Assembly (NCBI GenBank): GCA_030550205.1
Contig: JAUQPS010000001.1
Location: 1-58,784 of the forward strand
Length of the DNA: 58,784 nucleotides
Source: a bacterium
GTDB lineage: Bacteria > Hydrothermota > Hydrothermia > LBFQ01 > DSFT01
Reading direction: 5' to 3'
Shown: positions 1 through 58,784 of the stretch, piece by piece
Numbering within the stretch: the first letter of the stretch is position 1
Layout of the letters: each line of letters starts with the position of its first letter
Made by a program: the position numbers and the translations under genes
Notes under the pieces: model-generated
Database searches by the model: none
What the model saw: only the letters and a program-made list of their open reading frames with translations
Told to the model about the DNA's origin: nothing

Positions 1-1
1 T

Positions 2-445
2 CCTTCAAATGTTCTTATTATAAAGGGTAATAAAGAGCCGAAAATTGATAAAATTTTAGTTGGAACAGATTTTTCTAGATATTCAAAAAGCGCTTTTATT
101 CTCTCCTTAGCAATTGCAAGGACATTCTCTTCAAAGGTATATAATGTTCATATTTTTGATAATAAAGCGGTTAATTATATTCCCTCTCATCTTTTAGATG
201 AGTTATTTTTAGAATTAGAGCTTGAATTAACGAAAGTTGTTGAAGGTATAGAAATTGAGCCTGTTGTAATTAGGGAAGGGGGTGATGGTAAAGCATTATC
301 AGATTGGGCTTATAAAAATGATATTGACTTAATAGTTATTGCTTATAAGGGATTAAATGATAGAACTCAATTTTTAGGTCATTTCGCAGATGAGGTTATA
401 AGAGCATCAAAAGTTCCGGTGCTTTTGGTTAGGAAATTTTATTAA
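2..445 (+). CDS. Universal stress protein family, 5'-truncated by window edge
   Basis: An open frame enters from the left edge and ends at TAA 443-445, giving 147 visible residues. It opens with the end of one UspA-like domain (PSNVLIIKG) and continues into a complete second one that starts KILVGTDFSRYSKSA and ends VPVLLVRKFY. The full protein is therefore probably a tandem two-domain Usp. The nucleotide-binding glycine loop in the second domain is degenerate (KGLNDRTQFLGHF in place of the classical Gly-2x-Gly-9x-Gly-Ser/Thr), so ATP binding is uncertain. Its stop shares one base with the ribE start (TAATG), which suggests cotranscription. The family assignment is firm; the specific role is unknown. 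Confidence 0.8.
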   Translation, partial: PSNVLIIKGNKEPKIDKILVGTDFSRYSKSAFILSLAIARTFSSKVYNVHIFDNKAVNYIPSHLLDELFLELELELTKVVEGIEIEPVVIREGGDGKALSDWAYKNDIDLIVIAYKGLNDRTQFLGHFADEVIRASKVPVLLVRKFY

Positions 446-1041
446 TGTTTAGTGGAATTGTTGAAAAAACTGCCAAAACAAAAAATTATAATATTCTTAA
501 TGATGGGATTTTATTAGAAATAGAAAATCCCTATGGTTTGCTTCAAGAAGGTGAAAGTATTAGTCTCGATGGGTGTTGTTTAACTGTTGAAAAATTTAAT
601 GAAAGCTCTATATTTTTCTTTCTATCTAATGAAACATTAAATAAGACGAAATTTTCAAAAATTGAATTAAAAAATTATGTATTTAACTTAGAGCGCTCTC
701 TTACAATAAATAAACTTTTAGGAGGACATATTGTTCTTGGTCATGTAGATGATATAGGTGAGGTTATAGAAATTAAAGAATTTGAAAATACAAGGATTTT
801 AAAAGTTCATTTTAATAAAAATTTTAGAAGATATTTAGTTTATAAAGGGAGCATTTGTTTAGATGGTGTAAGTCTTACTATTAATTCAATATATGAAGAT
901 AGTTTTGAAGTTATGCTTATTCCCAAAACTTTAAATACTACGAACTTAAAATTTTTAAAAAAAGGAAGTTTAGTAAATCTTGAATTTGACATTATTGCAA
1001 AATATGTTGAAAATTTAATTTCTAATTTTTCTTTGAGATAA
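445..1041 (+). CDS. ribE: Riboflavin synthase alpha subunit
   Basis: This 198-residue protein begins MFSGIVE, the signature N-terminus of riboflavin synthase, and has the usual two tandem lumazine-binding barrels. The first ends near residue 90; the second begins around LGGHIVLGHVDDIGEV, and each has a CLTV/SLTI-type strand (DGCCLTVE, DGVSLTIN). The family dismutates two 6,7-dimethyl-8-ribityllumazine molecules into riboflavin in the cytosol. The start overlaps the stop of the preceding Usp gene. No other rib genes are visible nearby. The 3' end overlaps the convergent YbbR gene by 20 nt. Confidence 0.95.
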   Translation: MFSGIVEKTAKTKNYNILNDGILLEIENPYGLLQEGESISLDGCCLTVEKFNESSIFFFLSNETLNKTKFSKIELKNYVFNLERSLTINKLLGGHIVLGHVDDIGEVIEIKEFENTRILKVHFNKNFRRYLVYKGSICLDGVSLTINSIYEDSFEVMLIPKTLNTTNLKFLKKGSLVNLEFDIIAKYVENLISNFSLR

Positions 1042-1645
1042 TAACTTTAACATTAACACTTTCTGGTTCAATTTTTATATCTTTAAATGGTTTTTTAAGA
1101 GCGGATTTTGTTTCAAAACTTTCATTTCTATTTGATATATCAATATCTTCTGTTTGAATGTATAAAATGCTAAGCATTTGGCTTTCTGATGCTGTTATAT
1201 CTACAAGTTTTGGTTCTACTATTACACTATCTATAACATATCCACTTAAAATTTCCCCTTTTAAATTTACTTTTACTTCTCTTCGCTTTTGAACAATTCT
1301 CTCAATAAATAATTTTAATGTTTCTGGATAAACCTTTATAATTTTTATTTTTGGATCAAGAATAATATAATCTCTTATAGGAATACTTAAATTTCCTGTC
1401 CTTTCAACTTTTAAGCTTATATCAATATTTCTCTTTTTTAGAGATAATAGTATCAGGTCCTTTGCTTTTGCACTCAAATCAACAGTTATTTTATCGGTTT
1501 CTGGAATTACACGAAAATATTCCATAGCTCTTATTCTTATGTTATAATCAAAACTAACAATAACTTCTTTATTAATTTTTACATAAAAAAATATAATTAG
1601 ACTTGTAATTATGGATAGAAAAACTATAAATTTAGAGTTTTCCAT
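1022..1645 (-). CDS. cdaR: YbbR-domain protein, CdaR-like regulator of diadenylate cyclase
   Basis: The 207-residue protein has one N-terminal membrane segment (FIVFLSIITSLIIFFYV, about residues 6-22) followed by an extracytoplasmic beta-rich region with YbbR-like repeats. These are recognisable from recurring motifs of the type YPETLKLFIERIVQKRREV and VEPKLVDITASES. It overlaps the upstream diadenylate cyclase gene by 14 nt, the conserved cdaA-cdaR order. In Firmicutes CdaR binds the membrane cyclase and tunes c-di-AMP output; the same role is inferred here from position. It has fewer YbbR repeats than the Firmicute form (roughly two). The 3' end overlaps ribE on the other strand. Confidence 0.8.
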   Translation of the reverse strand: MENSKFIVFLSIITSLIIFFYVKINKEVIVSFDYNIRIRAMEYFRVIPETDKITVDLSAKAKDLILLSLKKRNIDISLKVERTGNLSIPIRDYIILDPKIKIIKVYPETLKLFIERIVQKRREVKVNLKGEILSGYVIDSVIVEPKLVDITASESQMLSILYIQTEDIDISNRNESFETKSALKKPFKDIKIEPESVNVKVIISKKN

Positions 1646-2399
1646 TTAAAATTAACTCAATCCTTTTTTTTAACTCTTCTTTTTCAAGTGGGGCAGATAA
1701 CTCTCCCTTAAATGCAATTCTAACAGTTTGTCTTTCCTCTGAAATCACAATGGAAATCGCATCAGTTAATTCCGTAATTCCAACAGCTGCTTCATGTCTT
1801 GTTCCAAGCAAGGGATCAGGTAATTTTGAACCTCTTGGAAGTCTTTCACTTGCAGATAATATTCTATCTTCTTTTATAATAATTGCTCCATCATGTAGGG
1901 GATTATCTGGATAAAATATACTTTCTATAAGATGAGGAGAAACCTTTGCATCAATTTCAATACCACCTTCTGTAAGCTCTCTTAAACTCATTCTATTTTG
2001 AATAACGATTAAAGCTCCATATCCTTTTTCACTTATTCTATAACATGCCTCTACAATATCATCAATAGGAATTTTAGGGGCTTTTGTTATAATTCTTAAT
2101 ATATTGCTTTGTCCAATTGTTGCTAATAATCTTCTTATTTCTGGTTGAAACAATATAATAAGGGCAATAAGTCCTACTGTTTTAAAAGCATCAATAATAA
2201 AACCCATAGCTGATAATTTTAATATATCTGCAATTATTGCAATGCTTAAAAATATAATTACTGTTAAAAGCATATAAGGAAATCTTGTTCCCTTGAAAAT
2301 TTTTAAAAATTGATATACAATAAGCCACAATAAAAGAAAATCAATTATATCTAATATAGAAAATTCCAAGTTTTTAATAATTTCAAATAAGCTTTTCAT
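1632..2399 (-). CDS. cdaA: Membrane diadenylate cyclase (CdaA/DacA type)
   Basis: This 255-residue protein has three N-terminal transmembrane helices (about residues 14-86) and then a DAC (DisA_N) domain. Both catalytic signatures are intact: DGA at about 170-172 (LHDGAIIIKEDRI) and RHEAA at about 201-205 (GTRHEAAVGITE). The family condenses two ATP into the second messenger c-di-AMP at the inner membrane. The start overlaps the stop of the upstream propeller-like gene by 4 nt, and the stop overlaps cdaR by 14 nt, so the three form one operon. c-di-AMP usually governs potassium, osmotic and envelope homeostasis; no c-di-AMP target is evident in this window. Confidence 0.93.
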   Translation of the reverse strand: MKSLFEIIKNLEFSILDIIDFLLLWLIVYQFLKIFKGTRFPYMLLTVIIFLSIAIIADILKLSAMGFIIDAFKTVGLIALIILFQPEIRRLLATIGQSNILRIITKAPKIPIDDIVEACYRISEKGYGALIVIQNRMSLRELTEGGIEIDAKVSPHLIESIFYPDNPLHDGAIIIKEDRILSASERLPRGSKLPDPLLGTRHEAAVGITELTDAISIVISEERQTVRIAFKGELSAPLEKEELKKRIELILNGKL

Positions 2400-3145
2400 T
2401 TCAACTTGTAAATTTTACCCTTTTGAAAATCCAAAATATAGTAATTATTTTTATAAAATTCAAAATCTACTATTTCAAAATCACTTTCAAATATCACTTT
2501 GCCCTTTAAAAGCTCTCTAAATTTTGTATACTCAATAATTTTCCCATTCCTAAAACTAACTAATATCTTATTATCTTGAATAACAAAGGAGGATGGCTCA
2601 TCAATGAACTTAATAATTGGTTCAATATCCAAATAGCTTATATTTTCATATATTGGAAATAACCCTGAAACATTTTCATTTATCTTTGCAAGCATCCATA
2701 TTCTGTTATTTTTATCTCTCTTTAACTTTATAGGCTCAAAAAATCCACTTGCAACTAAAAATAACTTATTTGCTTTCATCTTAAAAACCTTATCACTAAC
2801 CGCGATATATAAACTATTGCTTGTATCTGCTGTTAGCTTTATTGTAGAGTTTATAGTATGTCTTGGAAGGTTCGTTATAATATTTTCTAACTTTCTTTTA
2901 TAAAATTTTGAAATTATTCCTTCATGTCCTATAAAAATACTATCTTTTATAAATTCAATGTCATATGATGGTTGATTTAATCCTTTAACAAGCAAAGTCG
3001 GTTCCGCTTTTAAGCTATCTAATACCCATAAATTTCCAATAATTTCAAGGATATATATTTTGTCATTTTGAATTTTAAAAGAAACGGGTCTTGAAAAAGA
3101 AAAATCCGATGAATCAATAATTACCAGTGAAATTATTGTAATCAT
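2396..3145 (-). CDS. Exported beta-propeller-like protein heading the c-di-AMP operon
   Basis: I do not recognise a named family. After a short hydrophobic N-terminus the protein has repeated strand-rich units of propeller type (KIYILEIIGNLWVLDSL, DSIFIGHEGIISKFYKR, NRIWMLAKINENVSGLFP, KILVSFRNGKIIEY). The end, YYILDFQKGKIYKLK, resembles NHL or PQQ-like blades. The frame is open back to a GTG at 3199, but ATG 3145 is preferred. A TTTAAAATTTTGAA promoter-like motif (3153-3167) sits just upstream of ATG 3145, exactly as in other units here, whereas nothing similar precedes 3199. The resulting N-terminus, MITIISLVIIDSSDFSF, is an ultrashort signal-like segment. It is cotranscribed with cdaA and cdaR. 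Function unknown. Confidence 0.6.
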   Translation of the reverse strand: MITIISLVIIDSSDFSFSRPVSFKIQNDKIYILEIIGNLWVLDSLKAEPTLLVKGLNQPSYDIEFIKDSIFIGHEGIISKFYKRKLENIITNLPRHTINSTIKLTADTSNSLYIAVSDKVFKMKANKLFLVASGFFEPIKLKRDKNNRIWMLAKINENVSGLFPIYENISYLDIEPIIKFIDEPSSFVIQDNKILVSFRNGKIIEYTKFRELLKGKVIFESDFEIVDFEFYKNNYYILDFQKGKIYKLK

Positions 3146-3152
3146 CAGAAAG

Positions 3153-3167
3153 TTCAAAATTTTAAAC
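3153..3167 (-). promoter_or_regulatory. TTTAAAAT promoter of propeller-cdaA-cdaR operon
   Basis: On the minus strand this reads GTTTAAAATTTTGAA and ends 7 nt before ATG 3145. It matches the recurrent extended -10-like motif of this window. It lies inside the longer open frame and therefore argues for the downstream start codon. Confidence 0.55.
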
Positions 3168-3181
3168 GATAAAAATTTGTG

Positions 3182-3195
3182 CTTTAAAATTTTCA
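3182..3195 (+). promoter_or_regulatory. TTTAAAAT promoter of ribosomal superoperon
   Basis: CTTTAAAATTTTCA ends 6 nt before the rpmJ ATG at 3202. No Shine-Dalgarno sequence lies between them, so the transcript would be leaderless or nearly so. This is one of the cleanest copies of the recurrent motif. Confidence 0.65.
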
Positions 3196-3201
3196 GCACT
3201 T

Positions 3202-3315
3202 ATGAAAGTGCAAGCTTCCGTTAAAAAAAGATGTGATAAATGTAAAATTATTAAGAGAAGAGGGAAAGTTATGATAATTTGTGAAAATCCTAAACATAAT
3301 CAAAGACAGGGGTAA
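3202..3315 (+). CDS. rpmJ: 50S ribosomal protein L36 (bL36)
   Basis: This short gene encodes 37 residues: [20 protein letters not shown], then [17 protein letters not shown]. That is the full normal length of L36. The zinc-ribbon ligands are C11, C14, C27 and H32, the C+ form. It opens the ribosomal superoperon directly behind the 3182-3195 promoter. Five bases separate it from rpsM, and its own 3' end carries the GGGGTAAGG that can serve as the rpsM ribosome-binding region. The rpmJ-rpsM-rpsK-rpsD-rpoA-rplQ order is the classical alpha-operon arrangement. Confidence 0.97.
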
Positions 3316-3320
3316 GGACT

Positions 3321-3701
3321 ATGGCGCGTATAGCAGGTGTAGATTTACCGAAAAATAAACCGGTTTTTATAGGTTTAGAGAGAATATATGGGATTGGTAT
3401 TCCATTGGCAATGAAAATTTTAGCTCAGTTGGATATTCAACCTGATAAGCGAGTTAAAGATTTAACAGAAGAAGAAATTGCAAAATTGAAAAATGTTATA
3501 GAAAATTTGAGAGTTGAGGGAGCTTTAAGAGCGGAAATTCAAAGAAATATAAAGAGACTTATAGATATAAAATGTTATAGAGGTATAAGGCATCTTAAAG
3601 GCTTACCTGTAAGAGGTCAAAGGACAAGGCATAATGCAAGAACAAGAAAAGGTCCAAGGGGTAATATATTTAAGAGGAAGAGGAAAGGAGGTCAGAGCTA
3701 A
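3321..3701 (+). CDS. rpsM: 30S ribosomal protein S13 (uS13)
   Basis: 126 residues, the usual length. It starts [15 protein letters not shown] and contains the helix-two-turn-helix and [20 protein letters not shown] region typical of S13, with a basic C-terminal tail ending RKRKGGQS. In the family it sits in the small-subunit head and contacts the A and P site tRNAs and L5. Its stop overlaps the rpsK start by one base (TAATG), so translation is probably coupled. Confidence 0.98.
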
Positions 3702-4069
3702 TGGCAAAGTCTAAAAAGAAAGTTGGACCTAATGGGATTGCTTATATTCAATCAACTTTTAATAATACAATTGTTACAATAACTGATTTAGAAGGAAATA
3801 CAGTTGCTTGGGCAAGTGGTGGAAGTGTTGGATTTAAGGGAACAAGGAAAGGAACTCCATTTGCTGCAAGCAAAGCAGCAGAAGCTGCTGCGAAAGCGGC
3901 AAAAAGTCTTGGTATTGAAAATGTAGAAGTGAGAGTATCTGGACCTGGTCCTGGTAGGGAAACCGCTATTAGGGCATTAGTAAGTGCGGGACTTAAAGTA
4001 TATGCTATAAAAGATGTAACACCTATTCCCCATAATGGTTGCAGACCACCTAAGAGAAGGAGGGTATAA
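3701..4069 (+). CDS. rpsK: 30S ribosomal protein S11 (uS11)
   Basis: 122 residues with the conserved S11 core ([45 protein letters not shown]). It forms part of the small-subunit platform beside the E site. A strong AAAGGAGGT precedes the ATG at 3701 inside the end of rpsM. The stop overlaps the rpsD start (TAATG). Confidence 0.98.
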
Positions 4070-4701
4070 TGGCAAGATATACTGGACCAAGATGTAGGCT
4101 TTGTAGAAGAGAAGGAGAGAAATTATTTTTAAAAGGTATTAGATGTTTAACTAAGAAGTGTGCTTTTGAAAGAAGACCTTATCCACCTGGTATTCATGGA
4201 CCTAGGAAAAAAGGAGCAAAGCTAACTATTTATGGAATGCAATTAAGAGAAAAACAAAAAGTTAAAAGGATTTATGGAGTTTTGGAGGGACAATTTAGAA
4301 GATTTTTTGAAATGGCAAGAAAAATGCCAGGTAATACAGGAGAAAATCTTTTAATTTTATTAGAAAAAAGATTAGATAATGTTGTATTTAGAATGGGTTT
4401 TGCTCATACAAGAGCACAAGCAAGACAGTTTGTAAGACATGGACATATCTTGGTTAATGGTAGAAAAGTTGATATTCCTTCTTATTTAGTAAAAGCGGGT
4501 GATATTATAATGGTAGATGAGAAATTTAGAGGAAATTATGAGCTTAATAGTGCTATTGAATTTCATAAACAATTACCAAAAGCGGATTGGTTAGAAGTTG
4601 ATTATACAAATTATGTTGGAAAAGTATTAAGAGAGCCTCAAAGGGTTGATGTTACGCATCCAATAAATGAAAGGCTTATAGTAGAGCTATATTCAAAGTA
4701 G
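4069..4701 (+). CDS. rpsD: 30S ribosomal protein S4 (uS4), zinc-binding form
   Basis: 210 residues, the standard length. The N-terminus has four cysteines (RCRLC and RCLTKKC, about residues 9, 12, 26 and 31) and is therefore the C+ zinc-knuckle form. An S4 RNA-binding domain follows ([33 protein letters not shown]). S4 nucleates small-subunit assembly and in many bacteria autoregulates this operon. The next gene, rpoA, follows after 10 nt with an AGGAGG site. Confidence 0.98.
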
Positions 4702-4711
4702 GAGGTTAAAT

Positions 4712-5695
4712 ATGGCTTTTGCAAATTTTCTTTATCCAAGAGGTTTTTATATTGATGAAAGTTCAGATAATTATTTAAGGATAGTGATACCACAACTTGA
4801 AAAGGGTTATGGAATTACACTTGGAAATACATTAAGAAGAATTTTGTTGTCTTCTATTGAAGGTTATTCTGTTGTTGCAGTTTATATTGAGGGTGTTGTT
4901 CATGAGTTCTCTTCTATGGAAGGTGTTTTAGAAGATGTTCCATATATTTTATTAAATATTAAGAAAATAAAGTTTAAGATAAATGAAGAACTTGTTTCAT
5001 TTCCTGCAAGAGTTAGTTTAGATTTTGAAGGTCCTGGCGAAATAAGAGCGGAATTTATTGAAACCCAGCCTGGTATTGAGATAATAAACAAAGACCAATA
5101 TATTGCTACTGTAACAACTAAAAGAAATGTTCATATAGATATTTTTATAGATAAAGGTATTGGATTTGTTCCAAGTGAAGATTATCCAGAAGAATACAAG
5201 GATTTATTTAGTTTTGGAACAATATTTGTAGATGGAGATTTTTCACCTGTTGAAAAAGTAAATTGGTTGGTAGAGAAAACAAGATATGAAGCTCATATGG
5301 ATAAGGATAAATTAATCCTTGAAATTTGGACAAATGGAACAATTTCACCGCTTGAAGCTTACCAAAAAGCTCTTAATATATTAGAAAAACATGTTTCTAT
5401 ATTAAGAAATGAAATTAGAAAACCAATAGAAGAATTTGAATATGTAGATGTTGAAGATTTTGATAAAAGAGTAGAGGAATTTAAAAAGAAGAAAATTACA
5501 GAATTGGCTTTAACTCCAAAAGTTATAGAACTTCTTAAAAGTAAGGGTATAAAAACAGTTTCAGATCTTATTTCATTTACTGAGGAAGAAGTAAATGATT
5601 GGTTTATAGAAGCAGGTCTTTCTCAAATGGAATTTGAAGATTTAAGAAGAAAGATAAATAGCTTCTCGCTTGAATTTTCCAAAAAGGGAGGATAA
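4712..5695 (+). CDS. rpoA: RNA polymerase alpha subunit
   Basis: 327 residues. The N-terminal dimerisation and assembly domain has GYGITLGNTLRRILLSSIEG and ISPLEAYQKALNILEKH. A flexible acidic linker follows at about residues 240-260, and then the helix-hairpin-helix alpha-CTD (LALTPKVIELLKSKGIKTVS and onward) that contacts UP elements and activators. Its place between rpsD and rplQ is the conserved alpha-operon order. It is preceded by AGGAGGTTAAAT and ends AAAAAGGGAGG, which also serves as the rplQ ribosome-binding site. Confidence 0.98.
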   Translation: MAFANFLYPRGFYIDESSDNYLRIVIPQLEKGYGITLGNTLRRILLSSIEGYSVVAVYIEGVVHEFSSMEGVLEDVPYILLNIKKIKFKINEELVSFPARVSLDFEGPGEIRAEFIETQPGIEIINKDQYIATVTTKRNVHIDIFIDKGIGFVPSEDYPEEYKDLFSFGTIFVDGDFSPVEKVNWLVEKTRYEAHMDKDKLILEIWTNGTISPLEAYQKALNILEKHVSILRNEIRKPIEEFEYVDVEDFDKRVEEFKKKKITELALTPKVIELLKSKGIKTVSDLISFTEEEVNDWFIEAGLSQMEFEDLRRKINSFSLEFSKKGG

Positions 5696-5697
5696 TT

Positions 5698-6096
5698 ATG
5701 CGTCATTTAAATAAAGTTAAAAAACTTTCAAGAGAAAGAGAGCATAGAAAAGCATTATTAAGAAATTTAGCAAGAAGTTTATTTGAGAATGGTATGATTA
5801 TTACAACAACTGTAAAAGCAAAAGCTTGTAAAGCGGTTGTTGATAGAATTTTATCAAGGGCATTAGTTGATAGTGTTCATAATAGAAGGATGGTAAATAG
5901 GTTTTTAAATGACAGGAAATTGACAAAGAAAGTTTTTGATGAAATAGCCCCCTTATTTAGAAATGAAAATAGAAAAACAGGATTTACTACTATTGTAAAA
6001 TATGGTTATAGAAGGGGCGATAATGCGGAGCTTTCTATATTAAAATTAATACATTTCCCACAGAAGGAGAAAGTTAATGAGCAAACATCTAAATGA
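5698..6096 (+). CDS. rplQ: 50S ribosomal protein L17 (bL17)
   Basis: 132 residues starting MRHLNKVKKLSREREHRKAL, close to the L17 consensus. The GMIITTTVKAKACK and YGYRRGDNAELSILKL segments are also conserved. It starts two nt after the rpoA stop. The last 20 nt overlap trxA in another frame, and the C-terminal QKEKVNEQTSK tail carries the trxA ribosome-binding site. Confidence 0.97.
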   Translation: MRHLNKVKKLSREREHRKALLRNLARSLFENGMIITTTVKAKACKAVVDRILSRALVDSVHNRRMVNRFLNDRKLTKKVFDEIAPLFRNENRKTGFTTIVKYGYRRGDNAELSILKLIHFPQKEKVNEQTSK

Positions 6097-6391
6097 TGTA
6101 GAATTTGAAAAAGTTATAAGTGAAAAGGGAAATATTGTTATAGATTTTTGGGCAGAGTGGTGTATGCCTTGTAGAAAATTAGAGCCTGTTCTTGAAGAGC
6201 TTGAAAAAGAGATAGATATAGAAGTATATAAACTAAATGTGGATGATTATCCCCATATAGCAGAAAAATTTAATATATTTTCAATTCCTACTCTTCTTTG
6301 TTATAAAGATGGTAAATTAATAGATAGAGTTGTAGGTTTTATACCAAAGAATAAGCTTTTGGAGAAATTTAAAGATATTTTTAAATTATGA
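6077..6391 (+). CDS. trxA: Thioredoxin
   Basis: 104 residues, the standard single-domain thioredoxin fold. The active site is WAEWCMPCRKLEP with C29 and C32; the usual Gly-Pro dipeptide is Met-Pro here, as seen in some thermophile and archaeal thioredoxins. The cis-proline is conserved (FSIPTLLCYKDGK). ATG 6077 has AAGGAG at 6064-6069. It overlaps rplQ by 20 nt, so it is the last gene of the alpha operon and is probably coupled to it. A new promoter for rplM follows. As a general cytosolic protein disulfide reductase it is an unusual member of a ribosomal operon. Confidence 0.93.
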   Translation: MSKHLNDVEFEKVISEKGNIVIDFWAEWCMPCRKLEPVLEELEKEIDIEVYKLNVDDYPHIAEKFNIFSIPTLLCYKDGKLIDRVVGFIPKNKLLEKFKDIFKL

Positions 6392-6400
6392 AAACTTATC

Positions 6401-6415
6401 CTATAAAATTTTCGG
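6401..6415 (+). promoter_or_regulatory. TATAAAAT promoter before rplM
   Basis: CTATAAAATTTTCGG ends 3 nt before the rplM ATG at 6419, with no Shine-Dalgarno sequence in between. This slight variant of the recurrent motif begins a separate transcription unit inside the superoperon. Confidence 0.6.
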
Positions 6416-6418
6416 ACA

Positions 6419-6868
6419 ATGAAAACGACATTTTTTAATAATATAGATGGAACACAAAGGAAGTGGTGGATTATTGATGCAGAAAATAAAGTTCTTGGAA
6501 GATTGGCAAGTGCTATTGCTAAAATACTTATGGGCAAGCACAAAAAAGAATATACACCAAGTGAGGATATGGGTGATTATGTAATTGTTATAAATGCGGA
6601 AAAAGTTATTCTTACAGGTAAGAAATGGGAAAAGAAAATATATAGGTGGCATTCGGGTTATATTGGAGGATTAAAGGAATATAAAGCAATTGATTTGTAT
6701 AAAAAAGATCCAAGGAAACTTATATATCTTGCAGTTAAAGGGATGCTTCCTAAGAATAGAACAAGGAAAAGAAGATTAGCAAGATTAAGAATTTTTGTAG
6801 GTCCAGAGCATATTCATCATGCCCAAAATCCACAAAAACTTGAAATTAAGGAGGATTATAAAATATGA
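6419..6868 (+). CDS. rplM: 50S ribosomal protein L13 (uL13)
   Basis: 149 residues with RKWWIIDAENKVLGRLAS, GDYVIVINAEKVILTGKK, YRWHSGYIGGLKE and the VKGMLPKNRTRKRRLARL signature of bacterial L13. It is an early large-subunit assembly protein. ATG 6419 follows a promoter motif with no ribosome-binding site, so a leaderless start is inferred. The rplM-rpsI pairing is conserved across bacteria, and the two overlap by 4 nt (ATGA). Confidence 0.97.
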   Translation: MKTTFFNNIDGTQRKWWIIDAENKVLGRLASAIAKILMGKHKKEYTPSEDMGDYVIVINAEKVILTGKKWEKKIYRWHSGYIGGLKEYKAIDLYKKDPRKLIYLAVKGMLPKNRTRKRRLARLRIFVGPEHIHHAQNPQKLEIKEDYKI

Positions 6869-7368
6869 AAGTGCCACAAGTTTATAAAGAAAAGCCTTTA
6901 TTTACAGGTGATAAAATTTTATTCTTAGATACGGGTGAAAGAATAATGCTTAAGAAATTTAAAAATAATGAGTATAAGAAAATTGTTTTTGCTACGGGAG
7001 CCAGGAAAACTGCAACAGCAAGGGTTAGACTAAAAGAATGGGGAAATGGAAAAATTTATATAAATGGTAAAAGGTTAAATGAATACTTTAAAAATGAGGA
7101 ATATCAAAAACTTATTTTAAAACCTCTTGAAATTACAAATACAATTGGTTTATACGATATTGTTGTTAAGGTTGAGGGAGGAGGTATTTCTGGGCAGGCT
7201 GGTGCGGTAAGTCATGGTATAGCAAGAGCACTTGCTGCCTTAGATCCACAAACTTATAGACCAATATTAAGAAAAGCTGGATTATTAACAAGAGATCCAA
7301 GAGAAAAGGAGAGGATGAAATATGCAAGAAGTAAGAGAAGAAGGTCTTGGCAATATACCAAGCGTTAA
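6865..7368 (+). CDS. rpsI: 30S ribosomal protein S9 (uS9) with N-terminal extension
   Basis: 167 residues against about 130 in most bacteria. The S9 core begins near residue 40 (VFATGARKTATARVRLKEW), includes GGGISGQAGAVSHGIARAL, and ends YTKR, the form of the invariant basic tail that reaches the P-site tRNA. The extra 35 or so N-terminal residues look real, because ATG 6865 has AAGGAGG at about 6849-6855 and overlaps the rplM stop as ATGA. The extension has no match I recognise. The 3' end overlaps rpsB by 47 nt. Confidence 0.95.
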   Translation: MKVPQVYKEKPLFTGDKILFLDTGERIMLKKFKNNEYKKIVFATGARKTATARVRLKEWGNGKIYINGKRLNEYFKNEEYQKLILKPLEITNTIGLYDIVVKVEGGGISGQAGAVSHGIARALAALDPQTYRPILRKAGLLTRDPREKERMKYARSKRRRSWQYTKR

Positions 7369-8062
7369 TGTTCAACAACTTGTAGAAGCGGGTGCCCATT
7401 TTGGGCATAAGCGTAGTAAGTGGAATCCTAAGATGGCTAAATATATATTTAAAGAGAAGAATGGATATCATATAATAGATGTAAGGAAAACTGTTCCATT
7501 ACTTCAAAGAGCATTAGAGTTTGCTTATAATGTAGCAAGTAGAAATGGGACATTTCTTTTTGTTTGCACAAAGAAAAATTTAAAAGAAACGATTTTAAAT
7601 TTTGCAAGGGAAGTAAATGCATTTTATGTTGTTGAAAGGTGGCCAGGTGGGCTTTTGACAAATTTTGAAACAACAAAACAAAGACTTTTAAGAATAAAGG
7701 AGTTAGAAGGTATTTTTGAGGATTATAATAAAGGTAAAAGTGTATATGTTAAAAAGGAAATTGTAGAATTTCAGAAGGAATATAATAAATTACTTAAAAA
7801 ATTTGGTGGGGTTAGAGATATGGAGAATTTACCAGATGTAATATATATTGTTGATCCAGTAAATGAAGATTTAGCGGTTCATGAGGCAAATTTATTAAAA
7901 ATTCCAACAATAGCAATATGTGATACAAATGCTGATCCAGATTTAATAACTTATCCAATTCCTGCTAATGACGATGCTATAAAAAGTGTATCACTTATAA
8001 CATCTTTATTAGTTCAAGCAATTAAGAAAGGTAGGGAGGTGAGCTTATCATGGCAGATATAA
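7322..8062 (+). CDS. rpsB: 30S ribosomal protein S2 (uS2)
   Basis: 246 residues. The S2 core VQQLVEAGAHFGHKRSKWNP begins at about residue 17, preceded by a short charged extension (MQEVREEGLGNIPS). ATG 7322 is chosen because AAAAGGAGAGG (about 7304-7314) lies at good spacing and no in-frame ATG lies nearer the core. This makes a 47 nt out-of-frame overlap with rpsI. Other S2 signatures are VERWPGGLLTNFETTKQR and IPTIAICDTNADPDLITYPI. The rpsB-tsf order is universal. Confidence 0.96.
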   Translation: MQEVREEGLGNIPSVNVQQLVEAGAHFGHKRSKWNPKMAKYIFKEKNGYHIIDVRKTVPLLQRALEFAYNVASRNGTFLFVCTKKNLKETILNFAREVNAFYVVERWPGGLLTNFETTKQRLLRIKELEGIFEDYNKGKSVYVKKEIVEFQKEYNKLLKKFGGVRDMENLPDVIYIVDPVNEDLAVHEANLLKIPTIAICDTNADPDLITYPIPANDDAIKSVSLITSLLVQAIKKGREVSLSWQI

Positions 8063-8907
8063 AACCTGAGGTTTTAAGAGAGCTTAGAGAAAGAACTGGT
8101 GCAGGTCTTATGGATTGTAAAAAAGCATTAATTGAGGCGGATGGAGATATTGAAAAAGCAGTTGAGATATTAAGAAAAATGGGACTTGCCAAGATAGAGA
8201 AAAAACTTACAAAAGAAGCAAGACAAGGCTTAATAGCCAGTTATCTTTCAGATGATAGAAAATTTGGAGTTCTTGTAGAATTAAATTGTGAAACAGATTT
8301 TGTTTCTGCAACAGATGAATTTAAAACACTTTTAAATGAGATATTAGAAGTTATTAAAGAGTATAAGCCAAAGGATTTAGAAGAATTAAAAAGTTTAAAA
8401 TTAAAAAATGGTGATAGTGTGGATGAAGCTGTGAAGTTGTTAATAAGTAAGGTTGGTGAAAATATTGTATTGAGGAGATTTTCAATTTTTCAAACAGATG
8501 ATGGATTTATTGAAATATACGTTCATCCAGGAAGTATGCTTGCAAGTATGGTTGAAATAAAACCAAAGGATGAAAAATTATATCAGTTTGCAAAAGATAT
8601 AGCAATGCAAATAGCTGCTATGAATCCAATAGCAATTTCTGAAAATGATGTTCCACAAGATATAATTGAAAGAGAGAAAAATATATATAGAGAGCAAGCA
8701 ATTTCAGAAGGAAAACCAGAAAAAGTTATTGATAGGATTGTAGAAGGTAAGTTAAAAGCCTTTTTATCTGAAAGAGTTTTATTAAATCAGCAATTTATAA
8801 AAGACAATACGAAAACTGTTTTAGAATACAAGAAGGAAATTGAAAATCAAACTAATATACCAATTACAATTTCAAGGTTTGTAAGGTTTAAGGTAGGGGA
8901 AGAATGA
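8050..8907 (+). CDS. tsf: Elongation factor Ts
   Basis: 285 residues. The N-terminal UBA-like domain has [20 protein letters not shown], and the dimerisation-core signature is [26 protein letters not shown] with the TDFV motif that inserts into EF-Tu. It acts as the guanine-nucleotide exchange factor for EF-Tu. ATG 8050 overlaps rpsB by 13 nt and has a GGGAGGTGAG site. kbl follows with a 4 nt ATGA overlap. Confidence 0.97.
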
Positions 8908-10073
8908 AGTTGAAATTTATTGATGAAGAACTTGAAAAATTGAAAGCGGAAGGTTTGTATTTAAATATAAGAACAATAGAAAGTGAAGTTTCTTCATGGT
9001 TCGTCGTTGATGGTAAAAAGTGTTTAAATTTAACATCAAATAATTATCTTGGATTTGCAAGTGATAAAAGGCTTGTAAATAAGGTTATAGAATATGTTCA
9101 AAAGTATGGTATTGGTCCTGCAGCGGTTAGAACAATTTCAGGAACAATGTCTATTCATATTGAGCTTGAAAAGAAATTAGCTAAATTTAAACATGTTGAA
9201 GATGTAATTTTATTACAAAGTGGTTTTATGGCAAATTTGGCAACAATACCGGCAATTGTTTCAAGTGAAGATGTAATATTTTCAGATGAATTAAATCATG
9301 CTTCAATAATAGATGGATGTAGATTAAGTAAAGCAGAAATAGTAAGATATAAACATTTAGATATGAATGATTTAGAAGATAAAATAAAACAATATAGGAA
9401 CAAAAGAAGAAAACTTATTGTAAGTGATGGAGTATTTTCTATGGATGGAGATATAGCGCCTTTAAATGAATTAATAGATATTGCTAATAGATATGATGCA
9501 ATTTTAATGATAGATGATGCTCATGGAGAGGGTGTGCTTGGAAGAAATGGAAGAGGAATTGTAGATCACTTTAATGCTCATAATAAGGTAGATATTGAGG
9601 TTGGAACACTTTCAAAAGCATTTGGAGTGGTTGGTGGATTTGTAGCAGGTAGTAGAAATTTAATTGATTATTTAAAACAAAAAGCAAGACCATTTTTATT
9701 TTCAAGTGCTTTAACGGTTGCTGATGTTGCTGCAAATTTAGCAGCACTTGAAATTATGGAAAGTTCAGATGAGCTTATAAAAAAGCTTTGGGAAAATAAG
9801 GAATACTTTCAAGAAAATTTAAAGAAAATGGGCTTTAATCTTGGAACTACTAAAACTCCAATAACACCTGTTATTATAGGTGATGAAAAGAAAGCTCAAC
9901 AATTCTCAAAAGAATTATTTGAAAATAATATATTTGTCCAAGCTATTGTATATCCAACAGTTCCCAAAGGAACTGCACGCCTTAGAGTAATGTTATCCGC
10001 TATTCATACAAAGGAAGATTTGGATTTTGCCCTTGAAGTATTTGAAAAGGTAAAGAAAAAGTTAGGAATTTAA
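8904..10073 (+). CDS. kbl: Glycine C-acetyltransferase-like PLP enzyme (KBL/AONS family)
   Basis: 389 residues of the alpha-oxoamine synthase family. Visible motifs are [11 protein letters not shown] (substrate and PLP region), [16 protein letters not shown] (about 204-208, pyridine-N aspartate and stacking histidine) and [11 protein letters not shown] with the Schiff-base lysine at about K238. Kbl cleaves 2-amino-3-ketobutyrate with CoA to glycine and acetyl-CoA, whereas the paralogue BioF makes 8-amino-7-oxononanoate. The sequence reads closer to the glycine C-acetyltransferase-related branch, and no bio genes are nearby. It is coupled to tsf by an ATGA overlap, an odd partner for a translation operon. 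Confidence 0.8.
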
Positions 10074-10411
10074 AAATTGCAAACAAGCTTTTTTATCTCC
10101 TCACTATTAGCATAATCACAAGGTGTTTTATTATTATTTCTCTCTTTTTTGTTAGCCCCTTTTTGAACAAGAAATTTTACTAAATCTACATTCCCCTTAC
10201 TAACCGCAATATGTAATGGCATCTCACCTTCATTATACTTATCTATAAGTAATCTTAATAAATCTAAATCCCTCTTCTCTACTGCAATATGTAATAATTT
10301 CCTTCCTTCATTAAACTTCTTATTCACATCAGCTCCCTTTTGAATAAGAAATTTAACTGCCTCGAAATTATCCCTTATATCATCCTTTTCATTTACATTG
10401 GCTCCCTCTTT
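10070..10411 (-). pseudogene. Ankyrin-repeat protein remnant, 5'-truncated
   Basis: Ankyrin repeats read on the minus strand: VKFLIQKGADVN, KLLHIAVEKRDLDLLRLLI, MPLHIAVSKGNVDLVKFLV, KTPCDYANSEEIKKLV. A GTG at 10327 could start an 85-residue protein (10070-10327). However, the same frame continues upstream through more ankyrin sequence (LFVKEGANVNEKDD) to a TAA at about 10412, with no start codon or ribosome-binding site. One repeat there is also shortened. I read it as the surviving 3' part of a longer ankyrin protein whose 5' end was lost near the purA promoter. A short expressed fragment from GTG 10327 cannot be excluded. Its end overlaps the kbl stop by 4 nt. Confidence 0.6.
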
Positions 10412-10450
10412 AACAAAGAGTTAAGACTGCCATATTGAAATTTTAAAATC

Positions 10451-10462
10451 CTTTAAACTTTT
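10451..10462 (+). promoter_or_regulatory. TTTAAA promoter before purA
   Basis: CTTTAAACTTTT ends 4 nt before the TTG at 10467. It is the CTTTAAACTTTT variant of the recurrent motif, also seen before nuoA. A second AT-rich TTTTAAAAT lies at about 10441-10449. Confidence 0.5.
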
Positions 10463-10466
10463 AAAC

Positions 10467-11672
10467 TTGAAGAATATTTCTATTATTGGACTTCAATGGG
10501 GAGATGAAGGAAAGGGGAAAATTGTAGATTATTTAGCAAAAGATTATAAAACTATTGTAAGATTTCAAGGAGGTCCGAATGCAGGGCATACGGTTTATGT
10601 AAATAATAAAAAATATGTATTTCATCAGTTGCCAAGTGGATTACTTTGGGGAAATAAAAAAGGAATTATTGGAAGTGGAGTTGTTTTAGATATAGAAACA
10701 TTGAAAAAAGAAATTGAGCAAATTAAAGATATTAACTTTAAATTAATAATTGATTATAGAGCAAATATAATTTTGCCATATCATAAGTTAGAAGATGAAA
10801 TGGAAGAGAGTATGGGAGGTATTGGCTCTACAAAAAGGGGAATTTCACAAGCATATAGAGATAAATATGCAAGGATTGGTATAAGGGTTTTTGATGTTCT
10901 AAATGAAGATAGATTAAAAATTGCCTTAAAAAGAAATTATGAGTTTAATAGAGCTTTAATTTCTTCAAGATATAGTAAGGAAATTATGAGTTTTGATGAG
11001 GTTTATGAGTATGTTTTGAGTTTTAAAAATTTTCTTTTAGAATTTAGTTCAGATGCTCAATATGAGATATTAAATGAGAAGGAAGGAATAATTTTTGAAG
11101 GAGCTCAGGGCACTTTGTTAGATATTACATTTGGAACATATCCATTTGTTACAAGTTCTCATACAATAACTTCTGGTATAGGGATAAGTTTAGGTATTCC
11201 TTTAAATATAATAGATGAAAATATTGGGGTATTTAAAGCATATACAACAAGGGTTGGTAAAGGTCCATTTCCAACGGAATTAAATGATGAAATTGGAGAA
11301 TATATTAGAAATAAAGGGAATGAATATGGTTCTACAACTGGAAGGGCAAGAAGATGTGGATGGCTTGATTTAGTATTGTTAAAATATGCAGTTTTAATGA
11401 ACAATATAAATTATTTAATTTTGACAAAATTGGATGTATTATTTGGGTTAAGTGAAGTTAAAGTTTGTGTTGCATATGAATATAAAAATAATATAGTTGA
11501 TTTTCCACCTGTTTATGATTTAGAGAATGTAAAACCTATTTACAAGACATTTAAGGGTTTTGATAGTGTTGAAGGAGCAAGTGAATATATAAGTTTTATT
11601 GAAAGTTATTTAAATAGGAAAATTGTTTTTGTATCTTATGGTTTTGAAAGAGAAGCAATGTTAAAGCTATGA
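10467..11672 (+). CDS. purA: Adenylosuccinate synthetase
   Basis: 401 residues, slightly shorter than the usual 425-430. The N-terminus has the IGLQWGDEGKGKIVDYLA phosphate loop and catalytic Asp/His region (FQGGPNAGHTVYV); GSTKRGISQAYRDKYAR, FEGAQGTLLDITFGTYPFV and TTGRARRCGWLDLVLLKYA also match. It condenses IMP and aspartate using GTP, the first step from IMP to AMP. The start is TTG at 10467, immediately after a promoter motif and without a ribosome-binding site. No other purine genes are adjacent. Overlaps the rhodanese gene by 4 nt. Confidence 0.96.
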   Translation: MKNISIIGLQWGDEGKGKIVDYLAKDYKTIVRFQGGPNAGHTVYVNNKKYVFHQLPSGLLWGNKKGIIGSGVVLDIETLKKEIEQIKDINFKLIIDYRANIILPYHKLEDEMEESMGGIGSTKRGISQAYRDKYARIGIRVFDVLNEDRLKIALKRNYEFNRALISSRYSKEIMSFDEVYEYVLSFKNFLLEFSSDAQYEILNEKEGIIFEGAQGTLLDITFGTYPFVTSSHTITSGIGISLGIPLNIIDENIGVFKAYTTRVGKGPFPTELNDEIGEYIRNKGNEYGSTTGRARRCGWLDLVLLKYAVLMNNINYLILTKLDVLFGLSEVKVCVAYEYKNNIVDFPPVYDLENVKPIYKTFKGFDSVEGASEYISFIESYLNRKIVFVSYGFEREAMLKL

Positions 11673-12040
11673 AGCGTTTTCTTTTTCTCATTTTTATAAT
11701 TTCTTGCTCAAATAAAAGTGATGTTGTAGATGCTGATTATATTTTAAAAAATTTAGAAAATCCTAAAATTGTCCTTATTGATGTAAGAAATAATGAAGCT
11801 TTTAAGAGTGGTCATATTCCAAATACAAAGTATAACATACCCTTAGATAGATTAAGGGATGATTTTAAGAAAGGCCTTGTTCAAATATCCAAGGATGATA
11901 CTATTATTGTATATTGTCAAAAGGGAATATTATCTGAAAAAGCTTATGAGATATTAAAAGCATTAGGATATAATGTTAAGCATTATAAGGGAAGTTTTGA
12001 GGATTGGAAAGCAAGAAAATTACCAGTTGAGATGGAGTGA
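11669..12040 (+). CDS. Rhodanese-domain lipoprotein
   Basis: 123 residues. A short signal with lipobox (MKRFLFLIFIISC, lipidated C13) precedes a single rhodanese domain with VLIDVRNNEAFKSGHIPNT and the catalytic loop VYCQKGILSEKAYE (C83). Single-domain rhodaneses of this kind carry persulfide sulfur; a periplasmic, membrane-tethered sulfur carrier is inferred. ATG 11669 overlaps the purA stop as ATGA. The active-site cysteine and loop length fit sulfurtransferase rather than phosphatase activity. Confidence 0.85.
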   Translation: MKRFLFLIFIISCSNKSDVVDADYILKNLENPKIVLIDVRNNEAFKSGHIPNTKYNIPLDRLRDDFKKGLVQISKDDTIIVYCQKGILSEKAYEILKALGYNVKHYKGSFEDWKARKLPVEME

Positions 12041-12050
12041 ATTTTTCCTT

Positions 12051-12515
12051 CTATTCTTTTACCCCAAAAATTTTTAGAAATCGCTTAAAATACCTTTCTT
12101 CTATCCAATCACCATGTTCTCCAAATCTATGTTTAATTTGCGGTTTTGAAGATATGTGGAATTCTGGTATTCGTCCTTGCTAAGTATTTAGTAAATCTTC
12201 TAGATAGAATTTGGAAGGGTTTAAGTTATGATGTGTATAATGCCTTTCATCATTTTCTACTGCAAGTCTTTCAAATGATATTCTAGCTCCTTTATAGAAA
12301 AATAAACTACCTCTTTTTTGAGTGAGCTTAATACTACAAATTGACCTGGATGCATGGCAATTCTTATTTGATAGTTTTTAAGAATTTTTGAGAAATTTAA
12401 TAACTTTTCTTCTATTGGTTTTAGCCACTACTTTTTAAATAATATTTGAACCTATTTTCAAAATTTAAATGAGAAATTCTAAACTTTCTATTTGTAGTTA
12501 TTTTTCCATCGGAAG
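12051..12515 (-). pseudogene. uvsE: UV damage endonuclease (UvsE/UVDE) pseudogene
   Basis: Reading the minus strand in separate frames recovers UvsE pieces in the correct order. An N-terminal piece TTNRKFRISHLNFENRF (near 12450-12515) matches the TTNRT-R-L start of the family. Next comes an RIAMHPGQFVVLSS piece ending at TAG 12257-12259, which contains the signature MHPGQ. Then FERLAVENDERHYT (LENDE motif) ends at TAG 12180-12182. A final FHISSKPQIKHRFGEHGDWI ends at TAG 12051-12053. The helix-barrel stretches between them are missing, so both frameshifts and internal deletions have occurred. UvsE nicks 5' to UV photoproducts; this copy cannot be functional. It accounts for most of the otherwise gene-free stretch 12041-12620. 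Confidence 0.8.
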
Positions 12516-12620
12516 TAGAACAAAAAACTTATTCTTATGCCTTTAAATTCCAACATGTCATTATTGTCATTATATTATAAGTAATGCCAAAGGGTGGGGA
12601 AAGGTTTATTATTCTATTGC

Positions 12621-13472
12621 TTAAAAAAGCTTTCCTCTTTGTTTTTGTGGTGCATAAGGACCTGTATATTTACCTTTCTCTTTTCTTTCTCTAAAAGTTT
12701 CCTTGACATTGTGCTTTGATAATTCTTCCAAAACTCTCTTTTTTTCCTTCTCGCATTCTTTTAATCTTTTTTCTGCATATAGCACGTATTCCTTTGATAT
12801 GTCAATGCCTATGTAATCATGACCAAGGAGCTTTGCTGCTACTAAGGTTGTACCACTTCCGCAGTATGGGTCTATAACTATACCCTTTCTATCATCCAAA
12901 AGTGAGTATATTATTCGTGTAGGTAGCTCTATAGGAAAGGGTGCGGGATGAGGGTTTTCCGTTTCCGGTGGAAGGCGCCATATAGATGTAAGTAAGGCAT
13001 GTTTAGATTTAAGCTCTTCTCCTATTAAGTTATTACCCTTTGGCTTATACAGCCAGTATATTCTTTCATCCACCTGCCAAAACCTCCATCCCCTTATATT
13101 GCCTGCTATACCTCTGTCCCATATTATCTCCTGCCTTATGACCCACTTGGTTTTTCTTAACCAATCCATAGGATGTATCATAATTCCCCTTTCCCATCTT
13201 AGCTTATGGTTATAAAAGAAAGAACCCCCAGGCTTTATAATCCTATAAAGCTCATCTAAAACCTCAACCTGTATTCTTTGGTATTCTTCCTCTGGTAAGT
13301 TGTCAACAGCTCCCGCATACTTTATATTTTTAACCAACCATCCCTTTTTATTTTCTCCTTTATTGTAAGGTGGTGATGTTATACCTAAATCCACAAATTC
13401 ATCGGGCAAGGTTTTTAATATCTCCAAAGCATCACCGCAGAATATTTTGTTAAGGTAAATATCAAATTTCAT
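12621..13472 (-). CDS. Type II DNA methyltransferase (beta-class, TSPPY motif)
   Basis: 283 residues. The catalytic motif ITSPPYN is at about residues 31-37 and the AdoMet motif DPYCGSGTT at about 201-209, so motif IV precedes motif I as in beta-class enzymes. The SPPY form favours N4-cytosine methylation, although N6-adenine cannot be excluded. It overlaps the upstream gene 13469-14143 by 4 nt, and the two form a restriction-modification pair. The pair is transcribed leftward from a promoter shared with tal. The region is less AT-rich than its neighbours, which fits acquisition. Recognition sequence unknown. Confidence 0.88.
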   Translation of the reverse strand: MKFDIYLNKIFCGDALEILKTLPDEFVDLGITSPPYNKGENKKGWLVKNIKYAGAVDNLPEEEYQRIQVEVLDELYRIIKPGGSFFYNHKLRWERGIMIHPMDWLRKTKWVIRQEIIWDRGIAGNIRGWRFWQVDERIYWLYKPKGNNLIGEELKSKHALLTSIWRLPPETENPHPAPFPIELPTRIIYSLLDDRKGIVIDPYCGSGTTLVAAKLLGHDYIGIDISKEYVLYAEKRLKECEKEKKRVLEELSKHNVKETFRERKEKGKYTGPYAPQKQRGKLF

Positions 13473-14143
13473 CTTGCTTTACTCCATAAAAACTGATAAA
13501 ATCCTTTGGATATATATTCCTTATATTTCTCCAATTCCACTCGGGGAATAAGATAAACAACTTTTAATTCAGTACTATTTATATAATGTCTGTAGTCAAA
13601 GTAAGCACTTCTGAGAAATTGGCCTCTTGTGCTTCGGCTACCTCTTAGCTTAGCTTGCCATCTTTTTATCTGATTTTCTAAATGATTAACAAATCCTGGA
13701 GTATTAAAGGGAAATTCTATAATGTAAATTAACCTACCATCTATAAATCCGCTTACCAAAACATTTAAATTTTCTTTTTTGTCTCGTTCTAGCCTTGCTA
13801 AGGTATAATCGGTAAAGTTGCCACCACCATTAAGTTTAGCGGGCTTTGTCTTTCTTTCACCAAGCTTGTATTTTTCAAAGTCTTCACTATTTATATTTTT
13901 TGGCTTTGCTTCACACTTTATAGTTTTTCCGGGGATAATAGAATCTTGTTTAAAACCATTATAGCCAATCTTTCCTTTTTCATGTGTGTACCCCGCCAAA
14001 GCAACGGTTATAAATTCTCTTATTGTTGATGAATTTTTATCATTTATGTACATTGTAAGCAAGTCAATAAGCATGGCAATTAAGTTATCCTTTGAGCGTC
14101 CTAAAAGATAGGTTATAAGGTCTTTTGCCAACTCCTGGTTCAT
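13469..14143 (-). CDS. Putative type II restriction endonuclease
   Basis: 224 residues, not recognised as a named enzyme. Its role rests mainly on the 4 nt overlap with a DNA methyltransferase. It also has a plausible PD-(D/E)xK core: D67 in FKQDSI, then E78-x-K80 in TIKCEAKPK. Other visible features are GGGNFTDYTLARLERD and a basic stretch KRWQAKLRGSRSTRGQF that could contact DNA. ATG 14143 lies 10 nt downstream of a promoter-like ACTTTAAAATTATAG. The endonuclease precedes the methyltransferase, an order often linked to control of restriction timing; no C-protein gene is visible. Confidence 0.65.
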   Translation of the reverse strand: MNQELAKDLITYLLGRSKDNLIAMLIDLLTMYINDKNSSTIREFITVALAGYTHEKGKIGYNGFKQDSIIPGKTIKCEAKPKNINSEDFEKYKLGERKTKPAKLNGGGNFTDYTLARLERDKKENLNVLVSGFIDGRLIYIIEFPFNTPGFVNHLENQIKRWQAKLRGSRSTRGQFLRSAYFDYRHYINSTELKVVYLIPRVELEKYKEYISKGFYQFLWSKAR

Positions 14144-14153
14144 AAAATTCTTG

Positions 14154-14168
14154 CTATAATTTTAAAGT
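14154..14168 (-). promoter_or_regulatory. TTTAAAAT promoter of restriction-modification pair
   Basis: Minus strand ACTTTAAAATTATAG ends 10 nt before ATG 14143. It is back-to-back with the tal promoter in the 53 bp intergenic gap, so the pair carries or has adopted a host-type promoter. Confidence 0.5.
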
Positions 14169-14178
14169 TAAAAGTATA

Positions 14179-14192
14179 CTTTAAAATTTTCA
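14179..14192 (+). promoter_or_regulatory. TTTAAAAT promoter before tal
   Basis: CTTTAAAATTTTCA ends 4 nt before ATG 14197. It is an exact copy of the consensus seen at 3182 and 49720, with no Shine-Dalgarno sequence before the gene. Confidence 0.65.
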
Positions 14193-14196
14193 TACT

Positions 14197-14841
14197 ATGA
14201 AATTTTTCGTAGATAGTGCAAATATTGAAGAAATTAAAAAATTGAATGAGTGGGGTATTATAAGTGGAGTCACGACAAATCCATCACTTTTGTCGAAAGA
14301 AAAGGGAAATCCTTATGATATTTTAAGGCAAATATGTGAGATTGTAAAAGGTCCAGTTTCGGCAGAAGTTACCGCTGTCAAATTTGAAGAAATGGTAGAG
14401 GAAGCACACAGACTTGCAGATATTCATCCAAACATTGTTGTAAAAATTCCATTTATAGAAGATGGTATTAAAGCTATAAAATACTTATCAGAAAGGGGAA
14501 TTAGTGTAAATACTACATTAATTTTTAATCCAATTCAAGCACTAATTGCAGCAAGGGCTGGTGCAAGATATGTTTCACCATTTATTGGAAGACTTGATGA
14601 TGTAGGACATGATGGATTATCAATAATTAAAGAAATTGTAGAGATATTTACAATTCATGAAATTGAAACAGAAGTCATAGCAGCAAGCATTAGACATCCA
14701 AGACATGTTCTTATGTCCGCACTTTATGGAGCTCATATTGCTACAATCCCACCAAATGTCTTTTATCAAATGATAAAACATCCACTTACAGACATTGGAT
14801 TGCAAAAATTCTTAGAAGATTGGAAAAAGAAGGAAGGATAA
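14197..14841 (+). CDS. tal: Transaldolase, small (TalC/fructose-6-phosphate aldolase-like) type
   Basis: 214 residues, the short-subunit class. It starts [20 protein letters not shown] and has [11 protein letters not shown], the Schiff-base lysine K83 in NIVVKIPF, and [14 protein letters not shown]. It transfers a dihydroxyacetone unit between sugar phosphates in the non-oxidative pentose phosphate pathway. Members of this subfamily are either transaldolases or fructose-6-phosphate aldolases, and the sequence alone does not decide. The start is directly behind a promoter motif. Its stop codon immediately abuts the ATG of the SurA-like gene. Confidence 0.93.
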
Positions 14842-16191
14842 ATGATATTCTTATTATTACAAGTAGATAGCACTAAACTTTTGGATAAAGTTATTGCGGT
14901 TGTAAATGATGAGCCTATATTTCAATCAGAACTTGAAGAAATATATAGAGCAACTACAACAACAGAAAATGATTCATTAAAAAAAGCTATTCTTGAAAAT
15001 CTTATAAAACAAAAAGCAATTTTAGTTTTAGCAAAATCAGATACTACATTATCTGTTTCAAATGAAGATGTTCAAAGTGCTTCAAAAAGCTATTTAGATA
15101 ATATATACTTTCAATATGGAAGAGTTGAAATTTTTAATAAATTACAAGAAGAAAAAATAAATCCTAATGATACAACAAAACTAAAAGAAGTTTTAAAAAG
15201 TTATAATGTTCCTGATAGTATTATGAACTTTCAAGACCCTGAACTTGGAAATAAAGTTTTCTTAATAGTAGGCAAGCAAATTTTTGAAAATGAGTTAAAA
15301 AAGAATAATTTAACATTAAGTGAATTTCTTGAAAGTCAAAAAGATTTTATAAAAAAGCAAATACTTATTCAAAAATATATCTCAAAATATATAACTCCTG
15401 AGATAAGCATTGATGAAGGCGAAATTAAACAATTTTTTGAAACTCATAAGGACTCATTTCCAAAACAGCCAAATGTTTATTATTTACAACAAATTGTAAT
15501 TCCTGTTCAACCATCATTTGAACAAGAAGAAAAAGCATATAATAAAATTAAAGATATTTATAAGAGGCTTCAAAAAGGAGAGGATTTTTATAAAGTAGCA
15601 AAAAGATATTCAGAAGATAGTATCATTCAAATTGGTTGGATTAAAAGGGATTATTTAGCTCAATTTTTAAGCCCCGATATTATAACTGAAATATTTTCCA
15701 TAAGTAAAAATTCTTATACAAGACCATTAAGAACACCAATGGGATATAATATATTTAAAATTGAAGATAGAAATGCTGATTCTGTAAAATTAAGTCATAT
15801 TTTAATAAGAGTAAAGCCTTCAAAAGAAGATATTGAAAAAGCGAGAACAAGAGTATTAGAAGTTCTTGAAAGTGCTAAAAAAGATTTTGAAAAAACAGCA
15901 AAGGAATATCCTTTTGCTCCACTTGATATTGGATATGTTCCAGAAGATGCTTTGGGTGAAGAACTTAAAGTTTATTTTAAAGATGTAAAGGAAAATTCAA
16001 TTGTTGGTCCAATTTATAAAGATGGATTTTATTTAATTTTAAGAGTAAAGCAGTTTATACCTGAAAGGGTTGTTAAATATGAGGATGTAAGAGAACAAAT
16101 TAAATTTATGATAATGAATAAGAAAATTGAAGAAAAGATAAGTCAAATTTATGAAAAGAACAAAGATAAATTTTTAATAAAAATTTATTGA
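14842..16191 (+). CDS. surA: SurA-like periplasmic peptidyl-prolyl isomerase/chaperone
   Basis: 449 residues. A SurA N-terminal chaperone domain (DKVIAVVNDEPIFQSELEEI) is followed by two parvulin-like domains. The first is at about 205-300 (YYLQQIVIPV); the second is at about 315-410 (KLSHILIRVKPSKEDIEKAR). The family helps outer-membrane proteins cross the periplasm. The N-terminus is only MIFLLLQVDSTK, a very short uncharged hydrophobic segment. It cannot be longer, because the codon before ATG is the tal stop. Export must therefore rely on an ultrashort signal. Cotranscribed with tal and folD. Confidence 0.85.
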   Translation: MIFLLLQVDSTKLLDKVIAVVNDEPIFQSELEEIYRATTTTENDSLKKAILENLIKQKAILVLAKSDTTLSVSNEDVQSASKSYLDNIYFQYGRVEIFNKLQEEKINPNDTTKLKEVLKSYNVPDSIMNFQDPELGNKVFLIVGKQIFENELKKNNLTLSEFLESQKDFIKKQILIQKYISKYITPEISIDEGEIKQFFETHKDSFPKQPNVYYLQQIVIPVQPSFEQEEKAYNKIKDIYKRLQKGEDFYKVAKRYSEDSIIQIGWIKRDYLAQFLSPDIITEIFSISKNSYTRPLRTPMGYNIFKIEDRNADSVKLSHILIRVKPSKEDIEKARTRVLEVLESAKKDFEKTAKEYPFAPLDIGYVPEDALGEELKVYFKDVKENSIVGPIYKDGFYLILRVKQFIPERVVKYEDVREQIKFMIMNKKIEEKISQIYEKNKDKFLIKIY

Positions 16192-16192
16192 G

Positions 16193-17008
16193 ATGGAAAT
16201 TTTAAGTGGTAAGCCTGTTGCTCAAAAGATATATGAGCGAATAAAACCCAAGCCTATAAAAGTTGCTATTTTAATAATAACGGATGATATGTCTGCAATT
16301 ACATATTTAAAATCAAAAGTTAAAAAATTTTCTGAGTTTCAAATTCAAAGCGAAATAATTTCCTTTGATAGTAATATAAGTGAAAAAGAATTAGTTTTAA
16401 AAATTGAAGAATTAAATAAGAGAGAAGATATTAATGGAATTTTTGTAGAAATGCCCCTTCCAAAACATATTGAACCATTAAATATTTTCTCAAAAATTTC
16501 TATAAGTAAAGATGTAGAAGGCTTAAATCCAATAAACTTAGGAAAAATTCTATATAATCAAGAATTTATAGTTCCAAGCACAGCAAAGGCGGTAATTGAA
16601 TTATTAGATTATTATAATATAAATGTAGAGGGGAAAAATGTTGTAGTTATTGGAAGAAGTATTATTGTTGGAAAGCCTTTATCTTTGCTTCTTTTAAATA
16701 GAAATGCAACAATCACAATTTGCCATTCAAAAACTAAAAATCTAAAAGATATTACAAGAAGTGCTGATATTTTAATTAGTGCTGTTGGTAAAGCAAAATT
16801 TATAACTCGTGAATATATAAAGGAAAATTCAATAATAATTGATATTGGGACAAACTATATAGATAATAAATTAGTTGGAGATGTTGATTTTGAAGATGTT
16901 AAAGATATTGTGAAAGCAATAACACCTGTTCCTGGCGGAATTGGTCCTATTACAACCGCCATAACTATTGAGAATTGTCTTAAAATTTCAAGTAATTATT
17001 GGCTTTAA
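16193..17008 (+). CDS. folD: Methylenetetrahydrofolate dehydrogenase/cyclohydrolase
   Basis: 271 residues with the FolD fold. The catalytic Tyr-xxx-Lys is in ITYLKSKVKKF, and DVEGLNPINLG, the Rossmann motif VVIGRSIIVGKPLSLLL, ITICHSKTKN and PVPGGIGPITTA are all present. The enzyme interconverts 5,10-methylene- and 10-formyl-tetrahydrofolate with NAD(P). Two usually conserved motifs differ: QLPLP is EMPLP, and PCTPxG is PSTAKA. Activity is probable, but substrate contacts may be altered. It begins one base after the SurA-like stop. Its last codons overlap the nuoA promoter motif. Confidence 0.88.
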   Translation: MEILSGKPVAQKIYERIKPKPIKVAILIITDDMSAITYLKSKVKKFSEFQIQSEIISFDSNISEKELVLKIEELNKREDINGIFVEMPLPKHIEPLNIFSKISISKDVEGLNPINLGKILYNQEFIVPSTAKAVIELLDYYNINVEGKNVVVIGRSIIVGKPLSLLLLNRNATITICHSKTKNLKDITRSADILISAVGKAKFITREYIKENSIIIDIGTNYIDNKLVGDVDFEDVKDIVKAITPVPGGIGPITTAITIENCLKISSNYWL

Positions 17009-17016
17009 ACTTTTAG
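17003..17016 (+). promoter_or_regulatory. TTTAAA promoter before nuoA
   Basis: CTTTAAACTTTTAG ends 5 nt before ATG 17022 and overlaps the folD stop. Same variant as at purA. It supports ATG 17022 over an upstream in-frame start at 16968. Confidence 0.5.
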
Positions 17017-17021
17017 GCATT

Positions 17022-17372
17022 ATGAACGATTATTTAATTATATTTTTAATTTTTCTTTTTGGTATAATTTTAGCATATGGTGTTTTGATTTTGTCTTACT
17101 TTTTGGGTCCAAAAAGAAATTTTATAGAAAAATTAGAACCTTATGAATCGGGCATAAAGCCTGGAAGATGGGGGAAACAAATAAATATACATTATTATTT
17201 AGTAGGATTAGCATTTTTAATTTTTGATATTGAAGCAATTTTTTTATTTCCCTGGGCTTTAAATATAGAGAAATTAAAAGTATTAGCATTTTTTGAGGCT
17301 TTTGTTTTTGTCTTTATACTCTTGATTGGTTATTTTTACATACTTTCAAAAGGAGGGTTAAAATGGAATTAG
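17022..17372 (+). CDS. nuoA: NADH-quinone oxidoreductase subunit A
   Basis: 116 residues from ATG 17022 ([20 protein letters not shown]), with three transmembrane helices and the conserved [11 protein letters not shown] and [22 protein letters not shown] segments of complex I subunit A/ND3. An in-frame start exists at 16968, but it would extend the protein with residues encoded inside folD, and a promoter motif sits just before 17022. It overlaps nuoB by 10 nt with an AGGAGGG site. It is a membrane subunit that lines the quinone and proton path. Confidence 0.95.
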
Positions 17373-17866
17373 AAGAGAAAATTATTGAAAAACAGCTTCT
17401 TAGGGCAATTATATTAACAAGGGTAAAGGATGCTGTTGAATGGGCTATAAATTGGAGTAGAGGAAATTCTATATGGCCTGCAACATTTGGGCTTGCTTGT
17501 TGTGCTATTGAAATGATGGCAAGCTCTATGCCAAGATATGATATGTCAAGATTCGGATATGAAGTATTTAGAGCATCTCCAAGACAGGCAGATTTAATGA
17601 TTGTAGCGGGAACAGTTACTATGAAAATGGCACCTGTTTTAAGAAAAATTTATGACCAAATGCCAGAACCAAAATATGTTATATCTATGGGAACTTGTGC
17701 TACTACTGGTGGGAAATATCATAATTATGCAGTTTTGCAAGGTGTTGATCAGGTTGTTCCAGTTGATATTTATGTTCCAGGTTGTCCCCCAAGACCAGAA
17801 AGTTTAATTTATGGAATTTTAAAATTAAAAAAGAAAATTGAAGCAGAAAGAGGAATTATTTTGTGA
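17363..17866 (+). CDS. nuoB: NADH-quinone oxidoreductase subunit B
   Basis: 167 residues. The N2 [4Fe-4S] ligands are present: the tandem C46-C47 ([11 protein letters not shown]), C112 (MGTCATTGG) and C141 (VPGCPPRPE). The [21 protein letters not shown] quinone-site loop is also intact. This subunit passes electrons to quinone. The operon does not continue with nuoC/D; a membrane protein of unknown function follows with a 4 nt overlap, so the remaining complex I genes must lie elsewhere. Confidence 0.96.
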
Positions 17867-18330
17867 AAAGAATTCTTTTAATTTTTTGGGTGTTAATAAA
17901 TGTTTTCGTTATTGGTTATCTATTTTTTAAATTTGAAGGACAAAAACAAAGAATTATTAATGGTTTTGAACTTGAAAGACAAAGTTTTGTATATAATTTA
18001 GGATATACTATTGGACTTTTTGTAAGGGATAAAGTATTAAGTGAAAGTTTTCCAGATGGAATTAGAAATTATTTAAATGAGCTTGTTAGAAATAATAAGA
18101 ATTTAGATTTAATTTTAATTGCAGATTCATTGGGAAATGTAATTTATTCTTCAAATGTTGCATATGAAAACAAAAATATAAATGAGCTCTTTTCTGAAAA
18201 TATAACATCACTTGTAAATTACCAATTAAAGTCAAGTAAGGATAAAATTATCTTAAATATGCCAATTTCAGAATTTAACAAAAAGCTTTTATATATAAGG
18301 ATAGAATATAAAAAGGAGGGTAGGTTATGA
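17863..18330 (+). CDS. Membrane-anchored protein with possible sensor-like domain
   Basis: 155 residues. One N-terminal transmembrane helix ([19 protein letters not shown]) is followed by an extracytoplasmic region of about 125 residues. Its spacing and the segments [18 protein letters not shown] and [17 protein letters not shown] resemble the Cache/PAS-like sensor domains of transmembrane receptors. No output domain follows. It begins GTG, overlapping nuoB, and its stop overlaps the OmpA-like gene by 4 nt. I do not recognise a named family, and the Cache resemblance is weak. Confidence 0.5.
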
Positions 18331-20639
18331 TATCACTTTTATTGGTAGCACAAACAGAAACTTATCTTTATGGTCTAAACTATGAGGCTCTAACGGGAAC
18401 AAGAAGAGTTGGCTCTGCGTTTGTTGATGGGATAAATGCTCTCACATTCCATCTGATAAATATAAACTATGAATATTCTTCGTCTGATTATGTTCTAAAT
18501 GGTAAACAAGGAAAACCTTTTATAGGTTCTCAATTCTTTGGATTTGGATATAGTTTGGCTCCATTTGAGGCTAGTGTAATAATGAAATATTTTGGTGATG
18601 CCTTTGATATAAATGGGGAAGGATGGTACTTGGGATATGGTCTTGGAGATGTGAAAGCAAACTTTAAAGTTGGTATTCCAATTGTAAAGAATACATTCGC
18701 GGTAGGTTTTAGGGGATATATAAATATACCAATTGGTGAAGAAGTTTATTTGGATCCCAATTCTTTTGATAAAGATACGCTAGGTGGTGTTCCTTTTGCA
18801 ACCCAAGACCCAACTGGTGGAAAAGGTGGAATTTATCGTCCGTTTGCATATAAAGTTTTAACATATGGGCTTGGAGGTGCTTTTTCTTTACAAAAATATC
18901 CATTAAGATTAAATTTTGAAGGTGTTTATAATGTTGGAGATACCACAAAGGGTGATGAATTTTGGCAATTTGGTTTGGGACTTTTAGCACATGTTGGAAT
19001 TGTTAAGCCATATGCGGAATTTGTATATTTAAAACCACAAGGTGATAATTTTGCTGATTCTTCTGCTACTTTATTAACATTTGGTTTAAAGGTTGGCTAT
19101 CCTTATTGGCATTTTGATATTGCACTTGAAAAGCCTTTAAATTATAGTTATGGGCCTTATGGACCTGATTATGTAAATGGACTACCTTATGGAGCATTTA
19201 AGCCAGATTGGAGTATCTGGGTAGCTCTTAACTTTACATATGAAGCTGGTATTCCAAAAATTAAATATGGTGATGTAATTGCACTTATTCAAGATGCTCA
19301 AACCAATGCTCCTATTAATAATGCAAGTGTAAATTTAAAGCTTGAAAAAGCACCTTTATCCCAGGCATCTGACCAGTTTGGGAAGGTTGAGTTTAAGAAA
19401 ATTCCTGTTGGAAGTTATGTTATTGAAGTATCTGCAAAGGATTATCAACCAGAAGTTAGAACAATAAATATAAATGAGGGCAAGAATGAAGTTAGAATTT
19501 TATTAAGTAAAATAAAGAAAGGAACAATTACAGTTAGAGTTTTTGATAGTGAAACCAAAGAACCATTACAAGCCCTTGTAAGTTTATTTAAGGATAATAA
19601 TAAAATATCAGAAGATAGAACAAATGAAAAAACTGGAACTTTAACATTTAAAGATTTAGAATCTGGCAATTATTCAATTAGAATTGAAAAAGAAGGTTAT
19701 AATGCTACTGTAAGAACAATTGAATTAAAGGAGAGTGCAATTGAGGAAGTTGGTTTAGTGAAAATAAAAGTTGAAACTCCAAAATTTGTAAAATTAACAG
19801 GAAAAGTTACAGATGCTAAAACAAATGCTCCTATTGCAGGTGTTCAGATTGTAGCAGGTGGTAAAAGTGTTGTAAGTGATCAGTTTGGATTATATACAAT
19901 TGATTCATTACCACTTGGTGTAATTCAAATTGGAGCAACAAAAGAAGGATATCAAACATATTCTGAGGTTATTCAAGCAAATGTTGAGGGAGCTCTTGTT
20001 AAGAATATTACATTAACTCCAATTGAAGAAAAACCAAAAACTGGAAAAGTAGTTATAACAGTTATTGATAGAGAAACGAAAAAACCTGTAATAGCTAATA
20101 TAAACATACCTGGAACTAATGTATCTGGTGCAACTGATAATAGTGGAGCTTATTCATTTGAAGTAGGACCTGGTGAATATGCAGTAAATATACAACCCCA
20201 AGACCAATCATATTATCCTCAGGTTAAGCAAGTTAGTGTAAAAGTTGGTGAAACTACAACTATTGTTGCAGAGCTTGTTAAGAAAGAAGCTAAAATTGTT
20301 GTAAGGAATATCTACTTTGATTTAAATAAAGCTACATTAAGACCAGAAAGTTATCCTGTTCTTGATGAATTATGTCAATTATTAAAAGAAATGCCAACCG
20401 CTGTTGTTGAAATTGAAGGACATACAGATAGTAGAGGTTCTGATGAATATAATTTAAGACTTTCAGATGCAAGAGCAAATGCTGTAAAAGATTACTTTAT
20501 TACAAAAGGTTGTATATCACCAGATAGAATTAAAGCAATAGGATATGGAGAAACAAGACCAGTAGTATTTCCAGAAAAGACAGAAGCAGATTATCAAATG
20601 AATAGAAGAGTTGAGATTAAATTCAAAGGAGAAAAGTAA
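18327..20639 (+). CDS. Large OmpA-family protein with barrel, carboxypeptidase-like repeats and peptidoglycan-binding domain
   Basis: 770 residues. An N-terminal beta-barrel-like region (to about 310) is followed by four carboxypeptidase-regulatory/PEGA-like domains at about 310-655. Repeated units include IQDAQTNAPINNASV, VFDSETKEPLQALVS, VTDAKTNAPIAGVQI and VIDRETKKPVIANI. A C-terminal OmpA domain follows (IYFDLNKATLRPESYPVL, IEGHTDSRGSDEYNLRLSDA, MNRRVEIKFK) that should bind peptidoglycan. The N-terminus is [14 protein letters not shown], an ultrashort uncharged signal that is fixed by an in-frame TAG just upstream; AGGAGGG precedes the ATG. A strong terminator follows. Probably an outer-membrane structural anchor. 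Confidence 0.85.
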   Translation: MISLLLVAQTETYLYGLNYEALTGTRRVGSAFVDGINALTFHLININYEYSSSDYVLNGKQGKPFIGSQFFGFGYSLAPFEASVIMKYFGDAFDINGEGWYLGYGLGDVKANFKVGIPIVKNTFAVGFRGYINIPIGEEVYLDPNSFDKDTLGGVPFATQDPTGGKGGIYRPFAYKVLTYGLGGAFSLQKYPLRLNFEGVYNVGDTTKGDEFWQFGLGLLAHVGIVKPYAEFVYLKPQGDNFADSSATLLTFGLKVGYPYWHFDIALEKPLNYSYGPYGPDYVNGLPYGAFKPDWSIWVALNFTYEAGIPKIKYGDVIALIQDAQTNAPINNASVNLKLEKAPLSQASDQFGKVEFKKIPVGSYVIEVSAKDYQPEVRTININEGKNEVRILLSKIKKGTITVRVFDSETKEPLQALVSLFKDNNKISEDRTNEKTGTLTFKDLESGNYSIRIEKEGYNATVRTIELKESAIEEVGLVKIKVETPKFVKLTGKVTDAKTNAPIAGVQIVAGGKSVVSDQFGLYTIDSLPLGVIQIGATKEGYQTYSEVIQANVEGALVKNITLTPIEEKPKTGKVVITVIDRETKKPVIANINIPGTNVSGATDNSGAYSFEVGPGEYAVNIQPQDQSYYPQVKQVSVKVGETTTIVAELVKKEAKIVVRNIYFDLNKATLRPESYPVLDELCQLLKEMPTAVVEIEGHTDSRGSDEYNLRLSDARANAVKDYFITKGCISPDRIKAIGYGETRPVVFPEKTEADYQMNRRVEIKFKGEK

Positions 20640-20661
20640 GGGGCTTTCTGCCCCTTTTTAT
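20638..20661 (+). terminator. Rho-independent terminator after the OmpA gene
   Basis: GGGGC-TTTCT-GCCCC hairpin followed by TTTTT at the stop codon of the OmpA-like gene. It separates the resident operon from the second restriction-modification pair. Confidence 0.85.
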
Positions 20662-20668
20662 TTGTTAT

Positions 20669-21517
20669 ATGACAAGCCATAAATTAATAGTTGGTAATAG
20701 TATGAATATGAAGGAAATTCCTGATGAAAGTATTCACTTAGTAGTTACTTCACCTCCTTATTTTAACGCCCCATTTGATTATAAAGGTTTATTTAAAGAT
20801 TATGACCAATACTTGGAAATGCTGGATAAAGTTGCTCGAGAAGTGTTCAGAGTGCTAAAAAATGGAAGAATTGCCGTATTAAACATTGATGATATGCTTG
20901 TAAATGGTGAAAAATTCCCAATCGTCGCCGACGCTACAAAGATATTTCAAAACGCCGGATTTAGATATAGAGACCGCATCATATGGAAAAAACCCGATGG
21001 CTACCTGAGAATAAGCAGAAGAAGTGGAGTTTTATTGCAAAATCCTTACCCGATGTATTTTTACCCAGATAACCTCTTAGAGAGCATCCTGATATTCCAA
21101 AAAGGTAAGTTCGATTACAACTCAATACCTAAAGAAACAAAAGAAGCTTCAAGAATCGACATAAAAGAATTTTTAGATAATAAATGGTATATGACCCTTT
21201 GGGAGATGGTCAATGTCCTGCCTAACTCACCATTGGAAAAAGAAATTGCTGCTTTCCCCGAAGAACTACCTTACAGAATCATAAAACTATTCTCTTACAA
21301 AGGAGAAACCGTTTTAGATCCATTTGTAGGAAGTGGAACCACTATGAAAGTAGCAAGACAACTTGGAAGAAATAGCATCGGAATTGAGATCAAAAAATCC
21401 CTAATCCCCATAATAAAGAAAAAAATAGGTTTCGACGAACAATCAAACCTCTTCAATCAAGAAGACACCTTTGAAATAATAATAAGAGAAGAAGGTGAAT
21501 ATGGATGTATCAGCTAA
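20669..21517 (+). CDS. Type II DNA methyltransferase (beta-class, TSPPY motif), second system
   Basis: 282 residues with VVTSPPYFNAPFDYKG near residues 31-46 and LDPFVGSGTT near the C-terminus, so motif IV precedes motif I as in beta-class enzymes, probably N4-cytosine. It is distinct from the methyltransferase at 12621. It overlaps the following gene by 23 nt, and together they form a restriction-modification pair. Codon use shows many more C-ending codons (atc, ctc, ccc) than neighbouring genes, which suggests recent transfer. It starts shortly after the resident terminator, and no copy of the usual promoter motif precedes it. Confidence 0.88.
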   Translation: MTSHKLIVGNSMNMKEIPDESIHLVVTSPPYFNAPFDYKGLFKDYDQYLEMLDKVAREVFRVLKNGRIAVLNIDDMLVNGEKFPIVADATKIFQNAGFRYRDRIIWKKPDGYLRISRRSGVLLQNPYPMYFYPDNLLESILIFQKGKFDYNSIPKETKEASRIDIKEFLDNKWYMTLWEMVNVLPNSPLEKEIAAFPEELPYRIIKLFSYKGETVLDPFVGSGTTMKVARQLGRNSIGIEIKKSLIPIIKKKIGFDEQSNLFNQEDTFEIIIREEGEYGCIS

Positions 21518-22571
21518 AATAACAGGGATCAAATATACACCATTTCTATGCCGTTCTTTAAATCTGTATAACATCTCAGAACTTGAATCCGCTCTTAATA
21601 AAGATTCAGCATTTATTTTAAATGTTCAAAATAAACAACTTGCCTTAAGCTGGTGGGTCTCCCCAAAAAGAACACGGTCTTACCCGTATGCACGAGTTTA
21701 TGACACTTTAAATTTTCAAGGCAAAAGATTAACTATAATCCCCATTCTAAAAGACGAGGGGAAAGAAGGGGATAGGGATTTTTTACAGTGGGATACCATC
21801 TCTTTAATGAGTTTACTTGGCATTTATGTGATTATCTCCTACTATAAAAGTGCTGAAAGAAGCCCCAAATATAAGCATAAAATCACAAATCAAAAGTTCG
21901 ATATCCAACACATCAAAGAAGAAATAAACAATCTCTTATCCTACCAATCTGACGCCTTACACTGGAATCTTTCGCAAGTTGAAAAAGTTGGTCAAATCGC
22001 TCAAAAAGCACTAAAGACATATCAAAGAATTTCAGAAACTCTTGACATTGAAATGCACTCAGAAGAAACTGCCCAAAAAAGAATTGCCGAACTCCTTAAA
22101 GGGAAAGACGCCTTCATGAAACTCTCAAGAGAATTAGCAAAGAAGGCACAAAGTAGGGAATCTATAACAGTTCAACCTAAAGAGCGATTGTCAGGCACTA
22201 AAGCCACCCTTACAATTAAAAACTATTTGGGTGGGTATTACTTCTTTACTTGCGATGAGGTAAAAATTGAAGAAGAAAAAATATATTTAATCGAGGGCAA
22301 ACACAGTAAGTACAGCGTTATTCCGTCGCTAGATGACATAAAAGATGGCTTACTAAAAATGATTTTATTCACAAATTTAAAAGAAGTAAAAATCGGGGCT
22401 GTCAAATACACACCTATACCAATACTAAAACTTACATCAGATATAAAGTTTTCAATAAAAAATTTAAGAAAATCCCAAATTGGCAACCTGCGCCTTCTCA
22501 AAAAAGAAGCTGAAGTAAATGGTTTTCAAGTACTTATTAAAAATAAAAAATTAAAGGAAATTGCATTATGA
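21495..22571 (+). CDS. Putative type II restriction endonuclease, second system
   Basis: 358 residues, not matched to a named enzyme. A PD-(D/E)xK-type core is suggested by YLIEGKHSKYSVIPSLDDIK near residues 260-280, where E-x-K would be catalytic, followed by DGLLKMILFTNLKE, a helix typical of such folds. The middle is helical and charged (EETAQKRIAELLKGKDAF). It overlaps the methyltransferase by 23 nt and shares its atypical C-rich codon use. Recognition site unknown; the role is inferred from the pair structure plus the E-x-K motif. Confidence 0.7.
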   Translation: MNMDVSAKITGIKYTPFLCRSLNLYNISELESALNKDSAFILNVQNKQLALSWWVSPKRTRSYPYARVYDTLNFQGKRLTIIPILKDEGKEGDRDFLQWDTISLMSLLGIYVIISYYKSAERSPKYKHKITNQKFDIQHIKEEINNLLSYQSDALHWNLSQVEKVGQIAQKALKTYQRISETLDIEMHSEETAQKRIAELLKGKDAFMKLSRELAKKAQSRESITVQPKERLSGTKATLTIKNYLGGYYFFTCDEVKIEEEKIYLIEGKHSKYSVIPSLDDIKDGLLKMILFTNLKEVKIGAVKYTPIPILKLTSDIKFSIKNLRKSQIGNLRLLKKEAEVNGFQVLIKNKKLKEIAL

Positions 22572-22620
22572 TTTTTCTCTATTTAACTTTACTACTTATT
22601 TTGTAAGAAATATATTTCTC

Positions 22621-22633
22621 CTTTAAAATTTCA
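22621..22633 (+). promoter_or_regulatory. TTTAAAAT promoter before thioesterase operon
   Basis: CTTTAAAATTTCA ends 7 nt before GTG 22641; no Shine-Dalgarno sequence is visible. Confidence 0.6.
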
Positions 22634-22640
22634 AATCTCT

Positions 22641-23618
22641 GTGAAAGAACTTTCAATTTCCGATACAACGATAGAAATATATGAGTATGTTTTTCCTCAG
22701 TTTATAAATCCTGCAAATACTTTATTTGGTGGAAAAATGTTATATATGATTAGTCAAGCTTCTGCTCTTTCGGCAAATAGAGTTGCACAAGGTCCTGTTG
22801 TAATGGGTTCAATGGATAGTGTAGATTTTATAGAACCAGTAAATAGTGGAGATACATTAATTTTTCGCTCAAGAGTTCAAGCAACATTTAATAGTTCCTT
22901 AGAAGTAGGAGTTACTGTATTTAAAAGAACACTTAATGGAGAACTTAAAGTAGTAACCTTAGCCCATTTTGGATATGTTGCTATTGATGAGAATGGAAAG
23001 CCAAGGAAATTAAATATAAAAGTTGTTCCAAAAGATGAAAAGGAAAAATTAATTTATGAATGGGGATTAAAAAAGAGAACTTATCGTCTTGAAAGAATTA
23101 AAAATAGAAAATTGGAAGTAAATGATATTGATATTAGTAAAAAGCCCACTTATAGCTTATACTCATCAAAATTAGTATTTCCATATGAAATTATTTATTC
23201 TAATTTTATGTTTGCTGGTTATCTTTTTGAAAAAATAGATGAACTTGGGGGTATATTGTCTGTTCAATATGCAAGGAATCCAACTTTTACTGCTTCTGTT
23301 GATAATTTTGACTTTTTTAGTCCTGTAAAATTAGGAGATATATTACATTTTTATTTGGGTATAAATTATGTTGGGAATCGTTCTATGGAAATTGGAGTTA
23401 AAGTTATAAAGGAAGAAGCATTAACTGGTAAAAGATATAAAGTAGCAAGTAGTTATATGACATTTGTCTCCATTGAACCATTAAAACCATTTAATCCATG
23501 GAAAGATTATGAAGTTGAAAGATGGAAATCTGCAGAGGGGAGAAAGCTTTTGAGAATTGAAAGGGCTAAAAAGTTTAAAGAATGTATAAAACAAAATCCT
23601 TTGGAGCCAATATGTTAA
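22641..23618 (+). CDS. Double-hotdog acyl-CoA thioesterase
   Basis: 325 residues containing two hotdog domains. The first has NTLFGGKMLYMISQASALSA and VDFIEPVNSGDTLIFRSRV; the second has SNFMFAGYLFEKIDELGG and VDNFDFFSPVKLGDILHFYL. Each carries the ACOT pattern of an acidic or Asn residue in the long helix followed by a substrate strand. Tandem hotdog acyl-CoA thioesterases hydrolyse acyl-CoA to free fatty acid and CoA. GTG 22641 follows a promoter motif. The stop overlaps the start of the YfhO-like gene. Substrate range cannot be told from sequence. Confidence 0.82.
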   Translation: MKELSISDTTIEIYEYVFPQFINPANTLFGGKMLYMISQASALSANRVAQGPVVMGSMDSVDFIEPVNSGDTLIFRSRVQATFNSSLEVGVTVFKRTLNGELKVVTLAHFGYVAIDENGKPRKLNIKVVPKDEKEKLIYEWGLKKRTYRLERIKNRKLEVNDIDISKKPTYSLYSSKLVFPYEIIYSNFMFAGYLFEKIDELGGILSVQYARNPTFTASVDNFDFFSPVKLGDILHFYLGINYVGNRSMEIGVKVIKEEALTGKRYKVASSYMTFVSIEPLKPFNPWKDYEVERWKSAEGRKLLRIERAKKFKECIKQNPLEPIC

Positions 23619-25897
23619 GGTTTAAAAACTTTGAACTTTTAATAATTATTCTAATCCCTTTAATTTTATTCTTTAAAGCATTATTTGGGAATTTGCTTGT
23701 TATGACTGATACTATTACAGATAGTATTTATATTCTTGAATTTATGAGAAATGAGATTCTGAAAGGAAGTTTTCCATTTTGGAATCCATATTTATTTTAT
23801 GGAATGCCTACTATTCCAACTCTTCAATTTGGTTTATATCCATTTTATGCCCTTTTGATAATTCTTCCTGCAAAATTCTTTGTAAATTATTGGGTAATTT
23901 TCCATCTTATAATTGCAGGTATTGGAATGTTTATTTTAGTAAATAAAATTGTTGAAGATAAGAAAATTGCTTTATTTGGTGCTATATCTTATTTATTAAG
24001 TTCAATTTATTTCGGTTATGTTTATAGTGGTCATCTTTCAAAATCTGCTATATTTTCAATACTTCCTTTTTATTTCCTATATTTAAGAGAAATTTTCAGA
24101 AATCCTAATTTAAAAAATATGTCATTATTGGCACTTTTTACAAGCTTAATATCTCTAACATCTCACCTTCAAATGATTTACTACTTAATTTTATTTACAT
24201 TTATTTATGTTATATATGAGCTTTTCTTCTTATTAAAAGAAGACAAAAAGAAAGCTTTAAAAGTGATTTTATTTGGTTTTATCTCGCTTTTTATTTCTGC
24301 AATTATTTTTATGGGTCAATTTTTACCAATTTATGATTATACAATAAATTATTCTCAAAGGGGACAAATTGAAAGTTATGAATTTGCTATAACATGGGCT
24401 CTTGGATGGCAAGATTTTATTTCAAGTTTTATAGGGGGATTTAGTGGATTTAGTCTTGAAAGTAATTATCCTTATTATTGGGGACCAAATGCCTTTAAAA
24501 TAAATTCTGAATACTTTGGAATAATTGTATTTTTATTGTTTACTTTAAGCTTTTTAAACAAAAATGAAAATAGATTAAGAAATATCTTAATTTTCTCATT
24601 TATTGTTTTTTCAATTATTTCCCTTGGTGGTTCAACGCCAATTTATAAATTTATATGGCAAGTTTTACCAGCTTATCAAAAATTTAGAGCTCCTTCAATG
24701 GCATTTTATATCTCTGTATTTTCTATTATTTTAATTGCTTGTATTACTCTTAAAAACATAAAGGAATTTCCAAAAAATTACACCAAATTTTTATTTGTTA
24801 TACCAATAGTTTTACTTCTATTTTGGCTTTTCGTAAATGATAGTTTAATAAATAGTATATTTAATAATCCTTTTGAAAAAGCACAAATTGTAATTTCTGA
24901 AATTGACAAAATTAAATTTTCAATATTTCTATCGTTTATATTTTCACTTATTGGAGCGACTATTATTTATGCCTATATAAACAAATGGTTAAGTTATAAT
25001 AATTTTATTTTGTTTTTAACTGCTTTAAGTGGATTTGATTTATTTTTAATTTCAAAAAATTTTATTCAATATGACCAAGAGGATAGATTTTCTGATGATC
25101 AAGTTGTTTTATTTCTAAAATCACAATCAGGCTATTATAATGTTTTTCCATTTTATTATAAATTAGATGAAAATTATTTTTCTTTAAAGAAAATTAATAC
25201 AATTTCTGGACATCGTGGAATTCAACCTGCAAAATTATTTAAATTAGTTGGGGCAGAGGAAAGATTAATGTTAAATCCTGCTACAACAGTTGAAATTTTA
25301 AAAAATCCAAAATTAAGTGATGTTTTATCAATTAGATATGTTATTACTCAAAAACTTCCCCAAACTGAAGACCCTATTATAAAATTGTTTTTTGAATATG
25401 TTAAAAATTATAAAAAAGTTTATGATGATGGGGTTTATGAAATTTATGAAAACTTAAATTATTATCCCTTATTTTATTTTGTTCATAATTATAAAGTTTC
25501 AAATAATCCTGTTTTAGATGTTAGAAATTTTGATGGAAAATTAGTTTTTGAAAATGAGCCCGATGAAAAGATAAATTATGATGGACAAAATAAAATTAGT
25601 TTTTCAGTTTTAAAATATTCTGAAAATTACATTAAGTTAAAAGTAGATTTAGAAAAGCCTTCTTATTTAATTTTTTCAAATAATTACCATCATCAGTGGA
25701 AGGCTTATGTAAATAATAAGGAGAAAAAAGTTTATAGAGTAAATTATACTCAAATGGCAATAGCCTTAACACAAGGCTCTTATATTGTTGAATTGAAATA
25801 TGTTCCAAATTTAGAAATTCTATCCTTGACACTTTGCATCATTGGCTTTATAATTTTGGCACTTACTCTTATAATAGGTAAGAGGTGGAGAAGATGA
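23612..25897 (+). CDS. YfhO-family polytopic membrane protein
   Basis: 761 residues from ATG 23612, with roughly a dozen transmembrane helices. It carries the YfhO signature after the first helix (SFPFWNPYLFYGMPTIP) and the C-terminal extracytoplasmic segment SYLIFSNNYHHQWKAYVN. ATG 23612 overlaps the thioesterase stop and has GGAG a few bases upstream; an ATG at 23582 is less likely because it lies deep in the preceding gene. In Firmicutes YfhO-type proteins take part in lipid-linked glycosylation of cell-surface polymers. A GT-C-like glycosyltransferase role is inferred, not shown. Helix content is clear; substrate unknown. Confidence 0.8.
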   Translation: MLRFKNFELLIIILIPLILFFKALFGNLLVMTDTITDSIYILEFMRNEILKGSFPFWNPYLFYGMPTIPTLQFGLYPFYALLIILPAKFFVNYWVIFHLIIAGIGMFILVNKIVEDKKIALFGAISYLLSSIYFGYVYSGHLSKSAIFSILPFYFLYLREIFRNPNLKNMSLLALFTSLISLTSHLQMIYYLILFTFIYVIYELFFLLKEDKKKALKVILFGFISLFISAIIFMGQFLPIYDYTINYSQRGQIESYEFAITWALGWQDFISSFIGGFSGFSLESNYPYYWGPNAFKINSEYFGIIVFLLFTLSFLNKNENRLRNILIFSFIVFSIISLGGSTPIYKFIWQVLPAYQKFRAPSMAFYISVFSIILIACITLKNIKEFPKNYTKFLFVIPIVLLLFWLFVNDSLINSIFNNPFEKAQIVISEIDKIKFSIFLSFIFSLIGATIIYAYINKWLSYNNFILFLTALSGFDLFLISKNFIQYDQEDRFSDDQVVLFLKSQSGYYNVFPFYYKLDENYFSLKKINTISGHRGIQPAKLFKLVGAEERLMLNPATTVEILKNPKLSDVLSIRYVITQKLPQTEDPIIKLFFEYVKNYKKVYDDGVYEIYENLNYYPLFYFVHNYKVSNNPVLDVRNFDGKLVFENEPDEKINYDGQNKISFSVLKYSENYIKLKVDLEKPSYLIFSNNYHHQWKAYVNNKEKKVYRVNYTQMAIALTQGSYIVELKYVPNLEILSLTLCIIGFIILALTLIIGKRWRR

Positions 25898-26415
25898 GAA
25901 TGTTCATAGGTATAGATTTACCAGAAGATGGGAAAAAGTATATTTATAATAATATAAAAGATATAATTGAGCAATATGATTTAAAATGGGTAGATTACCG
26001 TTTATATCATTTAACTTTAAAATTTCTAGGCGAAATAAGTGAGAAAGAGTTAAGTAATATAGATAAAAAGCTAAATGAAATTTCAAAAAGATATAAAGCT
26101 TTTGAATTAAAACTTAATAGCTTAGGTAAGTTTCCTGTATATAGTGATAAATTAAATGTGTTGTGGTTGGGTGTTGAATATAGCAAAGAGCTTGAAGACC
26201 TTGCTATTGATATTCAAAATAATTTTAAGAATTTTGGTGATAATAAACCATTTAGCCCTCATATAACACTCGCAAGAAATAAAAATGGAACTTCTATTAC
26301 TCTAAAAGAAAAAACATTTGATTATAAATTTGTAGTAGATAAGATAACTCTATTTGAAAGTATTCTTCCGGGACCAATTTATAAAACCATTAAAGTTTAT
26401 CCTTTAAAATTATAG
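25894..26415 (+). CDS. thpR: RNA 2',3'-cyclic phosphodiesterase (2H family)
   Basis: 173 residues from ATG 25894 (MRMFIGIDLPEDGKKYI). Both 2H catalytic motifs are present: HLTLKFLGE and HITLARN. The family hydrolyses 2',3'-cyclic phosphate RNA ends and was first described as a 2'-5' RNA ligase. ATG 25894 overlaps the YfhO stop as ATGA and has a GGTGGAG site; a GTG at 25885 is in frame but less likely. The last codons contain the promoter of the next operon. Confidence 0.9.
   Translation: MRMFIGIDLPEDGKKYIYNNIKDIIEQYDLKWVDYRLYHLTLKFLGEISEKELSNIDKKLNEISKRYKAFELKLNSLGKFPVYSDKLNVLWLGVEYSKELEDLAIDIQNNFKNFGDNKPFSPHITLARNKNGTSITLKEKTFDYKFVVDKITLFESILPGPIYKTIKVYPLKL
26402..26415 (+). promoter_or_regulatory. 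TTTAAAAT promoter of PorV-TPR-Tol operon
   Basis: CTTTAAAATTATAG ends 6 nt before ATG 26422, lies inside the end of thpR, and has no Shine-Dalgarno sequence downstream. Confidence 0.55.
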
Positions 26416-26421
26416 GCATAG

Positions 26422-27528
26422 ATGATAAATTTAATTTTAAATTTAAGTTTTGGACCTCATCCTATATCTATGGGTAATGCTTATAATGCCTATGCTGAAA
26501 GAGTAGATGGTATATTCTTTAATCCTTCTGCTGCTTCTATGGCTAGTAGAGTTATGCTAGGTGGGTTTTATTCCCAGGCGGGTTATTATGGTGGAGGACT
26601 TGTTATTCCAAATAGATTTGTAGCAATTGGAGTTGCTGGTTACTTGGATAGCACTAAAAATGGTATGATTTATGGTGTTTTATCAAGGAATTTTAGTGGG
26701 TTTAATATAGGTTTTGGTGTTCAATATCCATTTAGTCAAGATACTGCTAAAAAAGATACTACTTTAAAGCCTCATTTTTATGGTGGATTTAGTTTTTATT
26801 TTAGTGAATATTTTATGTTTGGTTTTACTGCTGAAAATATAGATACACCAAATGCCTTAAAACTTAAATTTGGCATTCAAGTTGCTAACTATCCTTTGCC
26901 AGTTATTGGTAGGTCATTAACATTTACGATGGATTTAAATACAACTATGGCAAGGGAAGAGAAAAGTAGGGATTTGGCAGCACTTGGAATAGAGCTTGCT
27001 CCATTTTATCCATTATTTTTAAGAATAGGTTATAATTATAATCCAGATATTGGCCATAGATTACCTGCGGGTTTAGGTATATTATATGTATATAATACAG
27101 TTGATATTTTGGGTGACCTTAGTGTGAATGATATTAAGGCGGAGAGTAAAGATAAGGTTTATACTTTTGGACTAACTGTAAAATTCTTTGGTCATACAGT
27201 ATGGGCTGAATCTTCACCTAAAATTATAGAGGTTATTCCTGAATCTGAAGCAAGTGTAACAAAAATTTGTTTTAGATATATTTTACCATCAAAAGTTACA
27301 AGATGGACATTTAACATAACAAATAGGTGGGGTAAAATTTATAAAACATATTGGGGGGATGATAACCCACCAAGTGAATGTATTTATTGGCATGTTGTAG
27401 ATGAAGAAGGGAAATATACAGGACCAGGGGTTTATTATTATGATTTTATAGTTAGAACAGAAGATGGAAGAATTTATAAAAGGAGAGGAGGCTTAGTTAA
27501 TGTAAAGAAGGGGGTGAAAGGGATATGA
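26422..27528 (+). CDS. PorV/UPF0164-like outer-membrane barrel with C-terminal FlgD-like module
   Basis: 368 residues. After MINLILNLSF comes the typical PorV-type start GPHPISMGNAYNAYAERVDG with FFNPSAASM. Alternating strands of a barrel run to about residue 270. The last 90 or so residues form an Ig-like FlgD/gliding-type module (WTFNITNRWGKIYKTYW, GVYYYDFIVRTEDGRIYKRR). PorV is the shuttle protein of type IX secretion in Bacteroidetes; homologues occur in several FCB phyla. The start is fixed by an in-frame TAG directly before ATG, so the signal is ultrashort. First gene of the operon to at least 33727. Confidence 0.75.
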   Translation: MINLILNLSFGPHPISMGNAYNAYAERVDGIFFNPSAASMASRVMLGGFYSQAGYYGGGLVIPNRFVAIGVAGYLDSTKNGMIYGVLSRNFSGFNIGFGVQYPFSQDTAKKDTTLKPHFYGGFSFYFSEYFMFGFTAENIDTPNALKLKFGIQVANYPLPVIGRSLTFTMDLNTTMAREEKSRDLAALGIELAPFYPLFLRIGYNYNPDIGHRLPAGLGILYVYNTVDILGDLSVNDIKAESKDKVYTFGLTVKFFGHTVWAESSPKIIEVIPESEASVTKICFRYILPSKVTRWTFNITNRWGKIYKTYWGDDNPPSECIYWHVVDEEGKYTGPGVYYYDFIVRTEDGRIYKRRGGLVNVKKGVKGI

Positions 27529-30119
27529 TGCCAATTTTAAATGTGATTTTGAGCTTGACATATGAAGAATTTTACAAATCATATAGAGAAGCGGAAGCGC
27601 TTTTCTTCGCTGGCAAATACGATAAAGCGGAAAGGATATATAGGCGTTTATTAACTGATGCTAGAAAATTTGGGTATGGTAAGGAGTTTCTTTATAGAAT
27701 AGCGGAATGTCATTTCAATATGGGTAGTTATAAAAATTCCTATGATGAGTTTACTGCTTTATATAAGGATGGTGAAATTGAAAAGAAATTACCATATTTA
27801 AAAGGCGAAATAGCTTATGCTATTGCAGTTTTCTTTACGAATTTTAGAGATCCAAAAGAAGCTAAACAAGTTATTCAAGAGCTTCAAAAATACCCATATT
27901 ATAAGAATTCTAATAGAACGAAGATGTTATTAGGAATAATAGATTATAGAGAAGGTAGATACGATGAAGCAATTGAAAAATTAAAAGATATTAAAGATAT
28001 TCCTGAGGCTCAGTTTTACTATGCTAGGAGCTTAGCATTATTGCAAAGACCATTAGAGGCTATTGGAGTTTATAAAGTGCTCTTAGAAAGGTATAAAAAC
28101 ACACCAAGAGAACCATTTATATCTTATGCAATGGTTGAAGCAAACTTTATATATGCGGATTATAAGGGAACAGCAGAATTAGCAAAGGACTTTATGCAAA
28201 AATATCATGGTTCCATATTTTCTGATTGGGTTCAATATTATTGGGGTATATCTTTATATAGAATGAAAGAATTTGAGAGTGCAATTGAAAAGCTAACACT
28301 TATTTCTAAAAAGCAAAACTTTGAATTTGCTAACTTAGCAGCATATTTTGCTGGAAATGCTGAAAGAGAATGGGGTCATCAGTATAAATCAGAAGGAAAA
28401 GTTGATGATGCAAAAGCTAAGTATAAAGAAGCAGTTAAATACTATGAATCTGCTTTAGCAAAAGCAAATGATCAAGAAATTTATAATGTATCTTTTATAA
28501 GATTAATGCAGGCAAACTTTTATGTTGGAGATACACTTAAATCCTATACAATGGCTGATCAATTAAAACAAATGAAATTCCCACCAGAGGAAGCAGGTAT
28601 TGGTGAATATGCAAGAGGTGCAATTGATTATGCACTTGGTAAATATACACCTGCTGCGAAGAACTTTGAGTTAGTAATAGAAAATTATAAGCAAACATTT
28701 TTAAGAAAACCTGCTATGGCTATGGAGATGTTATCCTTGGTTCATGATAGAAAATTTAAAGAAGCATTGTTAAAAGGTAATATTTATTATGCAGAAATGC
28801 AAGATACTGTAAGGCCAGAGGCACAGGATACATCATTTGATTTGTGGAAAGGTTGGTATGTTTTAGGGTTGGCAGAAGCTCACTATTATGCTGGTGCTTA
28901 TCCTGAAGCAGAATTAAGATATAATATAAATATAAAGAAGCAATTGACAAGAGATTTAGTAATACTTTCAAGGCTTGGTCTTGGATGGATAGCATATCAT
29001 CAAAAGCGATATGATGATGCATTAGCGCACTTTAACTCCATAGATGGTGCTGTAAGAGCAAGGGGAGACACATCGCTAATAATTGCGTTATTCCTTGGAA
29101 AAGGTGTTGCTAAATTTAATAAAGGTGAATATATGGATGCATTTAAGGATTTCGCAGTTGCTGCTCTTTATACACCAAGATATGAAAGTGGTGAGGCTTT
29201 ATACTTCCAGGGTTTTGCAGCTTTGGCACTTAAATCCTATGGTGACGCAGTTAAGTTATGGGAGAGAGTGGTTAATGAATATCCAGACCATCCAAGAGCA
29301 GCATTAGCAGCATTTAGAGCGGCTGATATTTATCTTAAAGCAGCACAAGTTGATAAGGCTATTGCTTTATTAGAATGGGAAGTTGAGCATTTCCCAGGTC
29401 ATCCTATTACACCAAGAGCAATGTATTCACTTGGTAGAAACTATACTATAAACAAAGAATTTGATAAAGCTATACAAATATATGAAAAATTCTTATACTT
29501 ATATCCAGACCATGAACTTGCTCCTGATGTTAGAAAGAGAGTTGAAGATGTTTATTTGGTAGCATCTACACAAGATCCAAAATATGCTGAACAACTTGCT
29601 CAAAAATATCCTGCAAGTGATAAAGCAGCAGAGGCATTGTATTTGCAGGCAGCTCAAGCATATCAAAATGGTGATGAAGAGAAAGCGGCAGATTTATTCT
29701 TTAGAGTTGCTAATGAATTTCCAAAGAGTCCAAAGGCAGCAGAGGCTCTTTATACTGCTGGTGCTTTATACTTGAAGCAAAAGAAATATCAACAAGCAAT
29801 TCAAGCTTTAAAGAAATATAAAGATTTCTTCCCACAAGGCACAAATATAGAAGATGTGTATAATTACCTTATGACCGCTTATTTAGCATCTAATGATTTT
29901 ACTTCTGCAATACAAATTGGACAAGAAGCATTAAATAAATTCCCAGAAAGTAAAAATAAAGCAAAAACATTGTTTAACATTGGATGGGCTTATTCACAAC
30001 TTGGTAATTCAAAAGAAGCAATTGCTTATTTACAACAAGCAAGAACATTGTATGAACAAGAGGGTAATACGCAGATGGTAAGCCAGATAGACCAAATTTT
30101 GCAAATTTTACCTAAGTAA
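27525..30119 (+). CDS. Large exported TPR protein
   Basis: 864 residues made almost entirely of tetratricopeptide repeats. Examples are FFAGKYDKAERIYRRLL, YREGRYDEAIEKLKDI, FDKAIQIYEKFLYLYPDH and KKYQQAIQALKKYKDFFPQG. The C-terminal half resembles the BamD/CpoB-like 'YPDH..A.A' TPR class. A short hydrophobic N-terminus (MMPILNVILSLTYEE) suggests export. ATG 27525 overlaps the PorV-like stop with a GGGGGTGAAAGGG site, and upstream codons to the in-frame TAA offer no other start. By position it probably scaffolds the Tol-like complex, much as AglT does in Myxococcus gliding clusters. That parallel is inference. Confidence 0.85.
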   Translation: MMPILNVILSLTYEEFYKSYREAEALFFAGKYDKAERIYRRLLTDARKFGYGKEFLYRIAECHFNMGSYKNSYDEFTALYKDGEIEKKLPYLKGEIAYAIAVFFTNFRDPKEAKQVIQELQKYPYYKNSNRTKMLLGIIDYREGRYDEAIEKLKDIKDIPEAQFYYARSLALLQRPLEAIGVYKVLLERYKNTPREPFISYAMVEANFIYADYKGTAELAKDFMQKYHGSIFSDWVQYYWGISLYRMKEFESAIEKLTLISKKQNFEFANLAAYFAGNAEREWGHQYKSEGKVDDAKAKYKEAVKYYESALAKANDQEIYNVSFIRLMQANFYVGDTLKSYTMADQLKQMKFPPEEAGIGEYARGAIDYALGKYTPAAKNFELVIENYKQTFLRKPAMAMEMLSLVHDRKFKEALLKGNIYYAEMQDTVRPEAQDTSFDLWKGWYVLGLAEAHYYAGAYPEAELRYNINIKKQLTRDLVILSRLGLGWIAYHQKRYDDALAHFNSIDGAVRARGDTSLIIALFLGKGVAKFNKGEYMDAFKDFAVAALYTPRYESGEALYFQGFAALALKSYGDAVKLWERVVNEYPDHPRAALAAFRAADIYLKAAQVDKAIALLEWEVEHFPGHPITPRAMYSLGRNYTINKEFDKAIQIYEKFLYLYPDHELAPDVRKRVEDVYLVASTQDPKYAEQLAQKYPASDKAAEALYLQAAQAYQNGDEEKAADLFFRVANEFPKSPKAAEALYTAGALYLKQKKYQQAIQALKKYKDFFPQGTNIEDVYNYLMTAYLASNDFTSAIQIGQEALNKFPESKNKAKTLFNIGWAYSQLGNSKEAIAYLQQARTLYEQEGNTQMVSQIDQILQILPK

Positions 30120-30136
30120 AGGAGGAGGGAGAGAGC

Positions 30137-30793
30137 ATGATATTTAAACTATATGCAGTTTGGGATGGGGTCGTAGGACCCAAAACTTACTTTTCAAGTT
30201 TACCAATGTTTATCCTTTTGGTTGTTTCTATAATCCTTATTGCTCTTGTTATTGAAAGGTTCATAGCATATAACAGAAGAAAGGAGGCTGATGCTAATAG
30301 AATAGTAAAGGAAACTCTTACTCATCTAAGGGAAGGTGATATTGAGGGAGCATTAAAGCGTTTGGGTGATGCTGATACACCTATAAGAAATGTTTTGAGA
30401 GTGGGACTTCAAAATGCTGAACTTCCACCAGAGGAAGTTGAGAAGCTTATGTATGCAAGAATTTTAAATGAAAAGGATAGATTAACACAAAGACTTACTC
30501 CAATAAGTGTTATAAGCGTTCTTGCGCCTCTTCTTGGATTATTTGGAACAGTTGATGGTCTAATACACGCTTTCCATGAAATTGCGGTTACAGGAACGGG
30601 TGGTCCTGAGGTTGTAGGTGAAGGTATTTCTACCTCATTGGTAGCTACATGGACAGGTCTTATAATAGCAGTTTTAGCAGTTATTTTCTTTAATGTTTTC
30701 AATAGAACGGTGGATGTAATGGTTTCAAGAATCGAGGCAGCGGTTCAAGAATTTCTTGTAATACTTAAAGAATATCAAGCGACGAGGGGGTGA
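30137..30793 (+). CDS. exbB: MotA/TolQ/ExbB-family proton channel
   Basis: 218 residues with three transmembrane helices: near the N-terminus (FILLVVSIILIALVIERFIA), LLGLFGTVDGLIHAF, and GISTSLVATWTGLIIAVLAV. The conserved Thr of helices 2 and 3 (GTVDG, SLVATWTG) that lines the proton path is present. TolQ/ExbB pentamers harness proton flow to energise ExbD/TolR and TonB/TolA. It has an AGGAGG site and is immediately followed by two ExbD genes and tonB. Whether it energises TonB-dependent transport or a Tol/Agl-like envelope machine is not decided by sequence. Confidence 0.92.
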   Translation: MIFKLYAVWDGVVGPKTYFSSLPMFILLVVSIILIALVIERFIAYNRRKEADANRIVKETLTHLREGDIEGALKRLGDADTPIRNVLRVGLQNAELPPEEVEKLMYARILNEKDRLTQRLTPISVISVLAPLLGLFGTVDGLIHAFHEIAVTGTGGPEVVGEGISTSLVATWTGLIIAVLAVIFFNVFNRTVDVMVSRIEAAVQEFLVILKEYQATRG

Positions 30794-30798
30794 TTTAA

Positions 30799-31233
30799 AT
30801 GCCCAAGAGAAGATTAGAACATGGTAGTGTAGAGGCAGAGGTCCCCGCAGCGGGCCTCATTTCATTAACAGATGTAATGGGTTCGCTTGTTAAAGTTTTT
30901 GCTTTAACTATTCCATTTGTTATAGAATCTGGTATATTCGTTAGTCGTTCTATGGCTGCTAAACTAAATAGACCTATTCAGCAAAAACAAGTTAAAACAG
31001 ACGTTAAAGTTAGTATTCATATGAGAGCGGATGGAACTATTGAACTTAATAAAAAACCTGTTACCCAAGAACAACTTGAAGATTTAGTTCCAAAGCTTTT
31101 AGCAAGGAGTATTGAAAAGAATGCTCTATTATCTGCTGATCCAGAAGTTGTTTATGAAAATGTTGTTCAGATGATAGATTTTCTAAAAAGTAAAGGTGCA
31201 GGTGATGTTCTAATAATGAAAAGAGGAGGGTAA
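30799..31233 (+). CDS. exbD: ExbD/TolR-like protein with conserved Asp
   Basis: 144 residues. One N-terminal transmembrane helix has the ExbD proton-relay aspartate (ISLTDVMGSLVKVFALTIPF). The periplasmic domain has KVSIHMRADGTIELNKKPVT and ends DVLIMKRGG. The TM is less hydrophobic than in E. coli ExbD. It starts 5 nt after exbB and ends 2 nt before the second ExbD gene, each with a GGAGGG or GGGGG site. It probably forms a mixed dimer with its neighbour inside the ExbB ring. Confidence 0.88.
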   Translation: MPKRRLEHGSVEAEVPAAGLISLTDVMGSLVKVFALTIPFVIESGIFVSRSMAAKLNRPIQQKQVKTDVKVSIHMRADGTIELNKKPVTQEQLEDLVPKLLARSIEKNALLSADPEVVYENVVQMIDFLKSKGAGDVLIMKRGG

Positions 31234-31235
31234 CT

Positions 31236-31667
31236 ATGGCAAAGGCAAAGGGTGGAGAAGGAGAAGTTGCGCAAGCGGTATTTAATTTAGCTAATGTATT
31301 TGCATTTGTATTTGTTAGTCTTATTATTGCTTCTAAGCAATTATTTCAGGGTACAAGTGTTGAAGTAGAAGTTCCTAAGGCAAGGGTTATAGAAGCAGAT
31401 TTAGAGCAAAGTATAGCGGTATCAATTAAAAAAGATAAAACAATTTACTTTAAAGATAAGCAAGTTGATCTTCAAACATTAACGGAGTTAGTTAAAAAAG
31501 CACAGCAAGAATATAAAGAAAAAAATCCAGATGCAGAACTTGGAGAACAATTAGTTGTAATAAGAGCGGATAAATCAGTTGATTGGCAAACAGTTTTAAA
31601 TACTATTGATGCAGTTAAAAGGGGTGGTAGTAAAAGAATAACCTTGGCAGTTATTAAAAAGACATAG
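31236..31667 (+). CDS. ExbD/TolR-like protein lacking the TM aspartate
   Basis: 143 residues with the same layout as the preceding gene: a short basic N-terminus, one transmembrane helix (FNLANVFAFVFVSLIIASKQ) and a periplasmic ExbD fold (IAVSIKKDKTIYFKDKQVD, EQLVVIRADKSVDW). Where ExbD has the essential Asp (PLVDV), this protein has Asn (NLANV), so it should not carry the proton relay itself. The pair may act as an asymmetric heterodimer. Intact length and operon position argue against a pseudogene. Confidence 0.85.
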   Translation: MAKAKGGEGEVAQAVFNLANVFAFVFVSLIIASKQLFQGTSVEVEVPKARVIEADLEQSIAVSIKKDKTIYFKDKQVDLQTLTELVKKAQQEYKEKNPDAELGEQLVVIRADKSVDWQTVLNTIDAVKRGGSKRITLAVIKKT

Positions 31668-31678
31668 GGGGTGAGAGC

Positions 31679-32803
31679 ATGAGAGAAAGACAAGTGATTC
31701 TCCCAGAATGGGAGGAAGATAGAGGGTCAAAAAAGAGATTTCTCATATTCCTGTTGTTTGCTATTATTATCCATGCTGGTATTCTATGGTCTCTTCGAAG
31801 CCAAATAGCAAGAGCTATTGAAGAAGCAAAGCTAAGAGAAATTCAGCTTCTTGAAGAAAAAGCTGCTAAGAGTAATTTTCTCAATCCAAAGCTACAAAGA
31901 AAAGTTGAACAAATGAAGAAAGAGGTTCAACAGCAAAAGAAAGAAGAAAAGAAAGAAGAAGCTAAGAAGGAAGAAAGTAAGCCTGGTGACCAAAAGAAAG
32001 TAGATTTAAGTTCTAAGCTTTTATCTCAATCAACAGAACTTCCAAAACCTACACCTGGTCTTGGTGGTGGTCCAAAATTGGATGTTAATGTAAATATTGA
32101 CCCAAGGCTATTATCTATGCCTTCTGTTCAAACAGAGCAATTAGATGTTAAGGTAGATTTAAGTAAAACTAATATAGAGGGAATAGCAAATCTTCAAGCT
32201 GAAATTGATGTAAGTAGTGCTAACTTAGCAGATGTGGGTGTTGCGGATGTAGTAGTAGGAGTTACTGGTAAAGGAGCAAGTATTTCAGATATACTTTCAC
32301 AAGAGGCAGTTCCTGCTATTTCGCTTGGTGGAGGAATTGAAGGTGGTGGTAGTGGAGGACTTGGTCTTGGGACAGATGTTGGAGGAGGAATTGGTGGTGG
32401 AGGAAAAGCAGTTAGTCTTGCAACAAGTCCAGATTTAACAAAAGAGGTAAAAGTAGAAATAAGCAAGCCTACTGTGAGTGCACCTCCTACTGTTCAAGAA
32501 ATAGCTTCTGCTGCACCAGCAGGAATGCAACTTGAAGGTGAGGTTGCTAATAGACAAATTTTAAATAGAGTAAAACCAGTATATCCAAAGAAAGCTAAAC
32601 AAGAAGGTAGAGAAGGAACTGTTGTTTTAGCATTTTCCGTGGATGCTAATGGAAATGTATTTAATATCCAAGTTGTTCGCTCATCTGGTTATGCTGATTT
32701 AGATAATGCTGCAATTACTGCACTACAACAGTGGAAATTTGCTCCAAAACCTGGAAAGCCAGAGGAGAAGGGAAGATTAACAGTAAGATTTGTTTTGATG
32801 TAA
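31679..32803 (+). CDS. tonB: TonB-family energy-transducing protein
   Basis: 374 residues. A cytoplasmic basic tail and one transmembrane helix (FLIFLLFAIIIHAGILWSL) are followed by a Lys/Glu-rich coiled stretch (about 40-105). A Gly-rich linker follows (GGGIEGGGSGGLGLGTDVGG region, about 215-245). The C-terminal TonB domain runs RVKPVYPKKAKQEGREGTVV, VRSSGYADLDNAAI and WKFAPKP. It couples the ExbB/ExbD motor to outer-membrane partners. The classical Pro-Lys linker is replaced by the charged and Gly-rich regions. A GGGGGTGAGAG site precedes ATG. Confidence 0.93.
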   Translation: MRERQVILPEWEEDRGSKKRFLIFLLFAIIIHAGILWSLRSQIARAIEEAKLREIQLLEEKAAKSNFLNPKLQRKVEQMKKEVQQQKKEEKKEEAKKEESKPGDQKKVDLSSKLLSQSTELPKPTPGLGGGPKLDVNVNIDPRLLSMPSVQTEQLDVKVDLSKTNIEGIANLQAEIDVSSANLADVGVADVVVGVTGKGASISDILSQEAVPAISLGGGIEGGGSGGLGLGTDVGGGIGGGGKAVSLATSPDLTKEVKVEISKPTVSAPPTVQEIASAAPAGMQLEGEVANRQILNRVKPVYPKKAKQEGREGTVVLAFSVDANGNVFNIQVVRSSGYADLDNAAITALQQWKFAPKPGKPEEKGRLTVRFVLM

Positions 32804-32815
32804 GGAGGAAAGATT

Positions 32816-33727
32816 ATGAGATTATTTAAGCTTTTAATTATTTTAGGTTTTGTGGGGCTTTTGATGTCCCAAGAGCAACAACCTCCTGCTCAAGGAAGTG
32901 GAACAGAACAAGAAGAGGAAGTTGTTGAAAAAGCTGAATATTCCATTGATGATGCAATAAAGCCTATTACGGATGTTTCGCTTGCCCCATTTGAGCCTAT
33001 TGACTCTTTACTTTATCGCAAAGAAAGAAAATTAGAGCTTAGACTTCCAAAGACCATAGAAGAAGAAATTAGAAAGGTTATAAAACTTGAAAACTTATTT
33101 ATAAGACAACCTGTATATCCAATAAATGTATATAAACAAGTTCCTCTTAATGTTGGCGAGTTTAATAAGAAATATAGAAATGTTAAAGATTGGAAAATAG
33201 AAATATATGACTCTTGGGGAAATAAGCTTAAAGAATATTCTGGTAAAGGAAAGCTTCCTGATTATGTTTATTGGGATGGAAAAGATACAAAAGGTAAGGC
33301 GGTTGTTGAGCCAGGACAACTATTCCATTATAGAATTATTGTTTCTGATGGAAGAGAAACAAGAAGAGAATTAAGTAAGCCATTTTCTGTTAAGGGATAT
33401 TACTATGAAGAGGGGGGTTATAAATATACTATTGTTGATATAGGAGATGTATTTGAAAGGGGATTTGCAGTATTTAGAGAAGGGCAAGAGGATAGAATTA
33501 TAGAAGCTTTAAATATATTAAAAGAGAATTATCCTTGGACAGCACCTATTGAGATTACATATTATCCAAGTCCAGAAGCTATGGGTGTTATGGAAGAGCG
33601 TATGAGGATATTGAAACAATTTATAATGAGTAGATTACCTATTGAAGAAGGTAATTTAGTATTAAAGCCTGGATATTATGAAGGTGGAGGAATAAAGCTA
33701 GAGAAGATTGTAATAAAGTTTAAATAA
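32816..33727 (+). CDS. Exported protein with FlgD-like Ig module and possible OmpA-like end
   Basis: 303 residues with a standard charged signal (MRLFKLLIILGFVGLLMSQE). The middle has a FlgD/gliding-like Ig module (DWKIEIYDSWGNKLKEYSGK, YVYWDGKDTKGKAVVEPGQL) very like the one ending the PorV-like protein at the head of this operon. The C-terminal part (RIIEALNILKENYPWTAPIE, ERMRILKQFIMSRLPI) has the strand-helix pattern of OmpA-type domains but lacks a clear peptidoglycan-binding signature. AGGAGG precedes the ATG. Its position directly after tonB suggests it is a partner of the Tol-like complex. Confidence 0.7.
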   Translation: MRLFKLLIILGFVGLLMSQEQQPPAQGSGTEQEEEVVEKAEYSIDDAIKPITDVSLAPFEPIDSLLYRKERKLELRLPKTIEEEIRKVIKLENLFIRQPVYPINVYKQVPLNVGEFNKKYRNVKDWKIEIYDSWGNKLKEYSGKGKLPDYVYWDGKDTKGKAVVEPGQLFHYRIIVSDGRETRRELSKPFSVKGYYYEEGGYKYTIVDIGDVFERGFAVFREGQEDRIIEALNILKENYPWTAPIEITYYPSPEAMGVMEERMRILKQFIMSRLPIEEGNLVLKPGYYEGGGIKLEKIVIKFK

Positions 33728-33739
33728 AAAAGAAAGAAT

Positions 33740-34210
33740 ATGCGAAGTATATTTGTTTTGTTTTTGATAGGTCTTATCTCTTGTGGTAATAAAAGTGATA
33801 CGAGAATAAATTTTAGTTTTAGAACGATTGATAATGAAATTGTTGAAATTTCTCGCTTTGATGGTAAGGTATTAGTTGTGGATTTTTGGGCGACTTGGTG
33901 CCCTCCCTGTTTAAAAGAAATTCCTCATTTTATAGAACTTCAAGAAAAATATAAAAATGATGTCCAGTTTATAGGTTTAAATGTTGGTGAAAAAAAAGAA
34001 AAAGTTGAAGAATTTGTGAAAAATATGGGTATAAATTATATTATTGGACATTCTGAGGAGAGAATAGAAAAGTTATTTGGTGGTATTAGTGGTCTTCCTA
34101 CTACATTTATAATTGGAAAGGATGGTAAAATAAAAGCAAGAGCTATTGGTTATCGTCCAAAAGAGTGGTTTGAAAATCAAATAATTAGTGCTTTGAGGGA
34201 AAGTAAGTGA
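33740..34210 (+). CDS. TlpA-like thioredoxin lipoprotein (CPPC)
   Basis: 156 residues with a lipobox (LIGLISC, lipidated C15) and a TlpA/ResA-type thioredoxin domain with active site WATWCPPCLKE (C54, C57) and cis-Pro in GLPTTFIIGKDG. Such proteins reduce disulfides in the periplasm, for example during cytochrome maturation. It is followed by a paralogue overlapping by 4 nt. No cytochrome c genes are nearby, so the client is unknown. Confidence 0.88.
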   Translation: MRSIFVLFLIGLISCGNKSDTRINFSFRTIDNEIVEISRFDGKVLVVDFWATWCPPCLKEIPHFIELQEKYKNDVQFIGLNVGEKKEKVEEFVKNMGINYIIGHSEERIEKLFGGISGLPTTFIIGKDGKIKARAIGYRPKEWFENQIISALRESK

Positions 34211-34722
34211 TACTTTTAATTGCATTTGCTTTATTATTTAGTGGTTGTATAAAGATTGAATTGGGAAGTAATAAAGATGAAGAAAAGTTTGATCCTAACA
34301 GAGTAATTAATTTTAAATTCCAAACACTTGACAATAAAATTATTGAAACATCAAGTTTTGAAAATAAAGTTTTAGTAGTAAATTTTTGGGCTATTTCTTG
34401 TAAGCCTTGTGTTGCAGAAATACCTTATTTTATTGAATTGCAGGAAAAATATAAAGATCAAATCCAAGTTATTGGATTAAATGTAGGAGAAGAAAAGAAT
34501 AAAGTTAGAGAATTTGTAAAAAAGAAGAAAATAAATTATATAGTAGGTTATTCAAATGATGAAGTTGCAAGAATATTGGGATTTAATAATGTGCTTCCTA
34601 CAACTTTTATAATTGGGAAAGATAAAAGGATAAAATCAAAAATGGTTGGTCTTTCCTTGTTTGAAAATATGAAAAAGATTTTAGAAGAAAAGATAAATAC
34701 TGCTTTAAAAGAAAGCTCTTGA
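34207..34722 (+). CDS. TlpA-like thioredoxin lipoprotein (CKPC)
   Basis: 171 residues, a tandem paralogue of the preceding gene. The short uncharged signal MILLIAFALLFSGC has a lipobox (C14). The active site is WAISCKPCVAE (C65, C68), with Lys in place of the first Pro of its neighbour, which should shift redox potential. The start is GTG 34207, fixed by an in-frame TAA just upstream. The thioredoxin fold is complete (LPTTFIIGKDKRI). The two may act as a relay or on different clients. Confidence 0.85.
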   Translation: MILLIAFALLFSGCIKIELGSNKDEEKFDPNRVINFKFQTLDNKIIETSSFENKVLVVNFWAISCKPCVAEIPYFIELQEKYKDQIQVIGLNVGEEKNKVREFVKKKKINYIVGYSNDEVARILGFNNVLPTTFIIGKDKRIKSKMVGLSLFENMKKILEEKINTALKESS

Positions 34723-35717
34723 AGTTTTTAAAATTTAATAGTTTTGATGATTTGGAAATTATAGAAAGTGAAATAAATGGGGAATTTTTAGTAAAAGTTG
34801 AATTGTGTGGAATTTGTACGGGGGAATTAATGGAGTGGTATGTAAATTCAAAAGCACCATATACTCCTGGTCATGAATTAGTTGGTTATGTAATAAGAGT
34901 TCCTGAAAACTTTGATAAATTTAAGATTGGTGATAGGGTTTTTGTTCATCATCATGCTCCTTGTATGAGCTGTGATTATTGTAAAAGGGGTGAATATACT
35001 TCTTGTGAAACTTGGAGAAATTATAAAATTTATCCAGGTGGGTTTAGTGAAATAGTAAGTGTTCCAAAACATATATATGAGAATGATGTTTTAAAAATTC
35101 CAGATTTTGTAAGTAGTGAAGATGCAACTTTAATTGAACCCCTTGCTTGTTCAATAAAAGCTATTAGAAAATCAAATGTAAATAGCTTAGATAATTGTGC
35201 GGTAATTGGTCTTGGATTTATGGGCCTTTTAAATGCTAAATTATTAAAATTATTTGGAGCAAGAAAAGTAGTAGGTTTTGATTTTTATGAGAATAGAAGA
35301 AAATTAGCATTAGAGTGGTCAAATGTTGATGAAGTTTATCATCCTGATGATTTTCATTTTAAAGAGAAGTTTAGTCTTATTATTGTCGGTCCTCCTAGTA
35401 TATTAGCAATAGAATTTGCTTTAAAAATAGCAGATAGAGCTAGTAGAATTATTCTTTTTGCACCAACACCACCAGAAGATATTTTAAGACTTAATATAAA
35501 TTATATTTATTTTAATGAGATTTCAATAATTCCAAGTTATTCCGCAGGGCCAGATGATACAAAAATTGCATTAAATTTAATAACATCATCTATTATAAAA
35601 CCATCTGAATTGATAACCCATAAATTTCATTTTTCTGAAATTAAAAAGGCTTTTGAAATAGCCAAAAAACCAGAAGCAATTAAAGTAATTATAAACATAG
35701 GAGGTGGAACATGGTAA
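34719..35717 (+). CDS. Zinc-dependent medium-chain alcohol/polyol dehydrogenase
   Basis: 332 residues with TTG start 34719 overlapping the previous stop. The catalytic zinc region has VELCGICTGELMEW and TPGHELVGYV. The structural zinc loop has four cysteines (CMSCDYCKRGEYTSC). The Rossmann fold has CAVIGLGFMGLLNAKLLKLF with FDFYENRR as the nucleotide-ribose end. The N-terminus is shorter than usual. The family includes sorbitol, threonine and alcohol dehydrogenases; threonine 3-dehydrogenase would pair functionally with kbl in this window, but no motif proves it. Confidence 0.82.
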   Translation: MKFLKFNSFDDLEIIESEINGEFLVKVELCGICTGELMEWYVNSKAPYTPGHELVGYVIRVPENFDKFKIGDRVFVHHHAPCMSCDYCKRGEYTSCETWRNYKIYPGGFSEIVSVPKHIYENDVLKIPDFVSSEDATLIEPLACSIKAIRKSNVNSLDNCAVIGLGFMGLLNAKLLKLFGARKVVGFDFYENRRKLALEWSNVDEVYHPDDFHFKEKFSLIIVGPPSILAIEFALKIADRASRIILFAPTPPEDILRLNINYIYFNEISIIPSYSAGPDDTKIALNLITSSIIKPSELITHKFHFSEIKKAFEIAKKPEAIKVIINIGGGTW

Positions 35718-37636
35718 AATTAAATGATTGGGAAATTGCATTTATAAATCGCTTTGTTGAATACTATAATTTGTATAAGGGTAGCTCTATAAGAACTCAA
35801 ACTGTTATGGAAGTTCTATCAAGAGAAATGGCAATAGATACACAAAAAGTTCTAAATAGCTTTTATAATACCCTAAAAAAAGCTCTTTCTATTGAACCTT
35901 CTGCCATTGAAAATTTAGATAGCATTCTATCTGATGAGCTTATTGAAAATTTAAAAAGACAAGGTTTTTCTTATCCTGTTTTGAAGTTTGTATTTCCAAA
36001 AAAAGCAAAATATAAAGATATTAAATTTAAAGAAAACTTATTATTTAGTAGGGGTGATGATGGGCTTGTAAGATTTTGGGTATATTATGATAGTAAATTT
36101 TATTTTTTAAAGGAAATTGGGGAATTTAATGGGGGATATGGTCCTTATGAGTTGTTAGGAGATTATTTATTTTATGCAATTGATAATAAGCTAATTGTTT
36201 ATAATGTAAAGTCAGAAATTAAATTAAATGAAAGGGAATTTCCTAATAAAATTGAAGCTTTGGAAGCGATTGATGATATTGTTTATGTTTATTATGGAAG
36301 AATTAAACAAGGGGTTAAAATTTTTGATAATGAAATTCTTTATGATTTAGCCCAAGTATATGAGAAAATTCCAACTTCTATTACAAAAATTGATTTAGAT
36401 GATGGATTTGTTATGATACATGAAGAACAAATTATTTATGCAATTGAAAATAATAAATCCTTTTCAAAATTAAGAGAATATGAAATGCCTGCTGAAAATA
36501 TAATTTATCTCTTTGGAAAATTTGCTATTTTAAAAGATAATGCTTTTTATTTATATGATTTAGAGAGAAATTCAGTTGTTTTATCCTTATCAGATAATGC
36601 GATTATTCTTCCAAAAGAAGATAAGATATTTGTTTTTGAAGGGAATTACTTAAAAGTTTTTGATTTAAATAATTTAAGTTTCATAAAGTCTTTTAAAGTT
36701 AAGTATGATGCTTATAGTATGGGTGCTTTTAATAATTTCTTGTTAATAGGGTGTGATGGTTATTTGGTAGTTTTTAAGTTAAGAGAGAAGTTTTTAATTA
36801 AGGAATTTGAATTAATGAGAGAATTTAAAAAATTTGAGATTTCAAAAGGAAAGATAAAAATTTTAAAAGCATATAATGATTATATTTTTGCTTATTCAGA
36901 TGATGGAAATTTAATAATTTTAGATAGCTTGAACTTTAAAGAAATTTATAAAATAAAAGTTTTCTTGAAGGACTTTATTTGGACCGGTAAAAATTTAATT
37001 TTGATATTTGAGGATAGATTAGATATTTGTAAAATTGATGGTAAAGTTCAAAAATCCCTCGATATTAAAACTTCATCTTATTTCATTTATAATAAAGAGT
37101 TAATTTTGGGAACAGAAGATGGATTTGTGAAATTCTTAAATGTTGATAATTTTGAAATTGATAGGGAGTTTAAAGTTTCTAATACAAAAATTAGAGCTAT
37201 TTCAAGTTATAAAAATTATATATTTGTTGTAGATAGTTTTGGATATTATGTATTTACAACAAATTGGGAAATAAAGCAAATTCCTTCTTATAATCCTATC
37301 AAATCAATAACTGGAATTAAGCGCTTTGATGATTATTTATCTATTGCATATAAAAATGGTGAAATAAAGACATATCATAGGGATGGCTCACTTAAATCTG
37401 TAATGAAAACAAAGGGTTTTGAAAATGAAGAAATTGTAATAGATGGAGAGATAAAGTTTTATGCTTTTGCTGATGGATATATTATTGTTAAGGGAAATAA
37501 TTTTTATGGTTCAAGGAATTTTAGGGATTATATTTATTTTGTAGATGGATATGATATTATTATGAGTGATAGGTATTATGAGTTTTATGAGGAGCCTTCT
37601 TTGTTTGATGCTTTGAGCTTATTAAATAATTCGTAA
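35711..37636 (+). CDS. Uncharacterised protein with helical N-terminus and beta-propeller-like body
   Basis: 641 residues, not recognised. Residues 1-100 or so are helical ([36 protein letters not shown]). The remainder is a long series of WD40/PQQ-like strands ([60 protein letters not shown]), consistent with one or two propellers. There is no signal peptide, so it is probably cytosolic. ATG 35711 has AGGAGGTGG and overlaps the dehydrogenase by 7 nt. The 3' end overlaps convergent lpxD by 52 nt. A protein-binding role is plausible but not shown. Confidence 0.7.
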
Positions 37637-38583
37637 ATTTCAGGAAGCTTTTTTATAATATTTATTATTCTTAAATATTGCATCCTTTCTAAAAGAGGAA
37701 GAGCACTTCCATAAATTTTATTTCCTTCTACATAACCATTAGCTCCTGCTTTTGCAAGTAATATTGCATTATCTTCAATTATGCTATGGTCTGCTATTCC
37801 TACTTGTCCTGCTAAAATTACATTATTTCCAATTTTACTACTTCCTGCTATTCCTGTTTGAGATGCAATATAACAATTTTTTCCAACTATTACATTATGT
37901 GCTATTTGAACTAAATTGTCAATTTTTGTTCCTTTTTTAATTATTGTGCTTGAAATAGTTGCTCTATCAATACAGCTATTTGCTCCAATTTCAACATCAT
38001 CTTCAATAATAACATTTCCAATTTGTGGAATTTTCTTATTTTTGTAATATCCAAAGCCATCACTTCCAATTTTTACACCAGCATGCAATATTACATTATT
38101 TCCAATAATGCAAAACTCACCAATGTAAACATGTGGATATATTATGCAATTATCTCCAATTTTTACATTTTCACCAATATAAACAAATGGATAAATTAGA
38201 CAATTTTTTCCAATTTTTACATTTTTTGAAATATATACAAAGTCCATAATTGTTGTATTTTCTCCAATTTCCACATTTTCTAAAATTGTTGATTTTTCTG
38301 ATATAAATGAATTTTTTGAAGTTTTATGCCAATCAAATAATTTCAAAACTTCTATCATAGCAAGTTTTACATCTTCAACAATAATAATTGATTTGTATTT
38401 TATATTATTAGGTTTAAATGGGCTAATTACAAGACCTACAAATTTTTCAATATCTTGCTTTTTGTCAGATATGAATATAATAGAGTTTTCATCAGCATTC
38501 TCTATTTCTCTAACACTTAAAATTTCAATATCTTCACCTTCAAAAGGTTTATTTAAAATTTTTGAAATTTCAGAAACTTTCAT
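37585..38583 (-). CDS. lpxD: UDP-3-O-acylglucosamine N-acyltransferase
   Basis: 332 residues with an N-terminal uridine-binding domain (about 1-95) and a left-handed beta helix of hexapeptide repeats ([20 protein letters not shown] and similar). The catalytic-His region is [20 protein letters not shown], and a C-terminal helix follows ([20 protein letters not shown]). LpxD adds the second acyl chain in lipid A synthesis, so the cell is expected to make LPS. ATG 38583 overlaps the rseP stop by 4 nt. The 3' end overlaps a gene on the other strand. Confidence 0.95.
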
Positions 38584-39833
38584 GGCATCAAAATCCTATA
38601 AATATCAAATATAATTATAATGAACATCAAAATCATAAGTAATATAAATCCAGTCATTTGAATAGCAAAGTAAAATTTGGGATTAATTTTTCTTCTTATA
38701 ATTGATTCTGTTAAGAAAATTAAAATATGACTTCCATCAAGGGCAGGAATAGGTAATAAATTAACTACTGCTAAATTTATTGATATTAAACCTGTGATAA
38801 GTAATAATACTTGAATGCCCATTTGAGATGATTCTCCAATTGTTTTTCCAATCATAATAGGACCACCAAGAACTTGTAATGATGTTTCACCTGTAAATAA
38901 TCCTACTAAAACCTTTAAAATGAGTAATGAAGATTGAATAGTTTTTTCAAGTGCTAAATTTATTGATAAAATTGGATCTGGTATTATTTTATCAAATGAT
39001 TTTAAAATTCCAATTTTCCCTTCTTTTCTACCTTTTTGGTCTACAATTTCTCCTCTTGGTTTTAATTTTGTTTCATAAATTTTCCCATTTCTTTCATATT
39101 TAATAGTAATTTCTTTATTTATTTTATCTACTATAATTGAGCTAATTTGGGACCAATCTTCAATTTTTATCCCATCAATTTCAATAATTTTATCACCTTT
39201 TCTTAATCCCGCTTGATATGCAGGATAATTTTTAATAACATCATCTATAATAGGTTCAACTTTTGGAGTAAGCTTATTAACTTGTCCCTTTTTTAAAATT
39301 ATATTTAAAACACTATCATTTCTTAAAATTTTTAAATTTATATCTTTCTTTGAATTTTCAGAAGTTAAAAAATACCAGCCTTTAAAAGGCTTATTATTTA
39401 CTTCTAAAATTTTATCTCCTTTTTTTATTTCTTCAACTTCACTTTTAAAAATTTCATTTGATTTGATATTTGTAATTCCAAATAATTGGTAAGCTAAATA
39501 AAATACAAGAATTCCAAAAATGATATTAAATAATGGACCAGCTAATACAATGAGAATTTTTTGATAATTTGGCTTTGATAAAAATTCATAAGGTAATCCT
39601 GAATAATTATTTGGTTCATCTCCTGCCATTTTTACATAACCACCTAAGGGGAATAATGATATTGCATAGGTTGTTTCACCTTTTTTAAATGATGCTATTA
39701 CTGGTCCAAAACCTATGGAAAATGTTTCAACTCTCACTTTAAATAATTTTGCAAATAAGAAATGTCCAAGTTCATGAACAAAAATTAAAATTCCAATTAT
39801 AATAAGCGTTAAGATAATAGTGGTAATAACCAT
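38580..39833 (-). CDS. rseP: RseP-type site-2 intramembrane zinc protease
   Basis: 417 residues. It has the first transmembrane zinc motif HELGH ([17 protein letters not shown]), [18 protein letters not shown]-like regions (about 130-290, [20 protein letters not shown]) and the third zinc ligand [14 protein letters not shown]. RseP cleaves transmembrane anti-sigma factors in envelope stress and trims signal peptides. ATG 39833 follows a promoter motif on the minus strand with no ribosome-binding site. Cotranscribed with lpxD, a common arrangement. Confidence 0.95.
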
Positions 39834-39835
39834 TT

Positions 39836-39849
39836 TGAAATTTTAAAGC
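39836..39849 (-). promoter_or_regulatory. TTTAAAAT promoter before rseP-lpxD
   Basis: Minus strand GCTTTAAAATTTCA ends 2 nt before ATG 39833. It overlaps the last codons of the FkbM gene, making rseP-lpxD its own unit. Confidence 0.6.
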
Positions 39850-40661
39850 ATTTTACATTCAAAAGATGTAACTTTTTCTTTTTTTATTGAGCTAATAATT
39901 GGTTTTCTTATAGGTAAAATCAAATATAAGTAATTTAAAAGCTTGTTAAAAGCATTTCCTTTTATATTCTTTGAATTTCTTAAAGCCTTTAAAATAGATG
40001 TTGGTGTATAAACATTACTTTTTTCTATCTCTACAAAATCAAAGCCAATTGATGTAAGATAATTTTTTAGTTTATCTCTTAAATTTTCATTTTCATAATG
40101 TAATTCTCCTACAATTCTTTTAATTTTTCTTAAATTCTCTGGCTTTGTATTTAATAATACATCAAATTCAGCTCCTTCTATATCAATTTTTAATAATGAA
40201 ATTTCATCGTAATTTTCCAAAATTTCATCAAGGGTTATTGTTTGAACCTCAAAACCCCATTTTTCATTTATTGAGTTATACTCTGAAAATTCTTCTAATT
40301 TTAATTTAACTTTTTCTTTCTTATAATATAAAGCATATGGAAGAATTTTAATGTTTTCTCTTGAATTTATCAATTTATTAAGTTCTAAAATTTTTAAAAT
40401 CGTTGGATTTGGTTCAATAGCTATTACTTCTTTGGCATAAAATGAAACAGGTATTGAAAAAGAACCACAATGAGCTCCCGCATCTATTACAATCCCATTT
40501 AAATTTTCTATATCTCCATATATTTTTAATAGATAAATTTCTCTTAATAAAGCCCAAATAGTATCATCTGGTAAGTAAATTTTACATCTTGGTTCTTTTA
40601 GCTCTATAAATTTTATATTTCCCTTTATATTCAAAAGTGCTTTTGCTAAAAATTCATACAT
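39843..40661 (-). CDS. FkbM-family methyltransferase
   Basis: 272 residues. The AdoMet-binding motif I is GIVIDAGAHCGSFSIPVSF, followed by VIAIEPNPTILKILELNK and the family signature LLKIDIEGAEFDVLLNT. FkbM-type enzymes O-methylate sugars and small molecules, often in surface polysaccharides; being next to the lpxD unit fits an envelope glycan substrate, but that is inference. ATG 40661 follows a CCCTTAAAATTTTAA motif. Basic residues near the C-terminus (LILPIRKPIISSIKKEK) could associate with membrane. Confidence 0.85.
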   Translation of the reverse strand: MYEFLAKALLNIKGNIKFIELKEPRCKIYLPDDTIWALLREIYLLKIYGDIENLNGIVIDAGAHCGSFSIPVSFYAKEVIAIEPNPTILKILELNKLINSRENIKILPYALYYKKEKVKLKLEEFSEYNSINEKWGFEVQTITLDEILENYDEISLLKIDIEGAEFDVLLNTKPENLRKIKRIVGELHYENENLRDKLKNYLTSIGFDFVEIEKSNVYTPTSILKALRNSKNIKGNAFNKLLNYLYLILPIRKPIISSIKKEKVTSFECKML

Positions 40662-40678
40662 AATTAAAATTTTAAGGG
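40662..40678 (-). promoter_or_regulatory. TTAAAAT promoter before FkbM gene
   Basis: Minus strand CCCTTAAAATTTTAATT abuts ATG 40661. It sits back-to-back with the HDAC promoter in a 45 bp divergent gap. Confidence 0.45.
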
Positions 40679-40690
40679 TAGATAAATTTC

Positions 40691-40703
40691 CTTTAAAATT
40701 TCA
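40691..40703 (+). promoter_or_regulatory. TTTAAAAT promoter before HDAC-family gene
   Basis: CTTTAAAATTTCA ends 3 nt before ATG 40707, with no Shine-Dalgarno sequence. Confidence 0.6.
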
Positions 40704-40706
40704 AAA

Positions 40707-41594
40707 ATGAGAAAGTGGTTTGTATATTCAGATAAATATGTAGTAGATTTGGGAAATCATCCATTTAGAACGATAAAATATAAACTTGTTTATGAGAAAC
40801 TATTAAAAGAGAATGTTTTAAAAGAAGAAGAAGTATTAGAGCCAGAAATGATTGATTTTAATGAGATTTTAATTGTGCATAAAAAGGAATATATTGATGA
40901 TTTAAAAAATTTAAGGATTACAAGAAGAACAATGTATTCAGAGCTTCCTTTAAATAAGGAAATTATAGATATGTTTTTATTAGCTTGTGATGGGACTTAT
41001 AAGGCAAGTAAATTAGCCTTAGAAAATAATTATGCATTTCATTGTGGTGGTGGATTTCATCATTCTTATGAGGATCATGCAGAGGGATTTTGTTATTTAA
41101 ATGATATTGCTTATGCTATTAAGAAAATTAATTTGAAAACTGCAGTTATAGATTTAGATGTTCATCAAGGTAATGGGACCGCTCATATTTTTAGAAATGA
41201 TAAAAATGTTTTTACTCTTTCAATACATCAAGAATGGCTTTATCCAATTCCAAAAGAAAAGAGTGATTTAGATATAGGGCTTGAAGAAAATACAGATGAT
41301 GAAACATATTTAAATATATTAGCAGATGCTTTAAATAAAGTTTCTCATTTTAACCCTGAATTTATAATATATGTTGCAGGAGCAGATGTTTATTTTGATG
41401 ATATGCTTGCAAGTTTAAAACTAACAAAAGAAGGTATAAGAAAGCGTGATGAAATGGTAATAAAATTTGCTTATGATAGGAAAATTCCAATTGTTGTTGT
41501 TTTAGCGGGGGGTTATAGTAGAAAGGTTGAGGATTTAATTGAAATTCATTCAAATACTGCTAAAGTTTTAAAGAGTTTTAAATGGAATACTTAA
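40707..41594 (+). CDS. Histone deacetylase-family (AcuC-like) zinc hydrolase
   Basis: 295 residues with all class I/II HDAC landmarks: AFHCGGGFHHSYEDHAEGFC (catalytic His pair), VIDLDVHQGNGTAHIF (zinc Asp and His), and YVAGADVYFDD (third zinc ligand and charge relay). Bacterial members deacetylate acetoin-pathway acyl-lysines, polyamines or small acetyl-amides; the substrate here is unknown. Leaderless start behind a promoter motif. It overlaps a small CC-ending gene by 13 nt. Confidence 0.9.
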   Translation: MRKWFVYSDKYVVDLGNHPFRTIKYKLVYEKLLKENVLKEEEVLEPEMIDFNEILIVHKKEYIDDLKNLRITRRTMYSELPLNKEIIDMFLLACDGTYKASKLALENNYAFHCGGGFHHSYEDHAEGFCYLNDIAYAIKKINLKTAVIDLDVHQGNGTAHIFRNDKNVFTLSIHQEWLYPIPKEKSDLDIGLEENTDDETYLNILADALNKVSHFNPEFIIYVAGADVYFDDMLASLKLTKEGIRKRDEMVIKFAYDRKIPIVVVLAGGYSRKVEDLIEIHSNTAKVLKSFKWNT

Positions 41595-41806
41595 AACAAT
41601 TTATTTATTTAAAATTTAAAATGCCCATTATTCAAGAATATAAGCATAATGAAGAATTTTTAATTTTAATGGCATTTTTGGATTTTTTTGGACTTGAAAA
41701 TCCAATTGGTATATTTTCAATTGAATTATATCCAGATTTTATTGAAGCATTTCATAATTGGCATAAAAGAATAAATTTAAAAAATTATAATTTTCCTTGT
41801 TGTTAA
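41582..41806 (+). CDS. Small protein ending in Cys-Cys (resembles the cory-CC-star family)
   Basis: 74 residues ending NFPCC directly before the stop. The body has a hydrophobic helix (EEFLILMAFLDFFGLENPIG) and SIELYPDFIEAFHNWHKR. From memory this matches a small family called cory-CC-star: about 75 residues, a conserved ELYP...FHxWHxR segment and a terminal CC. The conserved His/Trp and terminal Cys pair suggest metal or redox binding, but function is unknown. It overlaps the HDAC-family gene by 13 nt and so is translated with it. Confidence 0.65.
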   Translation: MEYLKQFIYLKFKMPIIQEYKHNEEFLILMAFLDFFGLENPIGIFSIELYPDFIEAFHNWHKRINLKNYNFPCC

Positions 41807-41814
41807 AAATTAAG

Positions 41815-42369
41815 TTAGGGATGTCTGCATGCTTTCCATTCCCTATCTAGAATAGCATAAACAACCAAATCTACCCATCGGTCTTTATGGCGCTCGGCTT
41901 CTCTGAGAATACCCTCCATCCGGAAACCAAGGCGTTCTGGAATAGCTCGACTCCTATGATTCTCTGGTGCAACACGAATTTCCACTCGGTGTAGTTTGCG
42001 ATTGAAGAACAAGTCATCAAGTACTGCTATAACTGCGCGAGTCATAATGCCACGGCCTTGGTATTCCACATCTAGCCAGTAGCCAATTGAAGCAGAAGAA
42101 TTTGCGCGATTGATCTCATGAACTCCAATTACTCCAATAAGCTTCTCTTCCAACCAGATTCCCAACTCATAGCCATTTCCCTGTGCAAATCGCAATAAAC
42201 CTTCTTCTATGAAGTTTAGGCTATCTGCAATACTCCTTACTTCATCTACCCAAGGCAACCACGGACGCAAATGATCTCGATTGCGATCAGTTAGGACGAA
42301 TAAAAATTCTGCATGATGACGCTCTAACAAACGCAACCAAAGCCCTTCCCCAAGGTTATATCCTAACAT
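41815..42369 (-). CDS. GNAT N-acetyltransferase, RimJ/RimL-like, GC-rich and probably acquired
   Basis: 184 residues. The GNAT core has IGYWLDVEYQGRGIMTRAV (acetyl-CoA loop) and the RimL-type end ENHRSRAIPERLGFRMEGIL. Members acetylate ribosomal-protein or other N-termini, or aminoglycosides and small amines; the substrate here is not evident. Base composition is strikingly richer in G+C than all neighbours (for example gcgctcggcttctctgag), and codon use includes CGG, CTG and GCG. This strongly suggests recent transfer. The promoter in front of it nevertheless matches the resident TTTATAATTTTCA motif. Confidence 0.88.
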   Translation of the reverse strand: MLGYNLGEGLWLRLLERHHAEFLFVLTDRNRDHLRPWLPWVDEVRSIADSLNFIEEGLLRFAQGNGYELGIWLEEKLIGVIGVHEINRANSSASIGYWLDVEYQGRGIMTRAVIAVLDDLFFNRKLHRVEIRVAPENHRSRAIPERLGFRMEGILREAERHKDRWVDLVVYAILDREWKACRHP

Positions 42370-42374
42370 TAAAG

Positions 42375-42389
42375 TGAAAATTATAAAGC
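42375..42389 (-). promoter_or_regulatory. TTTATAAT promoter before acquired acetyltransferase
   Basis: Minus strand GCTTTATAATTTTCA ends 5 nt before ATG 42369. This is a resident-type promoter in front of a foreign-looking gene. Confidence 0.55.
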
Positions 42390-42393
42390 AATC

Positions 42394-42406
42394 CTTTAAA
42401 ATTTCA
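42394..42406 (+). promoter_or_regulatory. TTTAAAAT promoter before M14 peptidase
   Basis: CTTTAAAATTTCA ends 2 nt before ATG 42409. An in-frame TAA inside the motif (42397-42399) fixes the start codon, so this is one of the best cases for a leaderless start. Confidence 0.65.
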
Positions 42407-42408
42407 AT

Positions 42409-44583
42409 ATGCTTTTCATCTTTTTAAATTTCTTCTCGGATGAAAAATTACTTGTTAGGTTCTATATAAAGGATAAGAGCGATATAGAAAACATCATAAA
42501 TTTAGGTATAACTGATATTACACATTCTATAGACTTAAAGAAAGGATATGCAGATTTTGTTTTAACTGAAATTCAATATCAAAAAATTAAAGACTTATAT
42601 CCAAATGAGATTTTGCTAAGAAGTTCTGATACTAGAACTCTTATTAACTTTGGACCTTATTATACATATAATGAAGCTATGAACGAAATAAACAATTTTT
42701 ATAATAATTATCCAAATCTTGTATCTTCTCCATTTATTGTAGGCACTAGTTGGGAAAATAGGCTTATTAAAGGAATTAAAATAACTTCAAATAACAATTC
42801 AAAACCTGTTGTTTGGTTTAATAGTGCAATTCACGCAAGAGAACCTGCTGGGGTTTCTGTCCTCTTAGGATTTGGTAGCTTTTTACTTAAAAACTATAAC
42901 AAAAATCCAGAAATAAAATATCTTCTTGATAATAGAGATATTTATATAATACCTGTTACAAATCCGGATGGGTATGTGTTTAATGAAAGCTATTCAAGTG
43001 GTTTATGGAGAAAAAATAAAAGAGATAATAATAATAATGGAGTTTTTGAAACAAGTTATGATGGAGTTGATTTAAATAGAAATTTTGGATATATGTGGGG
43101 ATGTTGTGGAGGTTCTAGTGGTGATCCTTCAAGTGATACTTATAGAGGTCCTTCCGCATTTTCAGAGCCGGAAAGTCAAGCTTATAGAGATTTCTTTAAT
43201 CAAGTAAAACCAACAATTGGAGTTGATATTCATACGTATTCAAATTTAATTCTTTGGCCTTGGGGATATACAAGCACACCAACACCTGATGATTCTTCTT
43301 ATAGAACCTTAGCTTGGAAGATGTTTAGACATAATGCTTATATATCATATCAAGCATATAATTTATATGTAACAGATGGGGTTACAGATGATTGGATGTA
43401 TGGTGCTACTAATGAGCATCCAAAAGCTCTTGGTTTTACATTTGAAATAGGTGAGAATTTTTATCAACCTGACACAAATATAATTTTAGAACAAGTAGGT
43501 GAGAATATATTTCCATTTTTATATCTTGTAAAATCAGCAGGTCCATATATTGAATTAACAAAATTTTCTTATTATTTTAGCAACGATACAGTGAAAATTT
43601 CAATTTCTGGTATGAATCTTGGCTTTAATAGTCCAATAAATAACTTATACGCAAAAATTCAAATCCTTGATAGTGTAAATGCAATACCTTTGGATACAAT
43701 TGTTTATATTGGAAGTTTAAATTCTTTGGGATATGGATTTTTTAATATCCCAAATGCATTTTCATTTAGGGCATTAAATGGATGTAAAAACTATAAAGTT
43801 CTTATGACATTTTATAATAATGCTGGATTTATTCAAACTATTGAAAAATTTATAGCGGGTCAAAAGCAAATTGTATTTTCTGATGATTTTAATAATAACT
43901 CAAATTGGCAAGTAAATGGTGGCACTTGGGTATTTTCAAATGGATATTTAAGAACAAATTCTCCTGGAACCTTGTATAACAATAATTTAAACACAGATGT
44001 AAGGTTATTAAGTTCTTTAAATGTAAATAATTATGATTACCTTGAAGCAATAATAACACATAGATGGAGAATTGAAGGTAATTATAATGCACTTGATGAT
44101 GTTTATGATTTTGCAGGTCTTGATTTTTCAGAAGATAACAAATTATTCATACCTATTAAAAGATTTTGGGGAATAAATAGTAATTTTAGAAGTGATACAT
44201 TTGATATTACTATGTTTAAGACAAGTAATTTGTATTTAAGGTTTAAGTTTTATTCAGATGGGGCGGTTAGAGATAGTGGTTGGATAATAGATAAAATTGA
44301 GATATTGGGGGCTAATGTATGTGTTCAAACAAAACAAATTGAAAGTCCAATCTCTGATTTTTCAAAATTAAGCATAAAAACTAATTCAAATGGAATAATT
44401 TTAAATATTCCATATAAGTCATGGGTAAAGGTTAAAGTTTATTCAGTAGATGGTAGAGTTGTATTTGCGAAGGAATATAATAATATGAATGATATTAAAA
44501 TAGAGCTAAAAAATAAAGGGGTATTTGTAATTTTTGTTCAAACGGATAGAGAAAAGATATACTTTAAAATTTCCAAGTTTTGA
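42409..44583 (+). CDS. Secreted M14 zinc carboxypeptidase with C-terminal sorting-type domain
   Basis: 724 residues. The M14 catalytic domain has zinc ligands H142 and E145 (SAIHAREPAGVS), NPDGYVFNESYSSGLWRKNK, VDLNRNFGY, the third His in GVDIHTYSN and catalytic Glu in FTFEIGENFY. A beta-sandwich region follows (about 380-640). The end resembles a type IX type A sorting domain (WVKVKVYSVDGRVVFAKEY, NKGVFVIFVQTDREKIYFKI). The N-terminus MLFIFLNFFSDEK is an ultrashort signal fixed by an upstream stop. Probably cell-surface or extracellular, for peptide scavenging. Confidence 0.85.
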   Translation: MLFIFLNFFSDEKLLVRFYIKDKSDIENIINLGITDITHSIDLKKGYADFVLTEIQYQKIKDLYPNEILLRSSDTRTLINFGPYYTYNEAMNEINNFYNNYPNLVSSPFIVGTSWENRLIKGIKITSNNNSKPVVWFNSAIHAREPAGVSVLLGFGSFLLKNYNKNPEIKYLLDNRDIYIIPVTNPDGYVFNESYSSGLWRKNKRDNNNNGVFETSYDGVDLNRNFGYMWGCCGGSSGDPSSDTYRGPSAFSEPESQAYRDFFNQVKPTIGVDIHTYSNLILWPWGYTSTPTPDDSSYRTLAWKMFRHNAYISYQAYNLYVTDGVTDDWMYGATNEHPKALGFTFEIGENFYQPDTNIILEQVGENIFPFLYLVKSAGPYIELTKFSYYFSNDTVKISISGMNLGFNSPINNLYAKIQILDSVNAIPLDTIVYIGSLNSLGYGFFNIPNAFSFRALNGCKNYKVLMTFYNNAGFIQTIEKFIAGQKQIVFSDDFNNNSNWQVNGGTWVFSNGYLRTNSPGTLYNNNLNTDVRLLSSLNVNNYDYLEAIITHRWRIEGNYNALDDVYDFAGLDFSEDNKLFIPIKRFWGINSNFRSDTFDITMFKTSNLYLRFKFYSDGAVRDSGWIIDKIEILGANVCVQTKQIESPISDFSKLSIKTNSNGIILNIPYKSWVKVKVYSVDGRVVFAKEYNNMNDIKIELKNKGVFVIFVQTDREKIYFKISKF
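44562..44574 (+). promoter_or_regulatory. TTTAAAAT promoter with leader before barrel gene
   Basis: CTTTAAAATTTCC lies inside the end of the M14 gene, 27 nt before ATG 44602. Unlike most copies it is followed by AAAAAAGGAGGT, so this transcript would have a short leader with a Shine-Dalgarno site. Confidence 0.4.
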
Positions 44584-44601
44584 AAAAAGGAGGTAGAAAA
44601 G

Positions 44602-45450
44602 ATGAAAAGGTTGATGATGAGCTTGTCACTTCTTGTTTCCATAGCGTATGCTGAAAAATTTTCAGCTGATTTGTATCTTGGATACGGTTCAACAAAAGAA
44701 GCTTATGATAGCACGGGTAAATCTGATACAATAGGGGGATCCTATTCAGTCCTTAATTTAGCTCTGGGTGGTAAATACTATGTTTTTGCCCCCGAATTAG
44801 GTCCAAAAATTTATATAGGAGGAAAGTTTGGATTTACACAAAACCAACTTTCAAATGGGGGTTCAACAAGTAGTGGATTTTCTCCACAATATCTAAGTCT
44901 ATTGTTGGGAGGTTCTTACCTTTTTGTAAATGGCAAAGTTGGTTTTCAATTAGATTTGGGACCAGAAATGGATTTTAATAGTAATAAAATACAAAATTCA
45001 GATCGTCAGAATGCTATTCTTGTAGGGTTAGGCGCAAATGTTCCATTTATGGCAGGATTAGGCGATTTTCATGCAAGTTTTGATTATGTATATACTCTTT
45101 CAAAAACAGAGAATAATATAACTTATGATAATGGAGATTATATTAGTTTTGTTTTTGGCGGTGGTTATAAGGTTGGTTTGGCTGAATTGGTTTCTTTGAG
45201 TTTTGGTCTTGATATTGTATATTGGAATAAAACAAAGGGTGATAGTAATAGTTTTTGGCAAGAAGATGCAAACAACTTATCCCTTGTTCCATACTTTAAA
45301 TACAAAACTGGACCTTTATCTATTTGGGCTAAATTAGGAGCAAAATATGGATGGTTTGGAGAATATACATATAGTGGAATTTCTATTATGGGAAAGAATT
45401 CACTTAAAACTCTTTTAGGTTTTACAATTGGTCTTAATGTATCATACTAA
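44602..45450 (+). CDS. Outer-membrane beta-barrel protein
   Basis: 282 residues with a standard signal peptide (MKRLMMSLSLLVSIAYA, cleavage before EKF) and about ten alternating hydrophobic strands (FSADLYLGYGSTKEAY, QYLSLLLGGSYLFVNGKVGF, YISFVFGGGYKVGLAEL), ending in an aromatic-terminated strand FTIGLNVSY as expected for BAM recognition. No specific porin family is recognised. AAAGGAGGT precedes ATG, and a terminator hairpin follows. Its charged n-region contrasts with the many ultrashort signals nearby. Confidence 0.75.
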   Translation: MKRLMMSLSLLVSIAYAEKFSADLYLGYGSTKEAYDSTGKSDTIGGSYSVLNLALGGKYYVFAPELGPKIYIGGKFGFTQNQLSNGGSTSSGFSPQYLSLLLGGSYLFVNGKVGFQLDLGPEMDFNSNKIQNSDRQNAILVGLGANVPFMAGLGDFHASFDYVYTLSKTENNITYDNGDYISFVFGGGYKVGLAELVSLSFGLDIVYWNKTKGDSNSFWQEDANNLSLVPYFKYKTGPLSIWAKLGAKYGWFGEYTYSGISIMGKNSLKTLLGFTIGLNVSY

Positions 45451-45455
45451 TTTTA

Positions 45456-45474
45456 TCCCCCTTTTAGGGGGATT
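45456..45474 (+). terminator. Hairpin terminator after barrel gene
   Basis: ATCCCCC-TTTTA-GGGGGAT stem-loop followed by TTAAAATTTT. The T-rich tail is shared with the promoter of the next gene, so terminator and promoter are fused. Confidence 0.7.
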
Positions 45475-45486
45475 TAAAATTTTCAG
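45472..45486 (+). promoter_or_regulatory. TTTAAAAT promoter before M32 carboxypeptidase
   Basis: ATTTAAAATTTTCAG ends directly before ATG 45487, with no Shine-Dalgarno sequence. Confidence 0.6.
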
Positions 45487-46992
45487 ATGACAAAATTAAC
45501 TTTCCAAGAAGCATATAGTGAGTTAGTTAAATTATCAAAAAAACTAAGCTATATTTCTTCACTCCTTTCTCTTTCGGGATGGGATGAAAGAACTTATATG
45601 CCCAAAGATGGATATAAACATAGGGCAGAAGCTCATGCTATTTTAGGAGAATATTTATATGATGAATGGACAAAGGATTATGTAGGAGAACTTATAGAAA
45701 TAGCTAAAAGTGGTGATTTAGATGAAATTCAAAGGTCAAATATATATTGGTGGGAAAAGAGATATAAAGAGCAAAAGAAAATTCCAAAAGAATTATTAAT
45801 TAGACATATTAAGACATCTACCTTAGCTTATCATGTATGGAAAGAAGCAAGAGAAAAAGATAATTTTGAATTATTTAAGCCTTATTTAAAGGAAATTATT
45901 GAAATTTTGAAAGAAGAAGCTCAAATTCTTGGATATAAAAATGAACCTTATGATGCTCTTATTGATAGATATGAGCCTGAAATGACTGCACAAGAAATTG
46001 CAAATATATTTAATGAACTTAAAAGCGAAACAATAAGATTATTAAATAGAGTAAAGAGTTCTAAAAAGGATTTTAGAAGTTATGTATTAAAAGGGCATTT
46101 TGATAAAGAAAAACAAAAGGAATTTTGTAAGTTTTTACTTGAAAAAATTGGTTTTGATTTTAATAGAGGAAGATTAGATGAAACAACACATCCATTTGCA
46201 ACAAGAATTTTACCAAATGATGTAAGAATAACTACAAGATTTTATGAAGATAATATAAGTTCAAGTATATTTGGAACGCTTCATGAAATGGGACATGCAT
46301 TTTATGAAATGGGTCTTAATGAAGATTATTTTGGAACGCCTGTTGGTGAAAGTGTATCCTTAGGAATACATGAATCTCAATCAAGATTTTGGGAGAATTT
46401 CATTGGAAGAAGCCTAGCATTTTGGGAATTATTTTATAATGACTTAAAAAAGTTTTTCCCTCAGTTTGAAAATGTTAAGTTAGAGCATTTTTATTTAGCA
46501 ATAAATGAAATAAAGCCTTCATATATAAGGGTTGAAGCGGATGAGCTAACTTATAATTTACATATCATTTTAAGATTTGAGCTTGAAAGGGATGTAATAA
46601 ATGGAAAATTAAGTGTAGATGATTTAAGAGATGCTTGGAATGATAAATTTGAGAAGTTATTTGGATTTAGACCAAGAAATGATAAGGAGGGTATTTTACA
46701 AGATGTGCATTGGTCATCTGAGATGGGATATTTTCCAACTTATACGCTTGGTAATTTAAATGCCGCTCAATTTTTCTATAAAATAAATGAGGAGCTTGGA
46801 GATATTTATAAACTTGTAAGAAAGGGGGAATTTAAAACAATTTATGAGTGGTTAAAAGAAAAAATTTATCAAAAAGGCTCATTGTATAAACCACAAGAAT
46901 TAGTTCAAAATGTAACTGGTGAAAGAACAAATCCAAAATATTTAGTTAAATATCTTGAAAATAAAATTGAAGGACTTTTGAGTATAGAGTGA
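45487..46992 (+). CDS. Carboxypeptidase Taq (M32 metallopeptidase)
   Basis: 501 residues, the standard M32 length. It has the zinc motif TLHEMGHAFYEMG (HExxH), the downstream Glu region VGESVSLGIHESQSRFWENF typical of M32, IKPSYIRVEADELTYNLHI and DVHWSSEMGYFPTYTLGNL. It is a cytosolic broad-specificity metallocarboxypeptidase, first described from Thermus and common in thermophiles. Leaderless start behind a promoter that overlaps the preceding terminator. Convergent with the 47000 gene, with a 7 nt gap. Confidence 0.95.
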   Translation: MTKLTFQEAYSELVKLSKKLSYISSLLSLSGWDERTYMPKDGYKHRAEAHAILGEYLYDEWTKDYVGELIEIAKSGDLDEIQRSNIYWWEKRYKEQKKIPKELLIRHIKTSTLAYHVWKEAREKDNFELFKPYLKEIIEILKEEAQILGYKNEPYDALIDRYEPEMTAQEIANIFNELKSETIRLLNRVKSSKKDFRSYVLKGHFDKEKQKEFCKFLLEKIGFDFNRGRLDETTHPFATRILPNDVRITTRFYEDNISSSIFGTLHEMGHAFYEMGLNEDYFGTPVGESVSLGIHESQSRFWENFIGRSLAFWELFYNDLKKFFPQFENVKLEHFYLAINEIKPSYIRVEADELTYNLHIILRFELERDVINGKLSVDDLRDAWNDKFEKLFGFRPRNDKEGILQDVHWSSEMGYFPTYTLGNLNAAQFFYKINEELGDIYKLVRKGEFKTIYEWLKEKIYQKGSLYKPQELVQNVTGERTNPKYLVKYLENKIEGLLSIE

Positions 46993-46999
46993 TTTAAAA

Positions 47000-47335
47000 T
47001 TAGCTTTCAAGCAATTTCAAAATTTTATAATTATCATAAAATCCCAAAATTAATAATATAATTGAAATTATAACATTTCCACCAAACATTACAAATAAAA
47101 CACTTCCAGCAGTATATAATAAACTTAAATTTGAAACACTCCAAAGTGCTAATGTTTTTTTATCAAATTTTGATTTTGTTTTTTTAATAGTAAATTCATT
47201 AAAATATGATAGCAAAAAAATAATAATTATTGGAATGATTTTATATATTGAGCATACTTCTGGCTTTTGAATACTATAAATTACCCAAACTGCTAAAATA
47301 TATGAAATAGTTGGAATTAAAAGGTATATTTTCAT
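47000..47335 (-). CDS. Small four-helix membrane protein
   Basis: 111 residues with about four transmembrane helices (IYLLIPTISYILAVWVIYSI, IIPIIIIFLLSYF, ALWSVSNLSLLYTAGSVLFV, VIISIILLILGFYDNYKIL). The loop after helix 2 is basic (TIKKTKSKFDKK). I recognise no family. It overlaps the upstream OmpH-fusion gene by 4 nt and is the last gene of the leftward envelope operon 47000-49509. Confidence 0.6.
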   Translation of the reverse strand: MKIYLLIPTISYILAVWVIYSIQKPEVCSIYKIIPIIIIFLLSYFNEFTIKKTKSKFDKKTLALWSVSNLSLLYTAGSVLFVMFGGNVIISIILLILGFYDNYKILKLLES

Positions 47336-48228
47336 TTTTTCAAGCTTTCACGATACTTATTCATAATATCTTTAGTATAGGCACTAATTAACTTTGACCA
47401 TTCTTCTTCTTTATCAGAGCTCTGGCCACTTCTTGAATAAATTTCCTTACCATCTTTTGAATAAATTGAAATTTTAAAATAAATTGTATTCTCTTTTATA
47501 TCCAAATTTCCCCATACAAATGCATCTAATTTTAGAATTGAAACTGCTTTTAATATACCATCCATTGTCGGGTCTTCTTTATTATATATATTAGCGGTTT
47601 GCTCAGTAGAAACAAAATTTATATTAGGGATTTTTTTAATTTCTGTTTCCATAATACTTACCATCTTGTCAGCAATATCTTTTAGTTTTGATGTTTTTGT
47701 ATTTAATTTAAAATAAAAAATTCCTACATAGTTTATTCCGCCTCTGATGACTGTTGCATAAGCCTTATTTAATTCATTTAAAACAACATCTGTAATATCA
47801 TTGTTGCTATTGAAATATAAAATTGCATCATTATTGCTTTTGTTTATAACAATATCATAGTTATTTCTCCTTGCTATGCTATCAATTACTGAATAAATTC
47901 TATTTATATATGGTGTGACAAGCTGTTGATATTTTTGGCTAACTTGATTATATATATCTTTTGCAAGATTTTGATATTCAATTTCCTTTTGTTCAATTTT
48001 TTTATTTAATCTATAAATACCTTCTTCTGTTAAAAATGCTCTTTGTTCCGAAAGTAAATTTTTTAAGCTATCAATTTCTTTTTTTAAACTATCTAAGGTT
48101 TTTTCTTTTTCTAATTGAAATTGCCTTACTTGATTTAAAGCATCTTTATAATCATAGTAATTTGCTTTAATTTTTTCCATATCTACAACTGCAAAATTGG
48201 CTTTTTGAGCTAAAATTATAAATAACAT
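47332..48228 (-). CDS. Skp/OmpH-like chaperone domain fused to a C-terminal lipoprotein-like domain
   Basis: 298 residues. Residues 9-150 or so match the Skp/OmpH pattern: ANFAVVDMEKIKANYYDYKD, a long coiled coil (KEKTLDSLKKEIDSLKNLL) and VTPYINRIYSVIDSIARRNN with the closing strand YDIVINKSNNDAILYFNSN. The last 140 or so residues are a separate alpha/beta domain (GINYVGIFYFKLNTKTSKLK, LKAVSILKLDAFVWGNLDIK) resembling TolB-N/CsgG-like assemblies. The two are in one unbroken frame. The signal is an ultrashort MLFIILAQ. ATG 48228 lies 4 nt beyond the 3' end of the tRNA gene. Probably a periplasmic chaperone. Confidence 0.7.
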   Translation of the reverse strand: MLFIILAQKANFAVVDMEKIKANYYDYKDALNQVRQFQLEKEKTLDSLKKEIDSLKNLLSEQRAFLTEEGIYRLNKKIEQKEIEYQNLAKDIYNQVSQKYQQLVTPYINRIYSVIDSIARRNNYDIVINKSNNDAILYFNSNNDITDVVLNELNKAYATVIRGGINYVGIFYFKLNTKTSKLKDIADKMVSIMETEIKKIPNINFVSTEQTANIYNKEDPTMDGILKAVSILKLDAFVWGNLDIKENTIYFKISIYSKDGKEIYSRSGQSSDKEEEWSKLISAYTKDIMNKYRESLKK

Positions 48229-48232
48229 AATG

Positions 48233-48320
48233 CGGTGGGGGTGGGATTTGAACCCACGTCCCCCTTTTAAGGGGAAGCTGATTTCGAATCAGCCCCTTTC
48301 GTCCGCTCAGGCACCCCACC
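48233..48320 (-). tRNA. tRNA-Ser (anticodon CGA)
   Basis: The minus strand folds as a class II tRNA. The acceptor is GGTGGGG/CCCCACC with discriminator G (48233). The anticodon arm is GCTGA-TTCGAAA-TCAGC, giving anticodon CGA for codon UCG. The long variable arm is TTCCCCTTAAAAGGGGGAC and the T arm is GTGGG-TTCAAAT-CCCAC. CCA is not encoded. The long variable arm confirms serine identity. Its first base is the last base of the upstream gene's TAG stop, and the next gene's ATG is 4 nt past its end, so it must be cut from an mRNA-containing transcript. Confidence 0.95.
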
Positions 48321-48922
48321 TATTGCTTTTGATTACAATTTAAAGATACATAGACTGTAAAGCTTATATTATTTTTTCCAATGTTTGAAATTTGAGGTAA
48401 ATTTATAGTAGGTTCTATATCTTGAAACTCAATTTTTTCAATGGAGCAATTTTCATTAATAAGCTTTGCTTGCTGCTTTATGTTATCTATTATTTCCTTC
48501 ATATATTTTAGTTTTTCTTGAAGCAATAGAGAATCCGATATTGAAGAATCAGTGGATTTTAACTCAAAGGAAACTTCTGCTTTTTTTAGATTTTTTGAGA
48601 GAAATTCTTCAAGTTTTTTAATCTCTTCTTCATCTTTTAGTATAAACTCAATATTCCAATAACCCATGTATCCCGAGATTACCCTTTTCTCTGAATTTCC
48701 TTCAATTATATACAATGGCATTATTCGTGTGTCTTTTAAATCATATTTATACTTAGACTTTTTTAAGATATCTTCAATTTGGGAAAATTTTTTATTTATA
48801 TCACTTTCGGAATTTCCCTTATTCGTTTGAAAACTATAAGTAGCTTTTATAATGTCAGGTTTTATTGACTTTGAAAACACCAACGAATAATTTAAAATCT
48901 GACTTAAAATTAAGTTTATCAT
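48320..48922 (-). CDS. SIMPL-domain (DUF541) exported protein
   Basis: 200 residues with the SIMPL/DUF541 layout: strands IKPDIIKATYSFQTNKGN, then KSKYKYDLKDTRIMPLYI, SGYMGYWNIEFILKDEEEIK and a C-terminal FTVYVSLNCNQKQ. Family members are periplasmic; E. coli YggE is linked to oxidative-stress tolerance. N-terminus MINLILSQILNYSLVFS is a short signal without charge. The TAG stop shares its final G with the 5' base of tRNA-Ser. ATG overlaps the upstream stop by 4 nt. Confidence 0.75.
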   Translation of the reverse strand: MINLILSQILNYSLVFSKSIKPDIIKATYSFQTNKGNSESDINKKFSQIEDILKKSKYKYDLKDTRIMPLYIIEGNSEKRVISGYMGYWNIEFILKDEEEIKKLEEFLSKNLKKAEVSFELKSTDSSISDSLLLQEKLKYMKEIIDNIKQQAKLINENCSIEKIEFQDIEPTINLPQISNIGKNNISFTVYVSLNCNQKQ

Positions 48923-49509
48923 CTTAACTGCCTTGTTTGGTCAAATTGTATTATTGATTCAAGTTCAAATGGTGTTGTTGTTAACTGCCTTTTGCTTTTA
49001 ATAAAGTAATACAAATATCCATAAAAATATCTATCTTCTCTTAAAGAGCCTCCAAAGAATTTAAGTGTATCACCACTATCTAATATTCCAAATGTCGGAA
49101 CTAATTGATATCTTGATAATGGAACATCCATCGTTACCATTTTATAAACCACTGAGCCATTTAAAAGTTTATAAACAATATAAACATTTCTATCCATGTA
49201 TAAAATCAATACATCATTTATAGCAAATCCTACAACTTTATGCTGCCAACCATTACATTTTCCGTCCTTCACTGGTGCAGTCATAAGTTCTCTTCCTCTA
49301 TGGTCAAAAACAGTAATTACACCATATGGACTTATTTCTGTTTTATATCCTGCATAAGTTTGAGATTTGGAATTGAAACAATCTTCAAATTCAGGGAATT
49401 GTATCCTTAATTCCTTAGCCCTTTCAATAGCCTTTACAATTTGAAGAGTATCCCATTTTACACTTTGTAGTTTTTGAAAACCCTGTAAGTTTATTATCCA
49501 AAAGAGCAT
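48919..49509 (-). CDS. Exported protein of unknown function
   Basis: 196 residues from ATG 49509. I recognise no family. Visible features are a short hydrophobic N-terminus (MLFWIINLQGFQK), then strand-rich segments resembling propeller blades (YKTEISPYGVITVFDHRGRE, YMDRNVYIVYKLLNGSVVY). The frame stays open to 49587, but a perfect copy of the window's promoter motif lies at 49513-49527 inside that extension and ends 3 nt before ATG 49509, so 49509 is preferred. It heads the leftward operon with the SIMPL protein, tRNA-Ser, OmpH fusion and membrane protein. Confidence 0.6.
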   Translation of the reverse strand: MLFWIINLQGFQKLQSVKWDTLQIVKAIERAKELRIQFPEFEDCFNSKSQTYAGYKTEISPYGVITVFDHRGRELMTAPVKDGKCNGWQHKVVGFAINDVLILYMDRNVYIVYKLLNGSVVYKMVTMDVPLSRYQLVPTFGILDSGDTLKFFGGSLREDRYFYGYLYYFIKSKRQLTTTPFELESIIQFDQTRQLR

Positions 49510-49512
49510 AAT

Positions 49513-49527
49513 TGAAAATTTTAAAGC
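49513..49527 (-). promoter_or_regulatory. TTTAAAAT promoter of leftward envelope/tRNA operon
   Basis: Minus strand GCTTTAAAATTTTCA ends 3 nt before ATG 49509. It decides the start of the first gene and probably also drives tRNA-Ser. Confidence 0.65.
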
Positions 49528-49603
49528 AATATTAGGTAATGTTTTTTGATAAAATTGATATTTTAAAAGTCGGTGCAAAGGGCTCACATGTAATAAGATA
49601 AGG

Positions 49604-49695
49604 CAAGAAAATTTTTAGAAAAACTTATTAAAGAATACAAATTAGAAAATGTAAAAATAGAAGGAAAGAAAATTTTGAAAGCTTTAAATGAATAA
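49604..49695 (+). other. Possible coding relic upstream of rpmA
   Basis: The frame encodes a helical stretch (KFLEKLIKEYKLENVKIEGK, ILKALNE, stop) but is preceded directly by two stop codons (TAA TAA) and lacks a start codon or ribosome-binding site. It may be the tail of a lost gene, or chance. Apart from the two promoters I see nothing else in the 49588-49737 gap. Confidence 0.3.
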
Positions 49696-49719
49696 TAGGA
49701 ATAAATAAGAACTTTTATG

Positions 49720-49733
49720 CTTTAAAATTTTCA
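49720..49733 (+). promoter_or_regulatory. TTTAAAAT promoter before rpmA-rpsL-rpsG
   Basis: CTTTAAAATTTTCA ends 4 nt before ATG 49738, identical to the rpmJ and tal copies. Confidence 0.65.
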
Positions 49734-49737
49734 AACT

Positions 49738-50017
49738 ATGGCAACGCATAAAGGGCAAGGTTCTACACAAAATGGAAGAGATAGTAGACCTAAATATCTT
49801 GGAGTTAAGGTTGGGGATGGACAAATTGTAAAAATTGGGAATGTTCTTGTAAGACAGAGAGGAACGAAATTTTATCCAGGTTATAATGTAGCAAGGGGTG
49901 GAGATGATACACTCTATGCACTTGCAAATGGTAAAGTAAAATTTGAAAATAGGAAAGGAAAGGTTTTTGTATCAGTTTATCCCTTAGAAGAATATAATTT
50001 ATATTACGGAGGGAAAT

Positions 50018-50043
<26 letters not shown>
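49738..50043 (+). CDS. rpmA: 50S ribosomal protein L27 (bL27)
   Basis: 101 residues beginning [20 protein letters not shown], with [20 protein letters not shown] and [20 protein letters not shown], the L27 core. The N-terminus begins directly with the basic residues that reach the peptidyl-transferase centre, without a cleavable extension. Leaderless start behind a consensus promoter. It is unusually placed: L27 normally follows rplU, but here it heads an rpsL-rpsG unit and overlaps rpsL by 26 nt. Confidence 0.96.
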
Positions 50044-51883
<1,840 letters not shown>

Positions 51884-51887
<4 letters not shown>

Positions 51888-52924
51888 ATGTTTATTATGT
51901 TCTAAACAAGTATTCTTCTGTTATTTCCATTCAAGAATTTGAAGATGAAATTATTGCATTAGTTCATATTCCATATAAGGCTGATGAATATTTAACAAGA
52001 ATGGAAGAAGAGCTACTTAAAGTAAATTATTATATTGATATAAAACCTCAACAAGAAGCTCATTTCATTTTAAGGCTTATTAAAATTCCAAAACCTCAAA
52101 GACAAAATTACTTATTACATTTTGTTTTATTTATATTAACAATTATTTCAACACTTATAGCAGGGGCTTTTCAATCAGGAGCAAATCCATTTTCAAAAGA
52201 TATTATTAAAGGCTTTCCATTTTCATTATCTATAATGTCAATTTTATTATTTCATGAGATGGGTCATTATATTTTATCAAAGAAATTTAAAGTAGATGCG
52301 ACTTTGCCATATTTTATACCATTTCCAAATCCATTAATTGGAACAATGGGAGCTATTATAAAATTAAGGTCATTTATTCCAAATAGGAAAGCTTTACTTC
52401 ATATTGGAGCAGCAGGACCTTGGTTTGGACTTATTATAACAATTATTGTTTTGATAATTGGTTTAAAGCTTTCAAAAGTTGTTCCTATGGATGAGGCTTC
52501 AAAAGCGGGTTTTTCACTTGGTGAAAGTATTTTATTTAAATTTATTTCTTATCTTGTAATTGGAGATACAAGTGATAAGGTTGTAATTTTACATCCTATT
52601 GCTTTTGCGGGTTGGCTTGGATTGTTTGTTACAAATTTAAATTTACTTCCTATTGGTCAGTTAGATGGAGGTCATATCGCTTATTCATTATTTGGTAAAT
52701 ATCAAAAGTATATTTCTTATGTTGTGTGGATAGCTTTAATTGTATTTGGTTTTTTATATTGGGGAGGTTGGCTTGTGTGGGCTATATTAACAATTATCTT
52801 AGGAATTGAGCATCCAAAACCATTAAATGATTATACAAAGCTTTCTAAATTAGATAAGATATATGCAATTTTATCTCTTTTCTTATTTATACTTACATTT
52901 ACTCCAAATCCTATAAAGATATGA
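51884..52924 (+). CDS. M50-family site-2 protease-like membrane metalloprotease
   Basis: 346 residues. A cytosolic N-domain of about 70 residues precedes 6-7 transmembrane helices. The zinc motif is LLFHEMGHYILSKKF (HExxH), and the third ligand motif is NLNLLPIGQLDGGHIAYSL. It lacks PDZ domains and differs from RseP at 38580; it resembles the plant EGY and cyanobacterial S2P-like class. Substrate unknown. Overlaps both neighbours by 4 nt. Confidence 0.85.
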
Positions 52925-53640
52925 AAAGTGCTATAATAACAGGAGCAAGTAGTGGTATTGGAAGAGCAATAGCTTATGAGCTTGCTAAAAATAATTATAA
53001 TTTGCTTTTGATTGCAAGAAGAGAAAATTTACTTTCAAGAATATGTCAAGATTTAGAAAATACTTATAAAATAAAAGCGAAATATATTGTAATGGATTTA
53101 AGCAAAAATAATGACTTTTCATATGTGAAAAATTACTTTCTTGAAACATTTGATAGCTTAGATGTGCTTGTAAATAATGTTGGAATTGGTTATTATGGAC
53201 AAATTGAAAATATATCTTTGGAAAATTTAGAAAAATTGTTTTGGACAAATTTATTTTCACATATTTTTATAACAAAGGAGTTAGTTCCTATTATGAAACA
53301 ACAAGGTTATGGAATTATAGTAAATATTATAAGTTTAATAGCGTTTTTCCCATTAAAGAATTGGTCAATTTATAGCTCTACAAAATGTGCTCAAATGGGA
53401 TTTTTCAAGAGTTTAAGAAGAGAATTATATAGACATAAAATTAAAGTTATTAATGTTTATCCAGGAGCTACAGAAACTGAATTTTTCAATAGTTTAGAAT
53501 TACCTTATAATTTTCCAAAACTTGATAAAGCTGAAAAAGTTGCTCAAAAAGTTATTAAAGCAATTAAAAGAAATAGAAATAGTGAAGTTTTTATATCGTT
53601 TTCACATTGGCTTTTTCATAAACTTTCTGTTTGGATTTAA
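52921..53640 (+). CDS. Short-chain dehydrogenase/reductase
   Basis: 239 residues of the classical SDR fold: cofactor motif ITGASSGIGRAIAYELAK, NNVGIGYYGQIENIS (NNAG variant), and catalytic Ser/Tyr/Lys in IISLIAFFPLKNWSIYSSTK (YxxxK), then YPGATETEF. Arg residues after strand 2 (LIARREN) suggest NADP(H). The C-terminal end is hydrophobic (FSHWLFHKLSVWI). The substrate is unknown. ATG 52921 overlaps the protease stop; the 3' end overlaps convergent def by 50 nt. Confidence 0.88.
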   Translation: MKSAIITGASSGIGRAIAYELAKNNYNLLLIARRENLLSRICQDLENTYKIKAKYIVMDLSKNNDFSYVKNYFLETFDSLDVLVNNVGIGYYGQIENISLENLEKLFWTNLFSHIFITKELVPIMKQQGYGIIVNIISLIAFFPLKNWSIYSSTKCAQMGFFKSLRRELYRHKIKVINVYPGATETEFFNSLELPYNFPKLDKAEKVAQKVIKAIKRNRNSEVFISFSHWLFHKLSVWI

Positions 53641-54145
53641 TATTTTCCATCCATTCTTTTAGAACTTTTGCTCGTTTTTCAATTGGTAAATGGTCTATAA
53701 ATAATATCCCATTTAAATGGTCTATTTCATGTAAAAGAACTCTTGCAAATAAGCCTTTTGCTTGAATTTCTGTTTCTTCAAATTCTCTTGTTTTTAAATT
53801 TAATTTATGAGCTCTAATAATTGCAAAACTTGGTCTTTCAAGCTTAACATATAATTCTGGAAATGATAAGCAACCTTCTTCATCAATTTCGGAACCTTCC
53901 TTATATATTAATATGGGATTTGCTAAAACTAAATAACCTTTTCCTTCTTTTATTCCCTCTAAGTCAATTGCACATAATCTATGAATTTCACCTACTTGGT
54001 TTGCGGATATTCCAAGTCCTTCATATGCTCGCATTGTATCTATTAAATCAAGTGCTAATTGTAAAACTTCAAAATTAAATTCTTTAATTTCAATTGTTTT
54101 TTGTCTTAAAAATTTATCTGGATATATTAAAATTTTCCTAACCAT
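53591..54145 (-). CDS. def: Peptide deformylase
   Basis: 184 residues with all three motifs: GLGISANQVGE (GxGxAAxQ variant with Ser), EEGCLSFPE (EGCLS with the zinc Cys) and LLHEIDHLNGILFIDHL (HExxH). It removes the formyl group from nascent N-terminal Met. A GAGGTGATT site precedes ATG, and the start shares one base with the yajC stop. The 3' end overlaps the SDR gene by 50 nt. Confidence 0.96.
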   Translation of the reverse strand: MVRKILIYPDKFLRQKTIEIKEFNFEVLQLALDLIDTMRAYEGLGISANQVGEIHRLCAIDLEGIKEGKGYLVLANPILIYKEGSEIDEEGCLSFPELYVKLERPSFAIIRAHKLNLKTREFEETEIQAKGLFARVLLHEIDHLNGILFIDHLPIEKRAKVLKEWMENIKSKQKVYEKANVKTI

Positions 54146-54417
54146 TATTTAATCACCTCATTTATAGCCCACTTTTTGATTTTGATAGCACTACCTTCGC
54201 TTTCAATGATAAAATAATCATCTCCAATAATCGTTACTTCTCCTATAATTCCTGATGTTGTTATAACTTTATCCCCCTTTTTGATATTTTTAATCATTTG
54301 CTCCTTTCTTTTTCTTTCTCTTTGTTGTGGCAAAATAAGTATTAAGTAGAAAACTAAAAATATAAGCAGATAAAATATAAGAAGCGATAACCAATTTGCT
54401 CCTGTATTCTCTTGCAT
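54145..54417 (-). CDS. yajC: Sec translocon accessory subunit YajC
   Basis: 90 residues. A single N-terminal transmembrane helix (WLSLLIFYLLIFLVFYLILIL) is followed by the YajC signature PQQRERKRKEQMIKNIKKGD and KVITTSGIIGEVTIIGDDYF. YajC assists SecDF at the inner membrane; secD and secF are not in this window. Leaderless start behind a minus-strand promoter. Followed by def. Confidence 0.93.
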   Translation of the reverse strand: MQENTGANWLSLLIFYLLIFLVFYLILILPQQRERKRKEQMIKNIKKGDKVITTSGIIGEVTIIGDDYFIIESEGSAIKIKKWAINEVIK

Positions 54418-54420
54418 AAT

Positions 54421-54434
54421 TGAAAATTTTAAGG
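54421..54434 (-). promoter_or_regulatory. TTAAAAT promoter before yajC-def
   Basis: Minus strand CCTTAAAATTTTCA ends 3 nt before ATG 54417. Confidence 0.6.
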
Positions 54435-54488
54435 CTTAATTAAAAGGCGAATTGAGATGATATTTATTTTGAAAGTTTTAAAGATATG

Positions 54489-54502
54489 CTTTAAAATTGT
54501 GA
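54489..54502 (+). promoter_or_regulatory. TTTAAAAT promoter with long structured leader
   Basis: CTTTAAAATTGTGA is the only motif copy here lying far from its gene: ATG 54576 is 73 nt downstream, and the gap is filled by a hairpin. An ATG at 54505 right behind it opens a 6-codon frame (MSERTS, stop). Confidence 0.5.
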
Positions 54503-54505
54503 AAA

Positions 54506-54564
54506 TGTCTGAGAGAACATCTTGATTAAGAAGACACCTTAATATCAAGCTGCTCTCCCAGGCA
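54506..54564 (+). promoter_or_regulatory. Structured 5' leader hairpin, possible cis-regulatory RNA
   Basis: A 59 nt RNA folds into two stacked stems. The outer stem is TGTCTGAGAG (54506-54515) with CTCTCCCAGGCA (54553-54564; CC bulge, one G-T pair). The inner stem is CTTGATTAAG (54521-54530) with CTTAATATCAAG (54538-54549; TA bulge). The internal loop is AACAT/CTG and the apical loop AAGACAC. It lacks a U-tract, so it is not a simple terminator. It matches no riboswitch class I can recall. Confidence 0.5.
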
Positions 54565-54575
54565 TCATAAATTAG

Positions 54576-56780
54576 ATGGCTACGCTTTTGTTGATCGCAG
54601 GCTTAGGCTTGCCGAACAACCTTTTAATAGAGAATAGAGGACAAGTAAGTCCTCATATTGCTTTTTATACGCTAAATGGTATTGTGATAAATCATAATGG
54701 AACTATAGAGATAGGAAATATAAAATTCTTTTTGAAAAATTCCAAAAGATATAGGATATATCCTCAATTTCAGGAAGGTGAGTTCGCATATGTAAATAGT
54801 AATCAAACGATAAAGGCTAAATCTTATAGAAGTGTGAGATTGAAAAGTGTATATGATGGAATAGATTTGGTTATAAATGGCATGGATAATAATAAGTTTG
54901 AATTTTACTTTGAAATAAAGCCTTATGCAGATGTAGATAAGATAAAAATTATAACTAACATTTCTCCTCAATTAAAAGGAGATAGTGTAATTATTGGTAA
55001 TATAGTAATTTCAAATGTTAAGGCTTTTAGTGGCTCGCAAGAAGTTAAAGTTCAAACAATTATTAAAGATAATGAAATATCCTATAATGTTACTAATTAT
55101 GATAAATCAAAAACGTTAATTATTGACCCTATTGTAGCAATGTTAGTAAGTGCTCATAATGATATTGTAAATTCTCTTGCTTATGATACTTTAACTAATA
55201 GTATTTTGGCGGTTGGTTGTACTAATGGTTCAGGAGCATTTAGTTCAAATCCTCAAACTTCGTTTGGTGGTGTGGGTCCAGGTTATTATGATGTATTTAT
55301 CACTAAACTGAGTAGTAGTTTAAATACTCATATTCAAACAACATTTATGGGAAGTGTTCCCAATATTCATGATTGTGCATATGATGTAAAGTTAGATGCA
55401 AATGGTAATGTTTATGTTGCTGGTATGACGGAGAAGGGAGATAGCTTCCCAACTTCTCCATCAATTATTTATGGAACAGTTGGAAATAAAGATGCTTTTT
55501 TAGCTAAATTTGATAATAGTATAACTAATTTAATGAGGGTTTTGATATTTGCAAGTCCTCTTGATGATGAAGCATTTAGTTTATATATTAAAAATGACAA
55601 AATTTTTATAACTGGTTACACTTCAAACACTTCACAATTTACTAATATAGCGCCAAATATATTTGGAACAATTGGAAATAAGGATGCTTTTGTAATATCC
55701 ATAGATACATTTTTTATTACAGCACCAATTTTAGCAATTGTATCATCAAGTGGTGATGATATTTCAAAATCAATAGTAATTGATAATAATCAAAATGTTC
55801 TTATAACAGGATATACGAGTAATCAAACTAATTTTGCTCCTTCAAGAACACTCATTGGTATAGCTGGTGGAAATGATGCCTTTATTACAAAATTGAATTC
55901 TTCATTAAATAATCATTTATCAACTATAATTTTGGCAAGTTCAAATGATGACTATTCAAATACAATTACCTTAGATAGTTTAAATAACATCTTTATTGGA
56001 GGGCAGACTAAAAATAGCTCTAATTTTTCAAGTGGTGCTAATATATTTACTTATGGAACTTTGGGAGGTGTTTCAGATGCTTTTGTTGCCAAATTAGATA
56101 ATAGTTTTCTTAATCCAAGAATTGCTATTCTTACAAGTCCTGGTAGTAATTTGCTTTCTGATTCAGAAATGGTTAAAGGAATTATAGTAGATAAATCTAG
56201 TCAGTTTGTTTATGCAGTTGGATTTACTCATAACTCTTCAAACTTTACGCCGAATCAAACAATTTATGGAACAACTTCTGGTTCTGGTCAGTTTGATGCT
56301 TTTTTAGTTAGTTTGAATAATGATTTAAGCTCACTTTATAAAACTTACATTTATGCAGGTAGTGATGATGATTATGCTTCTTATGTTACGCAGGCTTATG
56401 GTGTAACTTATATTGGGGGTTATACAATTTATGGAACAAATTTTATATGTAATAGTTGTTCAAATAAGTATGTTTATGGTCCATTTATGAATGCATTTGA
56501 CGGATTTGTTATTCTTCATGATGTTCCATATAATAGTAGTGAAACAAAAAATAACAATTTAGTTTATTATAGAAATGGCTATATTGTATTTAATGTTAAT
56601 AAACCGACTTATTTGGGTTTTGATGTATATGATTTGAGGGGAAGATTAGTTTTAAGTAAATCTATTGGTTATGTATTGGGTGGTGAGTATAAAGTTAAAT
56701 TTGATAGAAAGGGTGTTTATGTTGTTATGGTTAAAGTAGGAGATGAAGTTAGAATTATTAAGGTAGGTAATTATGAGTAA
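54576..56780 (+). CDS. Secreted DUF7948/SBBP-type repeat protein with C-terminal sorting-type domain
   Basis: 734 residues. The N-terminal domain (about 14-190) starts LPNNLLIENRGQVSPHIAFY, the DUF7948 pattern. About six degenerate SBBP propeller units follow (NVYVAGMTEKGDSFPTSPSI, VLITGYTSNQTNFAPSRTLI, VYAVGFTHNSSNFTPNQTIY), each with a DAF(L/I/V) strand. The end (YLGFDVYDLRGRLVLSKSIG, GVYVVMVKVGDEVRIIKVG) is a type IX type A-like sorting domain. The start is fixed by TAG immediately upstream; MATLLLIAGLG is an ultrashort signal. Probably surface-displayed; function unknown. Confidence 0.75.
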   Translation: MATLLLIAGLGLPNNLLIENRGQVSPHIAFYTLNGIVINHNGTIEIGNIKFFLKNSKRYRIYPQFQEGEFAYVNSNQTIKAKSYRSVRLKSVYDGIDLVINGMDNNKFEFYFEIKPYADVDKIKIITNISPQLKGDSVIIGNIVISNVKAFSGSQEVKVQTIIKDNEISYNVTNYDKSKTLIIDPIVAMLVSAHNDIVNSLAYDTLTNSILAVGCTNGSGAFSSNPQTSFGGVGPGYYDVFITKLSSSLNTHIQTTFMGSVPNIHDCAYDVKLDANGNVYVAGMTEKGDSFPTSPSIIYGTVGNKDAFLAKFDNSITNLMRVLIFASPLDDEAFSLYIKNDKIFITGYTSNTSQFTNIAPNIFGTIGNKDAFVISIDTFFITAPILAIVSSSGDDISKSIVIDNNQNVLITGYTSNQTNFAPSRTLIGIAGGNDAFITKLNSSLNNHLSTIILASSNDDYSNTITLDSLNNIFIGGQTKNSSNFSSGANIFTYGTLGGVSDAFVAKLDNSFLNPRIAILTSPGSNLLSDSEMVKGIIVDKSSQFVYAVGFTHNSSNFTPNQTIYGTTSGSGQFDAFLVSLNNDLSSLYKTYIYAGSDDDYASYVTQAYGVTYIGGYTIYGTNFICNSCSNKYVYGPFMNAFDGFVILHDVPYNSSETKNNNLVYYRNGYIVFNVNKPTYLGFDVYDLRGRLVLSKSIGYVLGGEYKVKFDRKGVYVVMVKVGDEVRIIKVGNYE

Positions 56781-56819
56781 TAAGGAAAAATCTATTTCTT
56801 TGAATAGGAGGTTAAGGCT

Positions 56820-56870
56820 ATGATAAAACCATATAAAAAACAACATAGAGAGCAGGAGATAGCATCATGA
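56820..56870 (+). CDS. Possible 16-codon leader ORF
   Basis: ATG 56820 has a good AGGAGG (56806-56811) and encodes MIKPYKKQHREQEIAS, ending TGA 56868-56870, which overlaps the ATG of the next gene. No homology is recognisable. It could couple translation to the following SBBP gene rather than make a functional peptide. Confidence 0.35.
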   Translation: MIKPYKKQHREQEIAS

Positions 56871-58784
56871 TAATGCTAAGCGTGATGATATCTTTTGTCT
56901 CAGCTATGGGTGGTAATGTTGTAAATAGCTATGACCCTTCTATTATAAAAGAATGGCTCAATTCCTATCCCTATCTCTATAAAGGTTTCACACCCAATAA
57001 AGGCCAACTTGCTACTATAGATGGAAAGATAGCTGAAAATGTTGTTTTCTATTCAAGGAATGGAAATATGGGTATATTCATAACTGAAAATGGAATGAGT
57101 TATGTGATATATGATATTGAGAAAAAGGAAGTTTCAAAAGATAATAAAGAGCCATCTTTACCTATAAATAAAGAACCTGAAAATTCTATATTACACTATT
57201 CGAGAATAGACTATGAGCTAATAGGAGGGAAGATAAAAAAAGAGAATATTATCTATCAAGATGAACTACCAGGATATGAGAACTTTTATTTAGCACATTG
57301 TCCAGATGGAATACTATTTGTAAAGAGTTATAGGAAGGTTATCATAAAAGATATATATCCTGGAATAGATTGGATATTTAGGTATGATGGTAATGGCAAT
57401 TTTCATCATGAGTTTGAGGTAAAAAATCCCCAGTTGATATCACAAATAAAGCTAAAAGTAAAATATGCTGATATAGAGTTAGCAGATAATGGAAAGTCAA
57501 TAATTTTATCAACGCCAATTGGAAAGATAAAGGATGGGAATTTAATAGGGTATCAAGGGAATAATATAGTAGAAGTGAGTTATAGACTAAAAGAAAATGA
57601 CTTATTAACATTTGAAGCTATTGACTATGACAAAAATAAATCATTACTAATTGACCCTTATGCTCTTGTATGGGGGACTTATTATGGAGGGGATTATGAT
57701 GATATTGGTTGGTCTATCGCAGTGGATGCACAGGGTAATATATTTCTGACAGGTGAATCATGGTCAACTAACTTCCCAGTTCAAAATCCTTATCAAGGAG
57801 TCTGCAATGGATGTCCTAATAATCCTGATGTTTTTATATTGAAATTTAATAATTCGGGAGTAAGACAATGGGCTACTTATTATGGGGGGACTGATTATGA
57901 CTATGGCTATTCTCTTACTACGGATGCAAATAGCAATGTATTTATAACAGGAAGAACATTTTCAGCTAATTTTCCAACCTATAATCCAGGTGGAGGTGCT
58001 TATTATGATAATAGTTGTGGAGGATGTACAACTTATTCTGATGCTTTTATTGTAAAGTTTTCTAATTCAGGGACATTATTATGGACTACTTATTACGGAG
58101 GAAGTAATTATGATTATGGTTCTTCTATTACAACAGATGCTAATGGTAATGTGTTTTTGACTGGATATACTTATTCAACTGATTTTCCAACCTATAACCC
58201 AGGTGGAGGTGCTTATTTTCAGTCAAATTATGCTGGTTATATGGATGTTTTTATATTAAAGTTTTCTAATTCAGGAATTTTGCAGTGGGCCACTTATTAT
58301 GGAGGGAATGACTTTGATGAAGCTCGCTCAATTACAACAGATGATAATGGTAATGTATTTTTAACAGGAAAGACGAAATCAACTAACTTTCCAACTCAAA
58401 ATGCTGGTGGATATTTTGATGGAACTTGTGGGACTGACGGAAATTGCAATGGTGGTTATTATGATGCTTTTATTTTAAAGTTTGATAATTCAGGTCAAAG
58501 GTTGTGGGCTACTTATTATGGAGGAAGTAGAGATGAAACTGGTTATTCTATTGCAGTAGATGATAGTGGTAAGTTGTTTGTAACAGGAAGAACACTTTCA
58601 AATGATTTTCCAACTCAAGATGCTGGTAATGGTGCTTATTATGATAATAGTTGTGGGACTGATGGAAATTGTAATTTTGATGGGATAATGTATTACTCTG
58701 ATGCCTTTATACTAAGATTCTCTAATTCAGGTGTTCTACAATGGGCTACCTATTATGGAGGCAGTAATCAGGATGATGCTTATA
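56867..58784 (+). CDS. DUF7948/SBBP-repeat secreted protein, 3'-truncated by window edge
   Basis: An open frame of 639 visible codons continues past the window. An N-terminal DUF7948 domain (LYKGFTPNKGQLATIDGKIA, YPGIDWIFRYDGNGNFHHEF, LLIDPYALVWGTYYGG) is followed by clear SBBP repeats. Each repeat reads W(A/T)TYYGG, then SI(A/T)TDANGNVFLTG, FPT and DAFI(L/V)KFSNSG. Several contain Cys-rich inserts (CNGCPN, CGGCTT, CGTDGNC) likely to form disulfides. The N-terminus is MIMLSVMISFVSAMGG. A paralogue of the preceding gene but with a much more regular propeller. The SBBP family is associated with outer-surface beta-propellers; function unknown. Confidence 0.78.
   Translation, partial: MIMLSVMISFVSAMGGNVVNSYDPSIIKEWLNSYPYLYKGFTPNKGQLATIDGKIAENVVFYSRNGNMGIFITENGMSYVIYDIEKKEVSKDNKEPSLPINKEPENSILHYSRIDYELIGGKIKKENIIYQDELPGYENFYLAHCPDGILFVKSYRKVIIKDIYPGIDWIFRYDGNGNFHHEFEVKNPQLISQIKLKVKYADIELADNGKSIILSTPIGKIKDGNLIGYQGNNIVEVSYRLKENDLLTFEAIDYDKNKSLLIDPYALVWGTYYGGDYDDIGWSIAVDAQGNIFLTGESWSTNFPVQNPYQGVCNGCPNNPDVFILKFNNSGVRQWATYYGGTDYDYGYSLTTDANSNVFITGRTFSANFPTYNPGGGAYYDNSCGGCTTYSDAFIVKFSNSGTLLWTTYYGGSNYDYGSSITTDANGNVFLTGYTYSTDFPTYNPGGGAYFQSNYAGYMDVFILKFSNSGILQWATYYGGNDFDEARSITTDDNGNVFLTGKTKSTNFPTQNAGGYFDGTCGTDGNCNGGYYDAFILKFDNSGQRLWATYYGGSRDETGYSIAVDDSGKLFVTGRTLSNDFPTQDAGNGAYYDNSCGTDGNCNFDGIMYYSDAFILRFSNSGVLQWATYYGGSNQDDAY
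57671..58784 (+). repeat. Tandem SBBP repeats within the coding sequence
   Basis: The TGG of the WxTYYGG unit starts at 57671, 57869, 58082, 58286, 58505 and 58742, giving periods of 198-237 nt (66-79 residues). Length varies through loop inserts carrying Cys pairs. The array continues beyond the window. Confidence 0.8.

Follow-up and report, generated by a model that had tools for sequence, protein, structure and literature searches.

Exported proteins in a candidate division WOR-3 (Caldifarciminota) MAG, and in the order to which it belongs, commonly begin with uncharged hydrophobic N-termini of 6 to 9 residues; we consider it probable that these are genuine, minimized Sec signals given to SecA-SecYEG without SRP. 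The window (the whole stretch of DNA analyzed, 58,784 nucleotides) contains many of them, but they extend well beyond it and are mostly an order-level feature. SRP is nearly universal and a normal signal is ∼20 residues long; 7 to 8 residues lie below the length of signals generally held to be functional. If genuine, these are to our knowledge the smallest natural Sec signals.

The class was sampled with 40 genomes, 25 of them at least 90% complete. Signals were surveyed over genome stretches rather than entire genomes (853 genes in all, 720 non-membrane genes of the order, and 62 short-signal genes). Start sites were picked by a simple script rewarding both Shine-Dalgarno (SD) and −10-like box motifs, which was wrong at some starts (e.g., SurA in G002 and G003; OmpH in G001 and G043). 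The initial annotation quoted eight N-termini of export proteins (OmpA, SurA-like, PorV-like, M14, OmpH, SIMPL, SBBP, and a lipoprotein), and all are present as given. The relevant features of the window, with charged signals for contrast, are as follows.

14842..16191, + strand: SurA/PPIC-type chaperone; N-terminus MIFLLLQVDSTKL; Pfam Rotamase, weak SurA_N; the order's orthologues are equally short
18327..20639, + strand: CarboxypepD_reg and OmpA outer-membrane protein; N-terminus MISLLLVAQ; Pfam OmpA; SD AGGAGGG
26422..27528, + strand: PorV-like protein; N-terminus MINLILNLSFGPH; weak NCBIfam PorV match
27525..30119, + strand: TPR protein; short, uncharged N-terminus MMPILNVILSLTYEEF; TPR domains
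34207..34722, + strand: TlpA-like lipoprotein; (M)ILLIAFALLFSGC; AhpC-TSA
42409..44583, + strand: M14 carboxypeptidase; N-terminus MLFIFLNFFSDEK; Peptidase_M14 1.3e-63; TTTAAAATTT box precedes the start
47332..48228, − strand: OmpH/Skp-domain protein; MLFIILAQ-KANFAVVDME; OmpH 2e-23 from residue 12
48232..48320, − strand: tRNA-Ser(cga), found by ARAGORN; ends 3 nt before the OmpH ATG
48320..48922, − strand: SIMPL-like protein; N-terminus MINLILSQILNYSLVFSKS, identical in G001; weak SIMPL match
48919..49509, − strand: conserved protein; likely start MLFWIINLQ, leaderless; −10-like box adjoins the ATG
54576..56780, + strand: SBBP beta-propeller protein; N-terminus MATLLLIAGLGLPNN; DUF7948, SBBP
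44602..45450, + strand: contrast, ordinary charged signal; MKRLMMSLSLLVSIAYA-EKF; g2 orthologues charged
32816..33727, + strand: contrast, charged signal; MRLFKLLIILGFVGLLMSQEQ; G005 orthologue charged
33740..34210, + strand: contrast, charged short lipoprotein signal; MRSIFVLFLIGLISC
11669..12040, + strand: contrast, charged short lipoprotein signal; MKRFLFLIFIISC; G001 orthologue MKRLIILFVLSC

The proposed ultrashort class holds for most of these proteins, the SBBP protein and the 14-residue lipoprotein being milder than the rest; the SIMPL N-terminus admits a second reading, as part of a longer hydrophobic stretch. As had been reported, ordinary charged signals coexist with the short class at 44602, 32816, and 33740. 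The in-frame stops described at or just upstream of the starts are also there: immediately 5′ at 14842 (TAA), 26422 (TAG), 34207 (TAA), and 54576 (TAG), two codons 5′ at 18327, and four codons 5′ at 42409. The start codon is ATG at 14842, 26422, and 54576, but at 34207 it is GTG, not the ATG that had been claimed. The OmpH gene has no in-frame stop close upstream; the tRNA-Ser gene lies there instead, and in G001 a tRNA-Ser gene is likewise found just upstream of OmpH. The open reading frame at 48919-49587 (− strand) is a further short-signal case that had been overlooked; its most likely start is 49509, because the G001 orthologue (MLFYILVLQ) begins at the homologous Met. In G005, the relative of the PorV-like protein begins MTLILFAQ-MGTGG and the orthologue of the TPR protein begins MTTLLVAGLFGGGFTYKDF (766 bits). 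The C-terminal tail of the M14 protein is of T9SS type but below threshold (TIGR04183, 20.6 bits; cut-off 23).

Short hydrophobic N-termini open 38 of the 720 non-membrane genes of the order, compared with 13 of 3053 internal Met positions (12-fold; P = 8e-18). The hydrophobic runs comprise 6 to 10 residues counting Met, with a mode of 7 to 8, a spread that straddles the 7-residue minimum of a Sec/SPase I core. In 23 of 62 short-signal genes (37%; 5.6% expected, P = 1e-13), Gln is the first polar residue to follow; many other short N-termini terminate in N, D, or P instead. Among the 23 Gln-ended cases a small residue occupies position −1 in 12, as against 7 of 92 residues at positions −2 to −5, and position −3 is never small, which breaks the usual signal peptidase I (SPase I) rule; among class SurA orthologues with long signals, several likewise have L, I, or V at −3. 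The short segments inspected contain no Arg, and hence no twin arginine of a Tat signal. Carriers include OmpA, OmpH, SurA, PorV-like and other envelope proteins, LptD, a subtilase with an N-domain, two M16 peptidases, a CAP protein, a FlgT_N protein, and a FlgD_ig protein.

In the order, SurA and OmpH orthologues begin with 6 to 9 uncharged hydrophobic residues (e.g., MLLLLTVQ-LDT and MVLTLLLAQ-TYK), often with an in-frame stop just 5′ of the start. The OmpH presequence has nine residues and no K/R in 8/8 genomes of family f2, and the OmpH of the window also lacks K/R; elsewhere in the class it is mostly 18 to 24 residues long and contains 1 to 3 K/R. From its start to the conserved domain, SurA has 12 to 14 residues and no K/R in all members from f2 and f1g1, 16 to 18 with one K/R in f3, and 18 to 28 with 1 to 2 K/R elsewhere in the class. 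The long signals of g2 OmpH end AYAQ-K or AAAQ-K, and the window OmpH reads ILAQ-K. Orthologues with longer, charged signals, which the initial annotation named as evidence against an ultrashort class, thus exist outside the order and, for OmpH, in one genus of the family. Since the short members share both length and upstream in-frame stops, we read the difference as evolutionary shortening and not as wrong starts.

Lipoproteins differ. Their signals are charged in 26 cases and uncharged in 2, compared with 37 and 60 for the remaining signals (P = 2e-7). In the window genome they are mostly 12 to 16 residues long, with K/R present and a recognizable lipobox; the TlpA-like protein at 34207 has the sole uncharged lipoprotein signal in that genome's sample.

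An unusual Sec/SRP pathway had been suggested, and the SRP half of it is indeed missing. No true match to the Ffh/FtsY GTPases (PF00448) was found in any of the 40 class genomes, nor any Ffh M domain (PF02978; 0/40), while both were detected in 14/14 controls. SRP RNA (RF00169) is absent from all class genomes tested (G000-G020, G023) and was found in 8/9 SRP-bearing WOR-3 relatives tested. Unlike the class, sister WOR-3 lineages have Ffh and FtsY. G040 and G051 each give a single moderate SRP-type GTPase match (E about 1e-40 to 1e-46). The weak PF00448 matches examined as candidates for a divergent Ffh are MeaB, RadA, Mrp/ApbC, and an XrtA-type ATPase. Inspection of SecA, LepB, and Ffh, as had been advised, found the first two present and ordinary and the third absent. 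Detection of the export machinery was otherwise nearly complete (SecA 59/60, SecY 41/41, SPase I 38/41, YidC 58/60), and by sequence SecA, SecY, YidC, and SPase I look conventional. An odd SPase I was rejected as a cause (its catalytic boxes are intact and ordinary), as were an extra YidC replacing SRP (YidC is single copy) and a prl-type SecY. Compared with an E. coli SecY reference sequence, the plug (F67/G69/G70) is unchanged in the order, as is the pore ring (I82, I86, I191, I278, I408); order-specific changes are only scattered (R255 lost in f2, Y258 changed or missing). We found no report of natural SRP loss or of ultrashort signals in bacteria in the papers searched, which lay outside subscription journals and preprints.

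In the explanation we favor, the signals would be handed to SecA-SecYEG without SRP, which the class has lost, and only the deformylated alpha-amine would supply positive charge at the N-terminus. Signal peptidase I probably cleaves wherever Gln follows a small residue (A or S before Q), leaving an N-terminal Gln; segments lacking such a residue would hardly be long enough to anchor the protein, and cleavage would perhaps be unnecessary. Lipoproteins may keep the longer basic signal because Lgt/LspA act on a membrane-inserted helix. Sec-dependent export, cleavage, pyroglutamate formation, and the cause of the shortening are inferred rather than observed. About as likely as not is the wider proposal that a free-living bacterial class dropped SRP altogether and that one of its orders carries out bulk export with uncharged 6- to 9-residue signals, targeting being based on SecA-ribosome or mRNA contacts that ask little of signal length and charge.

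It is doubtful, if conceivable, that SRP loss itself drove the shortening by relaxing n-region and length constraints under SecA alone; we judge this separately, as it concerns cause and overlaps the main explanation. The order is nested in an SRP-less clade and the shortening is graded, as the SurA lengths in f3 and in f1g1 and f2 illustrate. However, the relative G059 has SRP GTPases and SRP RNA and yet carries ultrashort uncharged signals, so SRP loss is no precondition for them. Ordinary signals persist in most of the families that lack SRP (f4, f6, f7, f10, f11); the loss would be permissive at best. It is rather unlikely that the segments serve Sec export uncleaved, as loop-starting tags too short to anchor, with Gln a relic or boundary residue. 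Six to eight residues cannot span the bilayer as a helix, and the nonsmall −3, the 11/23 Gln-ended cases lacking a small −1, and the many ends in N, D, or P all fit such tags; but SPase I is intact, and the Gln excess with A or S at −1 matches the cleavage sites of the long-signal g2 OmpH orthologues.

Leaderless initiation combined with trimmed N-termini, which the initial annotation offered, is very improbable as the cause. A TAAAAT box does stand mostly 12 to 16 nt before many starts in the window genome, and a −10-like box precedes 27/62 short-signal genes (267/853 of all genes), but SD motifs are equally frequent in the two sets (21/62 and 268/853), so that the split of short-signal genes is near that of all genes; for members with an SD, among them 18327 and L090:3806-4588, it is contradicted. 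Misassigned starts, with true translation from upstream non-ATG codons or through a frameshift and a normal charged signal, can be given almost no weight. The frame is open upstream of OmpH in G000 and G001, and other families include charged orthologues; against this, in-frame stops lie 0 to 3 codons upstream at many loci, SurA and OmpH are equally short in 8/8 f2 genomes (GC 42-59% where sampled), and the tRNA gene occupies the region upstream of the window OmpH, so that the idea is already strongly contradicted. Scarcely credible, too, is that the proteins are cytosolic or their hydrophobic starts a product of chance or AT-bias. Such N-termini do occur on some cytosolic proteins (e.g., MIVLSGMRPTGKLHIGH, MCGILGVVG), but the excess over internal Met, the Gln signature, and the presence of LptD, subtilase, OmpA, and OmpH among the carriers speak against it. 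AT-richness is rejected as a cause because carriers span GC 27-59%, and AT-rich G012 retains charged signals.

The analysis documents a natural loss of the complete SRP pathway from a whole bacterial class, in genomes that are nearly complete. If the minimized-signal explanation is true, the lower bound on Sec signal length in nature is far below predictor and textbook assumptions, secretome predictions for the phylum are badly wrong, and the cells must export proteins along a route not foreseen by textbook models. Close relatives that differ in having SRP make it possible to test what n-region charge does and why SRP is otherwise nearly universal.

The segments resemble Sec/SPase I signals in their N-terminal position and hydrophobic character, the frequent small residue before the presumed cut, their envelope-protein carriers, and the presence of SecA, SecY, and LepB; they differ in length (6 to 9 residues versus about 18 to 30), in lacking a Lys/Arg n-region, and in the nonsmall −3. 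The strong enrichment of Gln at the presumed +1 recalls the Bacteroidetes Q-rule (PMC5837995, PMC10653852), which a 2018 paper describes as specific to that phylum, but here it occurs in another phylum, on ultrashort signals, and in 37% of short N-termini versus an average of 71% of predicted SPI substrates there. Insertion or export without SRP has parallels in the SRP-independent survival of Streptococcus mutans (PMC8546722) and in mRNA targeting in E. coli (PMC10066597); those cases are a viable mutant or a laboratory condition, whereas here Ffh, FtsY, and SRP RNA are naturally absent throughout a class in which YidC is single copy. The lipoprotein signal (Lgt/LspA), finally, keeps the basic n-region that the nonlipoprotein short class has lost.

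The window corresponds to contig C77 of a MAG of 1.9 Mb (210 contigs, completeness 86%, contamination 6.7%) whose nearest named relative is the candidate division WOR-3 MAG SKYB27 (NCBI phylum Caldifarciminota). All eight N-termini quoted in the initial annotation proved real when reread in the sequence, as did the in-frame stops reported beside them, which lie within two codons of the start in five genes (14842, 18327, 26422, 34207, which starts with GTG, and 54576) and four codons upstream in the M14 gene at 42409. Domain searches confirmed the SurA-type rotamase, OmpA, M14, OmpH and SBBP/DUF7948 proteins in the window. Further features are:

48919-49509, short-signal gene, recognised through its orthologue in G001, another genome of the class
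48228-48320, minus strand, tRNA-Ser with its end 3 nt upstream of the OmpH start codon; a tRNA-Ser likewise adjoins OmpH in G001
42409-44583 and 54576-56780, T9SS-like sorting tails at the C-terminus, just under the curated cut-off

At the tRNA-Ser/OmpH junction an almost leaderless message would remain after tRNA processing; given the sorting tails, proteins with these ultrashort signals may be substrates of a type IX-like system.

The orthologue comparison covered up to 60 relatives, read as genome stretches. In f2, which with f1 makes up the window's order, OmpH begins MVLTLLLAQTYK, MVLTLLLTQTFK, MVLALLLSQSYR, MAFVLIFSQTPK or MVLLILFSQASK, and in 8/8 genomes nine residues with no Lys or Arg precede the mature domain. 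The window's genus has MLFIILAQ or MLFIIISQ, and g2, another genus of f1, still has MKRLVLFIMAAVGAAYAQ; in most of the remaining class the OmpH signal comprises 18 to 24 residues with 1 to 3 Lys/Arg. SurA follows the same pattern: f2 has MIILLAAQLDT, MLLLLTVQLDT, MMLLLLSQLDT or MFFLLISQLDT, the window's genus has MIFLLLQ or MLFIFLFS, and g2 has MLALLILSQ (taken from an internal ATG because the reading frame extends further upstream). The signals of family f3 lie in between, with 16 to 18 residues and one Lys (MIKILILFFSQ), and f4, f6, f7, f10 and f11 have ordinary signals of 21 to 26 residues. For both proteins the mature starts line up across short- and long-signal lineages; the signal is thus the part that was shortened.

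Mechanical gene calling covered stretches of at most 20 kb from ∼16 genomes, and the genes were screened for N-termini in which an uncharged hydrophobic segment leads into a soluble region and the first polar residue falls at position 7 to 12. In the order, 38/720 non-membrane genes matched, versus 13/3053 internal Met under the same criterion (P = 8e-18). Some matches are clearly cytosolic background (e.g., MIVLSGMRPTGK). Carriers (GC content 27 to 59%) include:

LptD, subtilase, DUF4159 protein, M16 peptidases, CAP protein
FlgT_N, FlgD_ig, PorV-like and TPR proteins

Somewhat looser settings gave 62 distinct cases; Gln is the first polar residue in 23 of them (5.6% expected; P = 1e-13), directly preceded by a small residue in 12/23 versus 7/92 at positions -2 to -5, and position -3 is never small in these 23. 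The ratio of charged to uncharged signals is 26:2 in lipoproteins versus 37:60 among non-lipoprotein candidates (P = 2e-7).

The initial annotation had raised an unusual Sec/SRP pathway, and on the SRP side this is borne out. A PF00448 search for the SRP GTPases Ffh and FtsY gave no true match in any of the 40 class genomes (14/14 controls detected), and most other WOR-3 genomes matched at ∼1e-60 to 1e-76; the weak class matches examined were MeaB, RadA, Mrp/ApbC and an XrtA-type ATPase. None of the 40 class genomes (0/40) has the Ffh M domain, and SRP RNA is missing from all those tested (present in 8/9 SRP-bearing relatives tested). Twenty-five class genomes are ≥90% complete with ≤5% contamination, one being 99% complete in 4 contigs. 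The class (G000-G039) shows apparent loss of the complete pathway (e.g., G018, G013, G023); neither class-wide SRP loss nor signals of 6 to 9 residues turned up in a limited literature search. In a quick, midpoint-rooted SecA tree, sampled class members form a single supported cluster that sits within SRP-bearing lineages, and SRP is also missing from G045, G057 and G054 of other WOR-3 families; two or three separate losses are therefore likely. Two further genomes (G040, G051) keep one SRP-type GTPase match and lack SRP RNA.

The Sec side looks conventional. Relatives carry SecY (41/41), SecA (59/60), YidC (58/60) and signal peptidase I (SPase I; 38/41), the SPase I catalytic boxes are kept, and no change was seen at the SecY plug and pore-ring positions known for prl mutants, which accept defective signals; order-specific SecY changes are only scattered (e.g., R255 lost in f2). 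Ultrashort signals neither require SRP loss nor always come with it, since the distant, SRP-bearing WOR-3 genome G059 (stretches L280-L284) has many short uncharged N-termini (e.g., OmpH MIAMLFLLAQ, two M16 peptidases) and most SRP-less families keep ordinary signals; the loss may be permissive. G059 suggests that shortening was repeated or ancestral. Leaderless initiation, also put forward initially, is not the cause, because short-signal genes and genes overall differ little in their start contexts. Separately, a TAAAAT-type box lies 12 to 16 nt before many start codons (window 42390-42409, 26400-26422 and 54400-54440; many starts in the window's genome), which implies that leaderless mRNAs are widespread beside SD-led operon genes.

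We propose that SecA-SecYEG would recognise the ultrashort segments, the free alpha-amine replacing the basic n-region, and that SPase I would cut at least the A/S|Q subset to leave an N-terminal Gln; in the main alternative the segments stay uncleaved. The A/S|Q subset would in this resemble the Bacteroidetes Q-rule (PMC5837995, PMC10653852). In SurA and OmpH throughout the class, Gln is also common right after long WOR-3 signals (e.g., FLIPIIASAQQ and LVFAQ). This pattern resembles the Q-rule but lies outside Bacteroidetes, and its -3 residue is often Leu/Ile. The ultrashort segments fail two defining features of Sec signals, the basic n-region and a small -3, so membership among them is not claimed; their mode of action is most likely that of Sec signals, and they are best termed a new variant of them.

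Follow-up and report, generated by a model that had tools for sequence, protein, structure and literature searches.

The window analysed here, a stretch of 58,784 nucleotides, belongs to a lineage of WOR-3 (Ca. Caldipriscota) in the same order as Ca. Caldipriscus. This placement comes from a relative in that order, G011, whose contig 31 includes, on the reverse strand and without a single difference, locus L119 of the Ca. Caldipriscus sp. T1.2 record. Between positions 26422 and 33727 of its forward strand it carries seven intact open reading frames in the same direction, separated from gene 1 to gene 7 by -4, 17, 5, 2, 11 and 12 bp, which confirms the tight run of intact envelope genes described in the original prediction. 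These genes and their neighbours are as follows.

25826-25854, + strand: sigma-70-like promoter TTGACA-17-TATAAT, 12/12 match to the consensus
25885-26415, + strand: thpR, RNA 2',3'-cyclic phosphodiesterase (TIGR02258, 3.5e-39)
26422-27528, + strand: gene 1, PorV/PorQ-family outer membrane barrel (residues ~1-265) with a C-terminal FlgD-like Ig domain (~272-368)
27525-30119, + strand: gene 2, TPR protein of 864 aa with CpoB/YbgF/BamD-like repeats
30137-30793, + strand: gene 3, TolQ/ExbB channel subunit
30799-31233, + strand: gene 4, ExbD1, transmembrane aspartate D25 kept (codon 30871-30873)
31236-31667, + strand: gene 5, ExbD2, Asn20 replacing the aspartate (codon 31293-31295)
31679-32803, + strand: gene 6, TonB-type transducer with an N-terminal transmembrane segment containing a histidine, a long linker and a canonical C-terminal domain
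32816-33727, + strand: gene 7, secreted protein with a FlgD-Ig and an OmpA-like domain
33740-34722, + strand: two TlpA/ResA-like thioredoxins, from family matches and gene order

The sequence at 25826-25854 is the sole perfect -35/-10 pair on either strand of the whole window (p ~0.002 when the 585 bp in front of thpR are shuffled, a value that concerns the consensus match only) and is probably the operon promoter. This candidate for the single promoter proposed earlier lies upstream of thpR, so that the transcript probably includes thpR as well as both thioredoxin genes at the other end; thpR itself is outside the machine proper. Of the families read, the window's is the only one with thioredoxin genes directly 3' of the operon, and it is also only there that the Ig domain of the barrel contains two cysteines. 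A disulfide matching the thioredoxins of 33740-34722 is possible in the barrel of this family.

Family searches bore out the identities first assigned to the genes (PorV-like, TPR, TolQ, two ExbD, TonB and FlgD/OmpA-like). Gene 1 alone displayed a weak PorV match (NCBIfam PorV_fam, 1.4e-4). The profile of its family (A2) matched the solved PorV of the SprA-PorV structure over the barrel (6h3i_F, E-value 1.8e-10) and FlgD over the C-terminal domain (3osv, E-value 2.3e-5), and FlgD_ig was detected in 15 of 21 family members. An AF2 model built from four sequences shows about 14 barrel strands followed by a better-scored Ig domain at low confidence (pLDDT 53), and a Foldseek search with this model returned generic barrels and was uninformative. 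Judged by its sequence relationships, gene 1 is a true PorV-family barrel. Gene 2 matches many TPR families, the best NCBIfam model being tol_pal_ybgF (7e-47), and its position in the operon is conserved among relatives. The TolQ protein (PF01618, E-value 1.6e-29) carries pore residues Thr138 and Thr171, which are invariant among relatives (alignments A3 and A4), and family homology is what suggests that TolQ and ExbD would form a 5:2 rotary stator. ExbD1 and ExbD2 both match PF02472 (7e-13 and 1.5e-15, respectively) and the C-terminal domain of gene 6 matches TonB_C (PF03544, 2.2e-21). Comparison of the transmembrane segments indicated that the SHLS-type histidine of the operon TonB is absent in family f2 and in genus g2.

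Gene 7 family members match FlgD_ig (1.3e-7) and OmpA (8e-6). The FlgD-Ig domain spans residues ~107-190, the OmpA-like domain, with a b-a-b-a-b-b fold order, residues ~200-303, and there is no lipobox. In an AF2 model made without an alignment only the Ig domain is well modelled, with FlgD matches. The protein also has a conserved N-terminal segment (residues 33-50), putatively TonB-box-like. We scanned gene 7 with a matrix built from the TonB boxes of receptors of the same phylum and obtained p<0.05 in 4 of 37 sequences, as compared to 4 of 36 for the TPR control, which is not significant; the best gene 7 windows often land on the conserved N-terminal segment.

Conservation of the gene order had been proposed as a check on the original prediction. 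In a first survey 60 relatives were searched with gene 7 and the surrounding DNA was read, and the order PorV-TPR-TolQ-ExbD1-ExbD2-TonB-gene 7 proved common to almost every operon read, across the phylum. It was repeated with few variants in 40 further loci from a sample of 147 WOR-3 genomes, of which 79, about half of the phylum, matched the gene 7 profile at E<=1e-40. The variants consist of TolQ::ExbD1 fusions, of TolQ-ExbD-TolQ-ExbD arrangements and of rare truncations. Families f12 and f24 have the operon next to ftsA-ftsZ, and in two families (loci L034 and L042) it is flanked by ftsA-ftsZ and, on the downstream side, by dnaX-ybaB. In the tree of operons, two families of the window's class (f3 and f9) group with families of other classes, which reflects either horizontal transfer or a class artefact. 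In the Ca. Caldipriscus T1.2 MAG (L119:11571-12655, corresponding to G011 contig 31) TonB is broken into two frames (256 and 88 aa), while the end of gene 7 is lost in unknown bases. Finally, a MAG labelled Clostridia contains TolQ, ExbD1 with the aspartate, ExbD2 with alanine, TonB and gene 7 in this order (L121:412-3949); the operon may reach beyond WOR-3, or the label may be wrong.

Most lineages possess an eighth gene 5' of the barrel, whose secreted product is about 210-577 aa long. Where examined, its tail matches those of type IX secretion (T9SS) type A proteins, of PorZ and of PorU (for example TIGR04183 at 23.3 bits for a cut-off of 23 in L037, and PorZ at 9.4e-7 in L069), and the remaining lineages have C-termini that resemble these. 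This gene has shrunk to 129-182 aa in family f2. In the window's family its position is occupied by thpR and the tail-bearing partner gene has been lost, so that a client would there need to be encoded elsewhere. PorU pairs with PorV and PorZ with PorQ in T9SS attachment. The operon resembles these couples, as well as SprB-SprF, in having a PorV/PorQ-family barrel that in most lineages follows the gene of a surface protein ending in a T9SS-type tail, but its barrel differs by its own C-terminal Ig domain and by the ExbD/TonB motor alongside.

The least expected result of this analysis, and the one that lends itself best to testing, is the asymmetry between the two ExbD. The proton-binding residue of E. 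coli ExbD is Asp25. In the window ExbD1 has Asp25, whereas the aligned residue of ExbD2 is Asn20. Among 73 operons in which both ExbD could be read, the transmembrane aspartate is present in ExbD1 only in 51, in ExbD2 only in 18, in both in four and in neither in none; exactly one ExbD thus carries the ion-binding aspartate in 69 of the 73. Three of the two-Asp exceptions (G051, G139 and G135) contain a second TolQ, each ExbD lying behind its own TolQ, and the fourth is G078. In the clades where ExbD1 carries the aspartate the partner residue is Gly, Asn, Ser, Cys or Ala, and Asp in G078 only. Both operon ExbD proteins remain full-length. Furthermore, the ExbD1 proteins form a single clade in the ExbD tree whether they carry Asp or Asn (support 100/95), indicating that the loss struck different paralogues in different lineages. 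About three changes on the operon tree account for the one-Asp state, which argues for an old, clade-wide condition rather than many independent events; these changes were too few for a sign test of the independence of the two losses. Two aspartates per axle have been described for ExbD and TolR (PMC12905483), both AglQ and AglS have one (PMC9389320), and we found no single-Asp hetero-axle in the openly accessible literature. ExbD1 and ExbD2 most likely pair together as a hetero-axle with a single aspartate.

The genome of the window contains one other ExbB, within an ExbB-ExbD-ExbD-TonB set that has a TonB-dependent receptor (~1080 aa) directly on its 3' side, and five such receptors in all. 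The statement that no TonB-dependent receptor is present is therefore correct for the window but not for the genome. The neighbouring Ton sets have the aspartate in both ExbD in all but the window's genus, where it is absent from both. The ExbD pairs of this genus read Asn/Asn (L045:11073-11895, G000:C208) and Ser/Asn (L104:11340-12169, G001), with all frames open and the receptor still downstream. Of the four ExbD read in the window's own genome, only ExbD1 of the operon has the aspartate.

The operon very probably encodes a force transducer separate from the known ones. Our preferred explanation, to which we would give a little less than an even chance, is that of a third transducer driven by the proton-motive force (PMF), which acts on a T9SS-like attachment barrel and whose stator is asymmetric, with one Asp. 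It is favoured by the conserved gene order, the PorV identity of the barrel, the tail of the eighth gene, the one-Asp pattern with both ExbD full-length and the pore threonines invariant, and the presence of Ton and Tol-Pal sets beside the operon. Points against it are the loss of the tail-bearing gene in the window's family, the genomes with SprA and PorU but no operon, the non-significant TonB-box scan, the histidine missing from TonB in f2 and g2, the small number of changes behind the one-Asp state and the low confidence of the barrel model. In this mechanism, pieced together from the parts, a TolQ pentamer would form the channel with an ExbD1-ExbD2 axle inside, and the motor would pull TonB, which would carry the force through the periplasm. 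The target of TonB would most likely be gene 7, whose FlgD-Ig domain could dock on the corresponding periplasmic domain of the PorV-type barrel and pass the force on, the TPR protein serving as a scaffold. Since the partner of the barrel bears a T9SS tail in most lineages, the client would probably consist of T9SS-type surface proteins, handled in a manner modelled on PorV and PorQ holding PorU and PorZ or on SprF holding SprB. That the machine anchors, loads or moves such proteins on the barrel is a tentative proposal.

A somewhat unlikely alternative is a Tol-Pal-like machine for envelope stabilisation and division, in which the TPR protein would correspond to CpoB, TolQ and ExbD to TolQR, TonB to TolA and gene 7 to a Pal-like protein. 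TPR, TolQ, TolR, TolA/TonB-like and OmpA-like parts are indeed joined in a single operon, with tol_pal_ybgF as the best model of the TPR protein, an OmpA-like domain in gene 7 and ftsA-ftsZ as neighbours in two families. However, the operon lacks TolB and is centred on a PorV barrel, and gene 7, devoid of a lipobox cysteine, is not a Pal lipoprotein; its alignment suggests that the loop is shortened where Pal binds peptidoglycan. TolB was found at E<=1e-50 in 63 of the 147 genomes, and 44 of these have the operon. One genome (G053) contains a complete Pal-CpoB-TolQ-TolR-TolA-TolB cluster (L113), a Ton set (L112) and the operon (L035). This coexistence of TolB with the operon lowers the case for a disguised Tol-Pal system. 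No TolB match was obtained in the window's order, where Tol-Pal duties could fall to the operon as well, or in the window's own genome, a MAG of 1.89 Mb that is 86% complete in 210 contigs and was read only in stretches around matches, so that gene absences from it weigh little.

A gliding or adhesin-moving machine, comparable to Myxococcus Agl/Glt or to Flavobacterium SprB/SprF on the Gld track, seems unlikely. The Agl/Glt core (AglR, Q and S with GltC, D, E and G), found in many proteobacteria, combines one TolQ with two different TolR/ExbD as in the operon, and, compared by description, also has TPR proteins, a TonB-like transducer and barrels (PMC3169522); a tail-bearing surface protein beside the barrel is the counterpart of sprB-sprF (PMC12635249). 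Nevertheless, both TolR proteins of Agl/Glt keep their aspartate (PMC9389320), and a PorV barrel, a FlgD-Ig domain and a T9SS tail are absent from the descriptions of this system. Mildly against gliding, strain sy37, the first cultured WOR-3 strain, which may lack the operon, has pili and showed no motility under the microscope (PMC12285271). Transducers with the parts TPR-TolQ-TolR-TolR-vWA, described in the PVC group (PMC12204202), differ from the operon in having vWA in place of TonB.

The original prediction had offered, as one example, that the machine could serve to export sorting-domain proteins. A general WOR-3 type IX secretion motor replacing GldLM appears improbable. The search for T9SS components that had been suggested did recover the translocon SprA (G000:C124) and the sortase PorU (G000:C118) in the window's genome, SprA is present in 59 and PorU in all of the 60 genomes, and the operon includes a PorV-family barrel. 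GldM was found in none of the 60, in a search whose positive control, six genomes of other phyla, gave no match either. In contrast, four near-complete genomes (G013, G018, G023 and G026) have SprA and PorU with a Ton set only and no operon, which speaks against a general export motor. Lastly, it is very improbable that the operon is another Ton system, taking up nutrients through a receptor encoded elsewhere: its TonB, ExbB and ExbD belong to the canonical families and the genome offers five receptors, but a complete Ton set with receptor is already present, and the operon differs from Ton by two unlike ExbD with one aspartate and by constant partners (the PorV-type barrel with its Ig domain, the TPR protein and the Ig/OmpA protein of gene 7) among which there is no receptor.

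Returning to the one-Asp transducer, the view of a conserved, PMF-type trans-envelope operon matching none of the known systems holds. Three features were not part of the original prediction: a Ton set lying apart from the operon, an eighth gene in most relatives and the single-Asp ExbD pair. The prediction was to fall if a canonical T9SS motor and separate Ton or Tol-Pal sets lay elsewhere and the gene order was not conserved; a separate Ton set does exist, while the order is conserved and GldM went undetected under the control described above. We would go further, with reserve, and suggest that the operon may represent a further class of PMF machine next to Ton, Tol-Pal, Agl/Glt and Gld/Por, defined by an obligate one-Asp ExbD1-ExbD2 heterodimer axle and by a T9SS-type attachment barrel as its target.

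Models of MotAB, ExbBD and TolQR couple rotation to the alternating protonation of two equivalent aspartates, and 5:2 motors have been modelled as moving in 36-degree steps with alternating sites (PMC9389320). A one-Asp heterodimer, if true, breaks the two-fold equivalence underlying these models, and such a motor should turn in 72-degree steps with five ions moved per revolution, if it rotates at all. A natural motor family keeping one aspartate provides a built-in test of two-Asp models. Additionally, the association of a barrel, a T9SS-tail protein and a motor, in a phylum where T9SS parts are near universal but GldM went undetected, is informative about the energy supply of such surface systems in bacteria other than Bacteroidota.

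Elsewhere in the window, two large proteins end in T9SS type A tails that score close to the threshold (42409-44583 at 20.6 bits and 54576-56780 at 20.0 bits, for a cut-off of 23). The gene at 18327-20639, some 6 kb before the start of the operon, encodes a protein of 770 aa with a C-terminal Pal/PorE-like OmpA domain, which matches the NCBIfam models CHU_0125_OmpA (4.5e-40) and T9SS_PorE (2e-31).
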